Source of the DNA: Noviherbaspirillum massiliense JC206
GTDB taxonomy: Bacteria; Pseudomonadota; Gammaproteobacteria; Burkholderiales; Burkholderiaceae_D
Assembly (NCBI RefSeq): GCF_000312045.1
Contig: NZ_HE978635.1
Location: forward strand, 250,674 to 314,673
Direction of reading: 5' to 3'
DNA length: 64,000 nt
Notes under the pieces: generated by a model
The model's database searches: none
What the model saw: only the letters and a program-made list of their open reading frames with translations
Told to the model about the DNA's origin: nothing
Program-made: the position numbers and the translations under genes
In this document: positions 1-64,000 of the stretch, piece after piece
Numbering within the stretch: position 1 is the stretch's first letter
Layout of the letters: every line of letters begins with the position of its first letter

Positions 1-20
1 GCCGATTCCCCGAATGTGGA

Positions 21-100
21 TTCCACAAGTCTGAAAGGGAAAGAAAGTAGGGTGCGCCATGCGCACCGGAAATGCATGGCGTGCATGCCGCACCCTACTT
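21..100. repeat. Dispersed palindromic repeat, copy 1
   Basis: The arm AAGTAGGGTGCG at 45-56 is matched by its exact reverse complement CGCACCCTACTT at 89-100. A nested shorter hairpin, GGTGCGC-CAT-GCGCACC, lies at 51-67. The element including its TTCCACAAG(T/C)CTGAA lead-in recurs at 35724-35800, so it is a mobile or dispersed intergenic repeat rather than a unique terminator. No coding frame crosses it convincingly. Confidence 0.7.
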
Positions 101-290
101 CCCCAAGGCGTATTGAACTGCGTTCCGGGTGACGTCATGCCGGCAAAAAAGAGCGCGAAGAGGGCGCTATTTTCTGCCCTGTGTTTTTCATCAAATCATG
201 AACTGCGCATGAAGAAATTGTCATGCATGTCTTTTACGAACGCATGCAGCAGGCCTGAGCGGTGCAAGACAAATCGACCGTGGAGAAAGC
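101..290. other. Non-coding stretch left of the copper locus
   Basis: Short open frames here are mutually overlapping and have no ribosome site or family resemblance. I see no RNA gene. With the repeat to its left, this forms the left edge of the window before the copper genes. Confidence 0.5.
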
Positions 291-488
291 ATGACGAGCA
301 CTTCCAGGACGCTCCTGGTTCTCACCCTGATGCATGCAGTCCTTTCGGTTCTCCAGGCGCGGAGAGGGCGAGCGCAGCAACCATGCGCGATGGACATGAT
401 CCGATGTCCTCCACGGCGGACCGGCTGCGCGCTGCTTCCGAACTGCTCTAGTCCACGCAATGCTACCCGTGATCGGAAAAGTCCTTGA
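291..488 (+). CDS. Weak candidate: small secreted protein
   Basis: An ATG preceded by GGAGA opens a 65-codon frame whose first 20 residues are hydrophobic (LLVLTLMHAVLSVL), like a signal peptide. A CAMDM patch of metal-binding character follows, then an Arg/Pro-rich tail unlike a folded protein. It sits just before the CopZ-like gene, and its 3' end overlaps that gene's promoter. It could be a small copper-responsive exported peptide, a frameshifted remnant of one, or chance. I recognise no family. Confidence 0.25.
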   Translation: MTSTSRTLLVLTLMHAVLSVLQARRGRAQQPCAMDMIRCPPRRTGCALLPNCSSPRNATRDRKSP

Positions 489-515
489 CCTTCCCACCAA
501 TGGAAGGTCTACAGT
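485..515 (+). promoter_or_regulatory. MerR/CueR-type copper promoter of the CopZ-like gene
   Basis: A TTGACC -35 hexamer (485-490) and a TACAGT -10 (510-515) are separated by 19 bp, the overlong spacer typical of MerR-family activators. The spacer carries the dyad ACCTTCC-N7-GGAAGGT (488-494/502-508), which closely matches known CueR operators. Expression of the downstream chaperone is therefore probably induced by Cu(I) or a similar metal. No cueR gene is visible in the window. Confidence 0.8.
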
Positions 516-545
516 GAAAGTACATCAATCATCGGAGGTACCGCA

Positions 546-752
546 ATGTATGTTCTTCAGGTAGAACGGATGAAGTGCGGAGGCTGTGCCGGCCGTGTCA
601 CCAAAGCCGTGCAAGCCATCGACAATGCCGCCAAGGTGGACGTGGACCTGGCGAACAAGTCGGTTCGCGTCGACTCGCAAGCGAATGTCGAGGCAATCGT
701 GTCCGCCATCGCCACGACGGGCTATCCAGCAACGGTGAAAGTTCCGGCATGA
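546..752 (+). CDS. CopZ-like heavy-metal-associated chaperone
   Basis: This is a 68-residue single HMA domain with the metal-binding motif M9-K-C11-G-G-C14 and the beta-alpha-beta-beta-alpha-beta length typical of CopZ/Atx1 chaperones. Such proteins carry Cu(I) in the cytoplasm to P1B ATPases or metal sensors. The ATG follows CGGAGGT by seven bases. A CueR-like promoter lies directly upstream, so copper induction is expected. The likely client is the P1B ATPase at 11426-13798. Confidence 0.85.
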   Translation: MYVLQVERMKCGGCAGRVTKAVQAIDNAAKVDVDLANKSVRVDSQANVEAIVSAIATTGYPATVKVPA

Positions 753-946
753 GGGCAAGCCGGCGGGGCGGTTCACCGCTCCGCAGGCATACTTGCAGGC
801 CGGCTTGATAGGCGAAATGCAATTGCTACTCTGCAAGGCGCCATCCCTCGCATCGGGAGCGCCTGCCAGATCCAGTCATGGCTGTCTGGCCCTGTCCACT
901 CCAAACAAGGAATGGCTCCCAGAATCAACGTAAAGAAGGAAACGAC

Positions 947-1390
947 ATGAAACGGCGCATCTTTTTGCAGGCCATCGTTGCCAGCACTATCGGCTTGAGC
1001 GTTGTGGCGAGTGCTGCGAATCCCGTCATTGAGGTCTACAAGAGTGCCTCCTGCGGCTGCTGTGAAGGCTGGGTAAAGCATCTGCGCGAAGCGGGTTTCA
1101 CCGTCAATGCACATGACGTTGCGAATCCCTCGGACTACCGGGAAAAGGCCGGCCTGCCGAATGAACTTGGTTCTTGCCACACCGCGATGGTTCAAAACTA
1201 TGCGATAGAAGGGCATGTGCCGGCAGCGGAAATCAAACGCCTGCTGGCAGAAAAGCCCAAGGCGAAAGGCTTGGCAGTCCCGTCCATGCCAATGGGTTCG
1301 CCCGGAATGGAAGGCGCCCGGAAGGACGCTTACGATGTTTTCCTGGTACGCGCGGATGGCCGCTATACCGTCTATAAGCATTACAACTGA
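947..1390 (+). CDS. DUF411 metal-binding protein, copy A
   Basis: A 147-residue exported protein whose N-terminus KRRIFLQ resembles a Tat signal, followed by a hydrophobic stretch and an Ala-rich cleavage region near residue 23. The DUF411 signature C36-G-C38-C39 and the GSC77H patch are probable metal ligands. DUF411 proteins are repeatedly found beside copper, silver and other metal efflux genes, but their biochemical role is unsettled. I chose the ATG after AAGGAAACGAC; frames further upstream lack a signal peptide. A close paralogue lies at 9711-10154. Confidence 0.85.
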   Translation: MKRRIFLQAIVASTIGLSVVASAANPVIEVYKSASCGCCEGWVKHLREAGFTVNAHDVANPSDYREKAGLPNELGSCHTAMVQNYAIEGHVPAAEIKRLLAEKPKAKGLAVPSMPMGSPGMEGARKDAYDVFLVRADGRYTVYKHYN

Positions 1391-1517
1391 TTGAACGAGG
1401 GCCAGGCCGGGATGGCATGAAAATGCGAGCAGCGGCAAGACTGGCATGCACATTGCAATGCCGGCCGCAGCCATCCCCCGGTTAAACGCGTGAAGTACGT
1501 GTCTTGAGCAACTGCCC

Positions 1518-2702
1518 TTACCCGGCGCTTCTGCCGACTATCAGAACGGCTGCAACGGCGCTGAAGACCGCTCCGGCATAAAAGGTGGTCGATGCGCCCC
1601 AATGTTCCCAGAGTCCGCCGGCGATCGTACTGGCGAGCAGCATCGCAATCCCGCTGGCCAGGTTGAAGAAGCCGAACGCAGTGCCCCTCAAGGCGACAGG
1701 CGCCGTTTGCGCAACCATTACGGCAAGCAGCCCTTGCGTCATCCCCATATGCAGCCCCCACAGGCCGACCCTAAGGAGCACAGGAATCCAGTGACTGCTT
1801 TGCGCCAGCACGATGTCCGCCATGATCAGCAAGCCAAGTCCGATAAGGAGCAGGATTTTGTGGCTCATCGAGTCGGCCAGTTTCCCGAACGGGTAGGCAG
1901 ACAGCATATACACGATGTTCATCGCCACCATGACGAGCGGTATCAGGGCTTGCTGCATGCCGCCTTGCATGGCCCTCAGTACCAGAAAGGCTTCGCTGAA
2001 CCTGGCCAAAGTGAAGAAGGCGCCGATTGCGACAATCCACCAATAGGCGGCAGTGAGCTGCTCGAGGATATCGGACTGTATAGGATTGACCCGCCTTGAC
2101 GCAGGTCCGCGCTCCGGCTCCTTCACGCCAGCCGCCAGCAACAGCACGGCCAGCCCCGCGGGAATGACGGCAATCCAGAAGATGCGGCGAAAGTCGTTGG
2201 CCCACAAAAGCATCAGTCCTGCGCCGACCAGGGGGCCAAGAAACGCACCCGCGGTGTCCAGCGACTGGCGCAAGCCGAATGCCGCGCCTCGATATTCGGG
2301 AGGCGTGATATCCGCGACCAGGGCGTCGCGGGGAGCGCCGCGGATGCCTTTCCCGATGCGGTCGAACACCCGTGCCGTCAGGACCACATTCGCCGATGTG
2401 GCGATCGCGAAGAACGGCTTGCTCAGCGCGCCAAGTGCATAGCCCGCGACCGCAAGCCATTTCCGCTGGCCCAGGTAGTCGCTGAGGACACCGGAAAAGA
2501 CCTTCACGATCAGCGCCGTGGCCTCCGCCAGCCCCTCGATGAATCCCACCGTGGCGACACTTGCTCCCAGCCCGGAGACGAGAAACATGGGAAGCAGGCT
2601 GTGGATCATTTCCGAGGAAATATCCATGAGCATGCTCACGCAACCGAGAACCCAGACCGACGCGGGAATCTGCCGCAATGTCGCAAATCGTTCTTCTGCC
2701 AT
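1518..2702 (-). CDS. MFS transporter
   Basis: A 394-residue protein with about 12 hydrophobic segments. The cytoplasmic loop between TM2 and TM3 reads GVLSDYLGQRKW, a form of the MFS signature GxLaDrxGrk, and the region RVFDRIGKGIRGAPRDAL follows TM4. These resemble the uncharacterised MFS permeases often annotated with drug or metabolite efflux. The substrate cannot be told from sequence. It starts 28 bases after the DedA-PAP2 gene on the same strand, so the two probably form a two-gene transcription unit. Confidence 0.8.
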   Translation of the reverse strand: MAEERFATLRQIPASVWVLGCVSMLMDISSEMIHSLLPMFLVSGLGASVATVGFIEGLAEATALIVKVFSGVLSDYLGQRKWLAVAGYALGALSKPFFAIATSANVVLTARVFDRIGKGIRGAPRDALVADITPPEYRGAAFGLRQSLDTAGAFLGPLVGAGLMLLWANDFRRIFWIAVIPAGLAVLLLAAGVKEPERGPASRRVNPIQSDILEQLTAAYWWIVAIGAFFTLARFSEAFLVLRAMQGGMQQALIPLVMVAMNIVYMLSAYPFGKLADSMSHKILLLIGLGLLIMADIVLAQSSHWIPVLLRVGLWGLHMGMTQGLLAVMVAQTAPVALRGTAFGFFNLASGIAMLLASTIAGGLWEHWGASTTFYAGAVFSAVAAVLIVGRSAG

Positions 2703-2730
2703 GGACTTCCCGCCTTTTGCCGATATTCCG

Positions 2731-4116
2731 TTATTGGGATTGAAGGGCCTTGGTAGCGGCCCGGTACTTCCAGTATGTGTGTACGCCGACCAGACAGAGC
2801 GCGAGCCAGGCGACTGCCTCCGCCATGCCGGCGAGGACGTCGCTCAGATAATGCACGCCCAGGTACATGCGACTGAGCGACACGAGTGCGACCAGCGCAA
2901 AGGTGGACAGGACAATCGCCACCCGCCACCGCCATGAGCTTGTCTGCGATACCAGGTACGCTGCCAGCAGGCCGAAAAAGAGAGTGCTGCCCGAAGCATG
3001 GCCGCTGGGGAAACTGTACGAGTTGAGCGTGAGGATCGGATGTTCAAAGCTTGGGCGGGCGCGCTGAAAGGCATACTTCATCAGCACATTCAACAGTGCG
3101 CCACTGGGAACCGTGACCAGCAGGCACGTGAACCAGTACCAGCTTCGTTTCCAGATGAAGTACAAGGTCGCAACCAGAAGGTATATGGGAATGGCGACCG
3201 GTCCGTTGAGATGACTGACTGCCAGCATGAATTGGGTTACCGACGGCGTTGCCCGCTCGTGAAACCAGTTCGTCACCTGTACATCCACGATGGTGAGCGG
3301 GTCGCCGGTCAGCATATCCTCGGCGATACCGCCAAAGAGCCAGCTTGCGCCAACCAGGACCAGCGCACCCAGGGTCAGATGCAAGCCGAGGTAGCCGCTC
3401 GGTGACAGGCGCGCCCGGACAAATGCGATTTGTGGCGCATACCGCTGGCGATACCGGACCACGCGGGGCTGTGTCAGGAGCCGATACCACCTCTGCCGCA
3501 ACTCCTGTTCGTTGCGTGTCGCCACCCGGTAAAGCCAGACAAGGCAGAAGCCAAAGAGAGCGATGCCGCCAACGATGGCACTTGCCTCGCCGATCCAGTG
3601 TTGAGCGAAGCGCCAGCTCTCGCCCAGGAAGTAGCCGAGCAACACGGTGGCCGACGACCACAGTACGCCGCCCAGCGCGTTATAGGCCAGGAAGATCCGG
3701 TAATTCATGCGTGTCGAGCCGGCGAGGAAAGGGACGATCGCGCGCGCGAAGCCGACAAAGCGGCCAAGAAGGACCGACTTGCCGCCATGGCGCTTGAAGA
3801 AGGCATCCGCCTTGTCGATCCGTGCTTGGTTCAGGCCGAAACGACTGCCGTAGCGGAGCAAGGCTGGCCGGCCAAAGTGCCGCCCCATTTCATATCCGAT
3901 GCTGTCCCCGATCACCGCGCCGACTGCCACCGCCCAGATGGCAAGGTCCAGGTCCAGGACGCCCTGTGAAGCGAGAAAGCCGGTCACCAATACCAGGCTT
4001 TCTCCCGGTACCAGGAGGCCCAGGAAGGCCGCCGACTCGAGCGCAGCGCCGGCAAAGATGATCAGATACCCGAAGTACCCGATACGGCTGATGAGGTTGA
4101 TGAGGTAATCAAGCAT
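2731..4116 (-). CDS. DedA / PAP2 phosphatase fusion membrane protein
   Basis: A 461-residue two-domain membrane protein. Residues 1-200 form a DedA (SNARE-associated/VTT) domain with the motif EsaaFLGLLVPGE and GRFVGFARAIVPFLAG. Residues about 240-450 form a PAP2 lipid phosphatase with all three catalytic motifs: K347-x6-RP355, PSGH at 370-373, and S415-R416-x5-H422-x3-D426. Related fusions are thought to act on undecaprenyl or other polyprenyl phosphates and in lipid recycling at the inner membrane. The gene precedes the MFS transporter. Confidence 0.9.
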   Translation of the reverse strand: MLDYLINLISRIGYFGYLIIFAGAALESAAFLGLLVPGESLVLVTGFLASQGVLDLDLAIWAVAVGAVIGDSIGYEMGRHFGRPALLRYGSRFGLNQARIDKADAFFKRHGGKSVLLGRFVGFARAIVPFLAGSTRMNYRIFLAYNALGGVLWSSATVLLGYFLGESWRFAQHWIGEASAIVGGIALFGFCLVWLYRVATRNEQELRQRWYRLLTQPRVVRYRQRYAPQIAFVRARLSPSGYLGLHLTLGALVLVGASWLFGGIAEDMLTGDPLTIVDVQVTNWFHERATPSVTQFMLAVSHLNGPVAIPIYLLVATLYFIWKRSWYWFTCLLVTVPSGALLNVLMKYAFQRARPSFEHPILTLNSYSFPSGHASGSTLFFGLLAAYLVSQTSSWRWRVAIVLSTFALVALVSLSRMYLGVHYLSDVLAGMAEAVAWLALCLVGVHTYWKYRAATKALQSQ

Positions 4117-4401
4117 GCAGAGTGACCCGCGGCCAAAACTTCAGGATGCCATGCCGCGGGTGCGAGCATAGCAATAACGAACGGGGTGATTGGCATCGAT
4201 GTGCCGGCTCAGTTTCCCGCGCACCCAGCTGTACCGGTTCCATCAGGGTTCAAATTAGTGCCCATAAAACATAAAAAGCCTGCCTGGCATGGCGCGATGC
4301 GGCAGGCGGCGCGGCAGGGCATGGGAGCAATTCCTTGGACCTTGCAGGGGCGCTCCGCTGTTTCTTTTCATTTTCAGCATTTCCCTTGTTGTTTTCATTA
4401 T

Positions 4402-4421
4402 GTGTAGTAGAGTTATCTACA
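4402..4421 (+). promoter_or_regulatory. Candidate chrB operator palindrome
   Basis: GTAGA-GTTA-TCTAC (4407-4420) is a perfect 5-bp dyad abutting the chosen chrB start codon, in an AT-rich stretch that should hold the promoter. No Shine-Dalgarno sequence precedes the ATG, so a short-leader or leaderless transcript is possible. ChrB proteins are reported chromate-responsive repressors of their own operons; this site is the obvious binding candidate, by inference. Confidence 0.4.
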
Positions 4422-5383
4422 TGAGTGTAAATACAACAACATGGCTGCTGCTGGTCGCGACATTGCCTACAGCCAGCACCACGGCGCGAATGCGGCTATG
4501 GCGCGGGATCAAAGCGTTGGGATGCGCGACCTTGCGCGACGGCGTCTATCTGCTTCCAGAAGGAAACGAGCGTGCCGTGGCACTCGCCGAACTCGCCAGT
4601 CAAACCAATGCTGAAGGCGGCCAGGCGTGGCTGATGAATCTCAGTACGAGGTCTGCCGACGACGAGGCGGCCTTCCATGCCCTGTTTAACCGGGCAGAAG
4701 ACTATGCCGAACTTGCCGCCCGCCTTGCCCAGGCCAGAAAGGCTTTGGCAGCGCAAGGACGTGCGGAGATCGCCAGGACCGTGAAGCGGCTTCGCAGGGA
4801 GCTTGAGGCCATTCAGCGCATCGATTTCTTTCCTAACGACGCATCGCTTGCCGCACAGGCAGCCTGGGCTGATTTCCAGGAGATCGCCGACACGTTTCTG
4901 TCTCCGGATGAACCGCATGCCGAGATGCGGCCCATTCCACGCCTGGATCGGGCCCGCTACCAGGGGCGTACCTGGGCGACACGGCGGCACCTCTGGGTCG
5001 ACCGGGTGGCGAGTGCATGGCTGATCAAGCGTTTCATCGACCGCGAGGCGAGGTTTCTCTGGCTCGACAGCCCGGCCCATTGCCCGCCGGACGCGCTGGG
5101 CTTCGACTTTGACGACGCGGCATTCACCCATGTCGGGGACAAGGTCACGTTCGAAGTGCTGCTCGAAAGCTTCGGCCTGGAGAACGACCGTGGCTTGTCG
5201 CAAATCGCGTCGCTCGTACATTTTCTCGATGTCGGCGGGACTGCTCATCCCGAAGCCACCGGGTTCGAAGCCATTCTGTCTGGCGCGCGGGAACGCCTGC
5301 GCGACGACGATGACCTGCTCAGGGAGTTCAGCCATGTGCTCGATTCGCTTCACCGCCATTACAGCAAGGAGACGACAACATGA
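4421..5383 (+). CDS. chrB: ChrB chromate resistance regulator
   Basis: A 320-residue protein with the ChrB N-terminal domain (TTWLLLVATLPT... RDGVYLLPEG) and the C-terminal domain RRHLWVDRVASAWLIKRFIDREARF with HVGDKVTFE. ChrB senses chromate and controls chrA. I started at the ATG giving MSVNTTTW, because this matches the usual family N-terminus; the frame runs 44 codons further upstream without family resemblance. Its stop overlaps the chrA start (ATGA), so the two are translationally coupled. Confidence 0.9.
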   Translation: MSVNTTTWLLLVATLPTASTTARMRLWRGIKALGCATLRDGVYLLPEGNERAVALAELASQTNAEGGQAWLMNLSTRSADDEAAFHALFNRAEDYAELAARLAQARKALAAQGRAEIARTVKRLRRELEAIQRIDFFPNDASLAAQAAWADFQEIADTFLSPDEPHAEMRPIPRLDRARYQGRTWATRRHLWVDRVASAWLIKRFIDREARFLWLDSPAHCPPDALGFDFDDAAFTHVGDKVTFEVLLESFGLENDRGLSQIASLVHFLDVGGTAHPEATGFEAILSGARERLRDDDDLLREFSHVLDSLHRHYSKETTT

Positions 5384-6552
5384 CTGATGTTCACCAGGCT
5401 CCGCGGTACACCCTCTGGCAGATGGTGCTGTACATGCTGCGCCTCGGTGCGCTGGGTTTTGGCGGCCCGGTCGCGCTGGTGGGCTACATGCATCGCGACC
5501 TTGTGGAAGACAGGAAGTGGATTACCGACAGCGACTACAAGGAAGGTCTGGCTCTCGCGCAAATGGCGCCCGGCCCCCTGGCGGCCCAGCTCGGCATCTA
5601 TCTCGGCTTCGTCCACTACCGTATTCTCGGCGGGACGCTCGCCGGCCTCGCCTTCGTCCTCCCCTCATTCCTCATGGTAGTGGCGCTCGGCTGGGCGTAT
5701 GCCCGGTTCGGCGGCCTGTCCTGGATGCAAGCGGTGTTTTACGGCGTCGGTGCAGCCGTGATCGGCATTATCGCGATCAGCGCGAAAAAGCTGACACAGA
5801 AAAGCATCGGCAAGGACAAGCTGCTTTGGGCGATTTACCTGTTGCTGCTGGTCGTCACGGTGGTGACCGAGTCGGAAGTAGCCTGGCTTTTCATCGCGTC
5901 CGGCGTCGTCGTCTGGTTGCTGCGCGCTCCGCCGAAATGGCTGACACGCAGCAGCGTCCATGGCGCCGCGCTTGCTCAAATGCCGTTCGCGGGTGCGTGG
6001 TTCGGGACAGCCGATGCCTCGCTGCTGACGCAAATCGGGCTGTTCTTCGGCAAGGCCGGTGCCTTCGTGTTCGGTTCCGGCCTGGCCATTGTGCCGTTCC
6101 TGTATAGCGGAGTGGTGCAGGAGCACCACTGGCTCAATGAAAAGCAGTTTGTCGATGCCGTGGCGGTCGCCATGATTACGCCCGGACCAGTGGTGATCAC
6201 GGTCGGATTCATCGGCTACCTGATTGCCGGCCTGGCAGGGGCGACCGTCGCAGCGCTCGCCACATTCATCCCCTGCTACCTGTTCACCATCATCCCGGCA
6301 CCGTACTTCAAGAAATACGGCAAGTTGCCCGGGGTGGTTGCGTTTGTGGACGGCATCACTGCAGCGGCCATCGGTGCCATTACCGGCTCCGTGATAGTGC
6401 TGGCGCGGCGTTCCATCGTCGATATTCCGACAGCTGTCATCGCCATCGTCGTGGCGGCTTTGCTCTGGCGATTCAAAAAACTCCAGGAACCCGTGGTCAT
6501 CATCGCGGCCGCAGTTGCCGGCTTGATTTTGTATCCGCTTATGCACAACTGA
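5380..6552 (+). CDS. chrA: ChrA chromate efflux transporter
   Basis: A 390-residue inner-membrane protein of the CHR family, long form with two homologous halves. The N-half motif LGALGFGGPVALVGYMHRDLVE and the EGLALAQMAPGPLAAQLGIYLG patch are diagnostic. The second half repeats them as GKAGAFVFGSGLAIVPFL and DAVAVAMITPGPVVITVGFIGY. It exports chromate from the cytoplasm. Its start codon overlaps the chrB stop. A third chr gene and a beta-propeller gene follow on the same strand. Confidence 0.95.
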   Translation: MTDVHQAPRYTLWQMVLYMLRLGALGFGGPVALVGYMHRDLVEDRKWITDSDYKEGLALAQMAPGPLAAQLGIYLGFVHYRILGGTLAGLAFVLPSFLMVVALGWAYARFGGLSWMQAVFYGVGAAVIGIIAISAKKLTQKSIGKDKLLWAIYLLLLVVTVVTESEVAWLFIASGVVVWLLRAPPKWLTRSSVHGAALAQMPFAGAWFGTADASLLTQIGLFFGKAGAFVFGSGLAIVPFLYSGVVQEHHWLNEKQFVDAVAVAMITPGPVVITVGFIGYLIAGLAGATVAALATFIPCYLFTIIPAPYFKKYGKLPGVVAFVDGITAAAIGAITGSVIVLARRSIVDIPTAVIAIVVAALLWRFKKLQEPVVIIAAAVAGLILYPLMHN

Positions 6553-6678
6553 CATACCACCATACAGCCCATTTAGAAGCCCGGTTGATGTTTCTGGATG
6601 ACTGGCGGCGCGGCTAGACGCGGGACAGGCCAAGTCCGCACAAGCAACGATCGAGTTCACTTTCCTGGAGGTGTCGTC

Positions 6679-7134
6679 ATGAAATGGATTACCCGAGAGC
6701 GCCCGAAAATCGACCGCATTGCCTGTCCCTGGCTCATCGCCCGCTTCATCGACAAGGAACCCGAGTTCCTGTATGTCCCTGCGAAGGAGGTGCTGGCCGT
6801 TGCGGAAAAAGCCGGCGCCGTCCCCTACGACATCCCAGGCGTAGAGATGTCCCATGTCGGAGACCTCTGCAGCTTCGACGCCTTCCTGAACAAATACGAC
6901 CTGTCTGACCCGGCGCTGCAGCAGCTGGCCGAAATCGTGCGGGGCGCCGACACTTCCCGGCTGGACCTCACGCCGCAGTCGTCGGGCCTGTTTGCGCTTT
7001 CCCTTGGTCTGTCCGCCATCTGTTCGGATGACCAGGAAATGCTGCGGCACGGGATGGTCATGTATGACGCGCTGTATGCATGGTGCCGGCAGTGTCAGGC
7101 TGAGACGCACAATTGGCCACCGGAGATGCGATGA
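6679..7134 (+). CDS. ChrB C-terminal-domain protein
   Basis: A 151-residue protein collinear with the C-terminal half of ChrB: RPKIDRIACPWLIARFIDKEPEF aligns with the RRHLWVDRVASAWLIKRFID region of chrB, and MSHVGDLCSFDAFL aligns with THVGDKVTFEVLL. It lacks the N-terminal domain. Such stand-alone chromate-resistance proteins often lie beside chrA; a reductase or accessory role has been proposed but is not established. GGAGGTG precedes the ATG, 127 bases after chrA. Confidence 0.8.
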   Translation: MKWITRERPKIDRIACPWLIARFIDKEPEFLYVPAKEVLAVAEKAGAVPYDIPGVEMSHVGDLCSFDAFLNKYDLSDPALQQLAEIVRGADTSRLDLTPQSSGLFALSLGLSAICSDDQEMLRHGMVMYDALYAWCRQCQAETHNWPPEMR

Positions 7135-8150
7135 AATGGGCTGGCCGCTGTATTGCCGCGCTCGCCCTGGGATTGCTGAGTGCGACAGGCGGCATGGCCG
7201 AGGATCGGGCAGAAGCAGGCCGCCCGGCAAGCCCCATCCTGCGCCACGTGGCCGACTACCCGTTGCCCGGAAGGCCAACTCGCTGGGACTACATGAGCCT
7301 GGATAAGGACGCGGGACGCCTGTACATCGCGCATTTGGGCGACAGCAGTGTCGTCGCGATCGATACGCAGACGAAGGCGGTCCTTGCGTCGGTCCAGAAC
7401 ATTGGCCAGGTGCATGGCGTTCTGGCGGTTCCGGAGCTTGGCCGGGTCTATGCAAGCGCCACCAGGACACACGAGGTGGTTGCCCTGGATGCCAATACAT
7501 TAAAGGTGACCGCGCGCATTCCGGGCGGCAGGTATCCGGATGGTTTGGCCTATGCGCCGGAAGGCCACAAGCTCTATGTCTCTGATGAGACAGGAAAGAG
7601 TGAAACCGTCATCGACACGCAGACCAACAAGCGCATCGCCACCATTCCGCTCGGAGGCACGGTTGGCAACACCCAGTACGATTCCGTTTCGAAGCACATC
7701 TTCGCGAATGTGCAGGGGACGAACGAGCTGGCTGAAATCGACCCACAAAACGATACGGTGATACAGAGACTTCCTGTCCCGGGTGCAGAGGGAAACCATG
7801 GCCTGCTCATCGAGCCGGAGCTACGCCTTGCGTTTATCGCCTGCGAAGGAAACGACCGATTGCTGGTGATGGACCTGCGCAGCAAGCATGTCGTGGCGCA
7901 ATTCGCCGTCGGCAAGGCCCCGGACGTGCTGGCCTACGACACGAACCTCGGCCTCCTGTATGTGGCCGGCGAGGCAGGCACGGTGTCGGTGTTCAGGGTG
8001 ACCAGACAGGGAGTGATCAGGCTCGGGGACCAGCAGGTTGGCGCGAATGCGCACACCGTGGCAGTGGACCCGGCAACCCACGAAGTCTTTTTTCCCTTGA
8101 AAGAAGTCGGCGGCAGGCCTGTGCTTCGCGTCATGCGGCCATCCTTCTAG
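7131..8150 (+). CDS. Secreted YncE-type beta-propeller protein
   Basis: A 339-residue protein with a signal peptide (MKWAGRCIAALALGLLSATGGMA) and repeated blades of the YVTN/NHL kind, for example DAGRLYIAHLGDSSVVAIDTQT, GRVYASATRTHEVVALDANT and GHKLYVSDETGKSETVIDTQT. It should form a periplasmic propeller; the ligand is unknown. The start was chosen at 7131, whose ATGA overlaps the preceding stop. This places it in the chr operon as a possible periplasmic partner. Confidence 0.75.
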   Translation: MKWAGRCIAALALGLLSATGGMAEDRAEAGRPASPILRHVADYPLPGRPTRWDYMSLDKDAGRLYIAHLGDSSVVAIDTQTKAVLASVQNIGQVHGVLAVPELGRVYASATRTHEVVALDANTLKVTARIPGGRYPDGLAYAPEGHKLYVSDETGKSETVIDTQTNKRIATIPLGGTVGNTQYDSVSKHIFANVQGTNELAEIDPQNDTVIQRLPVPGAEGNHGLLIEPELRLAFIACEGNDRLLVMDLRSKHVVAQFAVGKAPDVLAYDTNLGLLYVAGEAGTVSVFRVTRQGVIRLGDQQVGANAHTVAVDPATHEVFFPLKEVGGRPVLRVMRPSF

Positions 8151-8243
8151 CACATGCTGAATGCAGCAAGTGCAATAGTACGATCATGCCGCGCTCGTCC
8201 CCGTCGCCTGCGCGGTGCACAAGCATCAGGCCATGTAGCCGTT

Positions 8244-8888
8244 TCATCGTGGGCGCTTGTCTGCTTCGAGCCAGATTTCCCCGGTCCTTCTTGTAATGCG
8301 CCCGTCCTGCTCAAGCCTGGTCAGGGCCCGATAAAGTGCTTCATGGGTGAGTCCGAGTTCTTCGGCAAATTGCTTCAAGGTGCCGTCTTGCTTCCAGCGC
8401 CCGGACGCCTCGCAGCGCAGGCACAAGGCCTGCAGCACGCGCTCCGGCGCAGACCGAATCTGGCGGACTTCCAATCGGGTGCGGAGGCCTTGAACGCGAT
8501 GCGCCAGTTCCGCGGCAAACTTCCACATTTCTTCCGGATCTGCCTTGAGCTGGCGGACGATTTCGCCCTTCGGATAGACCAGGACGGTACTGTCCTTCGT
8601 CGCCACGGCATTACAGTGGTAGCGCGGGGAGAACAGGGATGCCTCGGCGAACAGCTCACCCGGACCGACGGTATGCATCGGCACTTGAGCACCGTTTGGC
8701 GTCACGCGCAGAAGCCGCATCTGACCCGACATCAGCCGGAACACCGCGAAGGGTTGATCGCCTTGCCGAAACAAGGCAGTCCCGGCCCGGAGTGTACGCA
8801 TCTGCGGCGCTACACCGGCAAGCCGAGGCAAGGTGGCCTGGTCGCGAGGCAATGGAGGCGCCGGCTTCGGAGTCGATATTTTTTCCAT
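8244..8888 (-). CDS. Crp/Fnr-family transcription regulator
   Basis: A 214-residue protein with a cyclic-nucleotide-binding-like beta-roll (LRAGTALFRQGDQPFAVFRLMSGQMRLLR... GPGELFAEASLF) and a C-terminal winged helix (GTLKQFAEELGLTHEALYRALTRLEQDGRI). FNR-type N-terminal iron-sulfur cysteines are absent, so it is not a classic oxygen sensor. The effector is unknown. It is transcribed away from the His-rich protein gene, and a perfect palindrome covers its start codon, suggesting autoregulation. Confidence 0.85.
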   Translation of the reverse strand: MEKISTPKPAPPLPRDQATLPRLAGVAPQMRTLRAGTALFRQGDQPFAVFRLMSGQMRLLRVTPNGAQVPMHTVGPGELFAEASLFSPRYHCNAVATKDSTVLVYPKGEIVRQLKADPEEMWKFAAELAHRVQGLRTRLEVRQIRSAPERVLQALCLRCEASGRWKQDGTLKQFAEELGLTHEALYRALTRLEQDGRITRRTGEIWLEADKRPR

Positions 8889-8906
8889 ATGATTGCAATC
8901 ATATGG
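8885..8906. promoter_or_regulatory. 22-bp perfect palindrome over the Crp-family start codon
   Basis: CCATATGATTG followed by its exact reverse complement makes a 22-bp perfect palindrome. Its core, TGAT-TGCA-ATCA, resembles the FNR/CRP half-site arrangement TTGAT-N4-ATCAA. It overlaps the regulator's ATG (8886-8888) and lies about 50 bp before the divergent gene at 8957, well placed for control of both genes by the regulator itself. Confidence 0.7.
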
Positions 8907-8956
8907 GAATGCGCAGGGTGCGCCAATAATGGCGATCGATTTTCAAGGAGAAGTCA

Positions 8957-9463
8957 ATGAAACGCCTATATTTTGCTATCGGGCTGCTGGCCGCATCGCC
9001 CGCATTTGCGCAGCATGCTCACCATGCCGACGCACAACGTCATGCAGACGTGGCCGAGCGCGGGGCAGCGGTCATGCCGTTTGACCTCGCGTCAACCACG
9101 CACGTCTTCACCAAGACCGCTACCGGCGGCATCCAGCGCGTGGTGGCGAAGAACGGAACCGATGCGACGCAAGTCAATCTCATACGCGACCATCTTCGCG
9201 ACATTCAAGCCAGATTCCTGCAGGGCGACTTTTCGGGGCCCGCACATATCCACGGCGCGGGCATGCCGGGGCTGTCTCGGCTCCGGGCCGCCAAACCGGG
9301 CCAGCTCGCCATCGACTATCGCGACGTGAAGGGCGGCGCGGAACTCGAGTACAAGACGAAAGACCGGCAGCTCGCCGCCGCCATCCATGAATGGTTCGAC
9401 GCCCAGCTTTCCGACCATGGTAGGGACGCGGTGGAAGGGCATGTTCACAGTCACCATCATTGA
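8957..9463 (+). CDS. His-rich periplasmic protein of copper loci
   Basis: A 168-residue exported protein: signal peptide MKRLYFAIGLLAASPAFA, then an N-terminal HAHHADAQRH segment and a C-terminal GHVHSHHH tail, both likely metal ligands. The middle (THVFTKTATGGIQRVVAKNG... LSRLRAAKPGQLAIDYRD) matches a small family that databases often mislabel aspartate carbamoyltransferase; it is not that enzyme. A role in periplasmic copper binding is inferred from context. AAGGAGAA precedes the ATG. Confidence 0.7.
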   Translation: MKRLYFAIGLLAASPAFAQHAHHADAQRHADVAERGAAVMPFDLASTTHVFTKTATGGIQRVVAKNGTDATQVNLIRDHLRDIQARFLQGDFSGPAHIHGAGMPGLSRLRAAKPGQLAIDYRDVKGGAELEYKTKDRQLAAAIHEWFDAQLSDHGRDAVEGHVHSHHH

Positions 9464-9710
9464 ACGAGCGCAGGTCAGAAGCTGCACGGGACGACAGGGA
9501 GGGCCTGTGAATGGCAGGGCGAGGCACCGGCACGCAGCCGTTCCGCGGGCGGACGATCCTTGCCTGCTGCTTGCAAGCTGGCGAATGCTGAACGCGACGG
9601 GTGCAAGTCGTCCGCCATGACGGCTATCATTCAACACTCTTGTCGCTCCCATGGAGAGCGGGCAAAGCCCAGGACAGAATAGAGCCATCAAGACCAGGAA
9701 AGGATGAATC

Positions 9711-10154
9711 ATGAAACGACGTATTTTTCTGCAGGCGGTCGCTGCCGGTGCCATCGGCTTGCATCTTGGCGCCGCTGAGGCTGCTCCAGTGGTCGACGTC
9801 TACAAGAGCGCAACTTGCGGCTGCTGCGAAGGCTGGGTGAAGCATTTGCGGGACAACGGCTTTACCGTCAAGGCCCATGACGTCGCCAACCCTGAAGACT
9901 ACCGCAAGAAATATGGCATGCCGCAGTCGCTCGGTTCCTGCCATACCGCGATGGTGCAGGGCTATGCGATCGAAGGCCATGTGCCGGCCAGCGACATCAA
10001 GCGCCTGCTCGCCGAGCGACCCAAGGCGAAGGGCCTGGCCGTTCCCGACATGCCGCTCGGCTCGCCGGGCATGGACGGCCCGCGCAAGGATCCGTATGAC
10101 GTGCTGCTGGTGCAGCCGGACGGCCGCCATTCCGTCTACAGGCATTACAACTGA
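9711..10154 (+). CDS. DUF411 metal-binding protein, copy B
   Basis: It has the same 147-residue length and motif positions as the copy at 947-1390 (Tat-like KRRIFLQ, C36-G-C38-C39, GSC77H), with identity by eye well above 70%. Leader and spacer are the most diverged parts. Two paralogues 8.8 kb apart in one metal block point to a local duplication or to two metal specificities. AGGAAAGG precedes the ATG. Function beyond metal binding is unproven. Confidence 0.85.
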   Translation: MKRRIFLQAVAAGAIGLHLGAAEAAPVVDVYKSATCGCCEGWVKHLRDNGFTVKAHDVANPEDYRKKYGMPQSLGSCHTAMVQGYAIEGHVPASDIKRLLAERPKAKGLAVPDMPLGSPGMDGPRKDPYDVLLVQPDGRHSVYRHYN

Positions 10155-10441
10155 CATCATTGATGCCCGGGCAGTGAAGCAGAGCGGCAGGATAGGCTTT
10201 ACTGCGGACAAGGCGGGGAGCCAGCTGATCGTCACCACCATCGAGGTGAGGCAATAGTGCGCGCAGCGGGCAGGGCCGTGCCAGTCCTGCCTGAAAGGCC
10301 GGGATTTCTGCCGGATCGCCTTGAACAAATCAGGGGCAATCCGCTCTTATCCCAGACACGACGAGAAGCGCCCGCCAGGCGCCGGATACGCAAGGGAGGA
10401 CGATCGACCATGTTCAATTTTTGCGAATCTTGGAGAACACC

Positions 10442-10819
10442 ATGGCAGAACAACAGTTTGAATCCTGTATCGAAGCCTGCAACGACTGCGCGGACGCCTG
10501 CGACTACTGCGCCGCCTCCTGCCTGAAGGAGCCGGACCCGAAGGCAATGGCGCACTGCATCGCGCTTGACATCGATTGCGCGCAGATGTGCCGCATGGCG
10601 GCATCCTACATGGCGCGCGGCAGTGAATTCGTCGATCTGCTGTGCCACGCATGCGCGGAAGTCTGCGACGCCTGCGCCGAAGAGTGTGCCAAGCATCCCA
10701 TGACGCATTGCCAGGAATGTGCCCAGGCCTGCCGGAATTGCGCGGATGAATGCCGGCGCATGGCCTCCGGCGCCCAGGCGCAGGGCATGGGCCAGACGGC
10801 CGGCACGGTCGCTCATTGA
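10442..10819 (+). CDS. Cys-rich four-helix copper-storage-like protein (DUF326)
   Basis: A 125-residue protein with 19 cysteines arranged as CxxxC and CxxC pairs on predicted helices (C9, C13, C16, C20, C23, C27 and so on to C104). This is the DUF326/Csp arrangement, in which a four-helix bundle stores many Cu(I) ions in its core. There is no signal peptide, so it should be cytosolic, like Csp3. The ATG after TTGGAGAACACC was chosen. Neighbouring copper genes support a storage role. Confidence 0.85.
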   Translation: MAEQQFESCIEACNDCADACDYCAASCLKEPDPKAMAHCIALDIDCAQMCRMAASYMARGSEFVDLLCHACAEVCDACAEECAKHPMTHCQECAQACRNCADECRRMASGAQAQGMGQTAGTVAH

Positions 10820-10866
10820 TTGCGGGCGCCGCGGTCTCGCCGAGATCGATGGCGCGCCTTTTCAAA

Positions 10867-10965
10867 CTTGTCCGGCAATTTTTGATCTGGGTCATTCATT
10901 TTCCGCAGGTCATCTTCTAGCATCGATCCCCAATAGGATTTTCCTGCCGGACATTGCCGGACAAG
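10867..10965. repeat. 13-bp inverted repeat upstream of the lipoprotein gene
   Basis: CTTGTCCGGCAAT (10867-10879) is exactly matched by ATTGCCGGACAAG at 10953-10965. The second arm also forms the short palindrome CCGGAC-AA-GTCCGG (10957-10970). It lies between the DUF326 stop and the next gene and could be a transcript stem or a repressor site. Confidence 0.5.
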
Positions 10966-11008
10966 TCCGGTTCTTGCCGTTTTCTAAATTCATCCAAGGA
11001 GACCCATC

Positions 11009-11380
11009 ATGAAACCGGCACGTCCCGCCTCATTCCTAGGCGCAATCGCGCTGGCTGCATCAAGCCTGACCGGCTGTGCAGGCTATTCGCAGGGGCCGCA
11101 TGGCCGGCACCATTCCGGCGACATGGCTGCGCAGGGATCCATGCCCATGGGCGGGCCGCAAGGCGGGCACATGGGGAGGATGAACAGGGATGATGCGTGC
11201 GGGATGGAAGCCATGCACGAAAGGATGATGAGCGCGAGAACGCCGGAAGAGCGGCGGGCCCTGATGGCCGAGCACATGCGGTCCATGTCCCTGGAAATGA
11301 TGCAAAGGCACATGGAGATGATGCAGATGGAGATGGACATGATGAGGCAGCAGATGGGATCTCAGGCGCCGGGCAGATGA
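11009..11380 (+). CDS. Met/His-rich lipoprotein
   Basis: A 123-residue protein with a lipoprotein signal ending in LTGC (Cys about 23). A Met/Gly/His-rich stretch follows (QGSMPMGGPQGGHMGRM), then a helical segment packed with Met and Glu (MMQRHMEMMQMEMDMM). Methionine clusters are typical Cu(I) or Ag(I) ligands in periplasmic proteins. It is the gene immediately before the copper ATPase and probably buffers copper at the envelope. No named family recognised. Confidence 0.75.
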   Translation: MKPARPASFLGAIALAASSLTGCAGYSQGPHGRHHSGDMAAQGSMPMGGPQGGHMGRMNRDDACGMEAMHERMMSARTPEERRALMAEHMRSMSLEMMQRHMEMMQMEMDMMRQQMGSQAPGR

Positions 11381-11425
11381 TCTACACTTGCGACTCCTTA
11401 ACCAATGCAAGCCAAGGACTGGCGC

Positions 11426-13798
11426 ATGAACAATAACAACCATGGTCAGCATGAGCATGCGCATCACCATGGCCACGCCGCTTCCGCGCATGGAGCCGAA
11501 GCAGTGCAGGAAGCCGGGAAGCCGTTCGTCGACCCGGTATTCGGCATGAAGGTGGCTGCCGACCCGCAGAAAAAAGTCGAATACGAAGGCGGCGAATACT
11601 ACTTTTGCAGCGCTGCCTGCATGGAGAAGTTTCGCGCCAATCCCCAGGCCTATGTGGCGCCGAAAGCGCTGCAGCCCGCACGGGAGGCCCCAACGGGCAC
11701 CGTCTATACGTGCCCGATGCATCCCCAGATCCGGCAACCCGCTCCCGGCGATTGCCCGATCTGCGGGATGGCACTCGAACCGGTGCTGCCCTCGCTGGAA
11801 GAGGAAGACAATCCCGAGCTCACGGATTTTCGCCGGCGGTTCTGGTGGACGCTGCCGCTGTCGGCCATCGTGATGACATTGGCCATGGCGTCGCACCGCT
11901 TTTTTCATGGAGGGCTGCCTTACCAGAACTGGATAGAGCTGGCGCTGAGCACTCCGGTCGTATTGTGGGCGGGCCGGCCCTTCCTTGAACGCTGGGCCCA
12001 GTCGATCGCGCGGCGCAGTCCCAACATGTGGACCCTGATCGGGTCCGGGGTAGGGGCCGCGTATGGCTACAGCCTGGTTGCCACGATTGCGCCCGGACTG
12101 TTTCCTGCGGCATTCATGGAGCATGGGCGGATCGGCGTCTACTACGAGGCTGCCGCCGTCATCATTTCCCTGACGCTGCTCGGACAAATCCTCGAGCTGA
12201 AGGCGCGCTCCCAGACATCGGCGGCCATCAAGTCGCTGCTGATCCTGGCGCCAAAGACGGCGCGCCGGATCCGTGACGACGGCGCGGAAGAGGATGTCCC
12301 GCTCACGCATGTCCATATCGGCGACCTGCTGCGGGTTCGTCCCGGCGAAAAGGTGCCGGTGGATGGCGTGGTGGTGGAGGGCGAAAGCGCAGTCGATGAA
12401 TCCATGCTGACCGGCGAACCGATTCCCGTCACCAAGCGGCCGCAGGACAAGGTGATCGGCGCGACCCTCAATACCGGCGGCAGCCTGGTGATGCGTTCGG
12501 AAAAGGTGGGGTCCCAGACCATGCTGGCGCAGATCGTGCAAATGGTCGCCCAGGCCCAGCGCTCCCGCGCGCCGATGCAGCGCCTGGCGGACGTGGTCGC
12601 CGGCTACTTCGTCACCATCGTGGTCGGCATCGCCCTCCTTACCCTGTTCGGATGGGGCGTGTTCGGCCCCGAGCCGAGCTGGGTGTTCGGCTTCGTGAAT
12701 GCGGTCGCGGTGCTGATCATTGCCTGTCCCTGCGCACTGGGACTGGCGACGCCGATGTCGATCATGGCGGCGACCGGCCGCGCAGCCACGCAAGGCATCC
12801 TGTTCCGCGATGCGGCCGCCATCGAAGGCATGCGCAAGGTAGACACGCTGATCGTCGACAAGACCGGCACCCTCACCGAAGGAAAGCCGGCCTTCGACCG
12901 GGTGGTTGCCGCGCCGGGCTTCAGGGAAGACGACGTGCTGCAGATCGCGGCAAGCATCGACCAGGGCAGCGAACATCCGCTCGCCCAGGCCATCGTCGCC
13001 CAGGCGCGCCAGCGCGGCCTGGCCCTGGACAAACCGGAATCCTTCGAATCTTCCAGCGGCATCGGGGTGCGCGGCATGGTGTCCGGGCGTCGCATCGCGC
13101 TCGGGAATACTGCGCTGATGGACAGCGAAAACGTGGACTGGCGCGTCCTGCGGGAACCGGCGGAAGAACTGCGCAGCGAAGGCGCCAGCGTCATCTACCT
13201 GGCGGCAGACGGCGCGCTGGCCGGCCTGATTGCGGTATCCGATCCGGTGAAATCAACGACGCCGGAAGCCCTTGCCAGCCTGAGGGATGCGGGCATCCAG
13301 GTGGCGATGGCTACCGGCGACGGCGTAACGACGGCGCAATCGGTGGCGAAGAAGCTCGGCATGCCGGAGGTGCATGGCGAGGTCAAGCCGCAGGACAAGC
13401 TGATGCTGGTGGAACGGCTGCAGAAGCAGGGCAGGATCGTGGCGATGGCCGGCGACGGCATCAACGATGCACCGGCGCTGGCGAAGGCCGATGTCGGCAT
13501 TGCCATGGGCACCGGGACCGATGTGGCGATTCACAGCGCGCATCTCACTTTGGTGAAGGGAGACTTGCGCGCCATTGCCCGGGCCCGCCAGCTGTCGCTG
13601 GATACGGTGCGCAACATGCGCCAGAATCTCGGTTTCGCCTTCGTCTACAACGCACTCGGCATTCCCCTTGCCGCCGGCCTGCTCTATCCCTTCACCGGGA
13701 AACTGCTGTCGCCCATGATCGCGGCGCTGGCAATGAGCCTGAGCTCGGTCTCGGTGATTGCGAATGCGCTGCGCTTGCGGGGAACAAAACAAAGTTAA
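11426..13798 (+). CDS. P1B-type copper-translocating ATPase with YHS and HMBD domains
   Basis: About 790 residues. A His-rich N-terminus (HEHAHHHGH) is followed by a YHS domain with C61 and C65, a heavy-metal-binding domain (CPMHP 96-100, CPICGM 110-115), transmembrane helices, the metal-site CPC at 434-436, the phosphorylated DKTGT with Asp 478, the SEHPLA locus and [10 protein letters not shown]. It exports Cu(I) or Ag(I) from the cytoplasm. No HMA domain is present, so the separate CopZ-like protein may deliver metal. An alternative ATG lies seven codons upstream; I preferred the one after AAGGA. Confidence 0.9.
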
Positions 13799-13803
13799 AA
13801 CGG

Positions 13804-13846
13804 ATTGCATGAATGCGCCACATCGTCACATCTGCGTTCATGCAAT
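13804..13846. promoter_or_regulatory. Inverted repeat before the DsbD-alpha gene
   Basis: ATTGCATGAA (13804-13813) pairs exactly with TTCATGCAAT (13837-13846), and related TTCATGCA units continue to 13866. The element starts six bases after the ATPase stop. It could be an operator or a stem separating the two genes. No T-run follows, so an intrinsic terminator is unlikely. Confidence 0.4.
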
Positions 13847-13882
13847 GCATTTCATGCATTATGCATATCAATGAGGGAGCTC

Positions 13883-14386
13883 ATGTCCAGGAAAAAATTA
13901 TTGCCGGCACTCGCCCTGATCACCCTTTCGCTCGGCCTGCACCCGTACAGCCTGGCGCAGCAATCCAGCGTACCGGGCTTGCAGAAGCGCCTCGGTGACC
14001 TGCTGTCCAGCCCAAAGGAAGATGAATTGCTGGAACCCGCGCAGGCCTTCAGGATGCAGCTGAAATTCAAGGGGCCGGCGACGCTGGTCGCCGATCTCAT
14101 TCCCGCGCCAGGCTATTACCTGTACAGGGACAGGATCCGCTTTGCAATCAGGAATGGAAACGGCATTGCCATCAAGGCAGTCAAGCTGCCGCCGGGCGAA
14201 ATCAAGAACGATCTTTCTTTCGGCAAGGTCGAGACCTACAGGCAACCGGTGCAAGCCGAAATCCTTCTCGACCGTGCCCCGGGTGCGAAGAATTTCACGC
14301 TCGCTGCTTCTTACCAGGGATGCCATGAAAAAACAGGCGTCTGTTATCCGCCGGTCGATACGGCAGTGAACCTGAGCGCGCCCTGA
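13883..14386 (+). CDS. Stand-alone DsbD N-terminal (alpha) domain
   Basis: A 167-residue exported protein: signal peptide (KKLLPALALITLSLGLHPYSLA), then an immunoglobulin-like DsbD-alpha domain ending in the redox motif YQGCHEKTGVCYPP. These two cysteines match the pair that relays electrons in DsbD. The membrane and thioredoxin-like parts of DsbD are absent here. A likely role is reducing periplasmic thiols or metal-oxidised cysteines beside the copper ATPase. The start follows GAGGGAGCTC. Confidence 0.75.
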   Translation: MSRKKLLPALALITLSLGLHPYSLAQQSSVPGLQKRLGDLLSSPKEDELLEPAQAFRMQLKFKGPATLVADLIPAPGYYLYRDRIRFAIRNGNGIAIKAVKLPPGEIKNDLSFGKVETYRQPVQAEILLDRAPGAKNFTLAASYQGCHEKTGVCYPPVDTAVNLSAP

Positions 14387-14868
14387 TCCCGGCGCCTTGT
14401 CCGGCGGGGCGGAGGCGGCGTGCAAGCTGCGCGGATTTCCTGCAAGACCGGTGAAAGCATGTTCGGCGGACACTGGTCAAACAAATCAATCGGAAGCCGC
14501 TTATTCGCTGTCCAGCCATCGAAAATTCAAACTTATTTTTTTGGACGGTCCCCGCTAGAGTGATAACGATAACAAGGAATACGAACAATCCGCTCTTATG
14601 GAAAAGCCCGCATTTTTGCGTGCCGGAATGCCACGCCTGCCAGTCATGCGCCCATTCGCCGCGCATCGCCTTGCGCAAACAGAGTGCGAGGACGCGGCGC
14701 GACGACCGGCAGGCATCGTGATGGCGTTGAGCGGCTTTGCTGCAGGTGCTCGTTCTGATGAGGAACAGTGCCCCGGCGTGCAAGATCGTCGATGAGCAAG
14801 GATGTGCGGACGTGTCGCCCTCTGGCAGCCCGAAGAGCGTCATGCGGATTCGGCCCGGTGCCGAACCG
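14387..14868. other. Intergenic stretch, no gene seen
   Basis: Open frames here lack ribosome sites and family resemblance. An AT-rich patch around 14525-14580 is promoter-like, but no clean -35/-10 pair can be picked. It separates the copper block from unrelated metabolic genes. Confidence 0.4.
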
Positions 14869-15909
14869 ATGCGCTCGCTGCTGATCGGCGCGCTGCCTCC
14901 GCCCTGGCATGAAACCACGGCATTGTTCAAGCAACTGGTGGATGACTTGTCGGGCGTGCCGGAGATGCGCACCGCAGTGATCGATACTGCCCGCAGGGGC
15001 ATCGGGCACTGGTCGGGAAAGTTCCATGCCCCGCGCATGCTGGGCATGCTGTTGCGTGCCGTGCGGAAGGCGGATGTGATATCGCTGCACGCGTCGGTGA
15101 ACGAAGCCCTTCTGCTCGGGCCGCTGGTCTGGATGGCATGCAGGATCTTCCGCAAGAGCTGGATCTTCCGCGGCTTCGGCGCCGAATTCGATCTCTGGTA
15201 CCAACAGGCGTCCAGGGCGAGGCGGATGGTATTCCGGCGCACGGTGCTGCGCGCCGATGTCACCCTGTTCGAAACCAAGGCATCGGTAGCGCATTTCGCG
15301 AAAATCTCGCGCCGCCAGGTGCGGTGGTATCCGAATAACCGGCCATTTGAGGAGTCGTCCCGGCCGCTGCGGCATCAGGCCGGCTCGGCGCTGCGCTTCC
15401 TGTATGTCAGCCATGCCGCCATGGACCGGGGCATGCGCATGCTGATGGAAGCAGTGGATGACTTGCACGGCCAGGTCCAGATCGATGTGTATGCGCCGCC
15501 GGACCTGGGCATGCGGGAGGCTTTGCACGGCAAGAACATCGCCTATCGCGGTAGCCTGGCGCCCAGCCAGGCGGCACAAGCGATGCAGGCTTACGACGTG
15601 CTGGTGCTGCCGGTGCATGAGGAGCGCGAAGCCTATCCCGGCATCATCCTTGAAGCCTTTCGCGCCGGCCTGCCGGTCATTGCCGCGCGCGCGCGAGCCA
15701 TTCCGGAAATCGTCGACGACAGTTGCGGCCTGCTGGTCGCGCCGGGCGATGTGAGCCGGCTCAGCGCGGCAATGCAAGTCTTCATCGATGATCCGCAGCG
15801 CCTCACAACGCTGAGCGAGGGAGCGCTGGTCAAGGCGCGCGAGTTTTCTTCCCGCTTCTGGAGCCGCGAATTCGTGCGGCTCAACCGGGAACTGATCGTG
15901 ATCGCGTGA
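14869..15909 (+). CDS. GT4-family glycosyltransferase
   Basis: About 346 residues. The N-terminus RSLLIGALPPPWHETT is the nucleotide-sugar transferase beta-alpha start. The C-half has the GT4 EX7E-type region EREAYPGIILEAFRAGLPVIAA and the acceptor-side GLLVAPGDVSRL. It transfers a sugar to an unknown glycan or lipid. It stands alone rather than in a polysaccharide cluster. An in-frame ATG 27 bases upstream (14842) is possible; the start given matches the family better. Confidence 0.75.
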   Translation: MRSLLIGALPPPWHETTALFKQLVDDLSGVPEMRTAVIDTARRGIGHWSGKFHAPRMLGMLLRAVRKADVISLHASVNEALLLGPLVWMACRIFRKSWIFRGFGAEFDLWYQQASRARRMVFRRTVLRADVTLFETKASVAHFAKISRRQVRWYPNNRPFEESSRPLRHQAGSALRFLYVSHAAMDRGMRMLMEAVDDLHGQVQIDVYAPPDLGMREALHGKNIAYRGSLAPSQAAQAMQAYDVLVLPVHEEREAYPGIILEAFRAGLPVIAARARAIPEIVDDSCGLLVAPGDVSRLSAAMQVFIDDPQRLTTLSEGALVKAREFSSRFWSREFVRLNRELIVIA

Positions 15910-15942
15910 TCGCCGCGCAGATATCGCAGAGGACCGTTCCGC

Positions 15943-17037
15943 TTATGCCGCATCCAGCGTGGGATAGTCGATGTACCCTTGCGCGCCGCCGCCATAAAAG
16001 GTTTGCGGATCGGGCGTGTTGAGCGGCGCATTCTTCCTGAACCGGTCCACCAGGTCGGGATTGGCAAGGAACAGCTGGCCGAATGCCACCAGGTCCGCCA
16101 GTCCCGCTTTCAGCACCGCGTTCGCGCGCTCGCGGTTGTAGCCGCTGGCGACGATCAGGATGCCGGGATAGAGCGGGCGGAAGAAGCGCGCCGAAAGGTC
16201 AGGCATCGGATGCTCGCCCTGCGGCTGCGCCGGCTCGATCAGGTGCAGATAGGCCAGCTTTCTCGTTGCAAGCTGCCGTACCGCATAACCGAAGGTTTCC
16301 TGCGGATTGCAGTCGCACATGTCATTGAAGGTGCCGCCCGGCGACAGGCGCACGCCGACGCGGTCGCTGCCCCAGACGTCGGCCACCGCATCCACCACTT
16401 CAAGCAGCAGCCGCGCCCGGTTCTCGATGCTGCCGCCATACTGGTCGGTGCGCTGGTTGGTGCCGTCTTCGAGGAACTGGTCCAGCAGATAACCGTTGGC
16501 GCCATGAACTTCTACGCCGTCGAAGCCGGCCGCCTTCGCGTTCGCTGCGCCATGCCGGAATGCCTGGATGATGTCCGGTATCTCATCAGTCTCCAGTGCG
16601 CGCGGCGCCGGTATCGGCTTCAGGCCGTCGGCGGTATAGGTCGATACGCCGCGCGGCGCGATCGCAGAGGGCGCGACCGGCAAGGCGCCGTTGAGGAAAT
16701 CCGGATGGGAAATGCGGCCGACGTGCCATAGCTGCATGAAGATCAGGCCGCCGGCGCGATGCACCGCATCCGTCACCTTTTTCCATCCTTCCACTTGCGC
16801 ATCGGTATGGATGCCGGGTGTCGCGATGTAACCTTGTCCGCCGGCACTTGCCTGCGTGGCTTCGGTGATGATCAGCCCGGCGCTGGCGCGCGAGCTGTAA
16901 TAGGTTGCCGCCATCGAGGAAGGCACATTGCCCTGCTCGGCGCGGCTGCGCGTCAGCGGTGCCATCACCATCCGGTTCTTCAGGTGCAGCTTGCCCATCA
17001 TCAGCGGCGTAAACAGATCGATTGCTTGCGTGTCCAT
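15943..17037 (-). CDS. Old Yellow Enzyme family alkene reductase
   Basis: A 364-residue FMN-dependent ene-reductase of the NemA/OYE type. It shows the N-terminal LFTPLMMGKLHLKNRMVMAPLTR, the substrate-binding HGANGYLLDQFL (His/Asn pair), and the FMN-phosphate region GLADLVAFGQLFLANPDL. It reduces activated C=C bonds or nitro compounds with NADPH in the cytoplasm. AGGAA precedes the ATG. It is divergent from the aldo/keto reductase gene; both are electrophile detoxifiers. Confidence 0.9.
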   Translation of the reverse strand: MDTQAIDLFTPLMMGKLHLKNRMVMAPLTRSRAEQGNVPSSMAATYYSSRASAGLIITEATQASAGGQGYIATPGIHTDAQVEGWKKVTDAVHRAGGLIFMQLWHVGRISHPDFLNGALPVAPSAIAPRGVSTYTADGLKPIPAPRALETDEIPDIIQAFRHGAANAKAAGFDGVEVHGANGYLLDQFLEDGTNQRTDQYGGSIENRARLLLEVVDAVADVWGSDRVGVRLSPGGTFNDMCDCNPQETFGYAVRQLATRKLAYLHLIEPAQPQGEHPMPDLSARFFRPLYPGILIVASGYNRERANAVLKAGLADLVAFGQLFLANPDLVDRFRKNAPLNTPDPQTFYGGGAQGYIDYPTLDAA

Positions 17038-17271
17038 GGATTGCCATTCCTTTCTCGCGGGCCGGGCGTCATGCCCGGATTCAATTGCGGCGCTCGCGGG
17101 CCCGCTTTGCCTTCATGCATATCGGTGTTTGAAACGAGCCGTGCCGGCTGGTTCCATGCCCGCGCCTGTTGCCTGCGGCACTGTCCAGAACTTCGCCGCT
17201 CCCATCCTGTCCACGCTTGACACCCGTATCAACGTCAATCCTGCCCTCGGGATTGCGACAAAGGAGGCATC

Positions 17272-18261
17272 ATGAAAATGCGTCGCCTCGGCAAGAATGG
17301 CCCGGAAGTGTCGGCCATCGGTCTGGGTTGCATGGGGATGAGCGATTTCTATTCGCACCGCGACGACCAGGAATCGATCGCCACCATCCATCGCGCCATC
17401 GAGCTCGGCATCACGCTGTTCGATACCGCCGACATGTATGGTCCGCACACCAATGAGGCATTGCTTGGCCGGGCCATCAAGGGCGTGCGCGACCGGCTGT
17501 TCATTGCTACCAAGTTCGGCATCATGCGCACGCCGGAAAACCCGAACGATTTCCGCGTCTGCGGCCGCCCCGACTATGTGCGCCAGGCAGTGGACGGCAG
17601 CCTGAAGCGCCTCGGCATCGATACCATCGACCTGTACTACCAGCACCGGATCGATCCGGACACGCCGATCGAGGACACCGTGGGCGCGCTGGCGGGCCTG
17701 GTGAAGGCAGGCAAGATCCGCTACATCGGGCTGTCCGAAGCATCGTCGCAGACGCTGGAGCGGGCAATGAAGGAGCATCCGATTACCGCGCTGCAAAGCG
17801 AATATTCCCTGTGGACGCGCGACCCGGAAGATAACGTGCTCGACACCTGCCGTCGGCTGGGCATCGGCTTCGTCGCCTACAGCCCGCTCGGGCGCGGTTT
17901 CCTGACCGGCGCCATCCGCAAGCCGGAAGATTTTGCGCCGGACGATTACCGCGCGCGCAGTCCGCGCTTCCAGGGCGAGAATTTCCACAAGAACCTGCAA
18001 CTGGTGGACAAGGTAAAGGAATTTGCCGCGCAGCTCGGCTGCACGCCGGGGCAGCTGGCGCTGGCATGGGTGCTGTCGCGCGGCGACGATATCGTGCCGA
18101 TTCCCGGAACCAAGCGGCGTACCTACCTGGAACAGAATGTGGCCGCCGTCGACTTGCGGGTGGACCCGCAGCAACTGGCAGCGCTCGACGCGGTCTTCCC
18201 GAAAGATGCGGCGGCGGGTCTGCGCTATCCGGAAGCGATGATGGGCGCGGTCAATCGCTGA
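17272..18261 (+). CDS. Aldo/keto reductase
   Basis: A 329-residue TIM-barrel oxidoreductase. The catalytic set is visible: Asp and Tyr in FDTADMYG, Lys in IATKFG, His in YYQHRIDP. The NADPH-binding end is [15 protein letters not shown]-like ([12 protein letters not shown]). It resembles the AKR13/YakC group that reduces reactive carbonyls. AAAGGAGGCATC gives a strong ribosome site. The NmrA-like gene follows after 60 bases. Confidence 0.9.
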
Positions 18262-18321
18262 TCGGGTACAAGCGCAGGCGGCGTAAGGCGGTCTTTCTTC
18301 TTCATGAAAGAGAGGTGCATC

Positions 18322-19173
18322 ATGATCCTCCTGACAGGCGCCAGCGGCACGATAGGCCGGGCGACGCTGGATGCGCTCAAGGCAAGCGGACAGCGCTTCA
18401 AGGTGGCGACGCGCTCCCCGAAAAAAATCGCGGAAGGCATCGAGTCGGTGAAATTCGACTGGGATGATCTCGACACCTATCTGCCGGCCATGCAGGGCGT
18501 GGACAAGCTGTTCCTGCTGACGCCGAACATCGAACGCCAGGTCGGCTATGTCCTGCAGGCAGTGGCGGCAGCCCGGCGCGCGGGCGTGAAGCATATCGTG
18601 CGGCTGTCGGTCATGGGCACCGATGCCGACCCGGGCATCATCCTCGCGCGCCAGCATCATGCGGCGGAGCGGGAACTCAAAGCCAGCGGCATCGCCTGGA
18701 CCATGCTGCGCCCGACTTTCTTCATGCAAAACTTCATCAATTACTACGGCGCCGATCCGGAGCGGGACAGCCAGGTGTACCTGCCGCACGGAAGCGGCAA
18801 GGCCGCGTGGGTGGATGCGGTGGACGTGGGCCAAGTGGCGGCGAAGGTACTTGCCGGCAGCGGCTACGAAGGCCGGGTGTTCGAGCTGACCGGGCCGCAG
18901 GCCTTGTCGACGGAGGAAGCCCTGAAGATTCTCGGCACCGAACTCGGCCACAGCTACACGTACGTCGACGTGCCGGAAGCCACCGTGCGCGAGGCGATGG
19001 AAAACGCCTCCATGCCGCTATGGCTGGTGGACGGTTTCATGGAACTGCATGCCATGGTCAAGCATGGCCATTCGGAGAGCCTGGCTGGCGGGGTGGAAGA
19101 AGTCCTCGGGCGCAAGCCGCATTCACTGCAGCAATGGGCGAAAGGCTTGCGCCAGACGGTCGCCAGCACCTAG
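18322..19173 (+). CDS. NmrA-like NAD(P)-binding protein
   Basis: A 283-residue Rossmann protein: MILLTGASGTIGRATLDALKASG carries the GxxGxxG nucleotide loop. Lack of the SDR YxxxK pair, together with QHHAAERELKASGIAWTMLRPTFFMQN, places it with NmrA/QOR2-type atypical SDRs (redox sensing or quinone reduction). The ATG after AGAGAGGTGCATC was preferred to one six codons upstream. It is co-directional with the aldo/keto reductase. Confidence 0.8.
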   Translation: MILLTGASGTIGRATLDALKASGQRFKVATRSPKKIAEGIESVKFDWDDLDTYLPAMQGVDKLFLLTPNIERQVGYVLQAVAAARRAGVKHIVRLSVMGTDADPGIILARQHHAAERELKASGIAWTMLRPTFFMQNFINYYGADPERDSQVYLPHGSGKAAWVDAVDVGQVAAKVLAGSGYEGRVFELTGPQALSTEEALKILGTELGHSYTYVDVPEATVREAMENASMPLWLVDGFMELHAMVKHGHSESLAGGVEEVLGRKPHSLQQWAKGLRQTVAST

Positions 19174-19197
19174 CGACAGCCTGGCCAGGCAGCCCTT

Positions 19198-20838
19198 CTA
19201 TTTCCGGGTGAGCGCGGCTTCGATCAGGTCGATTTCCCGCAGCAGCCGCTGGTGCAGCGGATCGTCGATCAGCCCCGAGATGCGCAACCGGTAGAGTTCA
19301 TCGCGTTCGGCGCGCAGCGCCTCGATTCTGAGCCGCCGCTCCGCATCCGCAATTGCCGTGGCCCGTTCCGACTCTTCCTGGACCGCATGGCCGTAATCGA
19401 GGCGTTTCCGGTACAGGTCGATGACGCGCGACGCGGCCTCCGGCATCCATGGATCTTCCTTGTTCGTGCGCAGGGCTGCCGTGCGCACTTGCTCGACGCG
19501 GCGGATGGCCGCCTCCGCGGCGGCGCTGCGTGCATGCCCTTCCTTCTTGCCCTGCGGGGCTTGCGGCGCGAATTCCAGGCCGCTCGTCAGCAGGGGCAAG
19601 GCCACGCTTGCTATCAGCAGCGACAGCAGGATCACGCCCATTGCCAGGAAAATCGCGAGGTCGCGCGCCGGGAAGGGCGTGCCGTCGGACATGGTGAGCG
19701 GCAGGGTCAGGATGCCTGCCAGCGTGATTGCGCCTTTTACCCCGGCGAAGGCGGTGACCAGAAGCATGCGCTTGAACGGCCTGCGGCCTGTGTCCACGCT
19801 GCGCGGCGCGCGGAAAAGGGTCAGCCGCAGCGACGCCCACACCCAGAGGAAGCGCAAGGCCGCCAGGGCCAGCGTGATCAGGATGACATACACGAACAGG
19901 TTCCACGTGTCGTCGATGGACGCGCTTTGCGCAGTCTTCGCAGCGGCGGCCAGGATGCCCGGCAACTGTTCGCCCAGCAGCACGAAAATCGCTCCGTTCA
20001 ACACCATCTGGAGCATGTCCCACACCACATGGCGCTGGATACGCGTGGTCGCCAGCGGGCGTCCGATCAGGTCGGCGTAATGCATGGTGATGCCGGCGAC
20101 CGCGGAGGCCAGGATGCCGGAGACATGCAGGTGCTCGGCAGCCAGGTAGGCGGAAAACGGAATCAGCAGGCTGATCAGGATCTGGATGCCGGGATCTTCG
20201 CCGGCGAACCGGACCAGTTGCTGGTTCGCCAGTCCGATGACCAGGGCAACCGCGATGCCGACGAGCAGTCCGCCGCCGGCCACCTGCACGAAACTCCAGG
20301 AGGCGGAGGTCAGCGAAAAGCCGCCGGTCAGCGCCGCCGCCACCGCAAAGCGGAAGCACACCAGGCCGGAAGCATCATTCAACAGCGATTCGCCTTCCAG
20401 GATATGCATCAGGCGCGAGGGGATGGGCGCGCGCGAAGCGATGGCCGACACCGCCACCGGGTCGGTGGGGGAGAGGATGGCTGCAAGCGCGAACGCGACC
20501 GCCAGCGGCATGGCGGGAATCAGCCAGTCGATGAACACGCCCATGCCCACCACGGTGAAGATCACGAGGCCGATGGCCAGCGTGAGGATGGGACGCAGGT
20601 CGCGGAAAAAGGCGCCTTTCGGAATGCGCCAGCCGTCGAGGAAGAGCAGCGGCGGGATGAAGAGCAGGAAAAAGATTTCCGGATCGAGTGGCACGTTGAA
20701 GCCAAACGCATAGGACAGGGCGGCGCCGGCGGCGATCTGCACCAGCGGCAAGGGCAGCTTGACCGGCGACAGGCGCGCAAGGAAGCCGCTGACCACCACG
20801 GCCAGCAGCAGGACCAGCACCATCGTGACTGTTTGCAT
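19198..20838 (-). CDS. Na+/H+ antiporter (CPA1/NhaP type)
   Basis: A 546-residue membrane protein with 12 or so hydrophobic segments. The ion-binding signature is present as LSPTDPVAVSAIASRAPIP and EGESLLNDASGLVCFRFA (the ND pair of CPA1 exchangers). A charged C-terminal cytosolic tail of about 130 residues probably regulates activity. It exchanges Na+ or K+ for H+ at the inner membrane. CAGGAGAAATC precedes the ATG. Confidence 0.9.
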   Translation of the reverse strand: MQTVTMVLVLLLAVVVSGFLARLSPVKLPLPLVQIAAGAALSYAFGFNVPLDPEIFFLLFIPPLLFLDGWRIPKGAFFRDLRPILTLAIGLVIFTVVGMGVFIDWLIPAMPLAVAFALAAILSPTDPVAVSAIASRAPIPSRLMHILEGESLLNDASGLVCFRFAVAAALTGGFSLTSASWSFVQVAGGGLLVGIAVALVIGLANQQLVRFAGEDPGIQILISLLIPFSAYLAAEHLHVSGILASAVAGITMHYADLIGRPLATTRIQRHVVWDMLQMVLNGAIFVLLGEQLPGILAAAAKTAQSASIDDTWNLFVYVILITLALAALRFLWVWASLRLTLFRAPRSVDTGRRPFKRMLLVTAFAGVKGAITLAGILTLPLTMSDGTPFPARDLAIFLAMGVILLSLLIASVALPLLTSGLEFAPQAPQGKKEGHARSAAAEAAIRRVEQVRTAALRTNKEDPWMPEAASRVIDLYRKRLDYGHAVQEESERATAIADAERRLRIEALRAERDELYRLRISGLIDDPLHQRLLREIDLIEAALTRK

Positions 20839-21279
20839 GATTTCTCCTGGATGACGCGATGCATTTCATGGCATCGCACGCGGCGGTACTCCCGCTTGTG
20901 CCAGGCAGCAGCACGTCGCGCATGCCTGCGACGGCAACGCCAATCCGCGCGGCTGGATTCGAAGAAAGTGCAGTGAAGGATGCGGATGATGAAAAATTTC
21001 TTCGAACGATGATGGCTCCCCATCGATCCGGCCCTGTTTGGACTACGTGAACGCTGGAAAGATCGACGCCGCAAGAGAAGTTCGCCTGCGACGTTGGGTC
21101 ATCAGAGGCAGTCTTGCGAAAAGGGAAATGCTGCAGGAGAGTCCGTAGCCGATCGCAGCCTCGATTTTACTGCCGGGAAAATTATTTTCCTAAGAAGAAG
21201 GATGGTTTGCTGGGGGCTGGAGCAGCGTGGCGGCGTCGTCGGCGGCATCCCTCCGGTGACGGAAAAGCCCATGTCACGC
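20839..21279. other. Non-coding boundary between antiporter and integron 1
   Basis: No credible gene. The right end (about 21180-21280) still contains an out-of-frame TWAFPSPEG-like translation on the minus strand that resembles integrase WVFPS, that is, remnants of the lost intI 3' part. Nothing of the catalytic HxxR or Tyr region can be found. Confidence 0.5.
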
Positions 21280-21972
21280 CTAATTCTGACCTCCAGGTGG
21301 ATATTGCGCTGCCAGCGCATGCGGCAAGTACACGCCGGGGTAGCCTGCCTGCCGATCGGCTTGCCATAGCGCCCGCGAACACCGTAGCTGTTCCTGGAGC
21401 GAACAGCGAAAACCATCGGGCAGCATGAGGACGCAGTCCTTTCCTCCCTTGCCTTCGCGAACAATGATCAGCTTCCGGTCAAAATCGAGATCCTTCACGC
21501 GCAGCGACAATGCTTCGCGCAGCCGCAAACCGATGCCGTAGAGCAGGCGCGCAAGGAAGCCGGTGACCCCGTCCATTAGCGACAGAATTTGCCGTACCTC
21601 GTCGACGGTGAGCACCACCGGGATGTGTTTGGTCGGCACCGGGCGGCCAATTTCCTGTAGCCACGGCAATTCCAGATCCAGCACTACCTTGTACAGGAAT
21701 AATAACGCGCTGAGCGCCTGGCGATAGGTCGAGGGCGACGTCTGCCGGCCATTGGCCAGCACGAAAAGAAAGGCTTCGACTTCTTTCCCTCCCGCCTCTT
21801 TCGGATGCCGCAAATCCTGCCAGCGGATGTACCACCGGATCCGGCACACATAACTCTTTTCAGTACGCAAGCTGTAATGCAGGTAGCGCAACCGCTCGCG
21901 CACCTGGTCCAGCAGCCGCGCGGACCTCAAAACCGGCTTGCTTGGTTTTTCGTTTGCGTTAAGACTGTGCAT
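21280..21972 (-). pseudogene. intI: Integron integrase gene, truncated and frameshifted (integron 1)
   Basis: From the Met at 21972 the frame runs 230 residues. It matches IntI from LLDQVRERLRYLHYSLRTEKSY through the first catalytic Arg (LLYGIGLRLREALSL), VREGKGGKD and the integron-specific stretch up to ALAAQYPPGG, then stops. Full IntI proteins have about 100 further residues with [10 protein letters not shown] and the nucleophile Tyr; these are missing. A frame change right at the stop plus loss of the 3' part makes it inactive. A LexA box overlaps the start; a longer in-frame start exists at 22047. Confidence 0.85.
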
Positions 21973-21980
21973 ATGTACAG
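21965..21980. promoter_or_regulatory. LexA (SOS) box of the integron 1 integrase
   Basis: CTGT-GCATATGT-ACAG is an exact match to the LexA core CTGT-N8-ACAG, with a palindromic ATAT-like centre. It overlaps the likely intI start on the minus strand, where SOS boxes controlling integron integrases are known to lie. Confidence 0.8.
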
Positions 21981-22012
21981 CAGGGGCGGCGAAAGCCGAG
22001 TCTGCAAGCCGG

Positions 22013-22042
22013 CTGGCAGAAAACGGACAAGGGATGTTATAC
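22013..22042 (+). promoter_or_regulatory. Candidate cassette promoter Pc, integron 1
   Basis: CTGGCA (22013-22018) and TTATAC (22037-22042), with an extended-10 TG, are 18 bp apart and point into the array. This is the position expected for Pc between intI and attI. It is a plausible but unproven match. Confidence 0.35.
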
Positions 22043-22055
22043 GACAAGACGCCAT

Positions 22056-22092
22056 GTTAAATTGGCATTTTGCGATCTATAACAAGTTAAAC
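22056..22092 (+). other. attI site, integron 1
   Basis: A core GTTAAAC (22086-22092) fits the GTTRRRY integrase consensus and is preceded by AACAA as in classical attI. A second GTTAAAT lies 30 bp upstream at 22056-22062. The first cassette starts immediately after. The recombination point would fall between G and TT of the core. Confidence 0.65.
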
Positions 22093-22102
22093 GGATAAAT
22101 GC

Positions 22103-22345
22103 ATGGGCAGCTGGAAACCAGTTGGTGTAGTAGTTGAAGGTGAGTCGCTTTTCGTAGACGGCATCGACGTCTGGAACAGCGGTTGGACGCGAGCCGACCA
22201 GCCCGCGGTATCGCTGGCCCACCCAAGCTATGTGAACCAGATGCACGAAATGCCGGTATATCAGATTTCTGAAGATGGAAAAACCATTACTTTTGCATGC
22301 ACCGAGGTTTCAGCTAATGTCTATGCTTTTTATGTTCCCGTTTAA
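22103..22345 (+). CDS. Integron 1 cassette 1: small hypothetical protein
   Basis: An 80-residue soluble protein ([23 protein letters not shown]... VSANVYAFYVPV), with beta-rich character and no signal peptide. No family recognised. It is the first cassette, starting 10 bases after the attI core, so it would be read from Pc. GC is clearly lower than the flanking chromosome, as usual for cassettes. Its stop codon overlaps the R'' end of its own attC. Confidence 0.6.
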   Translation: MGSWKPVGVVVEGESLFVDGIDVWNSGWTRADQPAVSLAHPSYVNQMHEMPVYQISEDGKTITFACTEVSANVYAFYVPV

Positions 22346-22393
22346 CACATCGCTCGACCCGGACGCTACGCGCCGGTCAGCTTAGCGCTAGGC
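22340..22393 (+). other. attC site 1 of integron 1
   Basis: R'' GTTTAAC (22340-22346) and R' GCTAGGC (22387-22393, one mismatch to GTTRRRY) flank an imperfect palindrome centred on GACCCGG...CCGGTC. Length 54 bp. Confidence 0.6.
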
Positions 22394-22398
22394 TTCGG

Positions 22399-22710
22399 AT
22401 GGATGAGACAAAAGACATCGAAACCGTTTCGCAGTACATGAAGGCGGCAGCAGACGGACCATTTTTTCCTGAATGGGAGTTCCAAACCCTCTTTGGACTA
22501 GAGCGCGCGACTGTAAGAGAACTCGCAAATAAATTGTCGGCGACTACTCCAGTAACGGAAGACATGATTATTGCTGCGTGCAATACTTTTGCGAACCTAT
22601 TTGGTTATCCATGTGGTTTTTCCAGAGAGTGGAAAAAGTGGGTAACGGTACCGCCGGAGCAAGCGGAGCTGGCCTTTGAAAGATGGCGGGCGAAATATGC
22701 ACCAGCCTAA
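22399..22710 (+). CDS. Integron 1 cassette 2: hypothetical protein
   Basis: A 103-residue, Trp- and Glu-rich soluble protein (EWEFQTLFGLERATVRELANKL... FSREWKKWVTVPPEQAELAF). Predicted mostly helical; the middle resembles a helix-turn-helix-like segment, but not enough to assign. No known family recognised. It begins six bases after the previous attC and ends inside its own attC, the compact layout of a real cassette. Confidence 0.6.
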   Translation: MDETKDIETVSQYMKAAADGPFFPEWEFQTLFGLERATVRELANKLSATTPVTEDMIIAACNTFANLFGYPCGFSREWKKWVTVPPEQAELAFERWRAKYAPA

Positions 22711-22761
22711 CTTGGCAATCGACATCGGCTGCTTCGCGGCCGGTCATCTCAAACCTTAGGT
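22705..22761 (+). other. attC site 2 of integron 1
   Basis: R'' GCCTAAC (22705-22711) and R' CTTAGGT (22755-22761, first base off consensus) enclose GGCTGCTTCGCGGCC, a typical attC loop region. Length 57 bp. Confidence 0.6.
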
Positions 22762-22841
22762 AGCACAGAAGACACATCGCAGCTGTCACAGCGCTGAGAA
22801 TAGGTGCCAACGGAAATTCGCTTGATGAAAGGTAGAGCACC

Positions 22842-23183
22842 ATGGCCAAGTATCTGATCTCCTTCCTTAGCGCGGCGATGGCCGTAACGGACGGCGAGTG
22901 GGAGGCGGTGAGCCGCGACGCGCACGCCGTGATTGACGAGGCGAAAGCTGCCGGCGTCTACGTCTTCAGAGGCGGAATCGACGAAAACGTACCGCCCATG
23001 CTCGTCGCGGCAGATGGCGTGGTCGCCGAGGGTGGCTATCCGTGGGCACCTCCGCTAGACGGCGGCTTCACCGTCCTAGAGTTGCCCTCGCGCGACGAGG
23101 TCGTCGCGTGGGCCGCGCGCATCGCTAAAGCTTGTCGCTGCCCCCAGGAGCTGCGCGTCTTCGGGTTCGACCCGCAGTCCTGA
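22842..23183 (+). CDS. Integron 1 cassette 3: YciI-like (DGPF) protein
   Basis: A 113-residue protein of the YCII-related superfamily: KYLISFLSAAMAVTDGEW, DGGFTVLELPSRDEVVAWAARIA and the C-terminal ELRVFGFDP are diagnostic. These ferredoxin-fold dimers are often found in other cassettes or next to ECF sigma factors; catalysis is unproven. GC is markedly higher than in neighbouring cassettes, so it came from a different donor. AAAGGTAGAGCACC precedes the ATG. Confidence 0.8.
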   Translation: MAKYLISFLSAAMAVTDGEWEAVSRDAHAVIDEAKAAGVYVFRGGIDENVPPMLVAADGVVAEGGYPWAPPLDGGFTVLELPSRDEVVAWAARIAKACRCPQELRVFGFDPQS

Positions 23184-23213
23184 GGGCAGCACAGAAATCG
23201 CGCAGACAGTGCA

Positions 23214-23273
23214 GCCTAACAAATCATCCAAGCCGAGTTTGCTTCGCGGCGCGGCTTGATTCCGGTGTTGTGT
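23214..23273 (+). other. attC site 3 of integron 1
   Basis: R'' GCCTAAC (23214-23220) and R' GTTGTGT (23267-23273). The arms ATCCAAGCCG and CGGCTTGAT pair except for one unpaired C, matching the extrahelical base that sets attC strand choice. Length 60 bp. Confidence 0.75.
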
Positions 23274-23308
23274 CCACCCGATCCAATCGTTATGTAACAG
23301 AGACCTTT

Positions 23309-23638
23309 ATGATCAAAGTTAGTATTCTGTATCCTAATCAAAGTGGTGTCAGGTTCGACTTCAAGTACTACACCGAGGTCCATATGCCGCGGTCTATTCA
23401 GCTACTGAGCGCACATCCTGGTTTTAGGAGCGTCTCTGTTGAGCGTGGCGCCGGTGGGGCAGCGCCTGATTTAGCGCCAGCGTATATCGCCATGTGTCAC
23501 TTCCAGTTCACAACCGTCGAGGCATTTTTAGAGGCTTTCATGCCTCACGCTTCAGAGCTACAAGGCGATATGCCAAACTACACCGATGCTGAAGCCGTCA
23601 TTCAATTTAATGAGGTTCTTATTGAGCAAAGGAAATAG
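23309..23638 (+). CDS. Integron 1 cassette 4: EthD-domain protein
   Basis: A 109-residue EthD-type ferredoxin-like protein: IKVSILYPNQSGVRFDFKYYTEVHMPRSI, then MCHFQFTTVEAFLEAF and the typical C-terminal YTDAEAVIQFNEV. EthD proteins are small dimers linked to degradation of ethers and other compounds, with no settled reaction. The ATG giving MIKVSI was chosen because the frame upstream runs through the preceding attC. Confidence 0.8.
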   Translation: MIKVSILYPNQSGVRFDFKYYTEVHMPRSIQLLSAHPGFRSVSVERGAGGAAPDLAPAYIAMCHFQFTTVEAFLEAFMPHASELQGDMPNYTDAEAVIQFNEVLIEQRK

Positions 23639-23702
23639 CTTGTGGCTCGACACGGATGGCGCGTCGCGGTCCCGTTTGGCTCGGCGTTAAAGCTAGATGT
23701 GA
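23636..23702 (+). other. Probable attC site 4 of integron 1
   Basis: R' GTTAAAG (23696-23702, last base off) follows an imperfect palindrome around GGATGGCGCGTCGCGGTCC. The R'' end near the stop codon is degenerate, so the left limit is approximate. Confidence 0.4.
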
Positions 23703-23777
23703 ATAGCGAGGCTACAAGCCTTTAGATTAAAAGAGATCAGGCCCAAGCCTCTAAAGTGATTAGGTGGTGTATCTGAT

Positions 23778-24230
23778 ATGGAAGCGATACAGTCATTCTT
23801 TCTCATGATTGCGATCCTGCTAGGGTCAGTCTTTTTCACCGTCTTTGGACGCGATTTGTTGCGAAGGATGTCCCCACAAAATTGGGAGAAAATCAGCGGG
23901 CGCATTTGTAATGCGGTCGTCGAGCAAACTCAGGATATGGACGGGCCAAAACGGTTCAAAGGTAGAGTGGACTATGACTATGTCTACCGCGCTGTCATAC
24001 GACGTGGCTGCCATTTTATCGGTGACCGATATACTGGATATCATGAGGCCAATGAATTATTGAAATGCTATATGCCCGGACATCCTATCGATGTCTTTGT
24101 TTACAAAAATGACCCTCAACACAGTTCTTTACATATCAAACTGCATCCCATGTACTTCGTGGCGCCCTTGTTTGGACTGGGCTTTGTATGCTTCGGTATT
24201 TATCGGTTATGGGCATTGGTTGCGCAATAA
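23778..24230 (+). CDS. Integron 1 cassette 5: DUF3592-like membrane protein
   Basis: A 150-residue protein with an N-terminal helix (FFLMIAILLGSVFFTVFGRDL), a soluble beta-rich middle (RVDYDYVYRAVIRRGCHFIGDR, LLKCYMPGHPIDVFVYKNDP) and a second helix near the end (YFVAPLFGLGFVCFGIYRL). This is the two-helix plan of DUF3592 proteins, whose role is unknown. Integron 2 carries a protein of the same plan (40226-40660). Confidence 0.7.
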   Translation: MEAIQSFFLMIAILLGSVFFTVFGRDLLRRMSPQNWEKISGRICNAVVEQTQDMDGPKRFKGRVDYDYVYRAVIRRGCHFIGDRYTGYHEANELLKCYMPGHPIDVFVYKNDPQHSSLHIKLHPMYFVAPLFGLGFVCFGIYRLWALVAQ

Positions 24231-24234
24231 TGCG

Positions 24235-24294
24235 AGTTAACTTATCGCTTAACAGGGATGCCGCCTCGCGGCCGTCTTCAGCTTGGCGTTAGCA
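24235..24294 (+). other. attC site 5 of integron 1
   Basis: R'' AGTTAAC (24235-24241) with a second GCTTAAC at 24247, R' GTTAGCA (24288-24294), and the loop core GCCGCCTCGCGGC. Length 60 bp. Confidence 0.65.
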
Positions 24295-24310
24295 GGCATT
24301 TGGAGCCCAC

Positions 24311-24826
24311 ATGGAACGTTATGTAGCTTTTCTCCGAGGCGTCAGCCCGATGAATTGCAAGATGCCGGAACTCAAGCTGTGCTTCGAAGCCGCAGGCTTT
24401 AGCGGGGTAAAGACGCTGCTGTCCAGTGGGAACGTGGCGTTCTCGGCCAAACCGGAGATCGTGCCCATTCTGGAAAAGGCAGCACAGGAAGCGATGACGA
24501 AGCACCTTGGTAGGGTATTTTTGACCATTGTCCGGCCATCAGTTTTTCTTAGGGGGCTCGTCGAACGGATGCCTTTCAGAGAATTTGACTTCCCTGCAAA
24601 CTCGAAGCCGGTCATCACGTTTCTGCGAAAACCGTACGAAGAAGCAATTGTTCTCCCAATCGAGCAAGCTCAAGCCTCAATTTTGAGGCTTGAGCGCACC
24701 GAAGTTTTCTCGAGCTATGTACCAAATGAGAGGGGGCCGGCTTTCATGGCCTTGCTTGAGAAAACATTCGGCAAAGAGATCACAACAAGAACGTTAGACA
24801 CAGTCAGAAAGTGCTCTGTGGCATAG
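24311..24826 (+). CDS. Integron 1 cassette 6: DUF1697 protein
   Basis: A 171-residue DUF1697 protein. The family start MERYVAFLRGVSP and the NCKMPELKLCFEAAGFSGVKTLLSSGNVAF block are unmistakable; the usual GINVGG is changed to GVSPMN. No function is established for the family. Length is close to the usual 175-180 residues. The gene begins 16 bases after the attC R' box. Confidence 0.85.
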   Translation: MERYVAFLRGVSPMNCKMPELKLCFEAAGFSGVKTLLSSGNVAFSAKPEIVPILEKAAQEAMTKHLGRVFLTIVRPSVFLRGLVERMPFREFDFPANSKPVITFLRKPYEEAIVLPIEQAQASILRLERTEVFSSYVPNERGPAFMALLEKTFGKEITTRTLDTVRKCSVA

Positions 24827-24867
24827 AGCGAGATTCGCCTCCAGCAGCTCCAACATGATTGTGCGCA

Positions 24868-24924
24868 GCTCAACCATCAAATCAGATAAAGCCCGCCAAC
24901 TGGTTGTTCATAAGAACGTTATAA
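24868..24924 (+). other. Possible attC site 6 of integron 1
   Basis: GCTCAAC (24868-24874) and GTTATAA (24918-24924) fit R'' and R' loosely, but the arms between them do not pair well. The site may be decayed. Confidence 0.3.
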
Positions 24925-24931
24925 GGCAGCT

Positions 24932-25216
24932 ATGAATCAAGCTTCTAGGAAGGTGAATTGTGCAGAGCATGGAGAAGCAGAAATTTCCTTCGTCTGCATT
25001 CACATTGCCAAGGCCATTGACGGCGGAGAGAAAGTAGGCTTCTTTTGGTCAGAGGCAGAAGAAGGCCTGCCACCGATTGCATGGTGCGGTGCTTGCGAAG
25101 ATTGGCTTCTCCAGAACGGCGAAGAATGGAGTGAGTCATTTAAGAGCAGAGCAGATTTCAAACTCATTTGCGCAGGCTGCTTCACGCTTGCCAAGCAAGT
25201 TATTTACGGTAGCTAG
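24932..25216 (+). CDS. Integron 1 cassette 7: hypothetical Cys-rich protein
   Basis: A 94-residue protein with cysteines at NC-x3-H, FVCIH, WCGACEDW and ICAGC. These could bind zinc, giving a small zinc-ribbon-like fold (two CxxC-like knuckles). No named family recognised. There is no signal peptide, so it should be cytosolic. Lower GC than the host chromosome supports cassette origin. Confidence 0.6.
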   Translation: MNQASRKVNCAEHGEAEISFVCIHIAKAIDGGEKVGFFWSEAEEGLPPIAWCGACEDWLLQNGEEWSESFKSRADFKLICAGCFTLAKQVIYGS

Positions 25217-25224
25217 GTTTAGCG

Positions 25225-25295
25225 TTCTAACCACTCGTTCAAAGCGAAAGATAGACTCTGCGCGGTTATTTTGCCGCATAACTCCAACGTAAGCC
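25225..25295 (+). other. attC site 7 of integron 1
   Basis: R'' TTCTAAC (25225-25231) and R' GTAAGCC (25289-25295), each one base off consensus. Length 71 bp. Confidence 0.45.
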
Positions 25296-25302
25296 CCATA
25301 AC

Positions 25303-25689
25303 ATGAGACGACTCGCAGCCATATTTCTACTCACCTATTCGGCATTTTGTGCCGCTGCGGACTGTCGTCCGGAAGGCGACTACCAGAGGCCGGGTAAGCA
25401 TGACGATGAATTGACGGTAACTAAAGACAATGATGAATTCGAGCTGGGTCTTTCCACTTCGGGCCAGTTGATGGCTGACGGTGTTCGTACAATTGGCGCC
25501 ATCAAAGGGCCATTGTCGATGTCAAGCGATGGTTGCGTCGGCGCGCTTATCAGTCCGGATGACGACTGCACCTTGTTTGTAGAGTTTGGCGTCTCCTCGG
25601 CAACGGTGCACCAATTTGGCAGTTGTAATTTCGGGAATGGAGCCTGGGGTGGCGGAAAGTACAGAAGGCTCAAGCAGCCGCGGAGTTAA
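25303..25689 (+). CDS. Integron 1 cassette 8: secreted hypothetical protein
   Basis: A 128-residue exported protein with a short signal peptide (RRLAAIFLLTYSAFCAAA), four to five Cys likely in disulfides (CRPEGDY, GCVGAL, DDCTLF, GSCNFG) and a beta-rich body. No family recognised. It is the last cassette of the array; its stop lies within the terminal attC. Confidence 0.6.
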   Translation: MRRLAAIFLLTYSAFCAAADCRPEGDYQRPGKHDDELTVTKDNDEFELGLSTSGQLMADGVRTIGAIKGPLSMSSDGCVGALISPDDDCTLFVEFGVSSATVHQFGSCNFGNGAWGGGKYRRLKQPRS

Positions 25690-25747
25690 GGCTTGGCTCG
25701 TCATTCAGCCACGTCGCCTGATCGCGCCCGTCAATAATGCGTTGAAT
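25684..25747 (+). other. Terminal attC site of integron 1
   Basis: R' GTTGAAT (25741-25747) is a perfect GTTRRRY. The R'' end AGTTAAG (25684-25690) overlaps the stop codon and has one mismatch. Length 64 bp; no further cassette follows. Confidence 0.55.
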
Positions 25748-26162
25748 GCCTGCTTCGGGCAAGGCGAGGGTTCGGTGCGGGTCGGCATACGTTCTTTTCC
25801 TTATTCGCATTGGGATTCCATTCTTTGAAGAAGAATCCGCCGAAACCCATCTCCATGTATCCAGCCACAGCCATCGCTCCTGGCCTGATGACTGTCAGCG
25901 CCATGGGCATACACACCCGCGTTCTCTGACGGATATCACGACGAATCGTGCTCGCATGCCTTTGGGCTGCAGTCGCTCCGGAAATCGAATCGAACTCCAA
26001 ACGCCTTGAAAAGTGGGATTATTCCCTTGGCGGTTTTGATTCTTGATGAATACGGAAAACCATTCAAAAAACCGGCCCGCATGGATGCTTCTGTACTAAT
26101 CTGGCAGTGCACGCGTTGAAGGGCCTCATCTTTTCCGAACAATTTCCGTGGGGGATTAGGGT
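25748..26162. other. Non-coding stretch right of integron 1
   Basis: No frame here has a ribosome site plus family resemblance. It marks the return from the low-GC cassette array to chromosomal genes. I see no integrase core site in it. Confidence 0.4.
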
Positions 26163-26570
26163 ATGGGCATGCTGAGTGAGTTTAAAGAGTTCGCCCTGAA
26201 GGGGAATGTCATGGACCTTGCGGTCGGTGTCATTATCGGTGCCGCATTTGGCAAGATCGTCGATTCCCTGGTGAATGACATCATCATGCCGGTGATCAGC
26301 AAGGTGTTCGGCGGACTGGACTTCAGCAATTACTTTATTCCGCTCGCCGGGCAATCTGCTTCCACGCTGGCCGAGGCCAAGCAAGACGGCGCGGTGCTTG
26401 CCTACGGCAACTTCATCACTGTTGCACTCAACTTCCTCATCCTGGCCTTCATCGTCTTCCTGATGGTCAGGGCGGTGAACCGACTCAGAAGATCAAGCCC
26501 CGCGGCTCCCAAGGCGCCTGCGGAAGAAGTGGTTCTTCTGCGTGAAATCAGGGACAGCCTGAAAAGATAA
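26163..26570 (+). CDS. mscL: Large-conductance mechanosensitive channel MscL
   Basis: A 135-residue Msc[40 protein letters not shown] is the conserved TM1 gate, then [21 protein letters not shown] as TM2, with the cytoplasmic helix [12 protein letters not shown] at the end. A homopentamer in the inner membrane releases solutes on hypo-osmotic shock. GGGGGATTAGGGT lies upstream. The 3' end forms the hairpin GGGACAG/CTGTCCC (26551-26579) spanning the stop. Confidence 0.95.
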
Positions 26571-26609
26571 GCCTGTCCCTTAACGCGTTAAGCAATGGGA
26601 AGAGGATGG

Positions 26610-26831
26610 CTATTCATTCTTCCCAAACATGCCACCAAGGCTGGATCCCATGCCGCCAAGCTTGCCAGCCATGCCCGCGTCGCCGCTCATCAGGCTATCG
26701 ATTTGAGAGCCAACCGGCCCGGGTAGCTTTTCCTTCAGGAAGTCGACCACTGTTTCCACGGCAGTCGCCGCCTTGTCTTCCGGCAGTCCCGTTCTTTCGA
26801 TCAGACGCTGAATCATCTCGTTCATGTTCAT
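26610..26831 (-). CDS. Small DUF2267-like helical protein
   Basis: A 73-residue protein: NEMIQRLIERTGLPEDKAATAVETVVDFLKEKLP is the two-helix pattern seen in DUF2267-like proteins, followed by a Gly/Met-rich tail ending in a short hydrophobic GGMFGKNE. Function unknown. A good ribosome site (CCAGAGGAAT in its sense) precedes the ATG. It converges with mscL. Confidence 0.65.
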   Translation of the reverse strand: MNMNEMIQRLIERTGLPEDKAATAVETVVDFLKEKLPGPVGSQIDSLMSGDAGMAGKLGGMGSSLGGMFGKNE

Positions 26832-27234
26832 TCCTCTGGAGTGGTGGGAATGTGAGCACCGTGCTCATTCCATGATTACAGCGAAACATGGATAGCGGGA
26901 TGTAGCGAGCATTATCTACAGGGCGGTTGAATTACCTCAATGTCCTTACCTTCGTCCCGAGGGCATTCCATTGCAACCACGTGGCAGTCGCCGGGGAATT
27001 GTTCCGGGTATCAAGAAGGCTGCGTCTGGAGCCTGCTGGTCCAAGCCCAAATAAGCGAACTCGAGGATGGCAGGTCGTGGCTGCCGGTGCGATCTTGCCG
27101 GGCGGACCGCTGCAGCCGCCGCTCGCAGCCCATCCGGCCTAGCGTCACCAACAAAGCCTGCTTCGCTGGAAAGCGGCGATGCCCCAAGCCGTTGATCTGC
27201 TACGGGCTTGCGAACATCGCCGGGCACTATGCCT
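26832..27234. other. Intergenic stretch, no gene seen
   Basis: Several overlapping short frames, none with a start signal or family resemblance. It probably holds the promoter of the small gene to its left and the 3' region of the fasciclin gene. Confidence 0.4.
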
Positions 27235-28239
27235 TCACAGCGTCGGGATGAGAACCTTGTCGATGACATGGACGACGCCGTTGCTTGCTTCGAGGTCGGT
27301 CACTGTGACGTTTGCCGTCGTGCCGGTCGCATCCTTGATGGTAATGGCGGAGCCGTTGCCGAACTGGATGCTCTGCTGCGCCAGGGTCGAGACCGGCACG
27401 CCGAACGGGAGGTCCGCCGCGCGCAGTTCGGAGTCGAGCGCATGGTATTTCAGCACGGTAGCCAGCTGCGTAGCGCCGAGACCTGACGGCGCCTTGGCAA
27501 ACGCTGCATCGGTCGGGGCGAGTACGGTGAAAGGGCCGGTGCCGTTCAGCACACTCTGCAGGCCGGCAGTGCTAACGGCCTTGGCGAGGGCGGTGAGGTT
27601 TGGGTTCACCTGGGCCATCTGTACGACGGTAAGCACGCCGGGCGGCACCAGCACCTTGTCGATTACGTGGATCACGCCGTTGCTCGCCGCGACGTCGGCG
27701 GTGGCGACGTTGGCAACCGTGCGCGCAGCGTCGGTGAGCTTGATGCCGTCGCTGCTGTCGAGCGCCAGGCTGACCGCACAATCCGCGCGACGATACAGCG
27801 TCTCCTGAATCGGGCCGTTGGTGCTCAGGATGGCTGCGTTCTTTGCGGCAGGCAGTACGTGATAAAGGAGCACGCTTTGCAAGGTGGACGCGGGCAAGGC
27901 ATTGACCATCGCGTTCGCATCGGCAAATCCCAGCCCGGCCGCCAACCGGTTGAACGCGGCGTCGGTCGGCGCAAATACCGTCAGGCGGCGGTTGGCATCA
28001 CTCAGCGCGGCGCCCAGGTTGGCCTTGGTGGCCGCTGCAAGTAATGCATTGAAGCCGCGCTGCTGCGCAACCTCGACAATGCTGCCGGCAGATTGGGCGT
28101 TGCCCATGCCGCCGGATTGCTGGGCGGATGACGCTGCGGACTGGGCAGGTGGCGCATCGGTGGCGCCGGCGTTGCCGCCGCAGGCGGCCAGCACTGTGCC
28201 CGTCAACAGGAGGATGAGGAACTTGGCAGGGTATTTCAT
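27235..28239 (-). CDS. Lipoprotein with two fasciclin (FAS1) domains
   Basis: A 334-residue protein with lipobox LAAC (residues about 17-20), a Ser/Ala/Gln linker and two FAS1 domains, each with LTVFAPTDAAF or FTVLAPTDAAF (H1 box) and NGVIHVIDKVLVP or NGVVHVIDKVLIP (H2 box). FAS1 proteins mediate adhesion or matrix binding at the cell surface. AGGAGACTGCC precedes the ATG; frames upstream of it lack a signal. Same strand as, and 141 bases after, the DUF378 gene. Confidence 0.85.
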   Translation of the reverse strand: MKYPAKFLILLLTGTVLAACGGNAGATDAPPAQSAASSAQQSGGMGNAQSAGSIVEVAQQRGFNALLAAATKANLGAALSDANRRLTVFAPTDAAFNRLAAGLGFADANAMVNALPASTLQSVLLYHVLPAAKNAAILSTNGPIQETLYRRADCAVSLALDSSDGIKLTDAARTVANVATADVAASNGVIHVIDKVLVPPGVLTVVQMAQVNPNLTALAKAVSTAGLQSVLNGTGPFTVLAPTDAAFAKAPSGLGATQLATVLKYHALDSELRAADLPFGVPVSTLAQQSIQFGNGSAITIKDATGTTANVTVTDLEASNGVVHVIDKVLIPTL

Positions 28240-28380
28240 GGCAGTCTCCTGACGGGCGACGTTTGCCCGTCGTACGTCGTATGCAGGAATAGGTGGCTTG
28301 CATTGCCGGCTCACCAGGAATGCGAGCCCAGGTCGCGGTCGAGGGGGCGAAACGAACGGGAGCGATCTCGGACACACGCC

Positions 28381-28671
28381 TCAATAGTGCTGTCGCCCCA
28401 TCTTGCTGCTCGTATAGATTGAGTACAGCGCGCACAGGCCCACGACTACGTAGACGATTCTCGAGAGCGGGCTCATTTCACCGAACAGGCTCGCTACCAG
28501 ATCGACATTGAACAGGCCGACCAGGCCCCAGTTAAGTCCTCCAATGATCAGCAAGCTCATTGCGATCCAGTCGGCCGCGCTCATCCTGCTTCCCGCCGCC
28601 GCACGCAAGCTTGCCCGGCGTTCCGGGGTAAGGCGTCTTTCCATGGCTTGACTCGTCTCTATGGTTTCCAT
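28381..28671 (-). CDS. DUF378 membrane protein
   Basis: A 96-residue protein: a charged N-terminus, then ADWIAMSLLIIGGLNWGLVGLFNVDLVASLFG, the DUF378 signature, and a second membrane helix (IVYVVVGLCALYSIY). Function unknown. CAAGGAGATCGAT precedes the ATG. It is divergent from the B12-MerR regulator, and the shared 210-bp region contains an inverted pair of a 12-bp motif, suggesting regulation by that neighbour. Confidence 0.8.
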   Translation of the reverse strand: METIETSQAMERRLTPERRASLRAAAGSRMSAADWIAMSLLIIGGLNWGLVGLFNVDLVASLFGEMSPLSRIVYVVVGLCALYSIYTSSKMGRQHY

Positions 28672-28751
28672 ATCGATCTCCTTGAAAATTGAAAAAAATC
28701 CACTCGGGCATCCTCTCGGCTGTATGCTCATTCGGTCCTGCGATCGGAAAT

Positions 28752-28824
28752 GTCCAATACAAACCGGAGTCAAATCAGTCTTGTTCACGAAAGCCGGTTT
28801 GTCAATGTTTTGTATTAGACAAAA
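28752..28824. promoter_or_regulatory. Inverted TTTGTATTrGAC motifs in the divergent regulator promoter
   Basis: TTTGTATTGGAC reads on the minus strand at 28752-28763, and TTTGTATTAGAC on the plus strand at 28809-28820 (11 of 12 identical). The right copy is part of the perfect dyad TTTTGT-ATTAG-ACAAAA (28808-28824). One motif faces each divergent gene. This is the likely operator of the B12-MerR protein. Confidence 0.6.
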
Positions 28825-28883
28825 ACGGTGCGTACAATGACCTTAATTCCGATCCACCTGCACCGCGTGACAAGCTTTTTCTT

Positions 28884-29831
28884 ATGGAACATTCTGGTAA
28901 GCCATCTTCCCGCCTGGGCATCGGGGCAGTCGAACGTGAAACCGGCCTGTCGAAGGAAACCCTGCGCATCTGGGAACGGCGCTACGGTTTCCCGCAGCCT
29001 GTTCGCGACGGCGGCGATGTGCGCAGCTATCCGGCCGAGCAGATCGAGAAACTGCGCCTGGTAAAGCGCCTGCTCGACCAGGGCCATCGCCCGGGAAAAA
29101 TCCTCGGGCTTGGCATCGGAGAGCTGCAGGCACTGGCGGCCGCTGCCCATCCCGTCCGCGAAGTAGCCGCGGGCGCCACGCCCGGCGAGGAATTGTCGCC
29201 TTATCTGGCGTGTTGCCGGGCACATCGGCGCGACGAGTTGCGTCAGGCGCTTATGCAGGCGCTGTTACGGCTGGGCATCGAGCGATTTGTCCTGGACGTG
29301 CTGGCACCGCTTACCACACTGATCGGTGTTGAATGGGCCAACGGCAAGCTCGCGATTTCCGAAGAGCACCTGTACACGGAATCGGTGCAAACCGTGCTGC
29401 GCCCGGCGATTTCTTCCCTCCAGGCGTCCCTTGCCACTGATGACGCCGGGCCGCGCGTCCTGCTCACGACCTTTCCGCAGGAGCAGCACGGGCTCGGTTT
29501 GCTGATGGCGGAAGCCTTCTTCACCCTGGCAGGAGCCCATTGCATTTCGCTCGGCACGCAGACCCCGATCATGGAAATCCTGGGCGCGGCGCACAAGCAG
29601 CAGGCGGACATCATTGCCCTCTCGTTTTCCACTGCCACGCATGCCGGGCATGCATTGGAGAGTCTTGGCGCACTGCAGTCCAAAGTGCCGCAGGGGATGG
29701 AGATATGGGCCGGTGGTGGCAGTTGCCATGCACTGCAGCGCCGGCTGCCGTCCGGAATCAGAGTGCTGGATCTGCCATCGCTTCGAGACGCGGTATCGGA
29801 GTGGCGAAGCAGGCATGCCGGGAACAGGTAG
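28884..29831 (+). CDS. LitR/CarH-type B12-binding MerR regulator
   Basis: A 315-residue protein: MerR winged helix (LGIGAVERETGLSKETLRIWERRYGFPQP) followed by a cobalamin-binding region. The light-sensor motif W-x9-EH is present as W151...E161-H162, and the cobalamin His ligand lies in EQH202GLG. In CarH and LitR, light breaks adenosyl-B12 and releases DNA. The ATG chosen is the one just before the MerR domain; the frame upstream is non-conserved. The neighbouring DUF378 and fasciclin genes are candidate targets. Confidence 0.85.
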   Translation: MEHSGKPSSRLGIGAVERETGLSKETLRIWERRYGFPQPVRDGGDVRSYPAEQIEKLRLVKRLLDQGHRPGKILGLGIGELQALAAAAHPVREVAAGATPGEELSPYLACCRAHRRDELRQALMQALLRLGIERFVLDVLAPLTTLIGVEWANGKLAISEEHLYTESVQTVLRPAISSLQASLATDDAGPRVLLTTFPQEQHGLGLLMAEAFFTLAGAHCISLGTQTPIMEILGAAHKQQADIIALSFSTATHAGHALESLGALQSKVPQGMEIWAGGGSCHALQRRLPSGIRVLDLPSLRDAVSEWRSRHAGNR

Positions 29832-30096
29832 GCTGAGGCGAGATTCCCGCATGGGCATGCGGTTGAATCAGCGCTCTGGCTGGTCGCTGGCCCAAGGTGC
29901 CGCACTACACTGCCCAAAGTGCAAGCTGTACGCGCCACGCCTGCCCGGAAGTGCGACGCTGTCCGGGCCTGGCCTCGCACAGGCCGGTACCCTGACCAAG
30001 CTGGCTGGAAGCCAATTTACTAACCGTCAAGGATAAAGTTGGCGGTATGCGACCGGGGACTTCGAAGCGTACAGGCCGCGGGACGGTCGCAGGATT

Positions 30097-30441
30097 TCAT
30101 ATCGGAGCTGGTTTAAGTTGCCGCTGGCGAGCAGATGAATCCGTCCATTTACCCGTACGCAAGGGAATGATGCGGGCGTTGTGCTGGCGCGCGAGTGCCT
30201 GCGCTTCCTCCGTGAACACGGTGCCGACAATGAGCACGCCGTCGGGCGCCGGTTCTCCCATTCTGCGCAAGGCCCGGGCAAGCGGCGCGGACATCACGAC
30301 GTCCCGCTCACCGTGGTCGCACAGGATCAGCGTGTAGATACCGTCGGGGCGTGTTTCTTTCGCCGCAGCGTCCCGGTAGGCGGGCGGAACGGCATCACGT
30401 ATCCCGCTGCCTGGCACTCTTGCTCGAATATTCGCTTTCAT
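30097..30441 (-). CDS. Hypothetical protein, possibly nuclease-like
   Basis: A 114-residue soluble protein: IYTLILCDHGERDVVMSAPLARALRRMG and DGVLIVGTVFTEEAQALARQHNARIIPL. The second segment resembles the last strand-helix of Mrr-type restriction endonuclease domains, but the catalytic D-x-ExK region is not seen. I do not assign a function. GGAGAAACTCG precedes the ATG. Confidence 0.5.
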   Translation of the reverse strand: MKANIRARVPGSGIRDAVPPAYRDAAAKETRPDGIYTLILCDHGERDVVMSAPLARALRRMGEPAPDGVLIVGTVFTEEAQALARQHNARIIPLRTGKWTDSSARQRQLKPAPI

Positions 30442-30791
30442 CGAGTTTCTCCGTGTCGGGCTTGGACCTCGGACAACCCCTTCGATTCCCTGTCGCCGAT
30501 GCCAGGTGGGCACAAGTCTGCACCGACAGTTTCTTCCCCATGCCTGTCGACACCTGGCGACGGATTGCCAAAGGGGAACTCCAGGTGGTCAAGCGCGCCT
30601 GGCGTCCGGGCGCAGCCAGACGTCGATGTGGCAGTGTCCCATCAACGGGTACTGTTTCAGCAAAATCGATGCGAGAATAGGAGCAGCTTCTTACGCAGCA
30701 TGACGCCAATGACAGCTGGCGCTCTTTTTCCCATTTCAACCCGCATGTACAGGCCGCAGTAGCGGCCGTGCATCTTTCCCGGGAAATGCAT
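30442..30791. other. Intergenic stretch before the serpin gene
   Basis: No gene supported on either strand. It must contain the serpin promoter; I could not choose a convincing -35/-10 pair. Confidence 0.35.
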
Positions 30792-32096
30792 ATGAAGTAT
30801 CAAGCCATAGCAGCAGCGCTTGCGCTTGCCGGACTGCTTGTGTGGAGTGGCCGGGCACCGGCCGCGACCGATACCTCCCCACCTGCAGCAACTGTCGCAA
30901 CGTCGACCTTGCCGCGAGATCTCAATCCGCAAGTACCGGAAGCGGACATCGCTTCCGCAGTATCCGGGAATACCGCTTTCGCAATTAACGCATTGCGGCA
31001 ACTCGATCCAACGGGCCGACAAAATACCGTCTTTTCACCCTACAGCATCACGCAAGTGGGAGCGATGATCGCGCTCGGGGCCAAGGGCAACACCCTGAGC
31101 GGGATTCAGCAGGCTTTGTCATTCGCCTCACCGCCAGCGCGGCTTGCCCCGGCACTCAATGCCATTGATCTGCAACTGGAAACCAAGACTTCGGGCGCGT
31201 CAACGAACGGCCTCGGACCATCTCCGAGCCTGAGTATCGTGAATGACGTCTGGATGCAGAGCGGGTTTGGCATCCTTCCCTCTTTTCTGGATACGATCGC
31301 CGTGAACTTCGGCGGCGGCACGCAGCTGCTTGATTTTATTGGCGCGCCGGAGAACGCACGCACCAGCATCAATTCCTATATCGGGCAGCAAACGAACAGC
31401 CGGATCACGGACTTGATGCCGCAAGGTTCCATCACTTCCGATACCCGTCTGGTGCTGACCAACGCAGTCTGGTTCAAGGCGAACTGGCAATCCCCATTTC
31501 CTTTGCAAAATTCCCGCAGCCTCCCCTTCACCGGGTGCACAGGTAGCACGTCGACCGTGCCATTCTTGTCCCAGCAATCGCCATTCGGGTATGCACAAAG
31601 CGGCGACTATCAGGCGGTGGATTTGCCATACGTCGGTGGAGACATATCGATGCTGATCGTCATGCCGACACCCGGGACCTTCGATACCTTTCTGTCTGAA
31701 CTCACGGCCGCCAAGCTGGGAGAGGTCGTCAATAAGCTGTCGCGTCAAACCGTGGCATTGTCCTTGCCGAAATTCAAATTCGATACATCGGCTGGCCTTA
31801 TCCCGTCATTACAGGCACTCGGCATGGTCGATGCATTTAATCCAGCCACTGCCGACTTTTCGGGCATTGACGGCCAGCGCGATCTGTTCATCAGCGCGGC
31901 AGAGCACAAGGCCTACATCAACGCCGATGAGAATGGCACGGAAGCCGCTGCCGCGACAGGGATAGGGATCTCCATCACCAGCGCCCCCGTGCCGAGCCAA
32001 ATAGTGCCGTTCGTCGTCGATCATTCTTTCCTTTTCATGCTCCGTGATCGCGCGACGGGGCTGGTTTTATTCATCGGGAAGGTAGTCTCCCTTTAA
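30792..32096 (+). CDS. Exported serpin (serine protease inhibitor)
   Basis: A 434-residue serpin with a signal peptide (KYQAIAAALALAGLLVWSGRAPA). Family landmarks are NTVFSPYSITQVGAMIALGAKGNT, LVLTNAVWFKANWQSPF, and the C-terminal VDHSFLFMLRDRATGLVLFIGKV. The reactive-loop hinge E380-N-G382-T383-EAAAA is that of inhibitory serpins; counting from it puts P1-P1' near Thr396-Ser397, a small-residue site fitting elastase-like targets. Serpins are uncommon in Gram-negative bacteria. Confidence 0.9.
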   Translation: MKYQAIAAALALAGLLVWSGRAPAATDTSPPAATVATSTLPRDLNPQVPEADIASAVSGNTAFAINALRQLDPTGRQNTVFSPYSITQVGAMIALGAKGNTLSGIQQALSFASPPARLAPALNAIDLQLETKTSGASTNGLGPSPSLSIVNDVWMQSGFGILPSFLDTIAVNFGGGTQLLDFIGAPENARTSINSYIGQQTNSRITDLMPQGSITSDTRLVLTNAVWFKANWQSPFPLQNSRSLPFTGCTGSTSTVPFLSQQSPFGYAQSGDYQAVDLPYVGGDISMLIVMPTPGTFDTFLSELTAAKLGEVVNKLSRQTVALSLPKFKFDTSAGLIPSLQALGMVDAFNPATADFSGIDGQRDLFISAAEHKAYINADENGTEAAAATGIGISITSAPVPSQIVPFVVDHSFLFMLRDRATGLVLFIGKVVSL

Positions 32097-32192
32097 AAGA
32101 GCAGGTACAAATCAATGTGTGTCTTGTCTGGGCGGCCTTAAGGTTTCGTTCTTCCTCAGCCTTGCTTGGCCGGCTTCACTCCAGGAACAGCT

Positions 32193-32598
32193 TTACCCGG
32201 TCTTGGGAAGATACGCCCTCCTGATGAAATCCCTGACCCAAACGATCACATGATGAATGTGGTCAGTCGTCATCAACTGCGCAACATGGCGGATGGATGT
32301 CCGCGACGGCACCCGGACCGGCTTATAGATGCGGATCTGCCATGCCTGCACTGCCGTCGGGACCTTGTACTGTGCATGGAAACTGGCGAGGTCGCGAGGT
32401 GATGATGCCAAGGACCGTGTCTTTCCCTTTCACTGCCGGCACCGAGGAAATCCGGTTCCTCTCCCGGATGTGCTCGACCTGTTCCGCCGTATCGTCCATC
32501 CGCACTGCGCAGACGTTCTTTTCCATGATGGAAGACACGGGTTGGGGCAGAAGCGTATTGAGTGCGGGCATGGTCGCGGCCGGGCAAGGAGTGTCCAA
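32193..32598 (-). pseudogene. Frameshifted CBS-domain protein
   Basis: The 5' part reads PVSSIMEKNVCAVRMDDTAEQVEH... VLGIITS, then leaves frame near 32396. The continuation RDLASFHAQYKVPTAVQAW... VAQLMTTDHIHHVIVW is in another frame, as if two bases of a CG run had been lost. The end of the second CBS domain is also degenerate. It lies on the opposite strand, just upstream of an intact CBS gene. Confidence 0.65.
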
Positions 32599-32723
32599 AT
32601 AAGACTCGCAGGAAGGCGGAATCGTTCATCGACCAGTGAGGCAGGCTCGCCCTTGAGCTATCTCAATCCCTTGCAGGCAATAGGGAACACACTTGCAGAC
32701 GGCCCCAGCGTACGGAGGAAGCC

Positions 32724-33185
32724 ATGGCGGAAAGACTGGATATCGGCGATATCTGCAACCGGGTAGTTGTCTTCACTACCGAAGACATGACTGTGAAGCA
32801 GGCTGCCGAGCTGATGCGCGACGAGCATGTGGGCAGCCTGGTCGTGATTCGCGATGCGGACCTCGGCCGCATCGTTGTCGGCATGGTCACCGACCGCGAC
32901 ATCGCCATCGTGGCCGTGGCGCGCGATTTCGAACCGCAGACGCTGCGCGTCGCCGACATCATGAACAGCCCGGCGATCACGACACGCCCGGATGCCTCCG
33001 TCAACGAAGTCCTGGGCCTGATGCGCCAGCACGGCATCCGGCGGGTTCCGGTCACGAGCGATCAGGGTGTGCTGATCGGCATTATCACGCTCGACGATTT
33101 GCTCGAGATCTTCGCGGAAGAGATGCAGGTCTTCGTGCAGGCAATGACTGCCGGGCGCCATCACGAGGCGCGCACGCGCGTCTGA
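32724..33185 (+). CDS. Two-CBS-domain protein
   Basis: A 153-residue protein with paired CBS motifs: VVVFTTEDMTVKQAAELMRDEHVGSLVV... GMVTDRDIAIV and AITTRPDASVNEVLGLMRQHGIRRVPV... GIITLDDLLEIF. CBS pairs bind adenine nucleotides and usually report energy state or stress. Stand-alone members act as regulators of unknown partners. CGGAGGAAGCC precedes the ATG. CBS and Usp remnants around it suggest a stress-gene neighbourhood in decay. Confidence 0.85.
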   Translation: MAERLDIGDICNRVVVFTTEDMTVKQAAELMRDEHVGSLVVIRDADLGRIVVGMVTDRDIAIVAVARDFEPQTLRVADIMNSPAITTRPDASVNEVLGLMRQHGIRRVPVTSDQGVLIGIITLDDLLEIFAEEMQVFVQAMTAGRHHEARTRV

Positions 33186-33276
33186 CTTGCTCGATTTAAC
33201 GGAGGCGGCGACGCTGCCAGACCGGGCGAGGAAAATTTTCCGGTGCTCTTGCAACGAAATCGTTTTCTCTTTTCGT

Positions 33277-33410
33277 TCACCGAATCAGGGGTATGGCGTC
33301 ATGAACGGTCTGCGACGATTCCATACCTGCATTCCAGACGATCAAAATTCGGTCGGCGGCCAGCTTGAGCCCTTCGACATAGGACGGAATCAAGACCAGC
33401 CCTGCTGCTT
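33277..33410 (-). pseudogene. Universal stress protein remnant
   Basis: A short frame reads EEAAGLVLIPSYVEGLKLAADRILIVWNAG, then ESSQTVHDAIPLI. This matches the middle of tandem UspA proteins (VLVIPY... RVLVAWNASRESTRAV). The rest of the domain is missing on both sides, and a stop follows. It abuts the CDF transporter 3' end. Confidence 0.5.
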
Positions 33411-33412
33411 CC

Positions 33413-34399
33413 TCACTGACCGGCCTGCACCCGAAGCGACGACCGGATCGGCCCTGACTCGAAGAAGATGCGGTGAACGGAGGGATACTCTGCCTTGACC
33501 GCCGTTTCCAGGCGGTCGATCGCCCGGTCGACTTCATCGATGCTGAGCCCGCGCCGGAATCGCACTGCCGCAGCCAGCAGGATGCGGTCGGGGCCGAGCT
33601 GCATGGTGAGCAGGTTGCCGACGGTTTCGACCGCGGGATCGGAAGAAAAAATCTTTCGCAGGCGGACGATCTGCTCCCGGTCGATGCTTTCTCCTACCAG
33701 CAGTCCGCCGGTTTCGCGCGCCAGGGTGAAGGCGGCGCCGGCCAGCACCAGGCCGATGAGTACCGACGCGGCGGGATCGAAATAGGGATTGTCGAGCGTG
33801 TGGCCGAGCCAGATGCCGAGCGCCGCGATCGCGATGCCGATCAGGGCGGCGGAATCCTCGATGAAGACGGCGATGACGCTGGCATCCTTGCTACGGCGCA
33901 TGGCCTGCCACAGGCTTTCGCCGCTGCGCCGCCGGGCGTGGAGTTCGCGCCGCGAAATATTCCAGCTGTATCCCTCGAACAGGGCTGCCAGGCCCAGCAC
34001 CACGTAATTCCAGGTCGGGTCTTCCAGCGGCGGCGGATTTTGCAGGCTGACGATGCCCTGGTAAAGCGAGATCCCGCCGCCGAGCGAAAACACCGACAGC
34101 GCCACGATCAGGGCCCAGAAATACATCGCCTTGCCGTAGCCGAAGGGATGCCATTCGTCGGCCGGCTTGCTGCTTTGCCTGACGCCCAGGAGCAGGAGCA
34201 GTTCATTGCCGGTATCGACCGTGGAATGCACGCCTTCGGCCAGCATGGCGGAACTGCCCGTCACGCCCGCCACAATAAATTTACTGATTGCAATCCCGAG
34301 GTTGGCGGCAATGGCGGCATAGATCACCTTTTGCGAGCCTCTTGGCTTCGCCGGCGCACCGGCTTGCTGTTCTTGCCTGATGAATTGCTTCGCTGCCAT
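33413..34399 (-). CDS. Cation diffusion facilitator transporter
   Basis: A 328-residue CDF protein of the SLC30A9-like branch. It has YAAIAANLGIAISKFIVAGVTGSSAMLAEGVHSTVDTGNE (TM1-2 with the HxxxD metal site), HPFGYGKAMYFWALI, an EDSAALIG motif in TM5, and a C-terminal ferredoxin-like domain (FFESGPI). It likely exports divalent cations such as Zn2+, Co2+ or Fe2+ across the inner membrane in exchange for protons. Metal specificity cannot be read from sequence. Confidence 0.9.
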   Translation of the reverse strand: MAAKQFIRQEQQAGAPAKPRGSQKVIYAAIAANLGIAISKFIVAGVTGSSAMLAEGVHSTVDTGNELLLLLGVRQSSKPADEWHPFGYGKAMYFWALIVALSVFSLGGGISLYQGIVSLQNPPPLEDPTWNYVVLGLAALFEGYSWNISRRELHARRRSGESLWQAMRRSKDASVIAVFIEDSAALIGIAIAALGIWLGHTLDNPYFDPAASVLIGLVLAGAAFTLARETGGLLVGESIDREQIVRLRKIFSSDPAVETVGNLLTMQLGPDRILLAAAVRFRRGLSIDEVDRAIDRLETAVKAEYPSVHRIFFESGPIRSSLRVQAGQ

Positions 34400-34557
34400 G
34401 GCGTGCTCCGCTCGGATTGTCGTTCGGTATGGCGGCTAAGACAGCGGGGAGGTGCGTTTCGTGCAATCGCGGGCACGGACTTTCCCGCGCAGCGGAACCT
34501 ATGGACGACGGGCATGGACAAAACGGCATCGGTTGCAACGACACCATGGAGAAAGTC

Positions 34558-35562
34558 ATGACGAAACACGGTAACAGCAGCAGCAAGGCGGATGAGGCAG
34601 CGGCGCTGCAGCGCCGGATACAGCGGGAAGTGGATCAGCTCGATGCGCAGCGGCAGTCGGGCGGCAAGCAATCGGGCGAAGGCGCGGTGCAGGCCGGCAC
34701 ACGCAGGCAGCCGGAGCCGCCCTTCCCGGAACAGCATCTGCAAAAGCCGGGCATCGAATCGGAACTCGATCCCGCGCCGCAATTCCTTGCGCCCGACTAC
34801 AAGGGCAGCGGCAAGCTGGAAGGCAGGGCCGCGCTGATTACCGGCGGCGATTCCGGCATCGGTCGCGCGGTGGCGGTGCTGTATGCGCGCGAAGGCGCCG
34901 ATGTCGCCATCGTGTATTTGAATGAACACGGCGATGCCGACGAGACCAGGCGCTGTGTCGAGAAGGAAGGCCGGCGCTGCCTGCTGCTGCCGGGTGATGT
35001 GCGCGACGTGGAATTCTGCAAGGCGGCGGTCCAGCAAACCATCGATGCCTTCGGCAAGCTCGACATCCTCGTCAACAATGCCGCCTTCCAGGAACATGTG
35101 TCGGGGCTGGAAGAGCTGAGCGAGGAGCATTTCGACCTGACCATGCGGACCAATATCTATGGCTATTTCCACATGGTCAAGGCGGCATTGCCGCACCTGC
35201 AAGCCGGCTCAGCCATCATCAATACCGGCTCGGAGACCGGCATTTTCGGCAACGAGACCCTGCTGGACTATTCCGCCACCAAGGGCGCGATCCACGCCTT
35301 CACCAAGTCGCTCGCGACCAACCTGGTGTCGCGCGGCATCCGGGTGAATGCCGTGGCACCGGGCCCGGTGTGGACTCCGCTCAACCCGGCCGACCAGCCG
35401 GCGCAAAAGGTGGCGCACTTCGGCTCGGCCACCGACATGAAGCGCCCGGCCCAGCCGGAAGAAGTGTCACCGGCCTATGTCTTCCTGGCGTCGCCGGTGT
35501 GCTCCAGCTATATCACGGGGATCGTGCTGCCGGTACTGGGCGGGGTGACGGGCAGCGCGTGA
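34558..35562 (+). CDS. SDR oxidoreductase, YghA-like
   Basis: A 334-residue classical SDR with an N-terminal extension: KLEGRAALITGGDSGIGRAVAVLYAREGADVAI (Rossmann loop), the NNA motif, catalytic Ser in NTGSETG and the YSATKGAIHAFTKSL Y-x3-K pair. The SELDPAPQFLAPDYKGSGKL lead-in is typical of the YghA/GsiB-like stress-induced group. The ATG preceded by GGAGAAAGTC was chosen. Substrate unknown. Confidence 0.9.
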   Translation: MTKHGNSSSKADEAAALQRRIQREVDQLDAQRQSGGKQSGEGAVQAGTRRQPEPPFPEQHLQKPGIESELDPAPQFLAPDYKGSGKLEGRAALITGGDSGIGRAVAVLYAREGADVAIVYLNEHGDADETRRCVEKEGRRCLLLPGDVRDVEFCKAAVQQTIDAFGKLDILVNNAAFQEHVSGLEELSEEHFDLTMRTNIYGYFHMVKAALPHLQAGSAIINTGSETGIFGNETLLDYSATKGAIHAFTKSLATNLVSRGIRVNAVAPGPVWTPLNPADQPAQKVAHFGSATDMKRPAQPEEVSPAYVFLASPVCSSYITGIVLPVLGGVTGSA

Positions 35563-35963
35563 ATTCCCTCCCTTCGGCGGGTCGCAGGGGTTTCGCACCG
35601 CATGCGCTGCGCCAGCGGAGACGTGCACCGCACGTGGGGATAGGGCGAACAACACCCGCTAATGCAACCCATCCCATCCAGACCTTCCCCTTGAAGGCGA
35701 AGGAGCTGTGAATCTAGAGCGGTTTCCACAAGCCTGAAGAAGGAAAGTAGGGTGCGCCGTGCGCACCGGGATGGCATGGTGCGCGCGGCGCCCCCTGCTT
35801 CTGAGTGGCCCGCGGTGCTTGCCTGTTGTCGCGTGGACGGGGATCGAGGTGTTGGGCATCCCTGCGCAGGCAGGGATGTGTTGTCATTGTCAGTGCCGGG
35901 AGCGCTGACCCGGCATGTTGGGCGCGCCCTTTGCCAATCCCTGACAGGGCGCGGGGGGAAGGA
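35563..35963. other. Intergenic stretch carrying the dispersed repeat
   Basis: No gene supported. The stretch contains repeat copy 2 (35724-35805). Nothing else notable was seen. Confidence 0.4.
35724..35805. repeat. Dispersed palindromic repeat, copy 2
   Basis: TTCCACAAGCCTGAA then AAAGTAGGGTGCGCCGTGCG matches copy 1 at 21-67 with few differences; the right arm (GCGCCCCCTGCTT) is more diverged than in copy 1. The two copies are 35.7 kb apart in the same orientation. Confidence 0.6.
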
Positions 35964-36260
35964 TCACGACGCCGGCGCCGGCGGCACATTGCCGCGCTTG
36001 CTATTCTGTTCTTCCGCCTTGAGGGAATCCTTCACCCGCTGCAGCCGGGCGTAGGCTTCCGGGTCTTCCTCGGCGAGTTTCTTCTGGCGCCAGTTATAAA
36101 AAATCATCAAGCCCAGCGTGGCTGCTGCGCCAATGGCGAGTTTTCCTTTATGCTCGCTCAATAGGCTTTTCGCGCTTTTTTTGGCCGACGCGTCGTCGGC
36201 CTTTGCCTGGTTCTCCTCGGGTGTGGCCGGCTTTACGGCACTGGAATCGTTTTCCATCAT
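35964..36260 (-). CDS. Small membrane-anchored hypothetical protein
   Basis: A 98-residue protein: an acidic/Lys-rich N-terminus (VKPATPEENQAKADD), one membrane helix (LAIGAAATLGLMIFYNW) and a charged C-terminal helix (LAEEDPEAYARLQRVKDSLKAEEQ). No family recognised. Two adjacent ATGs (36260 and 36257) are possible starts. It is divergent from the exonuclease gene. Confidence 0.55.
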   Translation of the reverse strand: MMENDSSAVKPATPEENQAKADDASAKKSAKSLLSEHKGKLAIGAAATLGLMIFYNWRQKKLAEEDPEAYARLQRVKDSLKAEEQNSKRGNVPPAPAS

Positions 36261-36450
36261 GTTCAGCCTTGAAAATTCCTTCTGGAAGCGCAATTGCGAT
36301 TCCAGTGAGTGTCTAAAAAATCGGATAGGTCCATTGGATGTTCCTTTGCTGAAATAGTTTCGGGATCTGAACACTTCTGTTCAGTTTTCGTACCGAGTGC
36401 GTTCCAGGTAAAGCCGGAAAGAATCTGAAAGGAAAACAATTTTGCATGAC

Positions 36451-37893
36451 ATGCAGGAAAAGGATGCGCTGGGCGAGCCGCCCCAGCTCGGGTTGAGCAA
36501 GGTGCTGGCCGTCCTGTCGGCGGCGAAGTATCCGCGCCTGGCGTTCGTCGACCTTGAAACCACCGGCGGCGCAGCCAACGAAGACCGCATCACCGAGATC
36601 GGCATCATCGAAGTCGATGAAGACGGCGTGCGCGAATGGACCAGCCTCGTCAATCCGCAGGTGCGCATTCCGGAATTCATCCAGTCGCTGACCGGCATCA
36701 CCGATGAGATGGTGCGCGACGCGCCGATCTTTGCGGAACTGGCCGACGAAGTCGCGGCGCGGCTCGCGGACCGGGTCTTCATCGCCCACAATGCGCGCTT
36801 TGATTATGGTTTTCTCAAGAATGAATTCCGCCGCACCGGCCACAACTTCCGGCCCCCGGTGCTGTGCACGGTGCGCCTGTCGCGCAAGCTGTTCCCGGGA
36901 TTTTCCCGCCACAACCTCGATGCGCTCGCGGAGCGGCATCGGCTGCAAGTCACCGAGCGCCACCGCGCGCTCGGCGACGCCCAGCTGATCTGGCAGTTCT
37001 GGCAAAAGATTCATGAAGCGCACGAGCCCGAGGCGATCGAGGAAGCGGTATCGAAGCTGATCAGCCGGCCCACCCTGCCGGCGCGGCTGGATGACCTGCA
37101 GGTCGAGGCGATCCCGAAGACGCATGGCGTCTACCTCTTCTATGGCGAAAACGACCTGCCGCTCTACATCGGCAAGGCGAACAACCTGCGCCGCCGCGTG
37201 CTTTCGCACTTCAGCGGCGATCATGTCACTTCGAAGGAACAGGCGCTGACTCAGCAGATCGAGCGCGTCGAATGGATCGAGACCGGCGGCGAAGTCGGCG
37301 CGCTGCTGCAGGAAGCCGCCCTCGTCAAGCAGCTCATGCCCTCCTATAACAAGCAGCTGCGCGCCAATGAAAAGATCTGTTCCTGGCGCCTGCTGATGCG
37401 CAAGGGCCGGCTGCAGCCGGCGCGCGCAACCATCGACGACCTGTTCTTCGCCTACGACCCGCAGCTGTACGGCCTGTACACCAGCGCGCGCCAGTCCACC
37501 GAAGCCCTGAAGGCGATCGCCGAGGAACACGGCCTGTGCCCGGTCCTGCTCGGCCTGCAGAAGGGCGAAGCCGGCAAGCCCTGCTTCGCCAGCCAGGTCG
37601 GCAAATGTCGCGGCGCCTGCTGCGGCAAGGAGAGCATCGAATCCCACAACGAACGCCTGCAAGCCGCCATGCAGCCGCACCACCTGCAACCCTGGCCGTA
37701 TGCCAGCGCCATCGGCATCCTCGAAGGCGACATGCTGCATGTCGTCGACGGCTGGGCCTACCTCGGCTCCGCCCGCCCCGCGTCCGAAGCCTACGCCCTG
37801 CTGCAGAAAGGCCAGCAGCGCTTCGACCAGGATGTGTACCAGATTCTGCAGAAGTGGCTGCCGAAGCTGGGGGAAGGGATAGTGCGCTTCTGA
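36451..37893 (+). CDS. DEDDh exonuclease / GIY-YIG (Cho-like) nuclease fusion
   Basis: About 480 residues in two domains. The N-terminal DEDDh 3'-5' exonuclease has AFVDLETTGG (D34, E36), LTGITDEMV, FIAHNARFDYGFL and HRALGDAQ. From about residue 225 a GIY-YIG domain like UvrC/Cho follows (HGVYLFYGENDLPLYIGKANNLRRRVLSHF), with a Cys-rich GKCRGACCGKE segment. It probably trims or incises damaged DNA. A TTG start three codons upstream is possible, since AAAGGAAAA lies closer to it. Confidence 0.85.
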   Translation: MQEKDALGEPPQLGLSKVLAVLSAAKYPRLAFVDLETTGGAANEDRITEIGIIEVDEDGVREWTSLVNPQVRIPEFIQSLTGITDEMVRDAPIFAELADEVAARLADRVFIAHNARFDYGFLKNEFRRTGHNFRPPVLCTVRLSRKLFPGFSRHNLDALAERHRLQVTERHRALGDAQLIWQFWQKIHEAHEPEAIEEAVSKLISRPTLPARLDDLQVEAIPKTHGVYLFYGENDLPLYIGKANNLRRRVLSHFSGDHVTSKEQALTQQIERVEWIETGGEVGALLQEAALVKQLMPSYNKQLRANEKICSWRLLMRKGRLQPARATIDDLFFAYDPQLYGLYTSARQSTEALKAIAEEHGLCPVLLGLQKGEAGKPCFASQVGKCRGACCGKESIESHNERLQAAMQPHHLQPWPYASAIGILEGDMLHVVDGWAYLGSARPASEAYALLQKGQQRFDQDVYQILQKWLPKLGEGIVRF

Positions 37894-37927
37894 GTCTGCC
37901 GCCGGCAAAGCCCGGAAACGGGTTGTG

Positions 37928-38980
37928 CTAACCGTGCGCCTGCATGGCAACTCCTCCTGACCTGTTTATATCTTCCCATCTGGAAGAATCCACATGGTCG
38001 ATCGGGGAAGTCACACCATGCCCGCCCTTGTTGAGGACGTGTGCATAGATCATCGTCGTACTGACGTCGCTGTGGCCGAGCAGCTCCTGAACGGTCCGGA
38101 TGTCGTATCCCGCTTCCAGCAAATGCGTGGCAAAACTGTGCCGCAGCGTGTGGGTGGAAGCGCTCTTGGTTAATTGTGCCGCCAGGACGGCACGCTTGAT
38201 GGCGCGCTGGATGCCCTGTTCATAAATGTGGTGGCGCCGGACAATGCCGGTGCGCGGATCAAGCGATTCATGGCCGGATGGGAAGACCCAGAACCAGCCC
38301 CATTGCGTGCCTGCCGAAGGATATTTCCGTTCCAACGCCCCGGGCAGCATGACTCCATTGCGCTTGTGCAAACGGTCGTCGTCGTAGCATTGCCTCGCGC
38401 GTGCGGCTTGTTCGCGCAGTGGCTGCACCAAGGACAGGGGAAGCATGGTCAGCCGGTCCTTGCCGCCTTTGCCTTGTCGCACCGTGATTTCCCTTCGCTG
38501 GAAATCCACATCCTTGATGCGCAACTGCGCGCATTCCATGAGCCGCATCCCGGTTCCGTACAGTAATTGCGCGATCAGGAGATAAACGCCTTCGAGTCGG
38601 GCAAACACCCGCTCGATTTCCTGGCGGGTCAGGACAGTCGGCTTTCGTACCGGCTTCACCGGACGCGTAACTTGATCGAGCCAGGGCAATTCGATTTGCA
38701 GCACATTCTTGTACAGGAAGAGCAGGGCACAGAGTGCCTGGTGATGAGTAGATACAGAAACCTTGCGTTCATTGGCAAGGAAGGAAAGGAAGGCGTGAAT
38801 TTCTGCGGCTCCCATCTCGGCGGGATGACGCATGCCATGAAAGCGGATATACCATCTTGCCCAATAGACATAGACGCGCTCCGTCCGCAGACTATAATGC
38901 TTGTCGCGAATGCAACGCCTGAGTTGATCCAGCAGTTTCGGTCGCTGCTCGGAAGCTAAGAGGGGGTTGACGTCTTTCAT
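37928..38980 (-). CDS. intI: Integron integrase (tyrosine recombinase), integron 2
   Basis: A 350-residue full-length IntI. Catalytic residues match class 1 numbering: R146 ([12 protein letters not shown]), K171/K172 in GKGGKD, H277 and R280 in [11 protein letters not shown]303 in GHSDVSTT, Y312. The integron-specific patch [21 protein letters not shown] is present at 215-235. It should recombine attI with attC. There is no ribosome site before the ATG. A LexA box lies 10 bp upstream, so SOS induction is likely. Its cassettes lie on the other side, read in the opposite direction. Confidence 0.95.
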
Positions 38981-38990
38981 GGTTAATTGA

Positions 38991-39010
38991 TACTGGTGTT
39001 ATATACAGTA
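38991..39010. promoter_or_regulatory. LexA (SOS) box of the integron 2 integrase
   Basis: TACTG-GTGTTATATA-CAGTA differs from the 20-bp LexA consensus TACTGT-N8-ACAGTA only at the last base of the left CTGT. The outer five bases on each side are perfectly symmetrical. It lies 11-30 bp before the intI ATG. Confidence 0.8.
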
Positions 39011-39062
39011 TTATCTCGGGAGCCAGGAACGACGCGCCTTGCGGAGGATCAAGCAGTTTGGT

Positions 39063-39119
39063 TTATCAATCACCTGTCCAGATTATCAATCAGTCTGTGA
39101 CATATAAATCTAGTTAGGC
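39063..39119 (+). other. attI site of integron 2 with phased direct repeats
   Basis: The core GTTAGGC (39113-39119) is a perfect GTTRRRY box six bases before the first cassette ATG. Upstream, TTATCAATCA occurs twice, at 39063-39072 and 39083-39092, exactly 20 bp apart (two helical turns). This corresponds to the accessory integrase-binding direct repeats of attI1. Confidence 0.75.
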
Positions 39120-39124
39120 TGAAC

Positions 39125-39535
39125 ATGGATGAGTTCGTAATCAAGTCTGAGAAGGAAGTAACGCTCACATTTCACTCACGGCGATTCAACTTCGACGGCT
39201 GGCTTGATACTTATTCTGTGTCTGCTAAAGCTCGTAATTTCAATGCACTCATTGAAGTAGAGAATCCGCCGTACGGTTTATCCCCGGCTGGGTTCTTTGG
39301 CGGCCTTGCCAACGAATGGTCAGGGTGGAAGGGAGAAAAAGGATGGGGTGCTATTGAGGGGGAATACAACTTATTAGCTACCAGTGATTCTCTCGGCCAC
39401 ATCACGTTAGTAGCCGAGCTAAATCTTAACGATGTAGTGCCAGGCTGGTCTGGCTCCGTATCACTTATCGTTGAAGCAGGCCAGCTTGAACAGTTAGCCC
39501 ATGACGCGAAGGAGTTCTTCAATGAAAAAGCCTAA
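39125..39535 (+). CDS. Integron 2 cassette 1: DUF6228-like protein
   Basis: A 136-residue soluble beta-rich protein. FFGGLANEWSGWKGEKGWGAIEGEYNLLATSDSLGHITLVAEL and EAGQLEQLAHDAKEF resemble DUF6228 proteins; I am fairly but not fully sure of that family name. Function unknown. First cassette after attI, hence best expressed. Its GC, near 48%, is clearly below the host, and its stop overlaps attC. Confidence 0.7.
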   Translation: MDEFVIKSEKEVTLTFHSRRFNFDGWLDTYSVSAKARNFNALIEVENPPYGLSPAGFFGGLANEWSGWKGEKGWGAIEGEYNLLATSDSLGHITLVAELNLNDVVPGWSGSVSLIVEAGQLEQLAHDAKEFFNEKA

Positions 39536-39592
39536 CTCAACAATGGACGCGGACAAGGCGCACGCGCCTTGCCGGTCATCTCAGCGTTAGCC
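39530..39592 (+). other. attC site 1 of integron 2
   Basis: R'' GCCTAAC (39530-39536) and R' GTTAGCC (39586-39592), both perfect, with the central palindrome CAAGGCGCACGCGCCTTG. Length 63 bp. Confidence 0.85.
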
Positions 39593-39612
39593 GCTACGAG
39601 GAATTCGCAGCC

Positions 39613-40173
39613 ATGGGACTTTTGACATTCAGCATCAACGTCACCCTCGACGGTTGCGTCGACCACCGGGAGGGGATCGCCGATGACGAGACACACACCT
39701 TCTTCACTCGCCTCATGGACGAAAGCGGGGCGATGCTGTGGGGCCGCGTTACCTACGAGATGATGGAGAGCTACTGGCCGGCGGTCGCCCGAGGCGACGT
39801 GAAGGCGCTGTCGCCAATCCGCGAGTGGGCGGTCAAGCTGGAGACTAAGCCGAAGTACGTGGTGTCGTCGACGCGGACGGTCTTTCCGTGGACCAATACC
39901 CACCACATCGCCGGCGACCTTCGCACGGAGGTGCAGAAACTGAAGGATGCGACTCCGGCCGGTGTGCTCCTTGGCAGCGGCAAGCTCGCGACCGAGTTGG
40001 ATCGACTGGATCTGATCGACGAGTACGTGTTTCTCGTTCACCCCAGAATCGCCGGGCACGGCCCGACTCTGTACCAGAGCGGGCTGCTCAGCACGCGACG
40101 GCTCGATCTGATCTCCGCGAAGCCGCTCCGTAGCGGCGCGGTCGCCATGCACTACCGGCGCGAGTGTGGCTAA
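39613..40173 (+). CDS. Integron 2 cassette 2: dihydrofolate-reductase-family (RibD C-domain) protein
   Basis: A 186-residue protein of the RibD C-terminal/DHFR-like fold: TFSINVTLDGCVD, GAMLWGRVTYEMMESYWP, KYVVSSTRTV, GVLLGSGKLATELDRLDLIDEYVFLVHPRIAG. Such proteins bind NADPH, and many are annotated as putative dihydrofolate reductases. Whether it gives trimethoprim tolerance is untested. It is not one of the small DfrB proteins. High GC compared with cassette 1 implies another source. AGGAATTCGCAGCC precedes the ATG. Confidence 0.85.
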   Translation: MGLLTFSINVTLDGCVDHREGIADDETHTFFTRLMDESGAMLWGRVTYEMMESYWPAVARGDVKALSPIREWAVKLETKPKYVVSSTRTVFPWTNTHHIAGDLRTEVQKLKDATPAGVLLGSGKLATELDRLDLIDEYVFLVHPRIAGHGPTLYQSGLLSTRRLDLISAKPLRSGAVAMHYRRECG

Positions 40174-40227
40174 CAATTCACTCAACCCGTCGCGGCTTCG
40201 CGGCGCACCTTAATTCAGGCGTTAAAT
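40168..40227 (+). other. attC site 2 of integron 2
   Basis: R'' GGCTAAC (40168-40174; second base off) and R' GTTAAAT (40221-40227), with the loop CGTCGCGGCTTCGCGGCG. Length 60 bp. The next ATG (40226) lies inside R'. Confidence 0.8.
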
Positions 40228-40660
40228 GCAAAGCCCCCTTGCCATTACCGCTCGCCTAATAATGTTTGCTGCATCCCTGGGCACTACGTTATTTGGGTTA
40301 AAGCTTCTCATGGACACGCTTTGGTTCCGTGCTAACAGCGTCGTAGTGCAAGGCAGCTATCTCGGAGATAGGGTCGATGAAGCGCTGACTGGCGACGCCT
40401 TATCCCGGCGTATGTATCGAGCGCGCGTTACCTTTCATTGCCCATTCACTCAGAAAAAGCGGACTGTGGTGGCATTCGCAGCATCCAGTGCTCAATCGGT
40501 GAGGTGGCCTGGTGAAAGAATGTCTGTACTTGTACATAGAGCACCTCCTCACCAGGCGAGGGTAAATACATTTGGAAATCTATACTTTTTGCCGCTTGCA
40601 ATGATTGCGTTCACCGCTCCTCTGGCATGGGCCATTGCGTTTATCACGCTTTCCCAATAG
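40226..40660 (+). CDS. Integron 2 cassette 3: DUF3592-like membrane protein
   Basis: A 144-residue protein with an N-terminal helix (ARLIMFAASLGTTLFGLKLLM), a soluble beta region (RMYRARVTFHCPFTQKKRTVVAF, GERMSVLVHRAPP) and a C-terminal helix (FLPLAMIAFTAPLAWAIAFITL). It has the same architecture as the integron 1 protein at 23778-24230, with low sequence identity. Function unknown. The start codon overlaps the preceding attC R' box, so no ribosome site is possible from the cassette itself. Confidence 0.7.
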   Translation: MQSPLAITARLIMFAASLGTTLFGLKLLMDTLWFRANSVVVQGSYLGDRVDEALTGDALSRRMYRARVTFHCPFTQKKRTVVAFAASSAQSVRWPGERMSVLVHRAPPHQARVNTFGNLYFLPLAMIAFTAPLAWAIAFITLSQ

Positions 40661-40698
40661 GCTGTCACAACAGATGTTGACAGGACTTGCACACCTGC

Positions 40699-40756
40699 AT
40701 TTAACACTTCATTGGACCCCGAAACGCTTACAGTGCGGTTCATTTAGGCGTTAGAT
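40699..40756 (+). other. attC site 3 of integron 2
   Basis: R'' ATTTAAC (40699-40705) and R' GTTAGAT (40750-40756), both perfect consensus. Length 58 bp. Confidence 0.8.
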
Positions 40757-40806
40757 GGAATGATCATTATTCACACTTGTACTGCAATATTCACTTCAGG
40801 AATTGA

Positions 40807-41184
40807 ATGTCAAAAGTTTATATCTATGTCAGCGATGCCGATATTAATGTAAGTTACGCGGTCATTGATCTTGAAAATCTGCCCGCTCCTACACCGAATC
40901 AATTGCTCTTATCTCAGGATCAACAAGGAATTGATATCGCTGCCTATCTGAGCTCGGATCAAGTGCGGGCAATCCGTATTGTGAAAAACATCTTTACAAA
41001 TGTAATCGACAAAGAGGCCGGGGAATTTTTGCTGCACTTGGCTCGCTTCTGCAAGAGCGTCTCGCCCTCCGCGACGGGAAAAAACGATTGGGTCGTGATG
41101 ATTTCGAACGAAAAGGCCAACGTGGTGAGGGTGACGCCAGAGTATGCAGCCCAGGCACATAGGAATGTGCTCGGCCTCCAGTAA
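40807..41184 (+). CDS. Integron 2 cassette 4: hypothetical protein
   Basis: A 125-residue soluble protein (KVYIYVSDADINVSYAVIDLENLPAP... KNDWVVMISNEKANVVRVTPEYAAQAHRN). Mixed alpha/beta, no signal, no recognised family. A 50-base leader separates it from the previous attC, and GGAATTGA before the ATG could serve as a weak ribosome site. Low GC. Confidence 0.6.
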   Translation: MSKVYIYVSDADINVSYAVIDLENLPAPTPNQLLLSQDQQGIDIAAYLSSDQVRAIRIVKNIFTNVIDKEAGEFLLHLARFCKSVSPSATGKNDWVVMISNEKANVVRVTPEYAAQAHRNVLGLQ

Positions 41185-41206
41185 ATCGATTCATGTATAT
41201 GAAACC

Positions 41207-41290
41207 ATTTAACGCACCGCTCAACCGGGACCCACAACCAAGTACAGTCGCGTCGCGGCCGCTGTAGTGGTCCGTTACCCGGCGTTGGAC
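41207..41290 (+). other. attC site 4 of integron 2
   Basis: R'' ATTTAAC (41207-41213) and R' GTTGGAC (41284-41290), both perfect, with the arms CCGGGACC and GGTCCGTTACCCGG around GTCGCGTCGCGGC. Length 84 bp, the longest in the array. Confidence 0.8.
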
Positions 41291-41297
41291 TCAAACC

Positions 41298-41987
41298 ATG
41301 ATACGGGCACCAGCGATACAGAAATTTTGGCCGACGACACAATCGCTTGATTTGGTCAGGGGCTCTGTCGATCTGGTTGCGACAGGCATTGAAGCGGAAG
41401 TCCGAAGATTTGCCGCGGGAGCGCGAATCGAGGCCGGCTGGCGCCGATTCGCAGATATATCTGAAGCTTTGTCGTCCTGTATGGAATACACCAACATCCC
41501 GACAATGTTTATCGTATTCCCGACAAACTCGCCATGGTCAGTCATTTGGAACAACAGCTTCCTCTGCGATGGGTATGACTCGTTGTGCTGGTGTCTCACA
41601 AAAAATCATGGTTTAACGACGCTCCACTGGGCATCTCACGACGAGAGCACGACTTTTCAACCCGGTACAAGCTTCATATATAGAACCATTCACGATGGAA
41701 CGGTCTGTGAACGCTCCGTTTCTTGCACTCAGGAAGACGCACGCTGGCTTTTCACTCAGAGCGGCGTTTCACTGCCGGAAGAGAACGTATCCCTCTATGG
41801 TGCAAAACGAAAAAGAGACCGGCTGAATGAGGCTGAAATGGTTCAGCTGTTGGGCCGATTCGGGGCCCGGCCATGGGATGAGAGCTTCTACTGTTTGCCG
41901 AAACAGGATTGTTTCGTACTACACCGAACAGAATTTCCAAGTTCTGTCGTACGGCGCTCGCCCGGAGAGGTGATATATGCCGTCTGA
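41298..41987 (+). CDS. Integron 2 cassette 5: hypothetical protein
   Basis: A 229-residue soluble protein, the largest cassette product in the window (SLDLVRGSVDLVATGIEAEVRRF, IVFPTNSPWSVIWNNSFLCDGYDSLCW, SLYGAKRKRDRLNEAEMVQLLGRFG). It has several Cys and Trp residues. The pattern recalls uncharacterised proteins of immunity-protein type that sample a partner's activity, but that is only an impression. No family recognised. Confidence 0.6.
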   Translation: MIRAPAIQKFWPTTQSLDLVRGSVDLVATGIEAEVRRFAAGARIEAGWRRFADISEALSSCMEYTNIPTMFIVFPTNSPWSVIWNNSFLCDGYDSLCWCLTKNHGLTTLHWASHDESTTFQPGTSFIYRTIHDGTVCERSVSCTQEDARWLFTQSGVSLPEENVSLYGAKRKRDRLNEAEMVQLLGRFGARPWDESFYCLPKQDCFVLHRTEFPSSVVRRSPGEVIYAV

Positions 41988-42044
41988 CATTCCTTTGCTG
42001 GACTCGGGAACACGCAAACAGGTGGGCCAATTTAAGCGTAAGTG
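41982..42044 (+). other. Possible degenerate attC site 5 of integron 2
   Basis: GTCTGAC (41982-41988) overlaps the stop and GTAAGTG (42038-42044) precedes the next gene. Both are one or two bases off consensus, and the arms pair poorly. Confidence 0.3.
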
Positions 42045-42059
42045 AATGAAGGCGCAACT

Positions 42060-42323
42060 ATGAGATTACGAGACTTGAAAAACCTTGGCCCGAAATCGGA
42101 AGAATGGCTGCCGAAGGTTGGGATTCATAGTGTCAAACAGTTGCAGGCTTCAGATCCTTTTGAGGTTTATGCCAGGTTAAGAGCTGCAATTCCGGGCGCA
42201 AATTTAAACGCCTTATATGCAATTATCGGTGCGGTTGAAGACAGGCATTGGCTGGACGTAAAAGAAAAGAACAAGACTGAAATTCTTTTACGTCTGGAGC
42301 AGATGGGCTTGGCGCCAAAATAA
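42060..42323 (+). CDS. Integron 2 cassette 6: TfoX C-terminal-domain protein
   Basis: An 87-residue protein: RLRDLKNLGPKSEEWLPKVGIHSVKQLQ is the helix-hairpin-helix start of TfoX_C domains, followed by YARLRAAIPGANLNALYAIIGAVEDRHW. In TfoX this domain accompanies competence regulation; stand-alone copies are common in cassettes and of unknown role. Starting at the ATG after GAAGG; a GTG six codons upstream lies in the attC-like region. Confidence 0.8.
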   Translation: MRLRDLKNLGPKSEEWLPKVGIHSVKQLQASDPFEVYARLRAAIPGANLNALYAIIGAVEDRHWLDVKEKNKTEILLRLEQMGLAPK

Positions 42324-42346
42324 ACCTGGCAAAGCCGCGACTCGCC

Positions 42347-42418
42347 GCTCAACCCGTACACGTAGCAAGGACGCACCGTTTTGTGGCAAGGGACGTGGGT
42401 CCGTAAACGGCGTTATGC
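42347..42418 (+). other. attC site 6 of integron 2
   Basis: R'' GCTCAAC (42347-42353) is perfect. R' GTTATGC (42412-42418) is a common variant of the core. Length 72 bp; the arms are imperfect. It precedes the acetyltransferase gene. Confidence 0.5.
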
Positions 42419-42434
42419 AATATTGGAGGTGTCC

Positions 42435-42911
42435 GTGTCTCTAAGAGTGCATCAGATCAAGCCAGATGAAGTCGCCCTAATGGAGGCGTTGTCATCGACC
42501 TTCGGCGACGCCTTTGCCGATGTGGAGACTTACACGGGCTATCGGCCACGTCCCGACTATCTGCGGCGGCTACTGGAAAGCGAGTATTTCATTGCGCTAG
42601 CTGCCTTGAAAAATGGCCAGGTCGTTGGCGGCCTTGCTGCATACGAGCTTAAAAAATTCGAGCAGGAGCGTAGCGAAATCTATATCTATGACCTGGCTGT
42701 CGCGAAACAGCACCGGCGCGAAGGAATTGCGACAGCGTTGATTGAAGGACTCAAGAAGATTGCGCAATCGCGCGGAGCCTATGTGATATTTGTGCAGGCG
42801 GATACTGCCGTTGAAGACGCGCCAGCCATTGCGCTGTACACCAAGCTGGGAGTACGCGAAGACGTCTTGCATTTTGATATTCCGGTCGGGCGAAAACATG
42901 ACGTTCCATAG
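42435..42911 (+). CDS. Integron 2 cassette 7: AAC(3)-I-type aminoglycoside acetyltransferase
   Basis: A 158-residue GNAT protein strongly resembling AAC(3)-I enzymes: [70 protein letters not shown] (acetyl-CoA loop) and [10 protein letters not shown]... [11 protein letters not shown]. These acetylate the 3-amino group of gentamicin-like drugs. A GTG start with GGAGG five bases upstream was chosen. It is the last cassette, and no clear attC follows, so it may be fixed. Activity is untested. Confidence 0.85.
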
Positions 42912-43090
42912 CTGATGACATTCAATGACGGGCACCAGTGTCGGAGAGCGCGTTCTGGCGAAAAGCACAGGCAACCTGATCGCCAAAGCTTGGGAAAAGC
43001 CGTAACATGCGCATTGGCGCATATGGCTTTGCCGCTGGTTGTCGTACACCGTGTATCAAGCTTTCAGCCACCCTTTCAATTCAATAAAAA

Positions 43091-43573
43091 ATGAAAAAAG
43101 TCCTTCTTGCTGCAGTGCTTCTGGTTGCGTTCTTCGGACATGCAAAGATTTCTTTTTCCGAACCCAAGGTAATGGCATGGATCGCCAACCATTCGGCAAA
43201 AGCAATGTCCGGCGATCCTTCCGCTTGCGAAGACTATACGGCTGACATGGAAGTGACGCTTACAGCGGCAGGGGCCAGAGGCACATGGGAAGTCGAAGGC
43301 GGAAAAAAGGAAATGTGCGGTTACATGAGGCAGGCCGCAGCAGCGTTCACCGTGCTCCAGGCTCGCACCGAGACGCAATTCGACCAGGTGAAGATCACCC
43401 CTTCCGGTTTTCCATGGATGAGTGCGAAAGTGAATTACATCCAGCGCACCAGCGTGAATGGCAGCAACCTTCCGTCAGTTACCATCGAGAGCGAGGATAC
43501 CCTGGTCCTGGTGCGCACGCTGTCCGGAATAAAAATCAAGGCCATCGAGTCGCACTCTACCGGAGGGATCTGA
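43091..43573 (+). CDS. Secreted hypothetical protein
   Basis: A 160-residue exported protein: signal peptide KKVLLAAVLLVAFFGHAKISFSEP, then ACEDYTADMEVTLTAAGARGTWEVEGGKKEMCGYMRQAAAAF and a beta-rich C-terminus. Two Cys (ACEDY and EMCGYM) could form a disulfide. No family recognised. It lies just beyond integron 2 with no attC between, and its base composition is chromosomal. Confidence 0.65.
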   Translation: MKKVLLAAVLLVAFFGHAKISFSEPKVMAWIANHSAKAMSGDPSACEDYTADMEVTLTAAGARGTWEVEGGKKEMCGYMRQAAAAFTVLQARTETQFDQVKITPSGFPWMSAKVNYIQRTSVNGSNLPSVTIESEDTLVLVRTLSGIKIKAIESHSTGGI

Positions 43574-43642
43574 TCCGCTGCCGCCACTGCAGTGCGCAGA
43601 CGAGCTTCGGCATCAGGTGGCTGGAATAGCGTGAGGGTAACC

Positions 43643-44014
43643 ATGAAATGGATCAGTCGCGTTAGCCGTCCCGTGATCTCAATCGCAGCCCTTGCAACGG
43701 TGCTGTTTGTCAGCTCGCTCAAGCCGGCCAGCGGCACTGCGTTTGCGGTCTTCTCCGCCTGGCTGATTGCACCCCACGTCGGCATGATTGCCGGATTATG
43801 GTGGTTACTGCGGAAGGGAACAGGGTCTGCTTCCTGGCACGTGATCGGAGTCATAGTGGCGGCCGGAGGGATTCTTTATCTTGCCGACATCGTTTTTGGG
43901 GAGCCCGATGCGCAGGGAGCTATCGCGGTATTGATGGCCCCTTTGCTTCAAGGCGCGGCATTGGCTACGATGGTTCCTGTCGCACCTTGGTTGCAGGAGC
44001 GCTTGCATACCTGA
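43643..44014 (+). CDS. Small integral membrane protein
   Basis: A 123-residue protein with about four hydrophobic helices (PVISIAALATVLFVSSL, TAFAVFSAWLIAPHVGMIAGLWWLL, IGVIVAAGGILYLADIVF, LLQGAALATMVPVAPWL). No family recognised. GTGAGGGTAACC precedes the ATG. It belongs to a run of small same-strand genes with independent spacing. Confidence 0.6.
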   Translation: MKWISRVSRPVISIAALATVLFVSSLKPASGTAFAVFSAWLIAPHVGMIAGLWWLLRKGTGSASWHVIGVIVAAGGILYLADIVFGEPDAQGAIAVLMAPLLQGAALATMVPVAPWLQERLHT

Positions 44015-44154
44015 GGTGTTACTGAGTCAACCCGAGCCCACAGCAAAATGCTGCAGTTAGTAGTTACTGGGGGCCAGTTGGGCCGGAGTCCGGGCCCGCA
44101 GGCAGACAGCCAGTGGCACCATGATAGCGAGCATTTTTGATCGATGGAGGAAGC

Positions 44155-44643
44155 ATGCCGTCGCGAGCGCTTCAGATTATTGCCTTGACGCTGACCGCCT
44201 TGGGTCTGGCGCCGGGCGCTGCCCATCTGATGGAAATGCCAGTCAAGCTTGCCTATCCGCCGGCCATGTATGCCAGCGTTACCAGCACGCTTTATGCCTG
44301 GTTTGGCCTGGTGGGCGGCCCGGTTCAGGTGGCTGCCGCGCTGTCGGTGGCGGTGCTGGCGCTTCAGGCACGGCGCCTTTCGGCGAGTCGTCTTGCGACC
44401 GCTTCCGCTGCCGCCCTGCTAGCCTCACTGCTTCTCTGGGGTTTGATTGTTGCTCCCGTCAATGCAGCGTGGGCGAACGCCGCCGGTTCTGACCCGGCCG
44501 AGTTCGCAGCAGCCTATGAGCAACTGAGACTGCGCTGGGAGTATGGTCACGCAGCGGCTTTCATCGCCTGGCTCGCCGGTTGGTTCGCGCTTGTGGCCGC
44601 GATTACGAGACCGCTGGACTCGGGGCGAAACACAGCGGCCTAA
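44155..44643 (+). CDS. DUF1772-like membrane protein
   Basis: A 162-residue four-helix membrane protein (ALQIIALTLTALGLAPGAAHLMEMPVKL, LYAWFGLVGGPVQVAAALSVAVL, ...RWEYGHAAAFIAWLAGWFALVAAI). The layout and the terminal WEYGHAAAF motif resemble DUF1772 and anthrone-oxygenase-like proteins. Function unknown. GGAGGAAGC precedes the ATG. Confidence 0.65.
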   Translation: MPSRALQIIALTLTALGLAPGAAHLMEMPVKLAYPPAMYASVTSTLYAWFGLVGGPVQVAAALSVAVLALQARRLSASRLATASAAALLASLLLWGLIVAPVNAAWANAAGSDPAEFAAAYEQLRLRWEYGHAAAFIAWLAGWFALVAAITRPLDSGRNTAA

Positions 44644-44838
44644 ATTGGTCCAGCCGGTGTGAAAGATCCGCGCGTGCTGATCTTCGGCAGGAAAACTGGA
44701 ATTTAATGACGTGCCGCCGGTGACGCACGAGAAACAGCTTGCTTCCCCGGGAACGCTAATAAAATCGGGGGAAGCTCCGCCGCTGCACGGCGAGTCGTCC
44801 CACCAGTCAGATGCTCTAATCGCGAAAGGAGAGAAAAC

Positions 44839-45219
44839 ATGCCATTGGTAACGATCACAGTGCAAAAACCCAAGACCCCGCAATTCAAAGACAGCGTTCT
44901 GTCGGCGGTACACGAGGCCCTCGTCGCGTCGGGCGTTCCGGAAACCGATCGTTTTCACAGAGTTCTCGAACTTGAACCGGAAGACTTTCGCTTCGACTTG
45001 AACTACCCAGACCTTACACGTCCACGAAACGATGACTTTGTGCTGATAGAGATTCTTCTCTCGGTGGGCCGAAGCGTGAAAGTCAAAAAGAAAATCGTTC
45101 AGGACATCATCAGCAAGCTCTCTTCCCAGGGCTTCGATGCGGAGCGGATCATGATTTGCTTCAAGGAGACGGCATGGGAGAATTGGTCCTTCGGCGGTGG
45201 CCGCTTCTTCTATATGTGA
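44839..45219 (+). CDS. Tautomerase-family protein
   Basis: A 126-residue protein starting MPLVTITVQKP, so Pro is the N-terminal residue after Met removal, as required for catalysis in 4-oxalocrotonate tautomerase-like enzymes. A two-unit length and RFHRVLELEPEDFRFDLNYPDLTR... FVLIEILLSVGRSVKVKKKIV fit the long tautomerase group. Substrate unknown. AAAGGAGAGAAAAC precedes the ATG. Confidence 0.85.
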   Translation: MPLVTITVQKPKTPQFKDSVLSAVHEALVASGVPETDRFHRVLELEPEDFRFDLNYPDLTRPRNDDFVLIEILLSVGRSVKVKKKIVQDIISKLSSQGFDAERIMICFKETAWENWSFGGGRFFYM

Positions 45220-45305
45220 AGCGATGGGTGAGGCGACGAGAGGCACGTCCGGGACTTGGCTGCCTGTAGCGTGCAGGTCAATTGACTCTCTGGGAGGCAT
45301 AAGGG

Positions 45306-45841
45306 ATGCGAAAGGAATATGGCCAGGCGTTAAGAGCTTTGTTTGAACAGGCCATGTCGCAGCGCTGGCCGGGCTACGAAAAGTGGTGTCGCACTATATC
45401 TGGCCTGGAGAACGGGCCTTCCGCAAGCGGGTCGCCGACATGGCGGATCTCTGGATTGTATTATCGCCAAATCAGAAACTTGAGCAATTTTCTGTCGAGA
45501 TAGGATGGTCGCGCCTGCAGCGTTTTCCCGAATTAAGCATGAGGCCGTCATCCATTGCGCCTCAAGACGCGTATGACCAGAATGAATACTTTTGCCGCCT
45601 GGGTGAAATGGTGCATGGACATGACTACTGGTGGACAATCGAAGAGTTTCGCCAGGCGCAGAGCATTGAAGAGCTTGGGGCGTCGCTGGAAAAACTTAGC
45701 GCATCTATGGTGCAGGAACGGTTGCAGCCAAGGGTGAAGGAAGCCATGGACGCTCTGGAGAAGCATGGCATCCCCTATCTCGAAATGGCTGTCCAGCGAT
45801 TCAATGCCGGAAACGCGTCGCAGACGAAACGAACGATGTAA
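45306..45841 (+). pseudogene. Frameshifted conserved hypothetical gene
   Basis: MRKEYGQALRALFEQAMSQRWPGYEK reads in one frame from 45306. From about 45383 the natural continuation VSHYIWPGERAFRKRVADMADLWIVL... VEIGWSRLQRFPELSMRPS is in another frame, running to 45841. Joining them near the AAGTGGTGT at 45381-45389 gives one protein of about 178 residues. Either a real indel or a sequencing error. No function is known for the family. Confidence 0.6.
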
Positions 45842-45942
45842 TGACAGATGGAGATGCGCGCCGGCTGGCCCGATTTGCATGGCCAGCGATGCGTACACCA
45901 GACCGGCAGAACGACAAACTCTAGATTGAATGGGAGGAGAGC

Positions 45943-46368
45943 ATGAAAAACGAAAGCATGAAAAATCCCGACGCGAGCCAAGGCGGATCGGCATCCGAGC
46001 TGATCTCGCAAAGAATCGCTGAACTCGGGGACTGGCGCGGCGACATCCTTGCCAGGATGCGCAAGCTCATCCGGGAAGCGGCCCCGGATGTTGTCGAGGA
46101 GTGGAAGTGGAACGTCCCGGTCTGGTCGCATGATGGCATCATCTGCACCGGAGAGACGTACAAGTCCGCTGTGAAGCTTACCTTTGCCAAGGGAGCTTCG
46201 TTGCAGGATCCCACCGGGCTCTTTAACTCTAGCCTCACCGGAAATGTACGACGGGCGATTGACATTCACGAGAATGAGAAGATCGATGAGGCTGCCTTCA
46301 AGTCGCTGATCAGGGCGGCGGTTACGGCCAACAGCGCCGCGGCCAAGGCGCGGAGTACGAAAAAGTAG
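45943..46368 (+). CDS. DUF1801 (YdhG-like) protein
   Basis: A 141-residue protein: ASELISQRIAELGDWRGDILARMRKLIREAAPDVVEEWKWNVPVWSHDGIICTGETYKSAVKLTF is the DUF1801 core, and ALQDPTGLFN-like text (SLQDPTGLFNSSL) and RRAIDIHENEKIDEAAFKSLI complete it. Related YdhG proteins have been linked to iron-sulfur handling, but the role is unproven. GGGAGGAGAGC precedes the ATG. Confidence 0.85.
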   Translation: MKNESMKNPDASQGGSASELISQRIAELGDWRGDILARMRKLIREAAPDVVEEWKWNVPVWSHDGIICTGETYKSAVKLTFAKGASLQDPTGLFNSSLTGNVRRAIDIHENEKIDEAAFKSLIRAAVTANSAAAKARSTKK

Positions 46369-46459
46369 CTGGCACCAACGGGATTGTGCGTCACCATGTC
46401 CCGTTCACTCGAGCGGCGCCGGTCGTAGTGAATTGCCGGTTCGAGGTGACGTTCGGACT

Positions 46460-47041
46460 ATGCCGGACGCAGCGAGGCCGCCGATCAACCCATTGCCAGA
46501 AAACATGCTGAAAATTCTTCGCGAACGTTTTCAGAAAACTGTACCAACGAAGCATGCCATGGTGTATGCAGTTCCCGGCTTCGTCATGATTGTTGCAGCT
46601 TCGGGCAACTTGCGTCTGCGCTTTGACGCTGAAGCATTCCAGTGCACATTGCCGATGGCATCAGATCCGGAATTGTTGGGTGGTGCCGTCCGGGACGCAT
46701 TGGCTGCCAGCCGTGCCATACCCATTGCGAAGCTGCAGGCATTTCTGGATGCCCCCGGCGATTTCGGGTACGAGGCTTGTGTCAAGGCTCTTTGGCGCCT
46801 CGTCGGCGGCAGGCCGAGGGCTGCTGTGCCGGAGAACACGGCGCGCTGCGATGTGCATACGGAAAATGGCGGCATCGTTTTTCTTCCTATGCAAAAACGT
46901 CATGGGAGTGTTTGGGCCAACCACGGCGAGATTGAACCGGTCATGGTCGATGCGCGCGGCGAGCTGGGACTGATCGGCGAGGCCCTGATCGACGCCTTGC
47001 GCCGCTGCATTCCCAATGTCATCGATGACGCTCAGCCATGA
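46460..47041 (+). CDS. Hypothetical protein
   Basis: A 193-residue soluble protein (LKILRERFQKTVPTKHAMVYAVPGFVMIVAASGNLRLRF... ALIDALRRCIPNVIDDAQP). The pattern of a short regulator-like partner protein is suggestive of immunity families, but nothing specific is recognised. GAGGTGAC lies upstream of the ATG; a TTG nine codons earlier is an alternative. Confidence 0.55.
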   Translation: MPDAARPPINPLPENMLKILRERFQKTVPTKHAMVYAVPGFVMIVAASGNLRLRFDAEAFQCTLPMASDPELLGGAVRDALAASRAIPIAKLQAFLDAPGDFGYEACVKALWRLVGGRPRAAVPENTARCDVHTENGGIVFLPMQKRHGSVWANHGEIEPVMVDARGELGLIGEALIDALRRCIPNVIDDAQP

Positions 47042-47288
47042 AGCATGCCAATGAACTTCGATGCGAATCGTGACGGCGATCTCAGCTCAGCGTGTCAGGG
47101 ATTATGCCGAATGAGAGATGACGAACAGGCACTTGTCACGCACTTGTGCCGCCCCCTTGATGAGCCGTTCACAGGAGGTTTCCGCGCTAGCTGGCGTTAT
47201 CGAACGCCAATCTGGCATTTATGTGAGTGCTATACTCCACCGGGCATTAACGCTAAACGCAATCAACAAAACATCTTCGGAGACAATC

Positions 47289-47639
47289 ATGCGTTTACTT
47301 ATCGCTACCCTTCTGACCATCATGGCCGTATCAACTGCGCACGCGGCAACGCAGCAGCAATGCGAAGCACTGAGCAAGCCGGTTGAGACCAAGATGACGG
47401 CGCTGTCGCAGATAGACGAACGCACGCCAACGCCATACACCTGCTCGCGCGTGAACGATCTCATCAAGATGTATGTGGACTATCAGGCGCAGGCGGACAA
47501 GCTCAACTGCCCGTTTGCCTATGAATCGGGCCAGAGGGTCGGTGGAGCTGCGGAGCGGGCCAGCCTGGTTAACGACATGAAAAAAGCCTATGCGGAGAAG
47601 TGCCGCCAGGCGACGCTGGCCGCAGGCGATAAACCGTGA
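47289..47639 (+). CDS. Secreted hypothetical protein
   Basis: A 116-residue exported protein with signal peptide RLLIATLLTIMAVSTAHAA and three mature Cys (QCEAL, YTCSRV, LNCPFA) plus KCRQA. Helical, no family recognised. GGAGACAATC precedes the ATG, which was chosen because translation further upstream has no signal character. Confidence 0.65.
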   Translation: MRLLIATLLTIMAVSTAHAATQQQCEALSKPVETKMTALSQIDERTPTPYTCSRVNDLIKMYVDYQAQADKLNCPFAYESGQRVGGAAERASLVNDMKKAYAEKCRQATLAAGDKP

Positions 47640-47863
47640 GGCGCACGCTGACGCTGGTGGTGCCGGACCGCGAATAAAGACAAGCACCCATGGCACCTCC
47701 CGTCATCGGTATGCGGCGTAACGCTTCTACCGGATCAGTGAGAACTTCTTCAGGTGGACGGCGTCAAACAGGATGAATGTGCGCGGTATCGTCGCGCGCC
47801 GCAGCCGGAACACGAATATAGAACCGGCTGCGACCTAGCCTTGCTCTCCCTGTAAATCGATTC

Positions 47864-48391
47864 ATGACGCCTGAAACGCTGCTGCTTGCCCTGCTGATTG
47901 CGCAAGGCGTGATCGGTGGAATGGACACCTTGCTCAATCATGAAATCATCGTGCGCCTGCCGCAGCGCATGGAGGCGCGCACGGAAATCGGCATTCATGT
48001 GCTGCGCGAGGCAGCTTACGGCTTGTTGTTCGGGACGCTTGCCTGGTTCGCATGGAATGGCACGTGGGCCGTCGTCATCGGCGTGTTGCTGCTTGCCGCA
48101 ATCGTCATCGACGCTTGCGACGAATTCGTTGAGAACCGGACGCGGGTGCTGCCGCAGAACGAACGCCTGCTGCATTTTCTCCTGATCCTGAACCTAGGCT
48201 TTATCACCATCGTGCTTGTGCCCGTCCTGATGGATTGGGCGTCGAACCGGACCGGACTGGTGCCGGCCGGTCATGGAATCCTGTCATGGATACTGTCTGC
48301 GCTTGCCCTGGCGGCGATCGGGTGGTCGATACGGGATCTGCTTGCCTGGCGGGCATTGTCCCGAAAGCAAAGCGGCAAAAGAACAGCCTGA
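47864..48391 (+). CDS. Integral membrane protein, unknown function
   Basis: A 175-residue protein with about four membrane helices (TLLLALLIAQGVIGGMDTLLNHE, LLFGTLAWFAWNGTWAVVIGVLLLAAIVID, FLLILNLGFITIVLVPVLMDW, ILSALALAAIGWSIRDLLAW). The polar EIIVRLPQRMEARTEIGIHVLREAAYG between TM1 and TM2 is distinctive. Homologues are common in proteobacteria as hypothetical proteins. Converges with the patatin gene. Confidence 0.7.
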   Translation: MTPETLLLALLIAQGVIGGMDTLLNHEIIVRLPQRMEARTEIGIHVLREAAYGLLFGTLAWFAWNGTWAVVIGVLLLAAIVIDACDEFVENRTRVLPQNERLLHFLLILNLGFITIVLVPVLMDWASNRTGLVPAGHGILSWILSALALAAIGWSIRDLLAWRALSRKQSGKRTA

Positions 48392-48479
48392 GGGCTGCGA
48401 CAACTACATAAAGACTGTTGCAGGCGGAACGCCGGGCGGCGCTGGGTGCAAAACCTCCGTTTGCTGATGAAGTCGCCGT

Positions 48480-49631
48480 TCAGTGTTGGTAAGGAAATGC
48501 CTGAGCCGCAGGCAGCCCACGGTCATGCCATGCACGAAGGGCGACATCGCATATCGCATATCCCCAGTTGATCAGCCGCTCCTGCAGCTCGGGCGATAGC
48601 GCGGCAAGGCGCGTCGGGATCTCGGCAAGTTCGGTGGTTTGCTCGAGCGGGCAGGGGAGGGCGGATTCGACCGGGTACTTGGCCATCTCCGAACGGATTC
48701 CCCAGTAGGCGACCTTCCGTATTCCCGCATCGTTGGCGGCGAACAGCTGGCGCTTGCGCAGGGAGCGGACCTGGTTGTCGACCAGGTCCAGGATGCGCTT
48801 CGTATGCTGGACCCAGTCCAGCTGTGGCGCTTCCTCGCTCGGCATCTTGCGCCCGGCATCGCTGACGAGGATGGTCTTGCAGCGTTTCCAGACCGTTTCC
48901 AGCCCGAGGTTGTCATACACGCCGCCGTCACTCAACACTACCCTGGTCGTATACGGCGGATGATGCAATGGCTCGCCTTCGCTCGGCGCGAAGCTGCCTT
49001 CATCGAGATTCAGAACGGCCGGGGACAGGAAGGGCGGGAAGGCCGAGGATGCGGCCACGACTTCCGCCAGCGGCAGGGCAGGGCGCAGCACTTGCCCGAC
49101 CTGGTAATCGCGCATGTACGGCTTCGAAAAGCGCCACAGGGAGCCGGACTGGACATTGATGGCATTGATGATGATGCGCGGCGGGTCGTCCGGGAAGTCC
49201 TGCAGGGTGGCGTCGCCAAAGAGATGCTCCGCGAGAGTCCGGGCGACATAATCGCTGACGGGCCCGGGCAGCAGCACGCCCTTGGCCACCGACCAGGTAT
49301 CGACGGTGACATTGGCCAGCCTGCGCAGGGGCGTGACGATTTCATCCACGAAGACTTGCTCGGTAGTGCCGGCACCGGCGATGTTCCGCCACTTGACTCC
49401 CAGCAGGCCGCCAGTGATCGCGCCGCCGGACACGCAGGAAATCCGGTCCAGCTTCGGCAGCAATCCCAGCTGATGGAGGCGCCATAGCGCGCCGGCATGG
49501 AACAGCATGGCGCGGTACCCGCCGCCCGACAGGCACAAGCCCAGCGTATCCTGCGCCGGCTCGCTTTTTCGCCTTTCCTCGTCTGACACGAGGGGATTCA
49601 ATGCTTCCGATACTGCGGACGAGTTTTCCAT
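48480..49631 (-). CDS. Patatin-like phospholipase
   Basis: A 383-residue patatin-family protein: oxyanion hole GLCLSGGGYRAMLFHAGALWRLHQLG, nucleophile elbow CVSGGAITGG (Ser in x-V-S-G-G) and catalytic Asp in LSDGGVYDNLGLE. It hydrolyses lipid acyl esters through the Ser-Asp dyad. No signal peptide, so cytosolic or membrane-associated. The elbow has Cys instead of the usual leading Gly. A ribosome site GCGGAGCATTCC precedes the ATG. Confidence 0.9.
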   Translation of the reverse strand: MENSSAVSEALNPLVSDEERRKSEPAQDTLGLCLSGGGYRAMLFHAGALWRLHQLGLLPKLDRISCVSGGAITGGLLGVKWRNIAGAGTTEQVFVDEIVTPLRRLANVTVDTWSVAKGVLLPGPVSDYVARTLAEHLFGDATLQDFPDDPPRIIINAINVQSGSLWRFSKPYMRDYQVGQVLRPALPLAEVVAASSAFPPFLSPAVLNLDEGSFAPSEGEPLHHPPYTTRVVLSDGGVYDNLGLETVWKRCKTILVSDAGRKMPSEEAPQLDWVQHTKRILDLVDNQVRSLRKRQLFAANDAGIRKVAYWGIRSEMAKYPVESALPCPLEQTTELAEIPTRLAALSPELQERLINWGYAICDVALRAWHDRGLPAAQAFPYQH

Positions 49632-50322
49632 GGAATGCTCCGCTTCAGTCAGCCTGCGTTGAAGAGCTGCTTGTCAGGCATAGTAATTTCATCATTTGGC
49701 TCTTGAGTCTTAATGGGCATCAAAAAAGGTCGAAATAGCGAAGCAATCGCCTAAGCAGTAGGCCCCAATCCCCGAATGCCGATGCCGCTGTTCAACGACG
49801 ATGCGGGCCGGTGGGGCTTGTCATCTGCAGGTGCAGCTTCCCTCCCCGGCCAGACCTGCCAGCGGCCCGCCGGCATGCTGTTCCGGAAAAAGGCGCGCCT
49901 GCGCCATGACCGAAGCCGCGCCAAGTCTTCATGATTCGCGGTTCCGGGAAAGCAGGGCGACGGACCGCAGACCTGCTACGGGTGATAGGTTCGTTCCCTG
50001 GGGGGCGCACGCCTGGCCCGACCGCTGCATCGGAAGCCGCCCAAGTGTGGCTTGCAGGTGACATTCGGGCATTCGGCATGCCTTGTCCGGTCATGCTTCT
50101 TGCAAAAATGACCAGGGGCGCGCTTACAATCCACAGTCATCGCCGGTACTCGCCGTTCGATCAGGTGGTATTTGTCGCCGCGGTCTTGGCGCTCTCGTTT
50201 TGGACGCCTGGGAGCGAGGGGCAAACGCCATTCCCTGGCTTGCGCTTGAGAGAGGCGCGAGCAAACCGGTCAATTCAAACTGGCTCTCGTTCAAGAAAGG
50301 CCAGACCAGCAGGGAGATCGAC
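49632..50322. other. Long intergenic stretch, no gene seen
   Basis: About 690 bases on which both strands show only short, GC-rich chance frames. The frame of the M48 gene extends upstream to 50083 but with no protein-like character. It presumably holds promoters for the two divergent genes. Confidence 0.4.
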
Positions 50323-52188
50323 ATGGAAGCGAAAGCCTTTGACCAACTCGTGGCACGGCTTGAACTGTTTGCCCAACGTGCTCCAGTGGCCTATAAAATC
50401 CGGGTCGGCCTGCTGGCCGCGCTCGGTTATGGCTACGTCTTTGGCGTGCTGGCCGTCCTTGTCGCGATCCTCGTTCTGCTTGGCTGGTTTGCAAGCGGCG
50501 GCAAGCATCTCTTCCCGGTCATCAAGATCGCGATCCCATTGCTGATGCTGACGTGGGTGATCCTGCGGGCATTGTGGGTGCGGCTGGAGGAGCCGGAGGG
50601 GCGTGCGCTCACGCCCCAGGAGGCGCCGGAACTGTTCGCCGTGATCGATGATATGCGCCGCCGCTTGCGCGGTCCCCGCGTTCATGGCGTCCTGCTCACC
50701 GATGAGTACAATGCCGCCGTGGTGCAAACGCCCAGATTGGGAATGTTTGGCTGGCAGAAAAACCACCTGATCCTTGGCCTGCCGCTGATGCAAGCCTTGT
50801 CGCCTGAGCAGTTTCTTGCCGTGCTCGCCCATGAGTATGGTCACCTGGCCGGAGCCCATAGCCGGTTTGCATCCTGGATCTACCGGATTCGCAAATCCTG
50901 GCACCAGCTGATGGATGCCCTGGACAGGCAGGGAAGCTCGAATTTTCTCTTCAAAAAATTCTTTGACTGGTATTCGCCGTTTTTCGCCGCCTATTCCTTC
51001 GTGCTGGCACGTGCAAATGAATATCAGGCTGATCAGGTATCCCGGGAACTGGTGGGTTCGCGCCACGCAGCTGACGCGCTGATCAACTCCTCCATCAAAA
51101 GCGTGCTGCTGCGCGAGCAGTTCTGGCCGAAGGTGTACGAGCATGCCGAGCATGAAGCGGCGCCGAGCTTCGCGCCATTTGAAAAGCTGGCTGGCAGTCT
51201 GACCCAGCCGGTTGCGCCGGAAGAGGCTGAGGAGTGGCTGCAGGCTGCTCTTGCTTGCAAGACCGGCAGCGACGATACTCATCCAAGCCTCAGCGACCGG
51301 CTGCGCGCGCTTGGCGAGGCGCCGCGTGTACCGGAAGCAATTGGCGAAAGCGCTGCCCAGCGCTACCTGGCGCAATCGCTCAGCCGTCTCACCAGCGAGC
51401 TGGATCAGGGCTGGCGCGAGCGCGTTGCCGATTCATGGCGCGAACGCTTCGAGCATGTGCAGCAAGGAAAGACCGAACTTGCGCAGCTCCAGGAGAAATC
51501 CACCCAGGGGACGCTGGAACTGCAGCAACTATGGGATCTTGCTTACTGGACCGAAGAAATCCATGGCGGCGAAGCTGCATTGCCGCGCTACCAGGAAGTC
51601 CTTAGCCGTGCACCGGATTCGCCGGCCACGCAATTCGCCGTAGGCCGGTTGTTGCTGACGCAGGGAGAGGAAGCCGGCATCGCCCATCTGGAAAAGGCAA
51701 TGGAGCTCGATCCTGCGCGCGCGGTAGCAGCCAATGAATGGATCGGCGATTTCCTGTGGCAGCGCGGGCGCGAAGATGAAGCGCGTACCTGTTTCACGCG
51801 CGCGGCGGCGGCCCGCCAACTTGCAGCGGAGGCGGCACAGGAACGGGCATCGCTTACCACGGCTGACAAGTTCATGCACCATGAACTCGATGAGGACACG
51901 CTTGCAACGCTGCGCGAACAACTGGCGCTCCAGCCGCGAATCGCAAAAGCCTGGCTGGCCCGAAAAGTGCTCACGCATAATCCCGATGAAGAGCCGGTAT
52001 TCGGCCTTGCGGTACAGACCAGGTTTTGGCACCTGTCAGGCAGAAAATACGTGAGCAAGCTTTGCCAGGAATTGTCTGGCATAGGGCATACGTATATCGT
52101 TGTGGTCAATGCGTTCGACGACGACGCCTATCGCGCCATTGGAAAGAGCATCAAGAAGGTGAAGGGTACCTTGATCTACCGCCGATAA
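50323..52188 (+). CDS. M48-family metalloprotease with TPR-like region
   Basis: A 621-residue protein. Two N-terminal membrane helices (VGLLAALGYGYVFGVLAVLVAILVLLGWF, LFPVIKIAIPLLMLTWVILRAL) precede an M48 zinc protease domain with HEYGH (170-174) and the distal Glu in ANEYQADQVS. The C-terminal third has TPR-like repeats (AVGRLLLTQGEEAGIAHLEKAMELDP). It probably degrades or samples membrane proteins at the cytoplasmic face. AGGGAGATCGAC precedes the chosen ATG. Confidence 0.85.
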   Translation: MEAKAFDQLVARLELFAQRAPVAYKIRVGLLAALGYGYVFGVLAVLVAILVLLGWFASGGKHLFPVIKIAIPLLMLTWVILRALWVRLEEPEGRALTPQEAPELFAVIDDMRRRLRGPRVHGVLLTDEYNAAVVQTPRLGMFGWQKNHLILGLPLMQALSPEQFLAVLAHEYGHLAGAHSRFASWIYRIRKSWHQLMDALDRQGSSNFLFKKFFDWYSPFFAAYSFVLARANEYQADQVSRELVGSRHAADALINSSIKSVLLREQFWPKVYEHAEHEAAPSFAPFEKLAGSLTQPVAPEEAEEWLQAALACKTGSDDTHPSLSDRLRALGEAPRVPEAIGESAAQRYLAQSLSRLTSELDQGWRERVADSWRERFEHVQQGKTELAQLQEKSTQGTLELQQLWDLAYWTEEIHGGEAALPRYQEVLSRAPDSPATQFAVGRLLLTQGEEAGIAHLEKAMELDPARAVAANEWIGDFLWQRGREDEARTCFTRAAAARQLAAEAAQERASLTTADKFMHHELDEDTLATLREQLALQPRIAKAWLARKVLTHNPDEEPVFGLAVQTRFWHLSGRKYVSKLCQELSGIGHTYIVVVNAFDDDAYRAIGKSIKKVKGTLIYRR

Positions 52189-52378
52189 TCGCATCATCGC
52201 CAAGCCTGCCGACTCAAGACGCCACAAGTGCCGTCGCTTCGTATGGGGAGCGACATTGATACTGGGCCGGAATGCAGGAAACCGTTTCAGGAAGCAAGCG
52301 GCAGAATCGGCCAGAACAGTGGCCGGCTGCCGCCAGTCGTGACGATAAATGTGCGCATATAGGGAGGCATGGAGAATC

Positions 52379-53152
52379 TTGGACAGCATTTTCATCACGG
52401 GGGCAGGTGCCGGCATCGGATTGGCAACCGCACGCCTGTTTGCCGCCAAGGGCTGGTTCGTCGGGGCGGCTGACCGCGATGCTTCGGCTTTGGAATCCTT
52501 GCGCCAGGAAATCGGCTCCGGAAATTGCAGCGTGCATGTCGTCGATGTCACGGATGAAGGAGCGATGCAGCAGGCCCTCGCCGATTTCGCGAGCCATAGT
52601 GGCGGAAAGCTGCGCGTATTGCACAACAACGCCGGCATCCTCAAGGTCGGCAAGTTCGAGGAAATCGGCGTGGCCGAACACAGGCGGATCGTCGAAGTCA
52701 ATGTGATCGGCTTGCTGAACGTGCTGCATGCCGCTTTTCCCTACTTGCGCGCCACTCCCGGTGCGCAGGTTATCAACATGAGTTCCGCATCGGCGATCTA
52801 CGGCATACCCGACTTCGCATCGTACTCGGCGAGCAAGCATGCGGTGCGTGCCCTGACCGAAGCGCTCGACATCGAATGGGAGTGCCATGGTATCCGCGTA
52901 TGCGACCTGATGCCGCCCTTCGTCAATACCGGCATGGTGAAGGTGAATGAAGGCGAATCAAGGCTTTTCACGAATCTGGGAATCAAGCTTGTGGCGGAGG
53001 AGGTGGCGCACGAGGTATGGAGCCTCGTCCACCGGCCGCAGTTGCACCGGCCTGTAACATTCCAGTTCCGCGCGCTATGGCCACTGGTGCGCGTTGCGCC
53101 TGCCGGGCTTACGCGACGCATCATGCGGTATCTGTGGACAAGCGAAGCCTGA
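52379..53152 (+). CDS. SDR oxidoreductase
   Basis: About 257 residues: DSIFITGAGAGIGLATARLFAAKGWFVGAADRD (NAD(P) loop), HNNAGIL, catalytic Ser in MSSASAIYG and YSASKHAVRALTEAL (Y-x3-K). Substrate unknown; the type is common near lipid genes. A TTG start with GGAG five bases upstream matches the family N-terminus; an ATG 30 bases upstream is the alternative. Confidence 0.8.
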   Translation: MDSIFITGAGAGIGLATARLFAAKGWFVGAADRDASALESLRQEIGSGNCSVHVVDVTDEGAMQQALADFASHSGGKLRVLHNNAGILKVGKFEEIGVAEHRRIVEVNVIGLLNVLHAAFPYLRATPGAQVINMSSASAIYGIPDFASYSASKHAVRALTEALDIEWECHGIRVCDLMPPFVNTGMVKVNEGESRLFTNLGIKLVAEEVAHEVWSLVHRPQLHRPVTFQFRALWPLVRVAPAGLTRRIMRYLWTSEA

Positions 53153-53275
53153 GCCGGACTGCCGGCATTGCCGGATTTGCAGAAGCGAGCAGGCGGCCTC
53201 TTTTCACTGGGCCAATAGCTGTTGAAATCCGAAGTTAGCCATGCGACATCACCCAGGAGCGAAAGCTACATATAT

Positions 53276-53587
53276 ATGAATCTCATACTCGACGAAGACA
53301 AGTTTGACGAACACCAGGCGATCCTTGCGGGGGAACTGATCGAACAGATCAAGCGCCACCTGGAAGAGGCTGGCCTGGAAGGGGACAAGCTGAAAGAGCT
53401 GACCGGACGCATTGCCTTCAGCGTTGCATGCGTGATCGACGGTGCATCTCCCATCGAATGGGAAGGCACGGAAGTGCATCCCTACCTGACCTTCCGAAGC
53501 GGTGATGATGAAATCATGCATTGGAACGACAGCTCGTCCATCCATGAATACGTGTTCGGTACCCTTGACGACATATTCGGTGAATAA
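53276..53587 (+). CDS. Conserved hypothetical protein
   Basis: A 103-residue soluble protein, acidic (NLILDEDKFDEHQAILAGELIEQIKRHLEEAGLEGDKLKELTG, ...GDDEIMHWNDSSSIHEYVFGTLDDIFG). It looks like small proteins annotated only as hypothetical in Burkholderiales. Its stop directly abuts the ATG of the SRPBCC gene, so the two are probably co-transcribed. An alternative TTG lies 18 codons upstream. Confidence 0.65.
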   Translation: MNLILDEDKFDEHQAILAGELIEQIKRHLEEAGLEGDKLKELTGRIAFSVACVIDGASPIEWEGTEVHPYLTFRSGDDEIMHWNDSSSIHEYVFGTLDDIFGE

Positions 53588-54028
53588 ATGCTCGAAATAA
53601 GGACAGAAATCGAGATCAACGCTTCGGCCGGGCGCGTCTGGTCGGTGCTGACCGACTTTGCCGGGCATCCGGCATGGAATCCTTTCGTTCGCCGCATCGA
53701 GGGCATGCCGAAGGCAGGTGAACGGCTCACAGTCTGGATTCAACCGCCCGGCGGCAAGGGCATGCGCTTCCGCCCGATCGTGCTGGAGGCGACCTCTGAA
53801 CAGGAGTTGCGCTGGCTGGGGCGCGTGCTGCTGCCAGGCATGTTCGACGGGGAGCACTACTTCCGCATTGTTCCGGTCGGCGAGGACAAGGTACGCTTCA
53901 TCCATGGCGAGCGATTTTCAGGTGTGTTGGTGGGCTTGCTGAAGTCGAGCCTGGAGACCGGGACCAGGGCGGGGTTCGAGGCGATGAACCGGGCGCTCAA
54001 GGCGAGGGCGGAGGCAGGTCAGGGATAA
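53588..54028 (+). CDS. SRPBCC (START-like) protein
   Basis: A 146-residue SRPBCC-fold protein: EINASAGRVWSVLTDFAGHPAWNPFVRRIEG and FDGEHYFRIVPVGEDKVRFIHGERFSGVL, ending in the long C-terminal helix AGFEAMNRALKARAEA. The fold holds a hydrophobic ligand. Role unknown. It starts on the base after the preceding stop. Confidence 0.85.
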   Translation: MLEIRTEIEINASAGRVWSVLTDFAGHPAWNPFVRRIEGMPKAGERLTVWIQPPGGKGMRFRPIVLEATSEQELRWLGRVLLPGMFDGEHYFRIVPVGEDKVRFIHGERFSGVLVGLLKSSLETGTRAGFEAMNRALKARAEAGQG

Positions 54029-54106
54029 GTAGCCTGTCGGTTCTTAGCGGGGATGAGGTCGTCGTTTTGTTGTCTTTAGATCTGGGAAACGATCAGGAGA
54101 GAAGCC

Positions 54107-54604
54107 ATGCAAAGCCTTCAGAAGATCACGCCCTGCCTGTGGTTCGATCATCAGGCCGAAGAGGCGGCACGTTTTTATACCGGCATCTTCAAAAATTCCC
54201 GAATTACCAATATTGCGCGCTACGGGGAGGCGGGCAAGGACGTTCACGGCATGAGCGCGGGTACCGTCATGACTGTTGCGTTCGAGCTCAACGGCCAGCC
54301 CTTCACTGCGCTCAATGGCGGTCCGATATTCAAGTTCAATGAAGCGGTCTCCCTGCAGGTGTATTGCGATAACCAGGACGAAGTCGATCATTACTGGGAC
54401 AGGCTTTCCGCAGGCGGCGATGAAACGGCGCAGCGTTGCGGCTGGCTCAAGGACAGGTACGGCCTCTCATGGCAGGTGATTCCCAAGGCCTTGCCCGAAC
54501 TGCTCAGTGGTCCCGATGCGGAACAGTCGCGCAAAGTCATGGAAGCGATGCTGCGGATGAAGAAGATCGACATCGACGAGCTGAGGCGGGCCAAGGCCGG
54601 CTAG
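54107..54604 (+). CDS. VOC-family PhnB-like protein
   Basis: A 165-residue glyoxalase-fold protein: LQKITPCLWFDHQAEEAARFYTGIFKNSRI, FELNGQPFTALNGGP and CGWLKDRYGLSWQVIPKALPELL are typical of the PhnB group often called 3-demethylubiquinone methyltransferase-like. The enzyme activity is not established. AGGAGAGAAGCC precedes the ATG. Confidence 0.85.
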   Translation: MQSLQKITPCLWFDHQAEEAARFYTGIFKNSRITNIARYGEAGKDVHGMSAGTVMTVAFELNGQPFTALNGGPIFKFNEAVSLQVYCDNQDEVDHYWDRLSAGGDETAQRCGWLKDRYGLSWQVIPKALPELLSGPDAEQSRKVMEAMLRMKKIDIDELRRAKAG

Positions 54605-54620
54605 GATATCCGGCCCTGCG

Positions 54621-54968
54621 TCATTCCCGATGGACGCGGCGCGAATCGTCCGGCGCTTCCGCGCGCTCATGCATGCCATAGTCCCGCATCACTTGCGCCA
54701 CCCGCAGGCGATAATCGGAAAATACTCTTTCCCGGCCCAGCTGCTGAACATGGCGATGGGCTTCGAGGTTGCGCCAGCGCCGCACTGCATCTTCATCCCG
54801 CCAGAAGGAGAGCGACAGCAGCTTTCCGGGCTGCGACAGGCTCTCGAACCGTTCGATGGAGATGAATCCGTCGATGCGTTCCAGTTCCGGCCTGAGCATG
54901 GTTGCCGCATCGAGGTATGCCTGTTTCTGGCCGGAGCCGGGCAGCGCTTCGAAAATGACTGCGATCAT
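54621..54968 (-). CDS. Antibiotic-biosynthesis monooxygenase (ABM) domain protein
   Basis: A 115-residue ABM-fold protein: [43 protein letters not shown] and [44 protein letters not shown]. This dimeric alpha/beta barrel fold acts on quinones or haem. Start and the preceding NIPSNAP stop overlap as TGATG, so they form one unit, divergent from the ArsR regulator. Confidence 0.85.
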
Positions 54969-55313
54969 CAGTGTGCTCCTTGCAAGGACGGGGCGGCGTG
55001 AAAAGTGCCATCCACAATTTCGGTAAAAGTCCGCTCTTCGCGCAATATCAATTTCTTCTCCTGTGCCATTTCGAAATTCGCACACCCGTCCGGGTCGGAT
55101 TTCAACCTCGCCCGATACTGCTCGTAGGAGGCGAGGCTGTCGAACGCGATCAGCCCCCCAGGCTACATTGTTCGTGCCTTCATGCGGCAGGAAATAGCCG
55201 ATCAGCCTGCCTCCGCAGCGCGGGATGATACGCCCCCAGTTTTCCGCATATTTCTTGAACGCATCGCGTTGAAAAGGGTCGATTTCGTAACGGATAAAGC
55301 AGGTGAGCATCAT
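54968..55313 (-). pseudogene. NIPSNAP-family gene with a G-run frameshift
   Basis: From ATG 55313: [25 protein letters not shown], then [24 protein letters not shown]. After a run of six G (55154-55159 on the plus strand as C) the matching continuation [23 protein letters not shown]... [17 protein letters not shown] lies in another frame. Removing one G restores a normal NIPSNAP protein of about 115 residues. Possible sequencing error, true mutation, or slippage switch. Confidence 0.75.
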
Positions 55314-55372
55314 GTCTGTTTCGTCGTGGTCGATAAGCCAATGCGACAACGATAGCTGCTTGAGCCGCATGA

Positions 55373-55396
55373 ATGGTTCGGCTAAGATCGAACCAT
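55373..55396. promoter_or_regulatory. Palindromic operator over the ArsR-family start
   Basis: ATGGTTCG-N8-CGAACCAT is a perfect 8-bp inverted repeat ending in the regulator's start codon. It is positioned to control both the regulator and the divergent NIPSNAP-ABM pair by ArsR-family binding. Confidence 0.65.
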
Positions 55397-56135
55397 GAAA
55401 GATGGCCCCAACATAGTCGGTATTGCCGCGTTGATCGGCGACCATGCGCGTGCGGAAGCCCTGACCGCGCTCATGAGCGGCCGGGCGCTCACGGCTACCG
55501 AGCTTGCCGATGCCGCGGGCGTGACCAAGCAGACGATGAGTGCGCATCTCGCGAAAATGCTGGACGCAGGATTGATCGCCGTGGAATCGCAGGGACGGCA
55601 TCGCTACTTCCGCCTGGCCGATGAAGAAATCGCTCATCTTCTCGAATCCCTGATGGGTGTTGCCTACATGACGGGCGCGGTCCGGCTGCGCTCCAGTCCG
55701 CGCGAACCGGCCCTGAGAAAGGCCAGGGTGTGTTATGACCATCTCGCCGGCGAAACCGGGGTGAGAATTTACGCCAGCCTGTTGAAGAACAAGGCCCTGA
55801 TGCTGGGCGACGTTGGTCTCGAAGTCACTGCCTTCGGAGAGCGGCTGTTTGCGCAGATCGGCATCGATGCCAGCCAGCTTTCGAGGCAGCGGCGCTTCTT
55901 TTGCCGGAGCTGTCTCGACTGGAGCGAGCGCCGCCATCATCTTGCCGGCAGCCTCGGCGCAGCCTTGTTTGCGCGCATGATCGAGCTCGGATGGGCCCGG
56001 CGCGCGAAGGATTCGCGGGTCGTCACCTTTACCACGACGGGCGAGCGGGCACTGCAGGCGTTCCTCTCCGCGAAGGATGAAATCATCCCAAGAAGTCTGG
56101 TTGCCGGCGGCGGCACGCTCTTGCCGGCAGACTGA
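55395..56135 (+). CDS. ArsR-family winged-helix regulator
   Basis: A 246-residue regulator: [63 protein letters not shown] is an ArsR-type winged helix. The long C-terminal part contains [18 protein letters not shown], a Cys pair that could bind metal or sense oxidants. Divergent from NIPSNAP-ABM, which it probably represses. No signal or membrane segment. Confidence 0.85.
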
Positions 56136-56143
56136 ATGACTCC

Positions 56144-57151
56144 CTAGCAAGGCGGCACCGCAGCGCCTCCGGAAGGGATTTCAAGAAGCTGCAACGCTCT
56201 GTCGTTACCGCACGATGCATCCTCCGCCAGCAAGGCCGTGATATCTTCCCGCCGCGGCAGTCCTGCGACCGCACCAAGCCGCGTCGTTGCCCATGCCGCT
56301 GCCGCATTCGCCCATGCCCCGGCGCTGTGTGGAGCTTGCCCCTCCAGCAGGGCGACGGCGAAGGCGGCGGAAAAGGCATCTCCGGCTCCGGTCGTGTCCC
56401 TGGCCTCGACAGGAATCGCCGCAAATGCATGCGCTTCGTCCTGCGCGACTACGATATTGCCGCCGTCGGGGCTCTGCAGCGTCACCAGGCGGGGTCCGCG
56501 CTCGAGCAGCTTTCCTGCTGCAGCCATTGCAGAACGGGCATCGGTGATCGCCATGCCGCTGATGGTTTGCGCACCGCTTGCGTCGGCACGGAGGACGGCG
56601 ATCAGCTGCATCACCCGTTCCGGCAGTGGCGCCGCAGGATCGGCATCCAGCATGGTGACGAGGCGCTGCGCGTGGGCAATGCGGAATGCATGTTCCACGG
56701 CAGCCTGCGGCACTTCAAGCTGGGCGAGCACCCAGCCGGCCGAGGCGATCAGGCCGGCGGCGCGATCCACGTCGGCGGGTCGCAGGCACTGGTTGGCGCC
56801 CGGCGTGGCCATGCGCGTGGTCTTGCCGTCTGCGCCGATCATGACGAGGGTGGTGCCGGTGCTTGCCTCGCTCGTGCGGCGGACATGGCGGATGTCTACG
56901 CCTTCCGCGTTCAGCCGCTCCAGGATGTCTTCGCTGCGCCTGTCGCTGCCCGTCATTGCCACCAGCGCTACCCTCGCGCCCAGCCGCGCTGCGGCAATCG
57001 CCTGGTTCACTCCCTTCCCGCCGGGCGCGCATTCGAATAGCCGAGCCAGCGCGGAAGCGCCGGTGTCGGGAAGCTTCTCGCCTTGCATGCAGAAATCGGT
57101 GGCGGCGCCGCCGATCACGACCATGTCCGGGCGGCCGCGTCTTGATCTCAT
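56144..57151 (-). CDS. PfkB-family carbohydrate kinase (ribokinase-like)
   Basis: A 335-residue kinase: [20 protein letters not shown], the [15 protein letters not shown] substrate motif and the catalytic [18 protein letters not shown] (Asp base, anion hole). Ribokinase is the nearest type, but the sugar or nucleoside cannot be read. Its ATG overlaps the stop of the P450 gene (ATGA), so it is translated from the same message. Confidence 0.85.
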
Positions 57152-58419
57152 GCCGCAGGCCGCGCGACGGGCTCGATGCGGCGCACATTGGAAATGACGA
57201 AGCGGCTTGCCGGGATGGCAGGCATGCGCGACAGGTCGATCTGCAAATCCTGCTGCGGCACGTCATATCGCATTTCCGACACCAGCATGCGCACAGCCTC
57301 CCTCGTCAGCGCGATCGTGATTCGTTCGCCCGGACAGCGGTGGCCCTGCAGGTAATCGCCGCCGCCCTGCGGAATGAAGTTGAAAGGGCTTTGGTCCCAA
57401 TGCCGGAAGCGCTCCGGCCGGAAGGTTTCCGGCTCGTCCCATATGCGCGCGTCATGGTTCGTGCCATACATGTCGAGAAATACCCAGTCACCTTCCGAAA
57501 AGCGGTGGGCGCGCCATTCGAAGGGAACGAGGACATGTCCGGCGATCAGGGGAAAGAAGGGATAGAAACGCCGCACTTCCTGCACAAAGCATTCGGCATA
57601 GCCATCCTCGCCAGCGGCAAGCCGCGCGCGGCAATCGGGATAGGCATGCAATGCGAGCGCGGCGAAGGTGATGAAACGGGCAACGGCCACAGTCGGCCGC
57701 AGGACATTGATGAGTTCCACCGCCGCCGTTCTTGCGTCGAGCAGCTTGCCATCCGTGTCGCCGTGCAAGGCAATCGCATGGGCCATGCTGCCTTCCGGGA
57801 TGGCATGGCGGGAGCTGCGTGCCGTCGTGATCAGGCCGCGCGCCCATTGTTCGGTACGCATGCGCAGTGCCTGGCCTTTCCAGTTCCTGGGGCCGATCGC
57901 GCCGGAGCCGTCGATCATGGCAGAGAATTCCTCGGCCCTCTGCCGCGCCTCGGGATCGGCAAGCGGAATGCCGGCCCATTCGCAGACCGCGCGGCACAGG
58001 ATCTCTTCGACTTCGGAATGCAGCACCACTTGCGGCTGCCGTTCCCACTTCGCCAGTTGCGCGCGCCAGTGGCGGATCATGGCTTGTGCAAGCCCGTCGA
58101 CGGCTGGGGACTCCAGCAGGGGCATGAACATCTGCTTGCGCCGCTGATGCGCCGCTCCATCGAGCGTCTGCACGCTGCCCAGGTCTTGCAGCAGCATCAG
58201 GGTGGTCGGCGGGATTGCGCCCCTGCGGGTGAAGCGGCCCGGGTGAAAGAACATGCGCGCCGCATCTTCGCCCATGGTGCACACGGCCCTGCGCAGCATC
58301 AGGCGGGTTTCGAAGATGTCGGACTGAAAGCGCGCACAGCGTTTCGAGATGAAGGTGTAGCCATCCGACAGCAGCGCCAGTGTGCTGTCGAAGCTGTCAT
58401 CGCGCGGAATGGCTGGCAT
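57148..58419 (-). CDS. CYP152-type fatty-acid peroxygenase P450
   Basis: A 423-residue P450 with the CYP152 signatures: RPTVAVARFITFAALALH (Arg that salt-bridges the fatty-acid carboxylate), and the haem loop FIPQGGGDYLQGHRCPGERITIAL. These enzymes use H2O2 instead of a reductase to hydroxylate or decarboxylate fatty acids. There is no ferredoxin or reductase gene nearby, which fits. Operon: SDR 17 bases upstream, kinase overlapping downstream. No clear ribosome site before the ATG. Confidence 0.9.
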   Translation of the reverse strand: MPAIPRDDSFDSTLALLSDGYTFISKRCARFQSDIFETRLMLRRAVCTMGEDAARMFFHPGRFTRRGAIPPTTLMLLQDLGSVQTLDGAAHQRRKQMFMPLLESPAVDGLAQAMIRHWRAQLAKWERQPQVVLHSEVEEILCRAVCEWAGIPLADPEARQRAEEFSAMIDGSGAIGPRNWKGQALRMRTEQWARGLITTARSSRHAIPEGSMAHAIALHGDTDGKLLDARTAAVELINVLRPTVAVARFITFAALALHAYPDCRARLAAGEDGYAECFVQEVRRFYPFFPLIAGHVLVPFEWRAHRFSEGDWVFLDMYGTNHDARIWDEPETFRPERFRHWDQSPFNFIPQGGGDYLQGHRCPGERITIALTREAVRMLVSEMRYDVPQQDLQIDLSRMPAIPASRFVISNVRRIEPVARPAA

Positions 58420-58436
58420 CGGGATGGAATAGCGGA

Positions 58437-59219
58437 TTACGCCCCCTGGCCCTGGAACAGCATCAATGCGCCATCGATCACGATGGTCGTGCCGTGAATG
58501 TAGCGCGCGTGCTCGGAAGCCAGGAACACCGCGGCATGCGCGATTTCCTCCGGCATCCCGGCGCGCTTCATCGGGATCGATTGCGCCTTCTTGTCACGCA
58601 CTGCCGCGTCGTCGACTGCCTTCTGGTTCATTGGCGTCAGAATCATGCCGGGCGCGATATTGTTCACATTGATGTTCTTGTCGGCAAGTTCGAGCGCAAG
58701 CGTGGTGGTCAGGTTGCGCAAACCGCCCTTGGAACTGTCATAACCGGCGGCCCCCGCATTCGGAATTTCCTGATGCACGCTGGTGATGTTGATGATGCAG
58801 CCGTGGCGGTCGCTGCCCTCCAGGCCGCGAATGAATTCGCGGCAGCAGTAGAAGGGGCCATACAGGTTGGTGCGGATAACGTTGTCCCATTCCTCGTCGG
58901 TCATGTCCTTCACATGCTTGCCGATGGAATTGATGCCGGCATTGTTGACCAGGATGGTAGGCATGCCGGGGCCACTCCCCAGGTCGCGAAAGAGTTGCGC
59001 CACTGCCTGCGAGTCGCGCTGGTCGAGCTGGAACACCGCTGCCTTCCTGCCGGCGGCTTCGATTTCGCGCGCGGTATGTTCGGCGCCGGCGCGGTCGCGG
59101 AAATAAGTGATGGCCACGTCCGCGCCTTCGCGGGCGAAGGCGATCGCAGTGGCTTGCCCGATGCCGGAATCGGCGCCGGTCACGAGCGCAATTTCGCCCT
59201 TGAGTCTTTGCAGGTTCAT
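58437..59219 (-). CDS. SDR oxidoreductase (glucose-1-dehydrogenase type)
   Basis: A 260-residue classical SDR: LKGEIALVTGADSGIGQATAIAFAREGADVAITY, NNAGINSIG, catalytic Ser in NITSVHQE, YDSSKGGLRNLTTTL (Y-x3-K) and ALMLFQGQGA end. It may oxidise the hydroxy acid made by the P450 or an unrelated sugar; context only. GGAGCTTTCC precedes the ATG. First gene of the three-gene unit. Confidence 0.85.
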   Translation of the reverse strand: MNLQRLKGEIALVTGADSGIGQATAIAFAREGADVAITYFRDRAGAEHTAREIEAAGRKAAVFQLDQRDSQAVAQLFRDLGSGPGMPTILVNNAGINSIGKHVKDMTDEEWDNVIRTNLYGPFYCCREFIRGLEGSDRHGCIINITSVHQEIPNAGAAGYDSSKGGLRNLTTTLALELADKNINVNNIAPGMILTPMNQKAVDDAAVRDKKAQSIPMKRAGMPEEIAHAAVFLASEHARYIHGTTIVIDGALMLFQGQGA

Positions 59220-59255
59220 GGAAAGCTCCAGACGGAAAATCGGCGCGGCAGCCGG

Positions 59256-59606
59256 TCAGTGATGCAGGCGCCGCTCCAGCACCGACATCAGGCCTTTGCG
59301 GTTCTTGTGTTCGGCTTCATAGGCCCGGATTTTTTCGATGTCCCTGCGCGACAGGGAATCGAGTTCGGCCCGGATCTGCGGAATGGTCAGATGCTGGTAA
59401 TCCGCGATGGGCAGTTTGCGGTCGGGCGACCTGCCCGCGCGGTCCTTCTGCTTTTCTACCCGGGTTTCTCCGTATTGCGCGCGCTGCTTGTTGACGATGC
59501 GGGCTGCTACTTCATCTTCGCGACCCTTGTAGCGGCCTTCCTGCTTGAACCTGCGTTCCAACTGCTTGTATTCATGTTCGCGTTTCTGGCTGGCTCCTGC
59601 TGGCAT
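59256..59606 (-). CDS. Basic conserved hypothetical protein (annotated elsewhere as plasmid stabilisation protein)
   Basis: A 116-residue, highly charged helical protein (KREHEYKQLERRFKQEGRYKGREDEVAARIVNKQRAQYGE... IRAYEAEHKNRKGLMSVLERRLHH). The family is often labelled plasmid stabilisation protein; real function unknown and no toxin-antitoxin partner is visible. CAAGGAGAATGTC precedes the ATG. The frame continues upstream without family character. Confidence 0.75.
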   Translation of the reverse strand: MPAGASQKREHEYKQLERRFKQEGRYKGREDEVAARIVNKQRAQYGETRVEKQKDRAGRSPDRKLPIADYQHLTIPQIRAELDSLSRRDIEKIRAYEAEHKNRKGLMSVLERRLHH

Positions 59607-59860
59607 GACATTCTCCTTGGGGGTAACCCGACTGCTTTTGCACAAACCGTGCCTCCCGGTCCTCGTGCCACCCGAAGCGCTGGCGTGAATGATGCTTGTG
59701 ATGCTTGGTATGACTTGCCGCAGCGGCGATGCACGCAGGCGGCATTTGTGGGAACACACGGAGCAAGCCCTTGGCGCAGCGGCTCGAAGCAGGACGCTCG
59801 TCCGTGTAATTCCGCCATACCCCCGGACAAATCTACAAATCGCACAGGGGCCGCAGACGA

Positions 59861-60112
59861 ATGGACACGCCCGACCGAATGGAGAAAATGACAGTGACGG
59901 AACATCAGCCGCCGGAGCAGGACCCGGTACGATCGCCGCCGGAGGTGCCGACGATTCCCAGGCCGGAGCCCGAAATCGAGCCGACGCACCGGCCCGGCCC
60001 GGAAATTCCGGCATTGCCACCCGATCCCGCAAGTCCGGATACGCCGCAGGGGCCGGAAATCATTCCCGATCCTGCGCCACCGGAATATCCGGTGCCGGGG
60101 CAGGGAAGCTGA
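59861..60112 (+). CDS. Proline-rich hypothetical protein
   Basis: An 83-residue protein, about one third Pro with many Glu (PPEVPTIPRPEPEIEPTHRPGPEIPALPPDP). It is intrinsically disordered. Such short PEP-rich proteins are common in Burkholderiales and of unknown function. A weak ribosome site; could also begin at an internal ATG. Confidence 0.5.
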   Translation: MDTPDRMEKMTVTEHQPPEQDPVRSPPEVPTIPRPEPEIEPTHRPGPEIPALPPDPASPDTPQGPEIIPDPAPPEYPVPGQGS

Positions 60113-60145
60113 GCGCGAGCGACAGGGGCAATCGCCGACAGCTGT

Positions 60146-60379
60146 TCAGGCTTGCTTGGTCAGCGGTCGGAATTCCGGGTTTTCGCCGATGCTCCCAAGT
60201 TCCGCCAGCTGATCGGAGGCGGCCTGGGCCAGGGTTTCCCCGATCATTTCGGGCGGCACGGTCGGCAGCTTGTCGCTGAGTTCCTTGACCGGCATCAGCC
60301 GGTGCCGTTCCGGATCCCACTGGTCATACACTTGCGCGATCTGTTTCCAGATCGCACCCTGGCTGCTGGTCATCGTCAT
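60146..60379 (-). CDS. Small conserved hypothetical protein
   Basis: A 77-residue soluble protein (IWKQIAQVYDQWDPERHRLMPVKELSDKLPTVPPEMIGETLAQAASDQLAELGSI). Helical, acidic. No family recognised. AAGGAGCGCGT lies before the ATG. It converges with the Pro-rich gene. Confidence 0.6.
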   Translation of the reverse strand: MTMTSSQGAIWKQIAQVYDQWDPERHRLMPVKELSDKLPTVPPEMIGETLAQAASDQLAELGSIGENPEFRPLTKQA

Positions 60380-60526
60380 ACGCGCTCCTTGCGGCTCACT
60401 CTTTCATGAAGGATTTGTCCGCTGCATGGCCGATTAATTCCCCTCTGGCCTGCAGGCAATCGGCCGCCATCGGCACCTTCCTTGCATGGCTCGTCCATTT
60501 TCCATCGCACGGCAATGGAGGGATTC

Positions 60527-61771
60527 ATGAAGGCAGTGGTTTATCACAGCGTGGGCGACATCCGGCTGGAAGACGTGCCGGAACCGAAGATCGAACAGCC
60601 GACGGATGCGATCGTGCGGCTGACGGCGAGCGCCATTTGCGGCACCGACCTGCATTTCGTGCGCGGCACCTTTGCCGGGATGCAGGAAGGCACCATCCTT
60701 GGCCATGAAGGCATCGGCATCGTGGAACAGGTCGGGGGCGGGGTGCGCAATATCGTGGCCGGCGACCGGGTGGTGATCCCCTCCACTATCGCCTGCGGCA
60801 TTTGCTCGTACTGCCGGGAAGGCTATTACGCGCAGTGCGACAATGCCAATCCGAACGGCTCTTCCGCCGGCACCGCCTTCTATGGCGGTCCGAAGGCGAC
60901 GGGTCCCTTTCACGGATTGCAGGCGGAAAAGGCGCGCATTCCGTTTGCCAATGTCAATCTGATCAAGCTGCCGGACGAGATCAACGATGAACAGGCGATC
61001 CTGCTGTCGGACATTTTCCCGACCGGCTACTTCGGCGCCGACCTGGCCGACATTCATCCAGGTCATACCGTTGCCGTGTTCGGCTGTGGTCCGGTCGGCC
61101 AATTCGCCATTGCCTCTGCCAAGCTGATGGTTGCGGGAAGGATTTTTGCGATTGACCGCATACCGGATCGGCTCGACATGGCACGCCAGCAGGGCGCGGA
61201 AGTGATCAATTTCGAGGAAGAAGATCCGATCCAGGCAATCAAGAATATGACGGGCGGCATAGGTGTCGATCGTGCCATCGATGCCGTCGGCGTCGATGCG
61301 GAATGCCCGCAGCATGGACCGGCCGCGGCGGCTGCCCGGCAAAAGCAGCAGGCGTTTCAGCAGGAAGTGCAGCAAGTCGCGCCCGAGCAGCATCCGCAAG
61401 GTGCCAACTGGCATCCGGGGCAGGCGCCGTCGCAAGCCCAGCAATGGGCCATCAAAGCCCTGGCCAAGGCGGGCACGCTCGCCATCATCGGTGTTTATCC
61501 ACCCAGCGATACGTTTTTCCCGATCGGCATGGCGATGAACAAGAATCTCACCATCAAGATGGGAAACTGCAACCACCGCAAATACATTCCGCGCCTGATC
61601 GAACTGGTCCAGACCGGCGGCTTCGACCCGACCCGGCTGGTGACGCAGGTGGAACCGATGGATTCGGTGATCGATGCCTACAAGGCATTCGACTTGCGGC
61701 GTCCCGGCTGGCTGAAGGTGGAAATTCTCCCAAGCGGCAAGGCCCAGGCAGGCGGACATAGTGGTCCGTAA
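60527..61771 (+). CDS. Zinc-dependent alcohol dehydrogenase
   Basis: A 414-residue MDR-family enzyme: KAVVYHSVGDIRLEDVPEP, catalytic zinc ligands in SAICGTDLHF and GHEGIG, structural-zinc Cys set CGICSYCREGYYAQC, and the NAD loop VFGCGPVGQFAI. A 40-residue Gln/Ala-rich insertion (QHGPAAAAARQKQQAFQQ and following) resembles that of the formaldehyde-dehydrogenase-like subfamily. It likely oxidises small alcohols or aldehydes. The start after GGAGGGATTC was chosen over one 15 codons upstream. Confidence 0.85.
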   Translation: MKAVVYHSVGDIRLEDVPEPKIEQPTDAIVRLTASAICGTDLHFVRGTFAGMQEGTILGHEGIGIVEQVGGGVRNIVAGDRVVIPSTIACGICSYCREGYYAQCDNANPNGSSAGTAFYGGPKATGPFHGLQAEKARIPFANVNLIKLPDEINDEQAILLSDIFPTGYFGADLADIHPGHTVAVFGCGPVGQFAIASAKLMVAGRIFAIDRIPDRLDMARQQGAEVINFEEEDPIQAIKNMTGGIGVDRAIDAVGVDAECPQHGPAAAAARQKQQAFQQEVQQVAPEQHPQGANWHPGQAPSQAQQWAIKALAKAGTLAIIGVYPPSDTFFPIGMAMNKNLTIKMGNCNHRKYIPRLIELVQTGGFDPTRLVTQVEPMDSVIDAYKAFDLRRPGWLKVEILPSGKAQAGGHSGP

Positions 61772-62277
61772 ACCGATCGGGGTCACAGCCCCGCTGCTTG
61801 TACGGCGGAAGCGCATGAAAAAGCCCGGTCGGACGGACCGGGCCCGCAGGACTTTTGCCCGATGAGGAACTGCCGGTTGCGGAAAGCGACAACCTCAGGT
61901 TACCCAAGTGAATGAGCGTCCGTAGAAGCTTTCGTGGTCAAGATCAATGATGCCGGGGATCAGTTGACTAGATCACTTCGGTAACCCGCCAAAGAACTCG
62001 GCCCTGCACTTCATGCTAGTTCGGCCAGCCGGAGTATCCAAGTGGAATCGTCCGCCAGAGGCGATTTTTTATTGCAATCGACGAGCCGAGCCGATAGCAG
62101 GAGCTGGTGCCGCCGAATGCACGGGCCGGCAATCGCAGCGGCATCGGCTGCTTGCCTTTTTTTCAGCTTTCCCGCTTCTTCCGAGTCTGGATGGTGTTTC
62201 CGGGGCAGCATGCGGGTTCACTTCGATTTACTTTTCATGGTAATATTTCACATGCAAACTAAATTGCCGCTAGCCGC
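61772..62277. other. Intergenic stretch with hairpins, no gene seen
   Basis: A GC-rich hairpin follows the dehydrogenase, and a possible MarR promoter lies at the right end (TTCACT 62217-62222, TAATAT 62241-62246, 18-bp spacer). The dyad GCAA-N6-TTGC (62254-62267) just before the MarR start could be its operator. No coding frame is convincing. Confidence 0.45.
61823..61843 (+). terminator. Hairpin after the alcohol dehydrogenase gene
   Basis: GCCCGGTC-GGACG-GACCGGGC forms a strong 8-bp stem 50 bases past the stop. No T-run follows, so it may be a transcript-stabilising hairpin or a Rho-assisted terminator. Confidence 0.4.
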
Positions 62278-62748
62278 ATGCAGAACCTCGACCACGCGCT
62301 GATGAACATCACCATGACGCTTGGCCACGTGTCGCGCGCCTACAAATCGGCTGCCGACAGGATGGTGGCCGATTTCGGACTGTCGCAGGCCAGTGCATGG
62401 CCTGTCCTCATGATCGGGCGGCTGGGTGACGGCGTGCGGCCTGGCACGGTTGCGGATGCCCTGGGACTGGAGCCTTCGTCGGTCGTGCGCGTGCTCGACC
62501 AGCTGGTCGATGCCGGGCTTGTGGAGCGGCGCGAAGATGCCAATGACCGTCGCGCCAAGACGCTGCACCTCACAGCCGAAGGACGGCGCTGCGCCGCACG
62601 GCTGGAAAAGGCGCTGATTCCCTTTCGCCGCAACCTGTTCGCAGGCGTCGCGCGGGATGACATAGAAGCATGCATGCGCGTGCTGCAGGCCCTCGATGCC
62701 TCGATCCGCCAGTTGCAGGATTCGTCTGCCGGACAGAAAGCATCGTGA
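62278..62748 (+). CDS. MarR-family transcription regulator
   Basis: A 156-residue MarR protein: winged helix GDGVRPGTVADALGLEPSSVVRVLDQLVDAGLVERREDANDRRAKTLHLT. MarR proteins repress efflux genes and release on binding aromatic ligands. Its stop overlaps the GTG start of the FUSC gene, so it probably controls its own operon. Confidence 0.9.
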   Translation: MQNLDHALMNITMTLGHVSRAYKSAADRMVADFGLSQASAWPVLMIGRLGDGVRPGTVADALGLEPSSVVRVLDQLVDAGLVERREDANDRRAKTLHLTAEGRRCAARLEKALIPFRRNLFAGVARDDIEACMRVLQALDASIRQLQDSSAGQKAS

Positions 62749-64000
62749 AGCTGCCTACTGCCGCGGAAATCCTGTTTTCCCTGAAATGTTTTGCGGCGTC
62801 CATGCTGGCGCTGTATCTCGCCCTGCGCATCGGTTTGCCGCGTCCGTTCTGGTCGATGACGACAGCCTATGTGGTTGCCAGTCCTTTGGCAGGCGCGGTG
62901 CGCTCCAAAGCCATATTCCGGATGAGCGGCACGATTCTCGGCTCGATCGGCACCATATTGCTGGTCCCGGGCCTGGCCAATTCCCCGGAGCTGCTGACAC
63001 TGGCAATGGCATGCTGGGTCGGTCTTTGCCTTTATATTTCGCTGCTCGACCGCACGCCGCGTTCCTATGTGTTCATGCTGGCCGGGTATACCGCAGCGCT
63101 GATCGGCTTTCCGGCAGTATCGGAGCCGGCGACGATCTTCGATGTCGGCCTGGCACGGGTCGAGGAAATCATCCTTGGGATCACTTGTGCAACGGTGGTT
63201 CACAGTCTCGTGCTGCCGCAGAGCCTGGGCCCGGTGCTGCTGGCGCGGCTGGACCGTGCCATCGGTGATGCCAGGCGCTGGGTACGGGATGCGCTGCATC
63301 TCGAATCGGCAGCCCAGGGTTCGCGCGACCGGCGCGCGCTGGCCGGCGACATTACCGAATTGCGGCTGATGGCTACCCATCTTCCGTTTGATACTTCGCA
63401 CCTGCGCTGGACGGCGAATGCCATCCATGCATTGCAGGACCGGCTGGCGATGATGGTGCCGATCATTTCGGCCGTGGAAGACCGGTTGCGCACCTTGCAC
63501 CGGCTGGACGGCGCGTCGCTGTCGCCTCGCTGGCAGCAGTTGCTCGGCGAAATCACGGAATGGAGCCAGGGTGGCGAAGGCGTTACGGCCGAGCGGGCGA
63601 TGCAACTGCGGGCGGTAATTGCAGACATCACCCCGCGCATCGGCAGCGAGGCGTCCTGGAGCGACGTGCTGAAGGTCAATCTGGCGGCGCGCCTGCGTGC
63701 GCTGGTGGACGTGGGCGAAGACTGCCGGACCTTGCGCAATCACATCGATGCGGGATTGCACGGCGCGCATCCGCCCGAGCTGCGTCGGCTGTCAGCCTTG
63801 TCGCCGCGCGTGCTGCATCGCGATCATGGCATGGCCATCCTGTCTGCATCGGCGGCGGTGCTGGCGATCATCGCGTGCTCCGCTTTCTGGATCCTGACCG
63901 CATGGCCGGCCGGATCCGCTGCGGCCATGATGACGGCCGTCTTTTGCTGCTTCTTCGCGACGCAGGACGACCCGGTGCCCGGCATCAAGCTGTTCCTGAA
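62745..64000 (+). CDS. FUSC-family (AaeB-like) efflux protein, cut by window end
   Basis: A GTG start overlapping the MarR stop (GTGA) opens a frame that runs without stop to the end, 418 codons seen. KCFAASMLALYLALRIGLPRPFWSMTTAYVVASPLAGAVRSKAIFRMSGTILGSIG is the FUSC N-terminal half, and a second membrane block begins near 63830. FUSC proteins pump aromatic acids (fusaric acid, p-hydroxybenzoate). Full members are about 650-700 residues. Incomplete at 3' end. Confidence 0.85.
   Translation, partial: MKLPTAAEILFSLKCFAASMLALYLALRIGLPRPFWSMTTAYVVASPLAGAVRSKAIFRMSGTILGSIGTILLVPGLANSPELLTLAMACWVGLCLYISLLDRTPRSYVFMLAGYTAALIGFPAVSEPATIFDVGLARVEEIILGITCATVVHSLVLPQSLGPVLLARLDRAIGDARRWVRDALHLESAAQGSRDRRALAGDITELRLMATHLPFDTSHLRWTANAIHALQDRLAMMVPIISAVEDRLRTLHRLDGASLSPRWQQLLGEITEWSQGGEGVTAERAMQLRAVIADITPRIGSEASWSDVLKVNLAARLRALVDVGEDCRTLRNHIDAGLHGAHPPELRRLSALSPRVLHRDHGMAILSASAAVLAIIACSAFWILTAWPAGSAAAMMTAVFCCFFATQDDPVPGIKLFL

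Follow-up and report, generated by a model that had tools for sequence, protein, structure and literature searches.

The 64,000-nt stretch of Noviherbaspirillum massiliense JC206 DNA analysed here (the window) holds two genuine but unequal integrons. Integron B (37928-42911) has an intact integron integrase (IntI) gene while integron A (21280-25689) has only an intI pseudogene. Taken jointly, the results are very probably best explained by two integrons of different origin, one complete (B) and one decayed (A), with the attI site of A belonging to a dispersed family of attI elements, often in integrase-less micro-integrons. The anatomy of the integrons, their lineages, the attI copies and the association of these copies with attC sites make up the established part of this explanation. 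The integrons are co-oriented, with 15.9 kb between their IntI genes. As the first-pass annotation had described, two minus-strand IntI genes each diverge from an array of small ORFs on the plus strand (eight in A, seven in B). The GC content of both arrays is approximately 0.51-0.53 against 0.58-0.65 in the surroundings. The ordinary genes previously placed between the integrons, from mscL to the exonuclease (26163..37893), agree with the Pfam matches: MscL, fasciclin, MerR-B12, serpin, CBS, cation efflux and exonuclease-GIY-YIG. An Rfam scan of the window gave no family reaching the gathering score and a tRNA scan of the window gave no tRNA.

Both integrase genes were compared with integron integrase and generic Xer families, and the best family match of each was to IntI (TIGR02249 and PRK15417), in agreement with the initial identification. 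The intI-B gene (37928..38980, minus strand) encodes a 350-aa protein which exceeds the family cut-offs over its full length (TIGR02249, 462 bits against a cut-off of 265; PRK15417, 446 bits) and whose alignment to 2a3v spans 311 aa. With an integrase above the curated cut-off, attC sites after its cassettes and an attI core beside intI, integron B is a complete and probably working chromosomal integron. Homology predicts that IntI-B, whose expression LexA likely controls, would use attI-B for the insertion of circular cassettes and attC for their excision. The first-pass annotation had credited each integron with an integrase gene; both genes are indeed intI, but the truncation of the one in A had been overlooked. 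The intI-A remnant (21280..22047, minus strand) is the N-terminal part of an IntI3-like integrase, covering positions 1-207 of the 315 in TIGR02249. Its 230 bits fall under the TIGR02249 cut-off, and it falls short of the PRK15417 cut-off as well, because of this truncation, and integron A consequently lacks a complete integrase. When stops are read through, the match continues to position 228, crossing a TGA and a TAG; the C-terminal half was not found by tblastn in 20.3-21.7 kb. The HxxR motif, the second His, the Tyr and LGHSD are all absent. Judged from its sequence, intI-A is a pseudogene and not a working gene.

Integron integrase genes are subject to SOS control through LexA, and the boxes were scored against CTGT-N8-ACAG. 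A LexA box and an attI core had been noted at each integron, and both were recovered. The box of A, CTGTGCATATGTACAG (21965..21980), is a perfect match and overlaps a likely intI-A start codon, while that at the 5' end of intI-B, CTGGTGTTATATACAG (38993..39008), has one mismatch. In 11 of 30 homologous attI loci, a CTG-N10-CAG box occupies the corresponding position to within 1 nt. These predicted boxes lie at the expected position of an intI promoter, yet matches of this kind are frequent across the window (26 with up to one mismatch versus 14.9, sd 3.5, in shuffles), so a LexA-like box by itself says little. The cores are of the form GTTRRRY. On the plus strand, the attI-A element (21954..22092) comprises the LexA-like box, two ATGTTA repeats and a GTTAAAC core at 22086-22092, and it was matched by our attI model (R3) at 21954-22091. 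The attI-B core, GTTAGGC, is a short plus-strand motif adjoining intI-B (39113..39119). A scan for sigma-70-like sites detected two at attI-B, where 0.4 were expected, and no promoter-like site at attI-A.

Array A (22103..25689, plus strand) consists of eight small ORFs, with matches to YCII (weak), EthD, DUF3592 (weak) and DUF1697 and four ORFs without a Pfam match. Array B (39125..42911, plus strand) consists of seven, with matches to DUF6228, RibD_C, TfoX_C and GNAT and three without a match. Sites of attC were sought by the general R''/R' consensus. An initial regular-expression finder proved too strict, recovering only the site at 40699 among the plus-strand sites supported later, and covariance models were used instead. 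The 25 training sites of model R1 came from six other genomes, and the good stem-pairing score is partly built in since the regular-expression finder had chosen those sites for stem pairing; model R2 was built on sites of the genus. At E<=10, R1 gave seven matches in the 64 kb, all on the plus strand and all inside the arrays (four in A, three in B), with E values from 1.2e-5 to 0.016 and none elsewhere in the window. With filters off, a minus-strand echo of the 39530 site appeared at E 0.86. Model R2 omitted the sites at 23214 and 25225 and gained weak ones at 24235 and 41207.

All modelled attC sites lie on the plus strand. In array A they follow ORF 1 (22340..22393, R' core GCTAGGC, GTT lost; R1 E 1e-4, R2 E 1.4e-7), ORF 2 (22705..22761, CTTAGGT, GTT lost; R1 E 0.0018, R2 E 4.9e-6), ORF 3 (23214..23273, GTTGTGT; R1 E 1.2e-5), ORF 5 (weak; 24235..24294, GTTAGCA; R2 E 0.19, R1 E 0.93 with filters off) and ORF 7 (25225..25295, GTAAGCC, GTT lost; R1 E 0.016). 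In array B they follow ORF 1 (39530..39592, GTTAGCC; R1 E 0.0061, R2 E 1.8e-7), ORF 2 (40168..40227, GTTAAAT; R1 E 0.0022, R2 E 0.035), ORF 3 (40699..40756, GTTAGAT; R1 E 0.011, R2 E 0.0012) and ORF 4 (weak; 41207..41290, GTTGGAC; R2 E 0.37). Weak sites counted, five of the eight genes of A and four of the seven of B are followed by a modelled attC, and the earlier claim of attC-like sites in both arrays is thereby borne out. The GTT of the R' core is retained in two of five sites in A, in all four in B and in eight of nine other sites of the genome; the attC cores of A are eroding, a contrast with the rest that is drawn from five sites. Integron A is a decayed IntI3-like integron, with the C-terminal catalytic part of its integrase gone and its attC cores wearing away.

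The first-pass annotation had offered an ancient duplication or two independent acquisitions as the origin of the pair. IntI-A and IntI-B are 49% identical. The genome encodes another, intact IntI that is 70% identical to IntI-A, and IntI-B is 81% identical to the IntI of two congeners. IntI-A shares 58% identity with IntI3 over 217 aa and does not belong to it, its clade merely adjoining IntI3; IntI-B shares 61% with IntI1. In the tree, which excludes fragments with no piece of 120 residues or more, IntI-A groups with G012_C178, the contig-1 IntI of its own genome, G030 and G312, and then with IntI3. IntI-B groups with seven other sequences, all of the same genus (the Noviherbaspirillum clade), and forks with 100/99 support split the two clades. 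The tree and the identities support A and B as independent lineages and favour two acquisitions over an ancient duplication. The related reading, in which one integron was duplicated in tandem and one copy then diverged and decayed, draws on the shared orientation of A and B, their 16-kb spacing and a precedent in genome G015, where an IntI fragment and an intact IntI lie 34 kb apart and are 89% identical, and where the two arrays have attC sites that match exactly or almost exactly. Besides the divergence of the two integrases, the attI-A model gave no match at attI-B. Tandem duplication is disfavoured by the IntI tree, and we consider it very improbable.

The attI-A element (approximately 140 bp, with LexA-like box, direct repeats and GTT core) is present in seven copies in its own genome, A included, where a single intact cognate IntI3-like intI occurs, on contig 1. 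Across 294 genomes of the family, the element was detected in 62 at E<=0.01, with up to 10 copies per genome, and in 37 at E<=1e-5; with the 10 training genomes excluded, 27 of 284 had it at the stricter threshold. Of the 140 matches, 17 sit immediately 5' of a listed IntI match, and of the 37 genomes that pass the stricter threshold, 20 are without any listed IntI. Model R3 is not specific to IntI3-like integrons, as weak matches occurred at the attI of other clades: at clade-B attI in G012 (E 1.8e-5), G005 (E 0.004) and G001 (E 0.0055), and at an IntI3 plasmid attI (E 0.007). At E<=0.01, blastn matched the 141-bp element to nothing in the plasmid and phage collections.

We studied 52 copies besides A, 30 from initial searches and 22 picked from the family-wide matches, which do not make a random sample; loci L203 and L204 hold no attI copy and were dropped from the counts. 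An IntI match was absent near 42 of the 52 (tblastn, E<=1e-3, within 2.5-3 kb), a search that would miss integrases lying beyond 3 kb, separated by a contig break or decayed past recognition. Sites of attC lie downstream of 32 copies, and 23 of these belong to the 42 without IntI; these 23, each with at least one attC and no nearby integrase, fit the description of a CALIN (cluster of attC sites lacking an integron integrase) on a one-site count. The other 19 orphans have no attC match downstream. Around the 52 copies, 56 of 57 attC matches are downstream on the same strand, a count that drops eight matches with E >0.05 (L234:4803 upstream on the same strand, the other seven downstream) and includes some that doubled as R2 training sites (L178, L039, L040). 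An ATG ORF of at least 60 aa starts 0-30 nt past the core in 37 of the 52 copies as opposed to 16.5% of 10,400 random positions, and one to five cassettes often follow directly. Taken together, the integrase-less copies look like micro-integrons derived from complete integrons. With no attC match downstream of 20 of the 52 copies and the GTT[AG] core missing in 13, some are fossils or chance matches.

Two processes, loss of intI and local copying, may have produced the orphan attI sites. Several stages of loss are visible in the genome: intact on contig 1, truncated in A, shredded at C2:860k and possibly a 20-residue remnant at C2:899k (E 1.9). These stages, the LexA-like box kept at a constant offset in five orphans and the many copy-bearing genomes without a listed IntI are consistent with plain fossils, a reading to which we give an even chance: many integrons were acquired, intI was deleted each time, attI and its promoter were kept only for driving the captured genes, and nothing acts in trans. 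However, up to 10 copies in a genome, several forming a subtype confined to their genome (G030, G078), are hard to obtain by repeated independent acquisition, two G030 copies have 304 bp in common at 90%, and the promoter component is unsupported at attI-A, where the sigma-70 scan was negative. For 24 of 39 copies the nearest relative is in the same genome, a likeness that could also stem from joint evolution with a former integrase and need not mean copying. A less probable reading is a distributed integron, in which the contig-1 IntI3-like integrase could still act in trans on several orphan attI sites at separate loci, A included, which would receive cassettes, and the element would be spreading within family genomes to give up to roughly 10 capture sites in each, the majority with no integrase beside them.

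On the right, homology between copies of one genome reaches the GTT core or its immediate vicinity and ends there, while on the left it covers approximately 35-304 bp. This boundary would also suit a dispersed unit made of a gene plus an attI in place of attC, inserted by an integrase at secondary sites and so scattering attI; such delta-attI-type cassettes have been reported for mobile integrons (PMC12901181). Among the orphans of one genome, however, no shared stretch adjoining attI exceeds 304 bp, no whole shared gene was seen leftward, where the ORFs were listed, and the left flank keeps the LexA-like box in several, making this origin unlikely.

In their IntI, LexA-like box, attI and attC array, A and B resemble chromosomal integrons with a class 1- or class 3-related IntI, but the arrays are small (7-8 ORFs) and the integrase of A is truncated. 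CALINs share attC cassettes and the absence of an integrase, and dispersed ones occur in Xanthomonas (PMC12444791); the integrase-less arrays described here differ in that they begin at an attI that can be recognised, in some cases with a LexA-like box, and in having several copies per genome. A known prophage case likewise combines, in the same genome, a complete integron and an array that has its own attI but no integrase; it is one instance in one prophage, as opposed to a family-wide set of dispersed copies. Judged by titles and abstract openings, the open-access papers searched include no report of dispersed multi-copy attI. If the orphan attI sites still work, an integron would consist of several capture sites served by a single enzyme instead of a single locus. 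The capacity of environmental bacteria for gene capture would then be undercounted, since the standard tool searches for integrases and attC and leaves out any attI other than that of class 1. Should the sites prove to be fossils, they would record former integron positions and explain some CALINs as attI-bearing integron remnants.

Tandem integrons had been called uncommon, which holds at most for their closeness; genomes with several intI genes, some of them dead, are well known from the literature. More than one intI is reported in 20-22% of intI-bearing genomes, and about one third of intI genes are pseudogenes (PMC2426708; PMC9024848). An IntI match was present in 40 of the 294 family genomes, 14 of which had more than one, and two IntI lay within 35 kb in three of these 14 (G000, G004, G015), a lower bound because of contig breaks. 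Synteny in 34 relatives and the own genome revealed no exonuclease, antiporter or MscL match within 35 kb of a listed IntI, the nearest case being a second mscL 38 kb from IntI in G048. In the draft genomes G009 and G012, MerR-DUF-fasciclin and IntI are on different contigs; in G004, MerR-DUF-fasciclin lies 3' of a clade-B IntI, as it does in the window.

The ORF layout of the region agrees with the first-pass annotation, which had described two co-oriented integrons with minus-strand integrase genes and plus-strand arrays: intI-A (21280-22047, minus strand) is divergent from an array of eight small ORFs (22103-25689) in integron A, and intI-B (37928-38980, minus strand) from an array of seven (39125-42911) in integron B. 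GC content drops to about 0.51-0.53 in both arrays. A serpin gene, unusual in a betaproteobacterium, lies between A and B (30768-32096; Pfam E 9e-93), and a gene for a CdiI-like immunity protein lies to the right of array B (46460-47041; Pfam E 4e-7). In both regions attC sites were detected with a covariance model (R1) trained on 25 sites from six genomes, the window's own genome not among them; at E<=10 it returned seven matches, all on the plus strand, four in A and three in B, the E-values of such home-made models being rough. A second model (R2), built from 25 sites of the genus, two of them from other loci of this genome, also returned seven, every one inside the arrays; relative to R1 it missed 23214 and 25225 and gained the weak 24235 and 41207. 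The R' core GTT is retained in 2 of 5 sites of A, 4 of 4 of B and 8 of 9 others in this genome, where 150 of about 3,870 candidates were scored. On these small numbers, the attC sites of A look eroded.

IntI-B scored 462 bits against TIGR02249 and 446 bits against PRK15417, both integron integrase models and both scores above cut-off; it contains MIYAHV and can be aligned across 311 residues with 2a3v, an integron integrase of solved structure. IntI-A matched TIGR02249 over positions 1-207 only (230 bits, below the cut-off of 265), or 1-228 when one TGA and one TAG were read through. The first Arg box and GKGGKD are retained in IntI-A, neither HxxR nor LGHSD was found in it, and tblastn of 20.3-21.7 kb detected no second half. 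The intI-A gene is a pseudogene. From family knowledge, B would perform the standard integron reaction, in which SOS relief of LexA would be followed by insertion of cassettes at attI by IntI and by cassette excision at attC. Judged from its sequence, A has lost its activity in cis. The intact integrase of contig 1, whose attI is 91% identical to attI-A over 57 bp, could serve A in trans, or IntI-B could recombine the attC sites of A.

In an IntI tree of 71 rows, A grouped with the intact contig-1 IntI of its own genome and those of the family genomes G012 (G012_C178), G030 and G312, with IntI3 next. B grouped with G005_C11, G001, two G010 fragments, G004, G012_C67 and G009, and the two clades are separated by forks with support of 100/99. 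A and B are 49% identical, A and the contig-1 IntI 70%, B and IntI1 61%, and A and IntI3 58%. Tree and identities argue that A and B are two lineages lying side by side. Of the two origins previously proposed, independent acquisition accords with these separate lineages, and an ancient duplication is unsupported given the 49% identity and separate clades. A true integron duplication was observed in G015 (C1:5165337-5200386), where an IntI fragment and an intact IntI are 89% identical and 34 kb apart, and the attC sites of the duplicate arrays are identical or nearly so. IntI matches at E<=1e-40 were obtained in 40 of 294 family genomes, 14 of them with more than one match row; two IntI lie within 35 kb in three of these 14 (the present genome, G004 and G015), and in 3 of the 5 assemblies that have several matches and no more than 10 contigs.

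The attI of A, an element of about 140 bp ending in a GTT core, belongs to a dispersed family. Six matches to a 68-bp query lie in the 4.19-Mb, three-contig assembly, one of them in the window (C2:250674-314673), and the query matched at E<=1e-3 in 20 of 294 family genomes (best three per genome scored). The better copies share the consensus (A/G)TGTTAAAYCGCAA...CATGTTAAATTGGCATTTTGCGATYTATAACAAGTTRRRY. A perfect CTG-N10-CAG box, starting 62-64 bp before the consensus block (-70 to -72 in other counting), is present in 12 of 31 copies, including that of A; five of the 12 are orphans with no IntI match nearby. The family was further scanned with a sequence-only model (R3; 140 positions, 17 sequences from 10 genomes), with the best 11 candidates per genome scored under strict filters. 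Matches at E<=0.01 occurred in at least 62 of 294 genomes and at least 21 of 44 genera, against a chance expectation of about 3 genomes if the E-values are correct, and R3 also weakly matches attI of other IntI clades. At E<=1e-5, at least 37 genomes matched, and at least 27 when the 10 training genomes are left out; among the matches listed, 20 of the 37 are absent from the 40 IntI-positive genomes. An attI is expected just 5' of intI. Among the listed matches, at least 140 in all, 17 are directly 5' of an IntI row and 123 are elsewhere. Copies at E<=0.01 number at least 10 in G030, at least 9 in G078 and at least 7 each in the present genome, G012 and G061. The 2.3-Mb G078 genome, in which no IntI matched at E<=1e-40, carries these attI-like copies, mostly of one subtype, four without an attC match after them.

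We examined 52 copies in 50 loci, excluding that of A; 30 came from the 68-bp query searches and 22 were chosen mainly from multi-copy genomes of the R3 scan. An IntI match lies within 2.5-3 kb of 10 copies, and none was found within that distance of the other 42. An attC follows 32 copies, 23 of them among those 42. The 57 attC matches around the copies (E<=0.05) comprise 56 downstream and one upstream, all on the same strand and none on the other. The GTT[AG] core is retained in 39 copies. In 37 copies, an ORF of 60 aa or more begins with ATG no further than 30 nt from the core, versus 16.5% of random positions. Homology between copies within a genome has its right end at or near the core and extends about 35-304 bp leftward. 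Several copies in G030 and G078 form genome-specific subtypes; of 39 copies taken from genomes with several, 24 have their nearest relative in the same genome, and none of 1000 label shuffles, which ignore host relatedness, matched the within-minus-between difference.

Genomes with more than one intI, and intI that have become pseudogenes, are already documented in portions of two reports (PMC2426708, PMC9024848). Part of a Xanthomonas study describes CALINs (attC clusters lacking an integrase) distant from the main integron (PMC12444791), and part of another one Shewanella prophage with a CALIN and its own attI (PMC9892861). No report of dispersed multi-copy attI was found among the listed titles and abstract starts of open-access papers. 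From comparison with these published cases, the A-B pair is therefore of a known kind, and the dispersed attI-bearing arrays without integrase are a new variation on known integron arrangements. The earlier view of tandem integrons as uncommon holds for their closeness, which is unusual, but not for the presence of several intI in one genome.

Cassette genes recur in other genomes. A G004 gene situated between that genome's two IntI loci shares 85% identity with ORF 3 of A, and a cassette of the G015 array shares 72% with ORF 2 of B. In G246, an orphan attI with a mutated core is followed 92 nt further on by a gene like ORF 2 of B, with two differences in the first 40 residues.

In the present genome, the integrase-less array at C2:899496-902097 comprises an attI and five attC, four of five cores being intact, and at most a possible intI remnant of 20 residues. 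Lone strong attC sites at C1:1810498-1810554 and C1:708365-708448, with no attI copy or IntI among the nearby listed matches, may represent single cassettes at secondary sites. Contig 1 breaks within an attI-A cassette array at either end (C1:1-2000 and C1:3151631-3152253), so these arrays may be oriented face to face; in a circular contig, the intact IntI3-like integron would lie opposite an orphan attI array. Such an arrangement would resemble G004, in which two convergent integrons face each other 25 kb apart.
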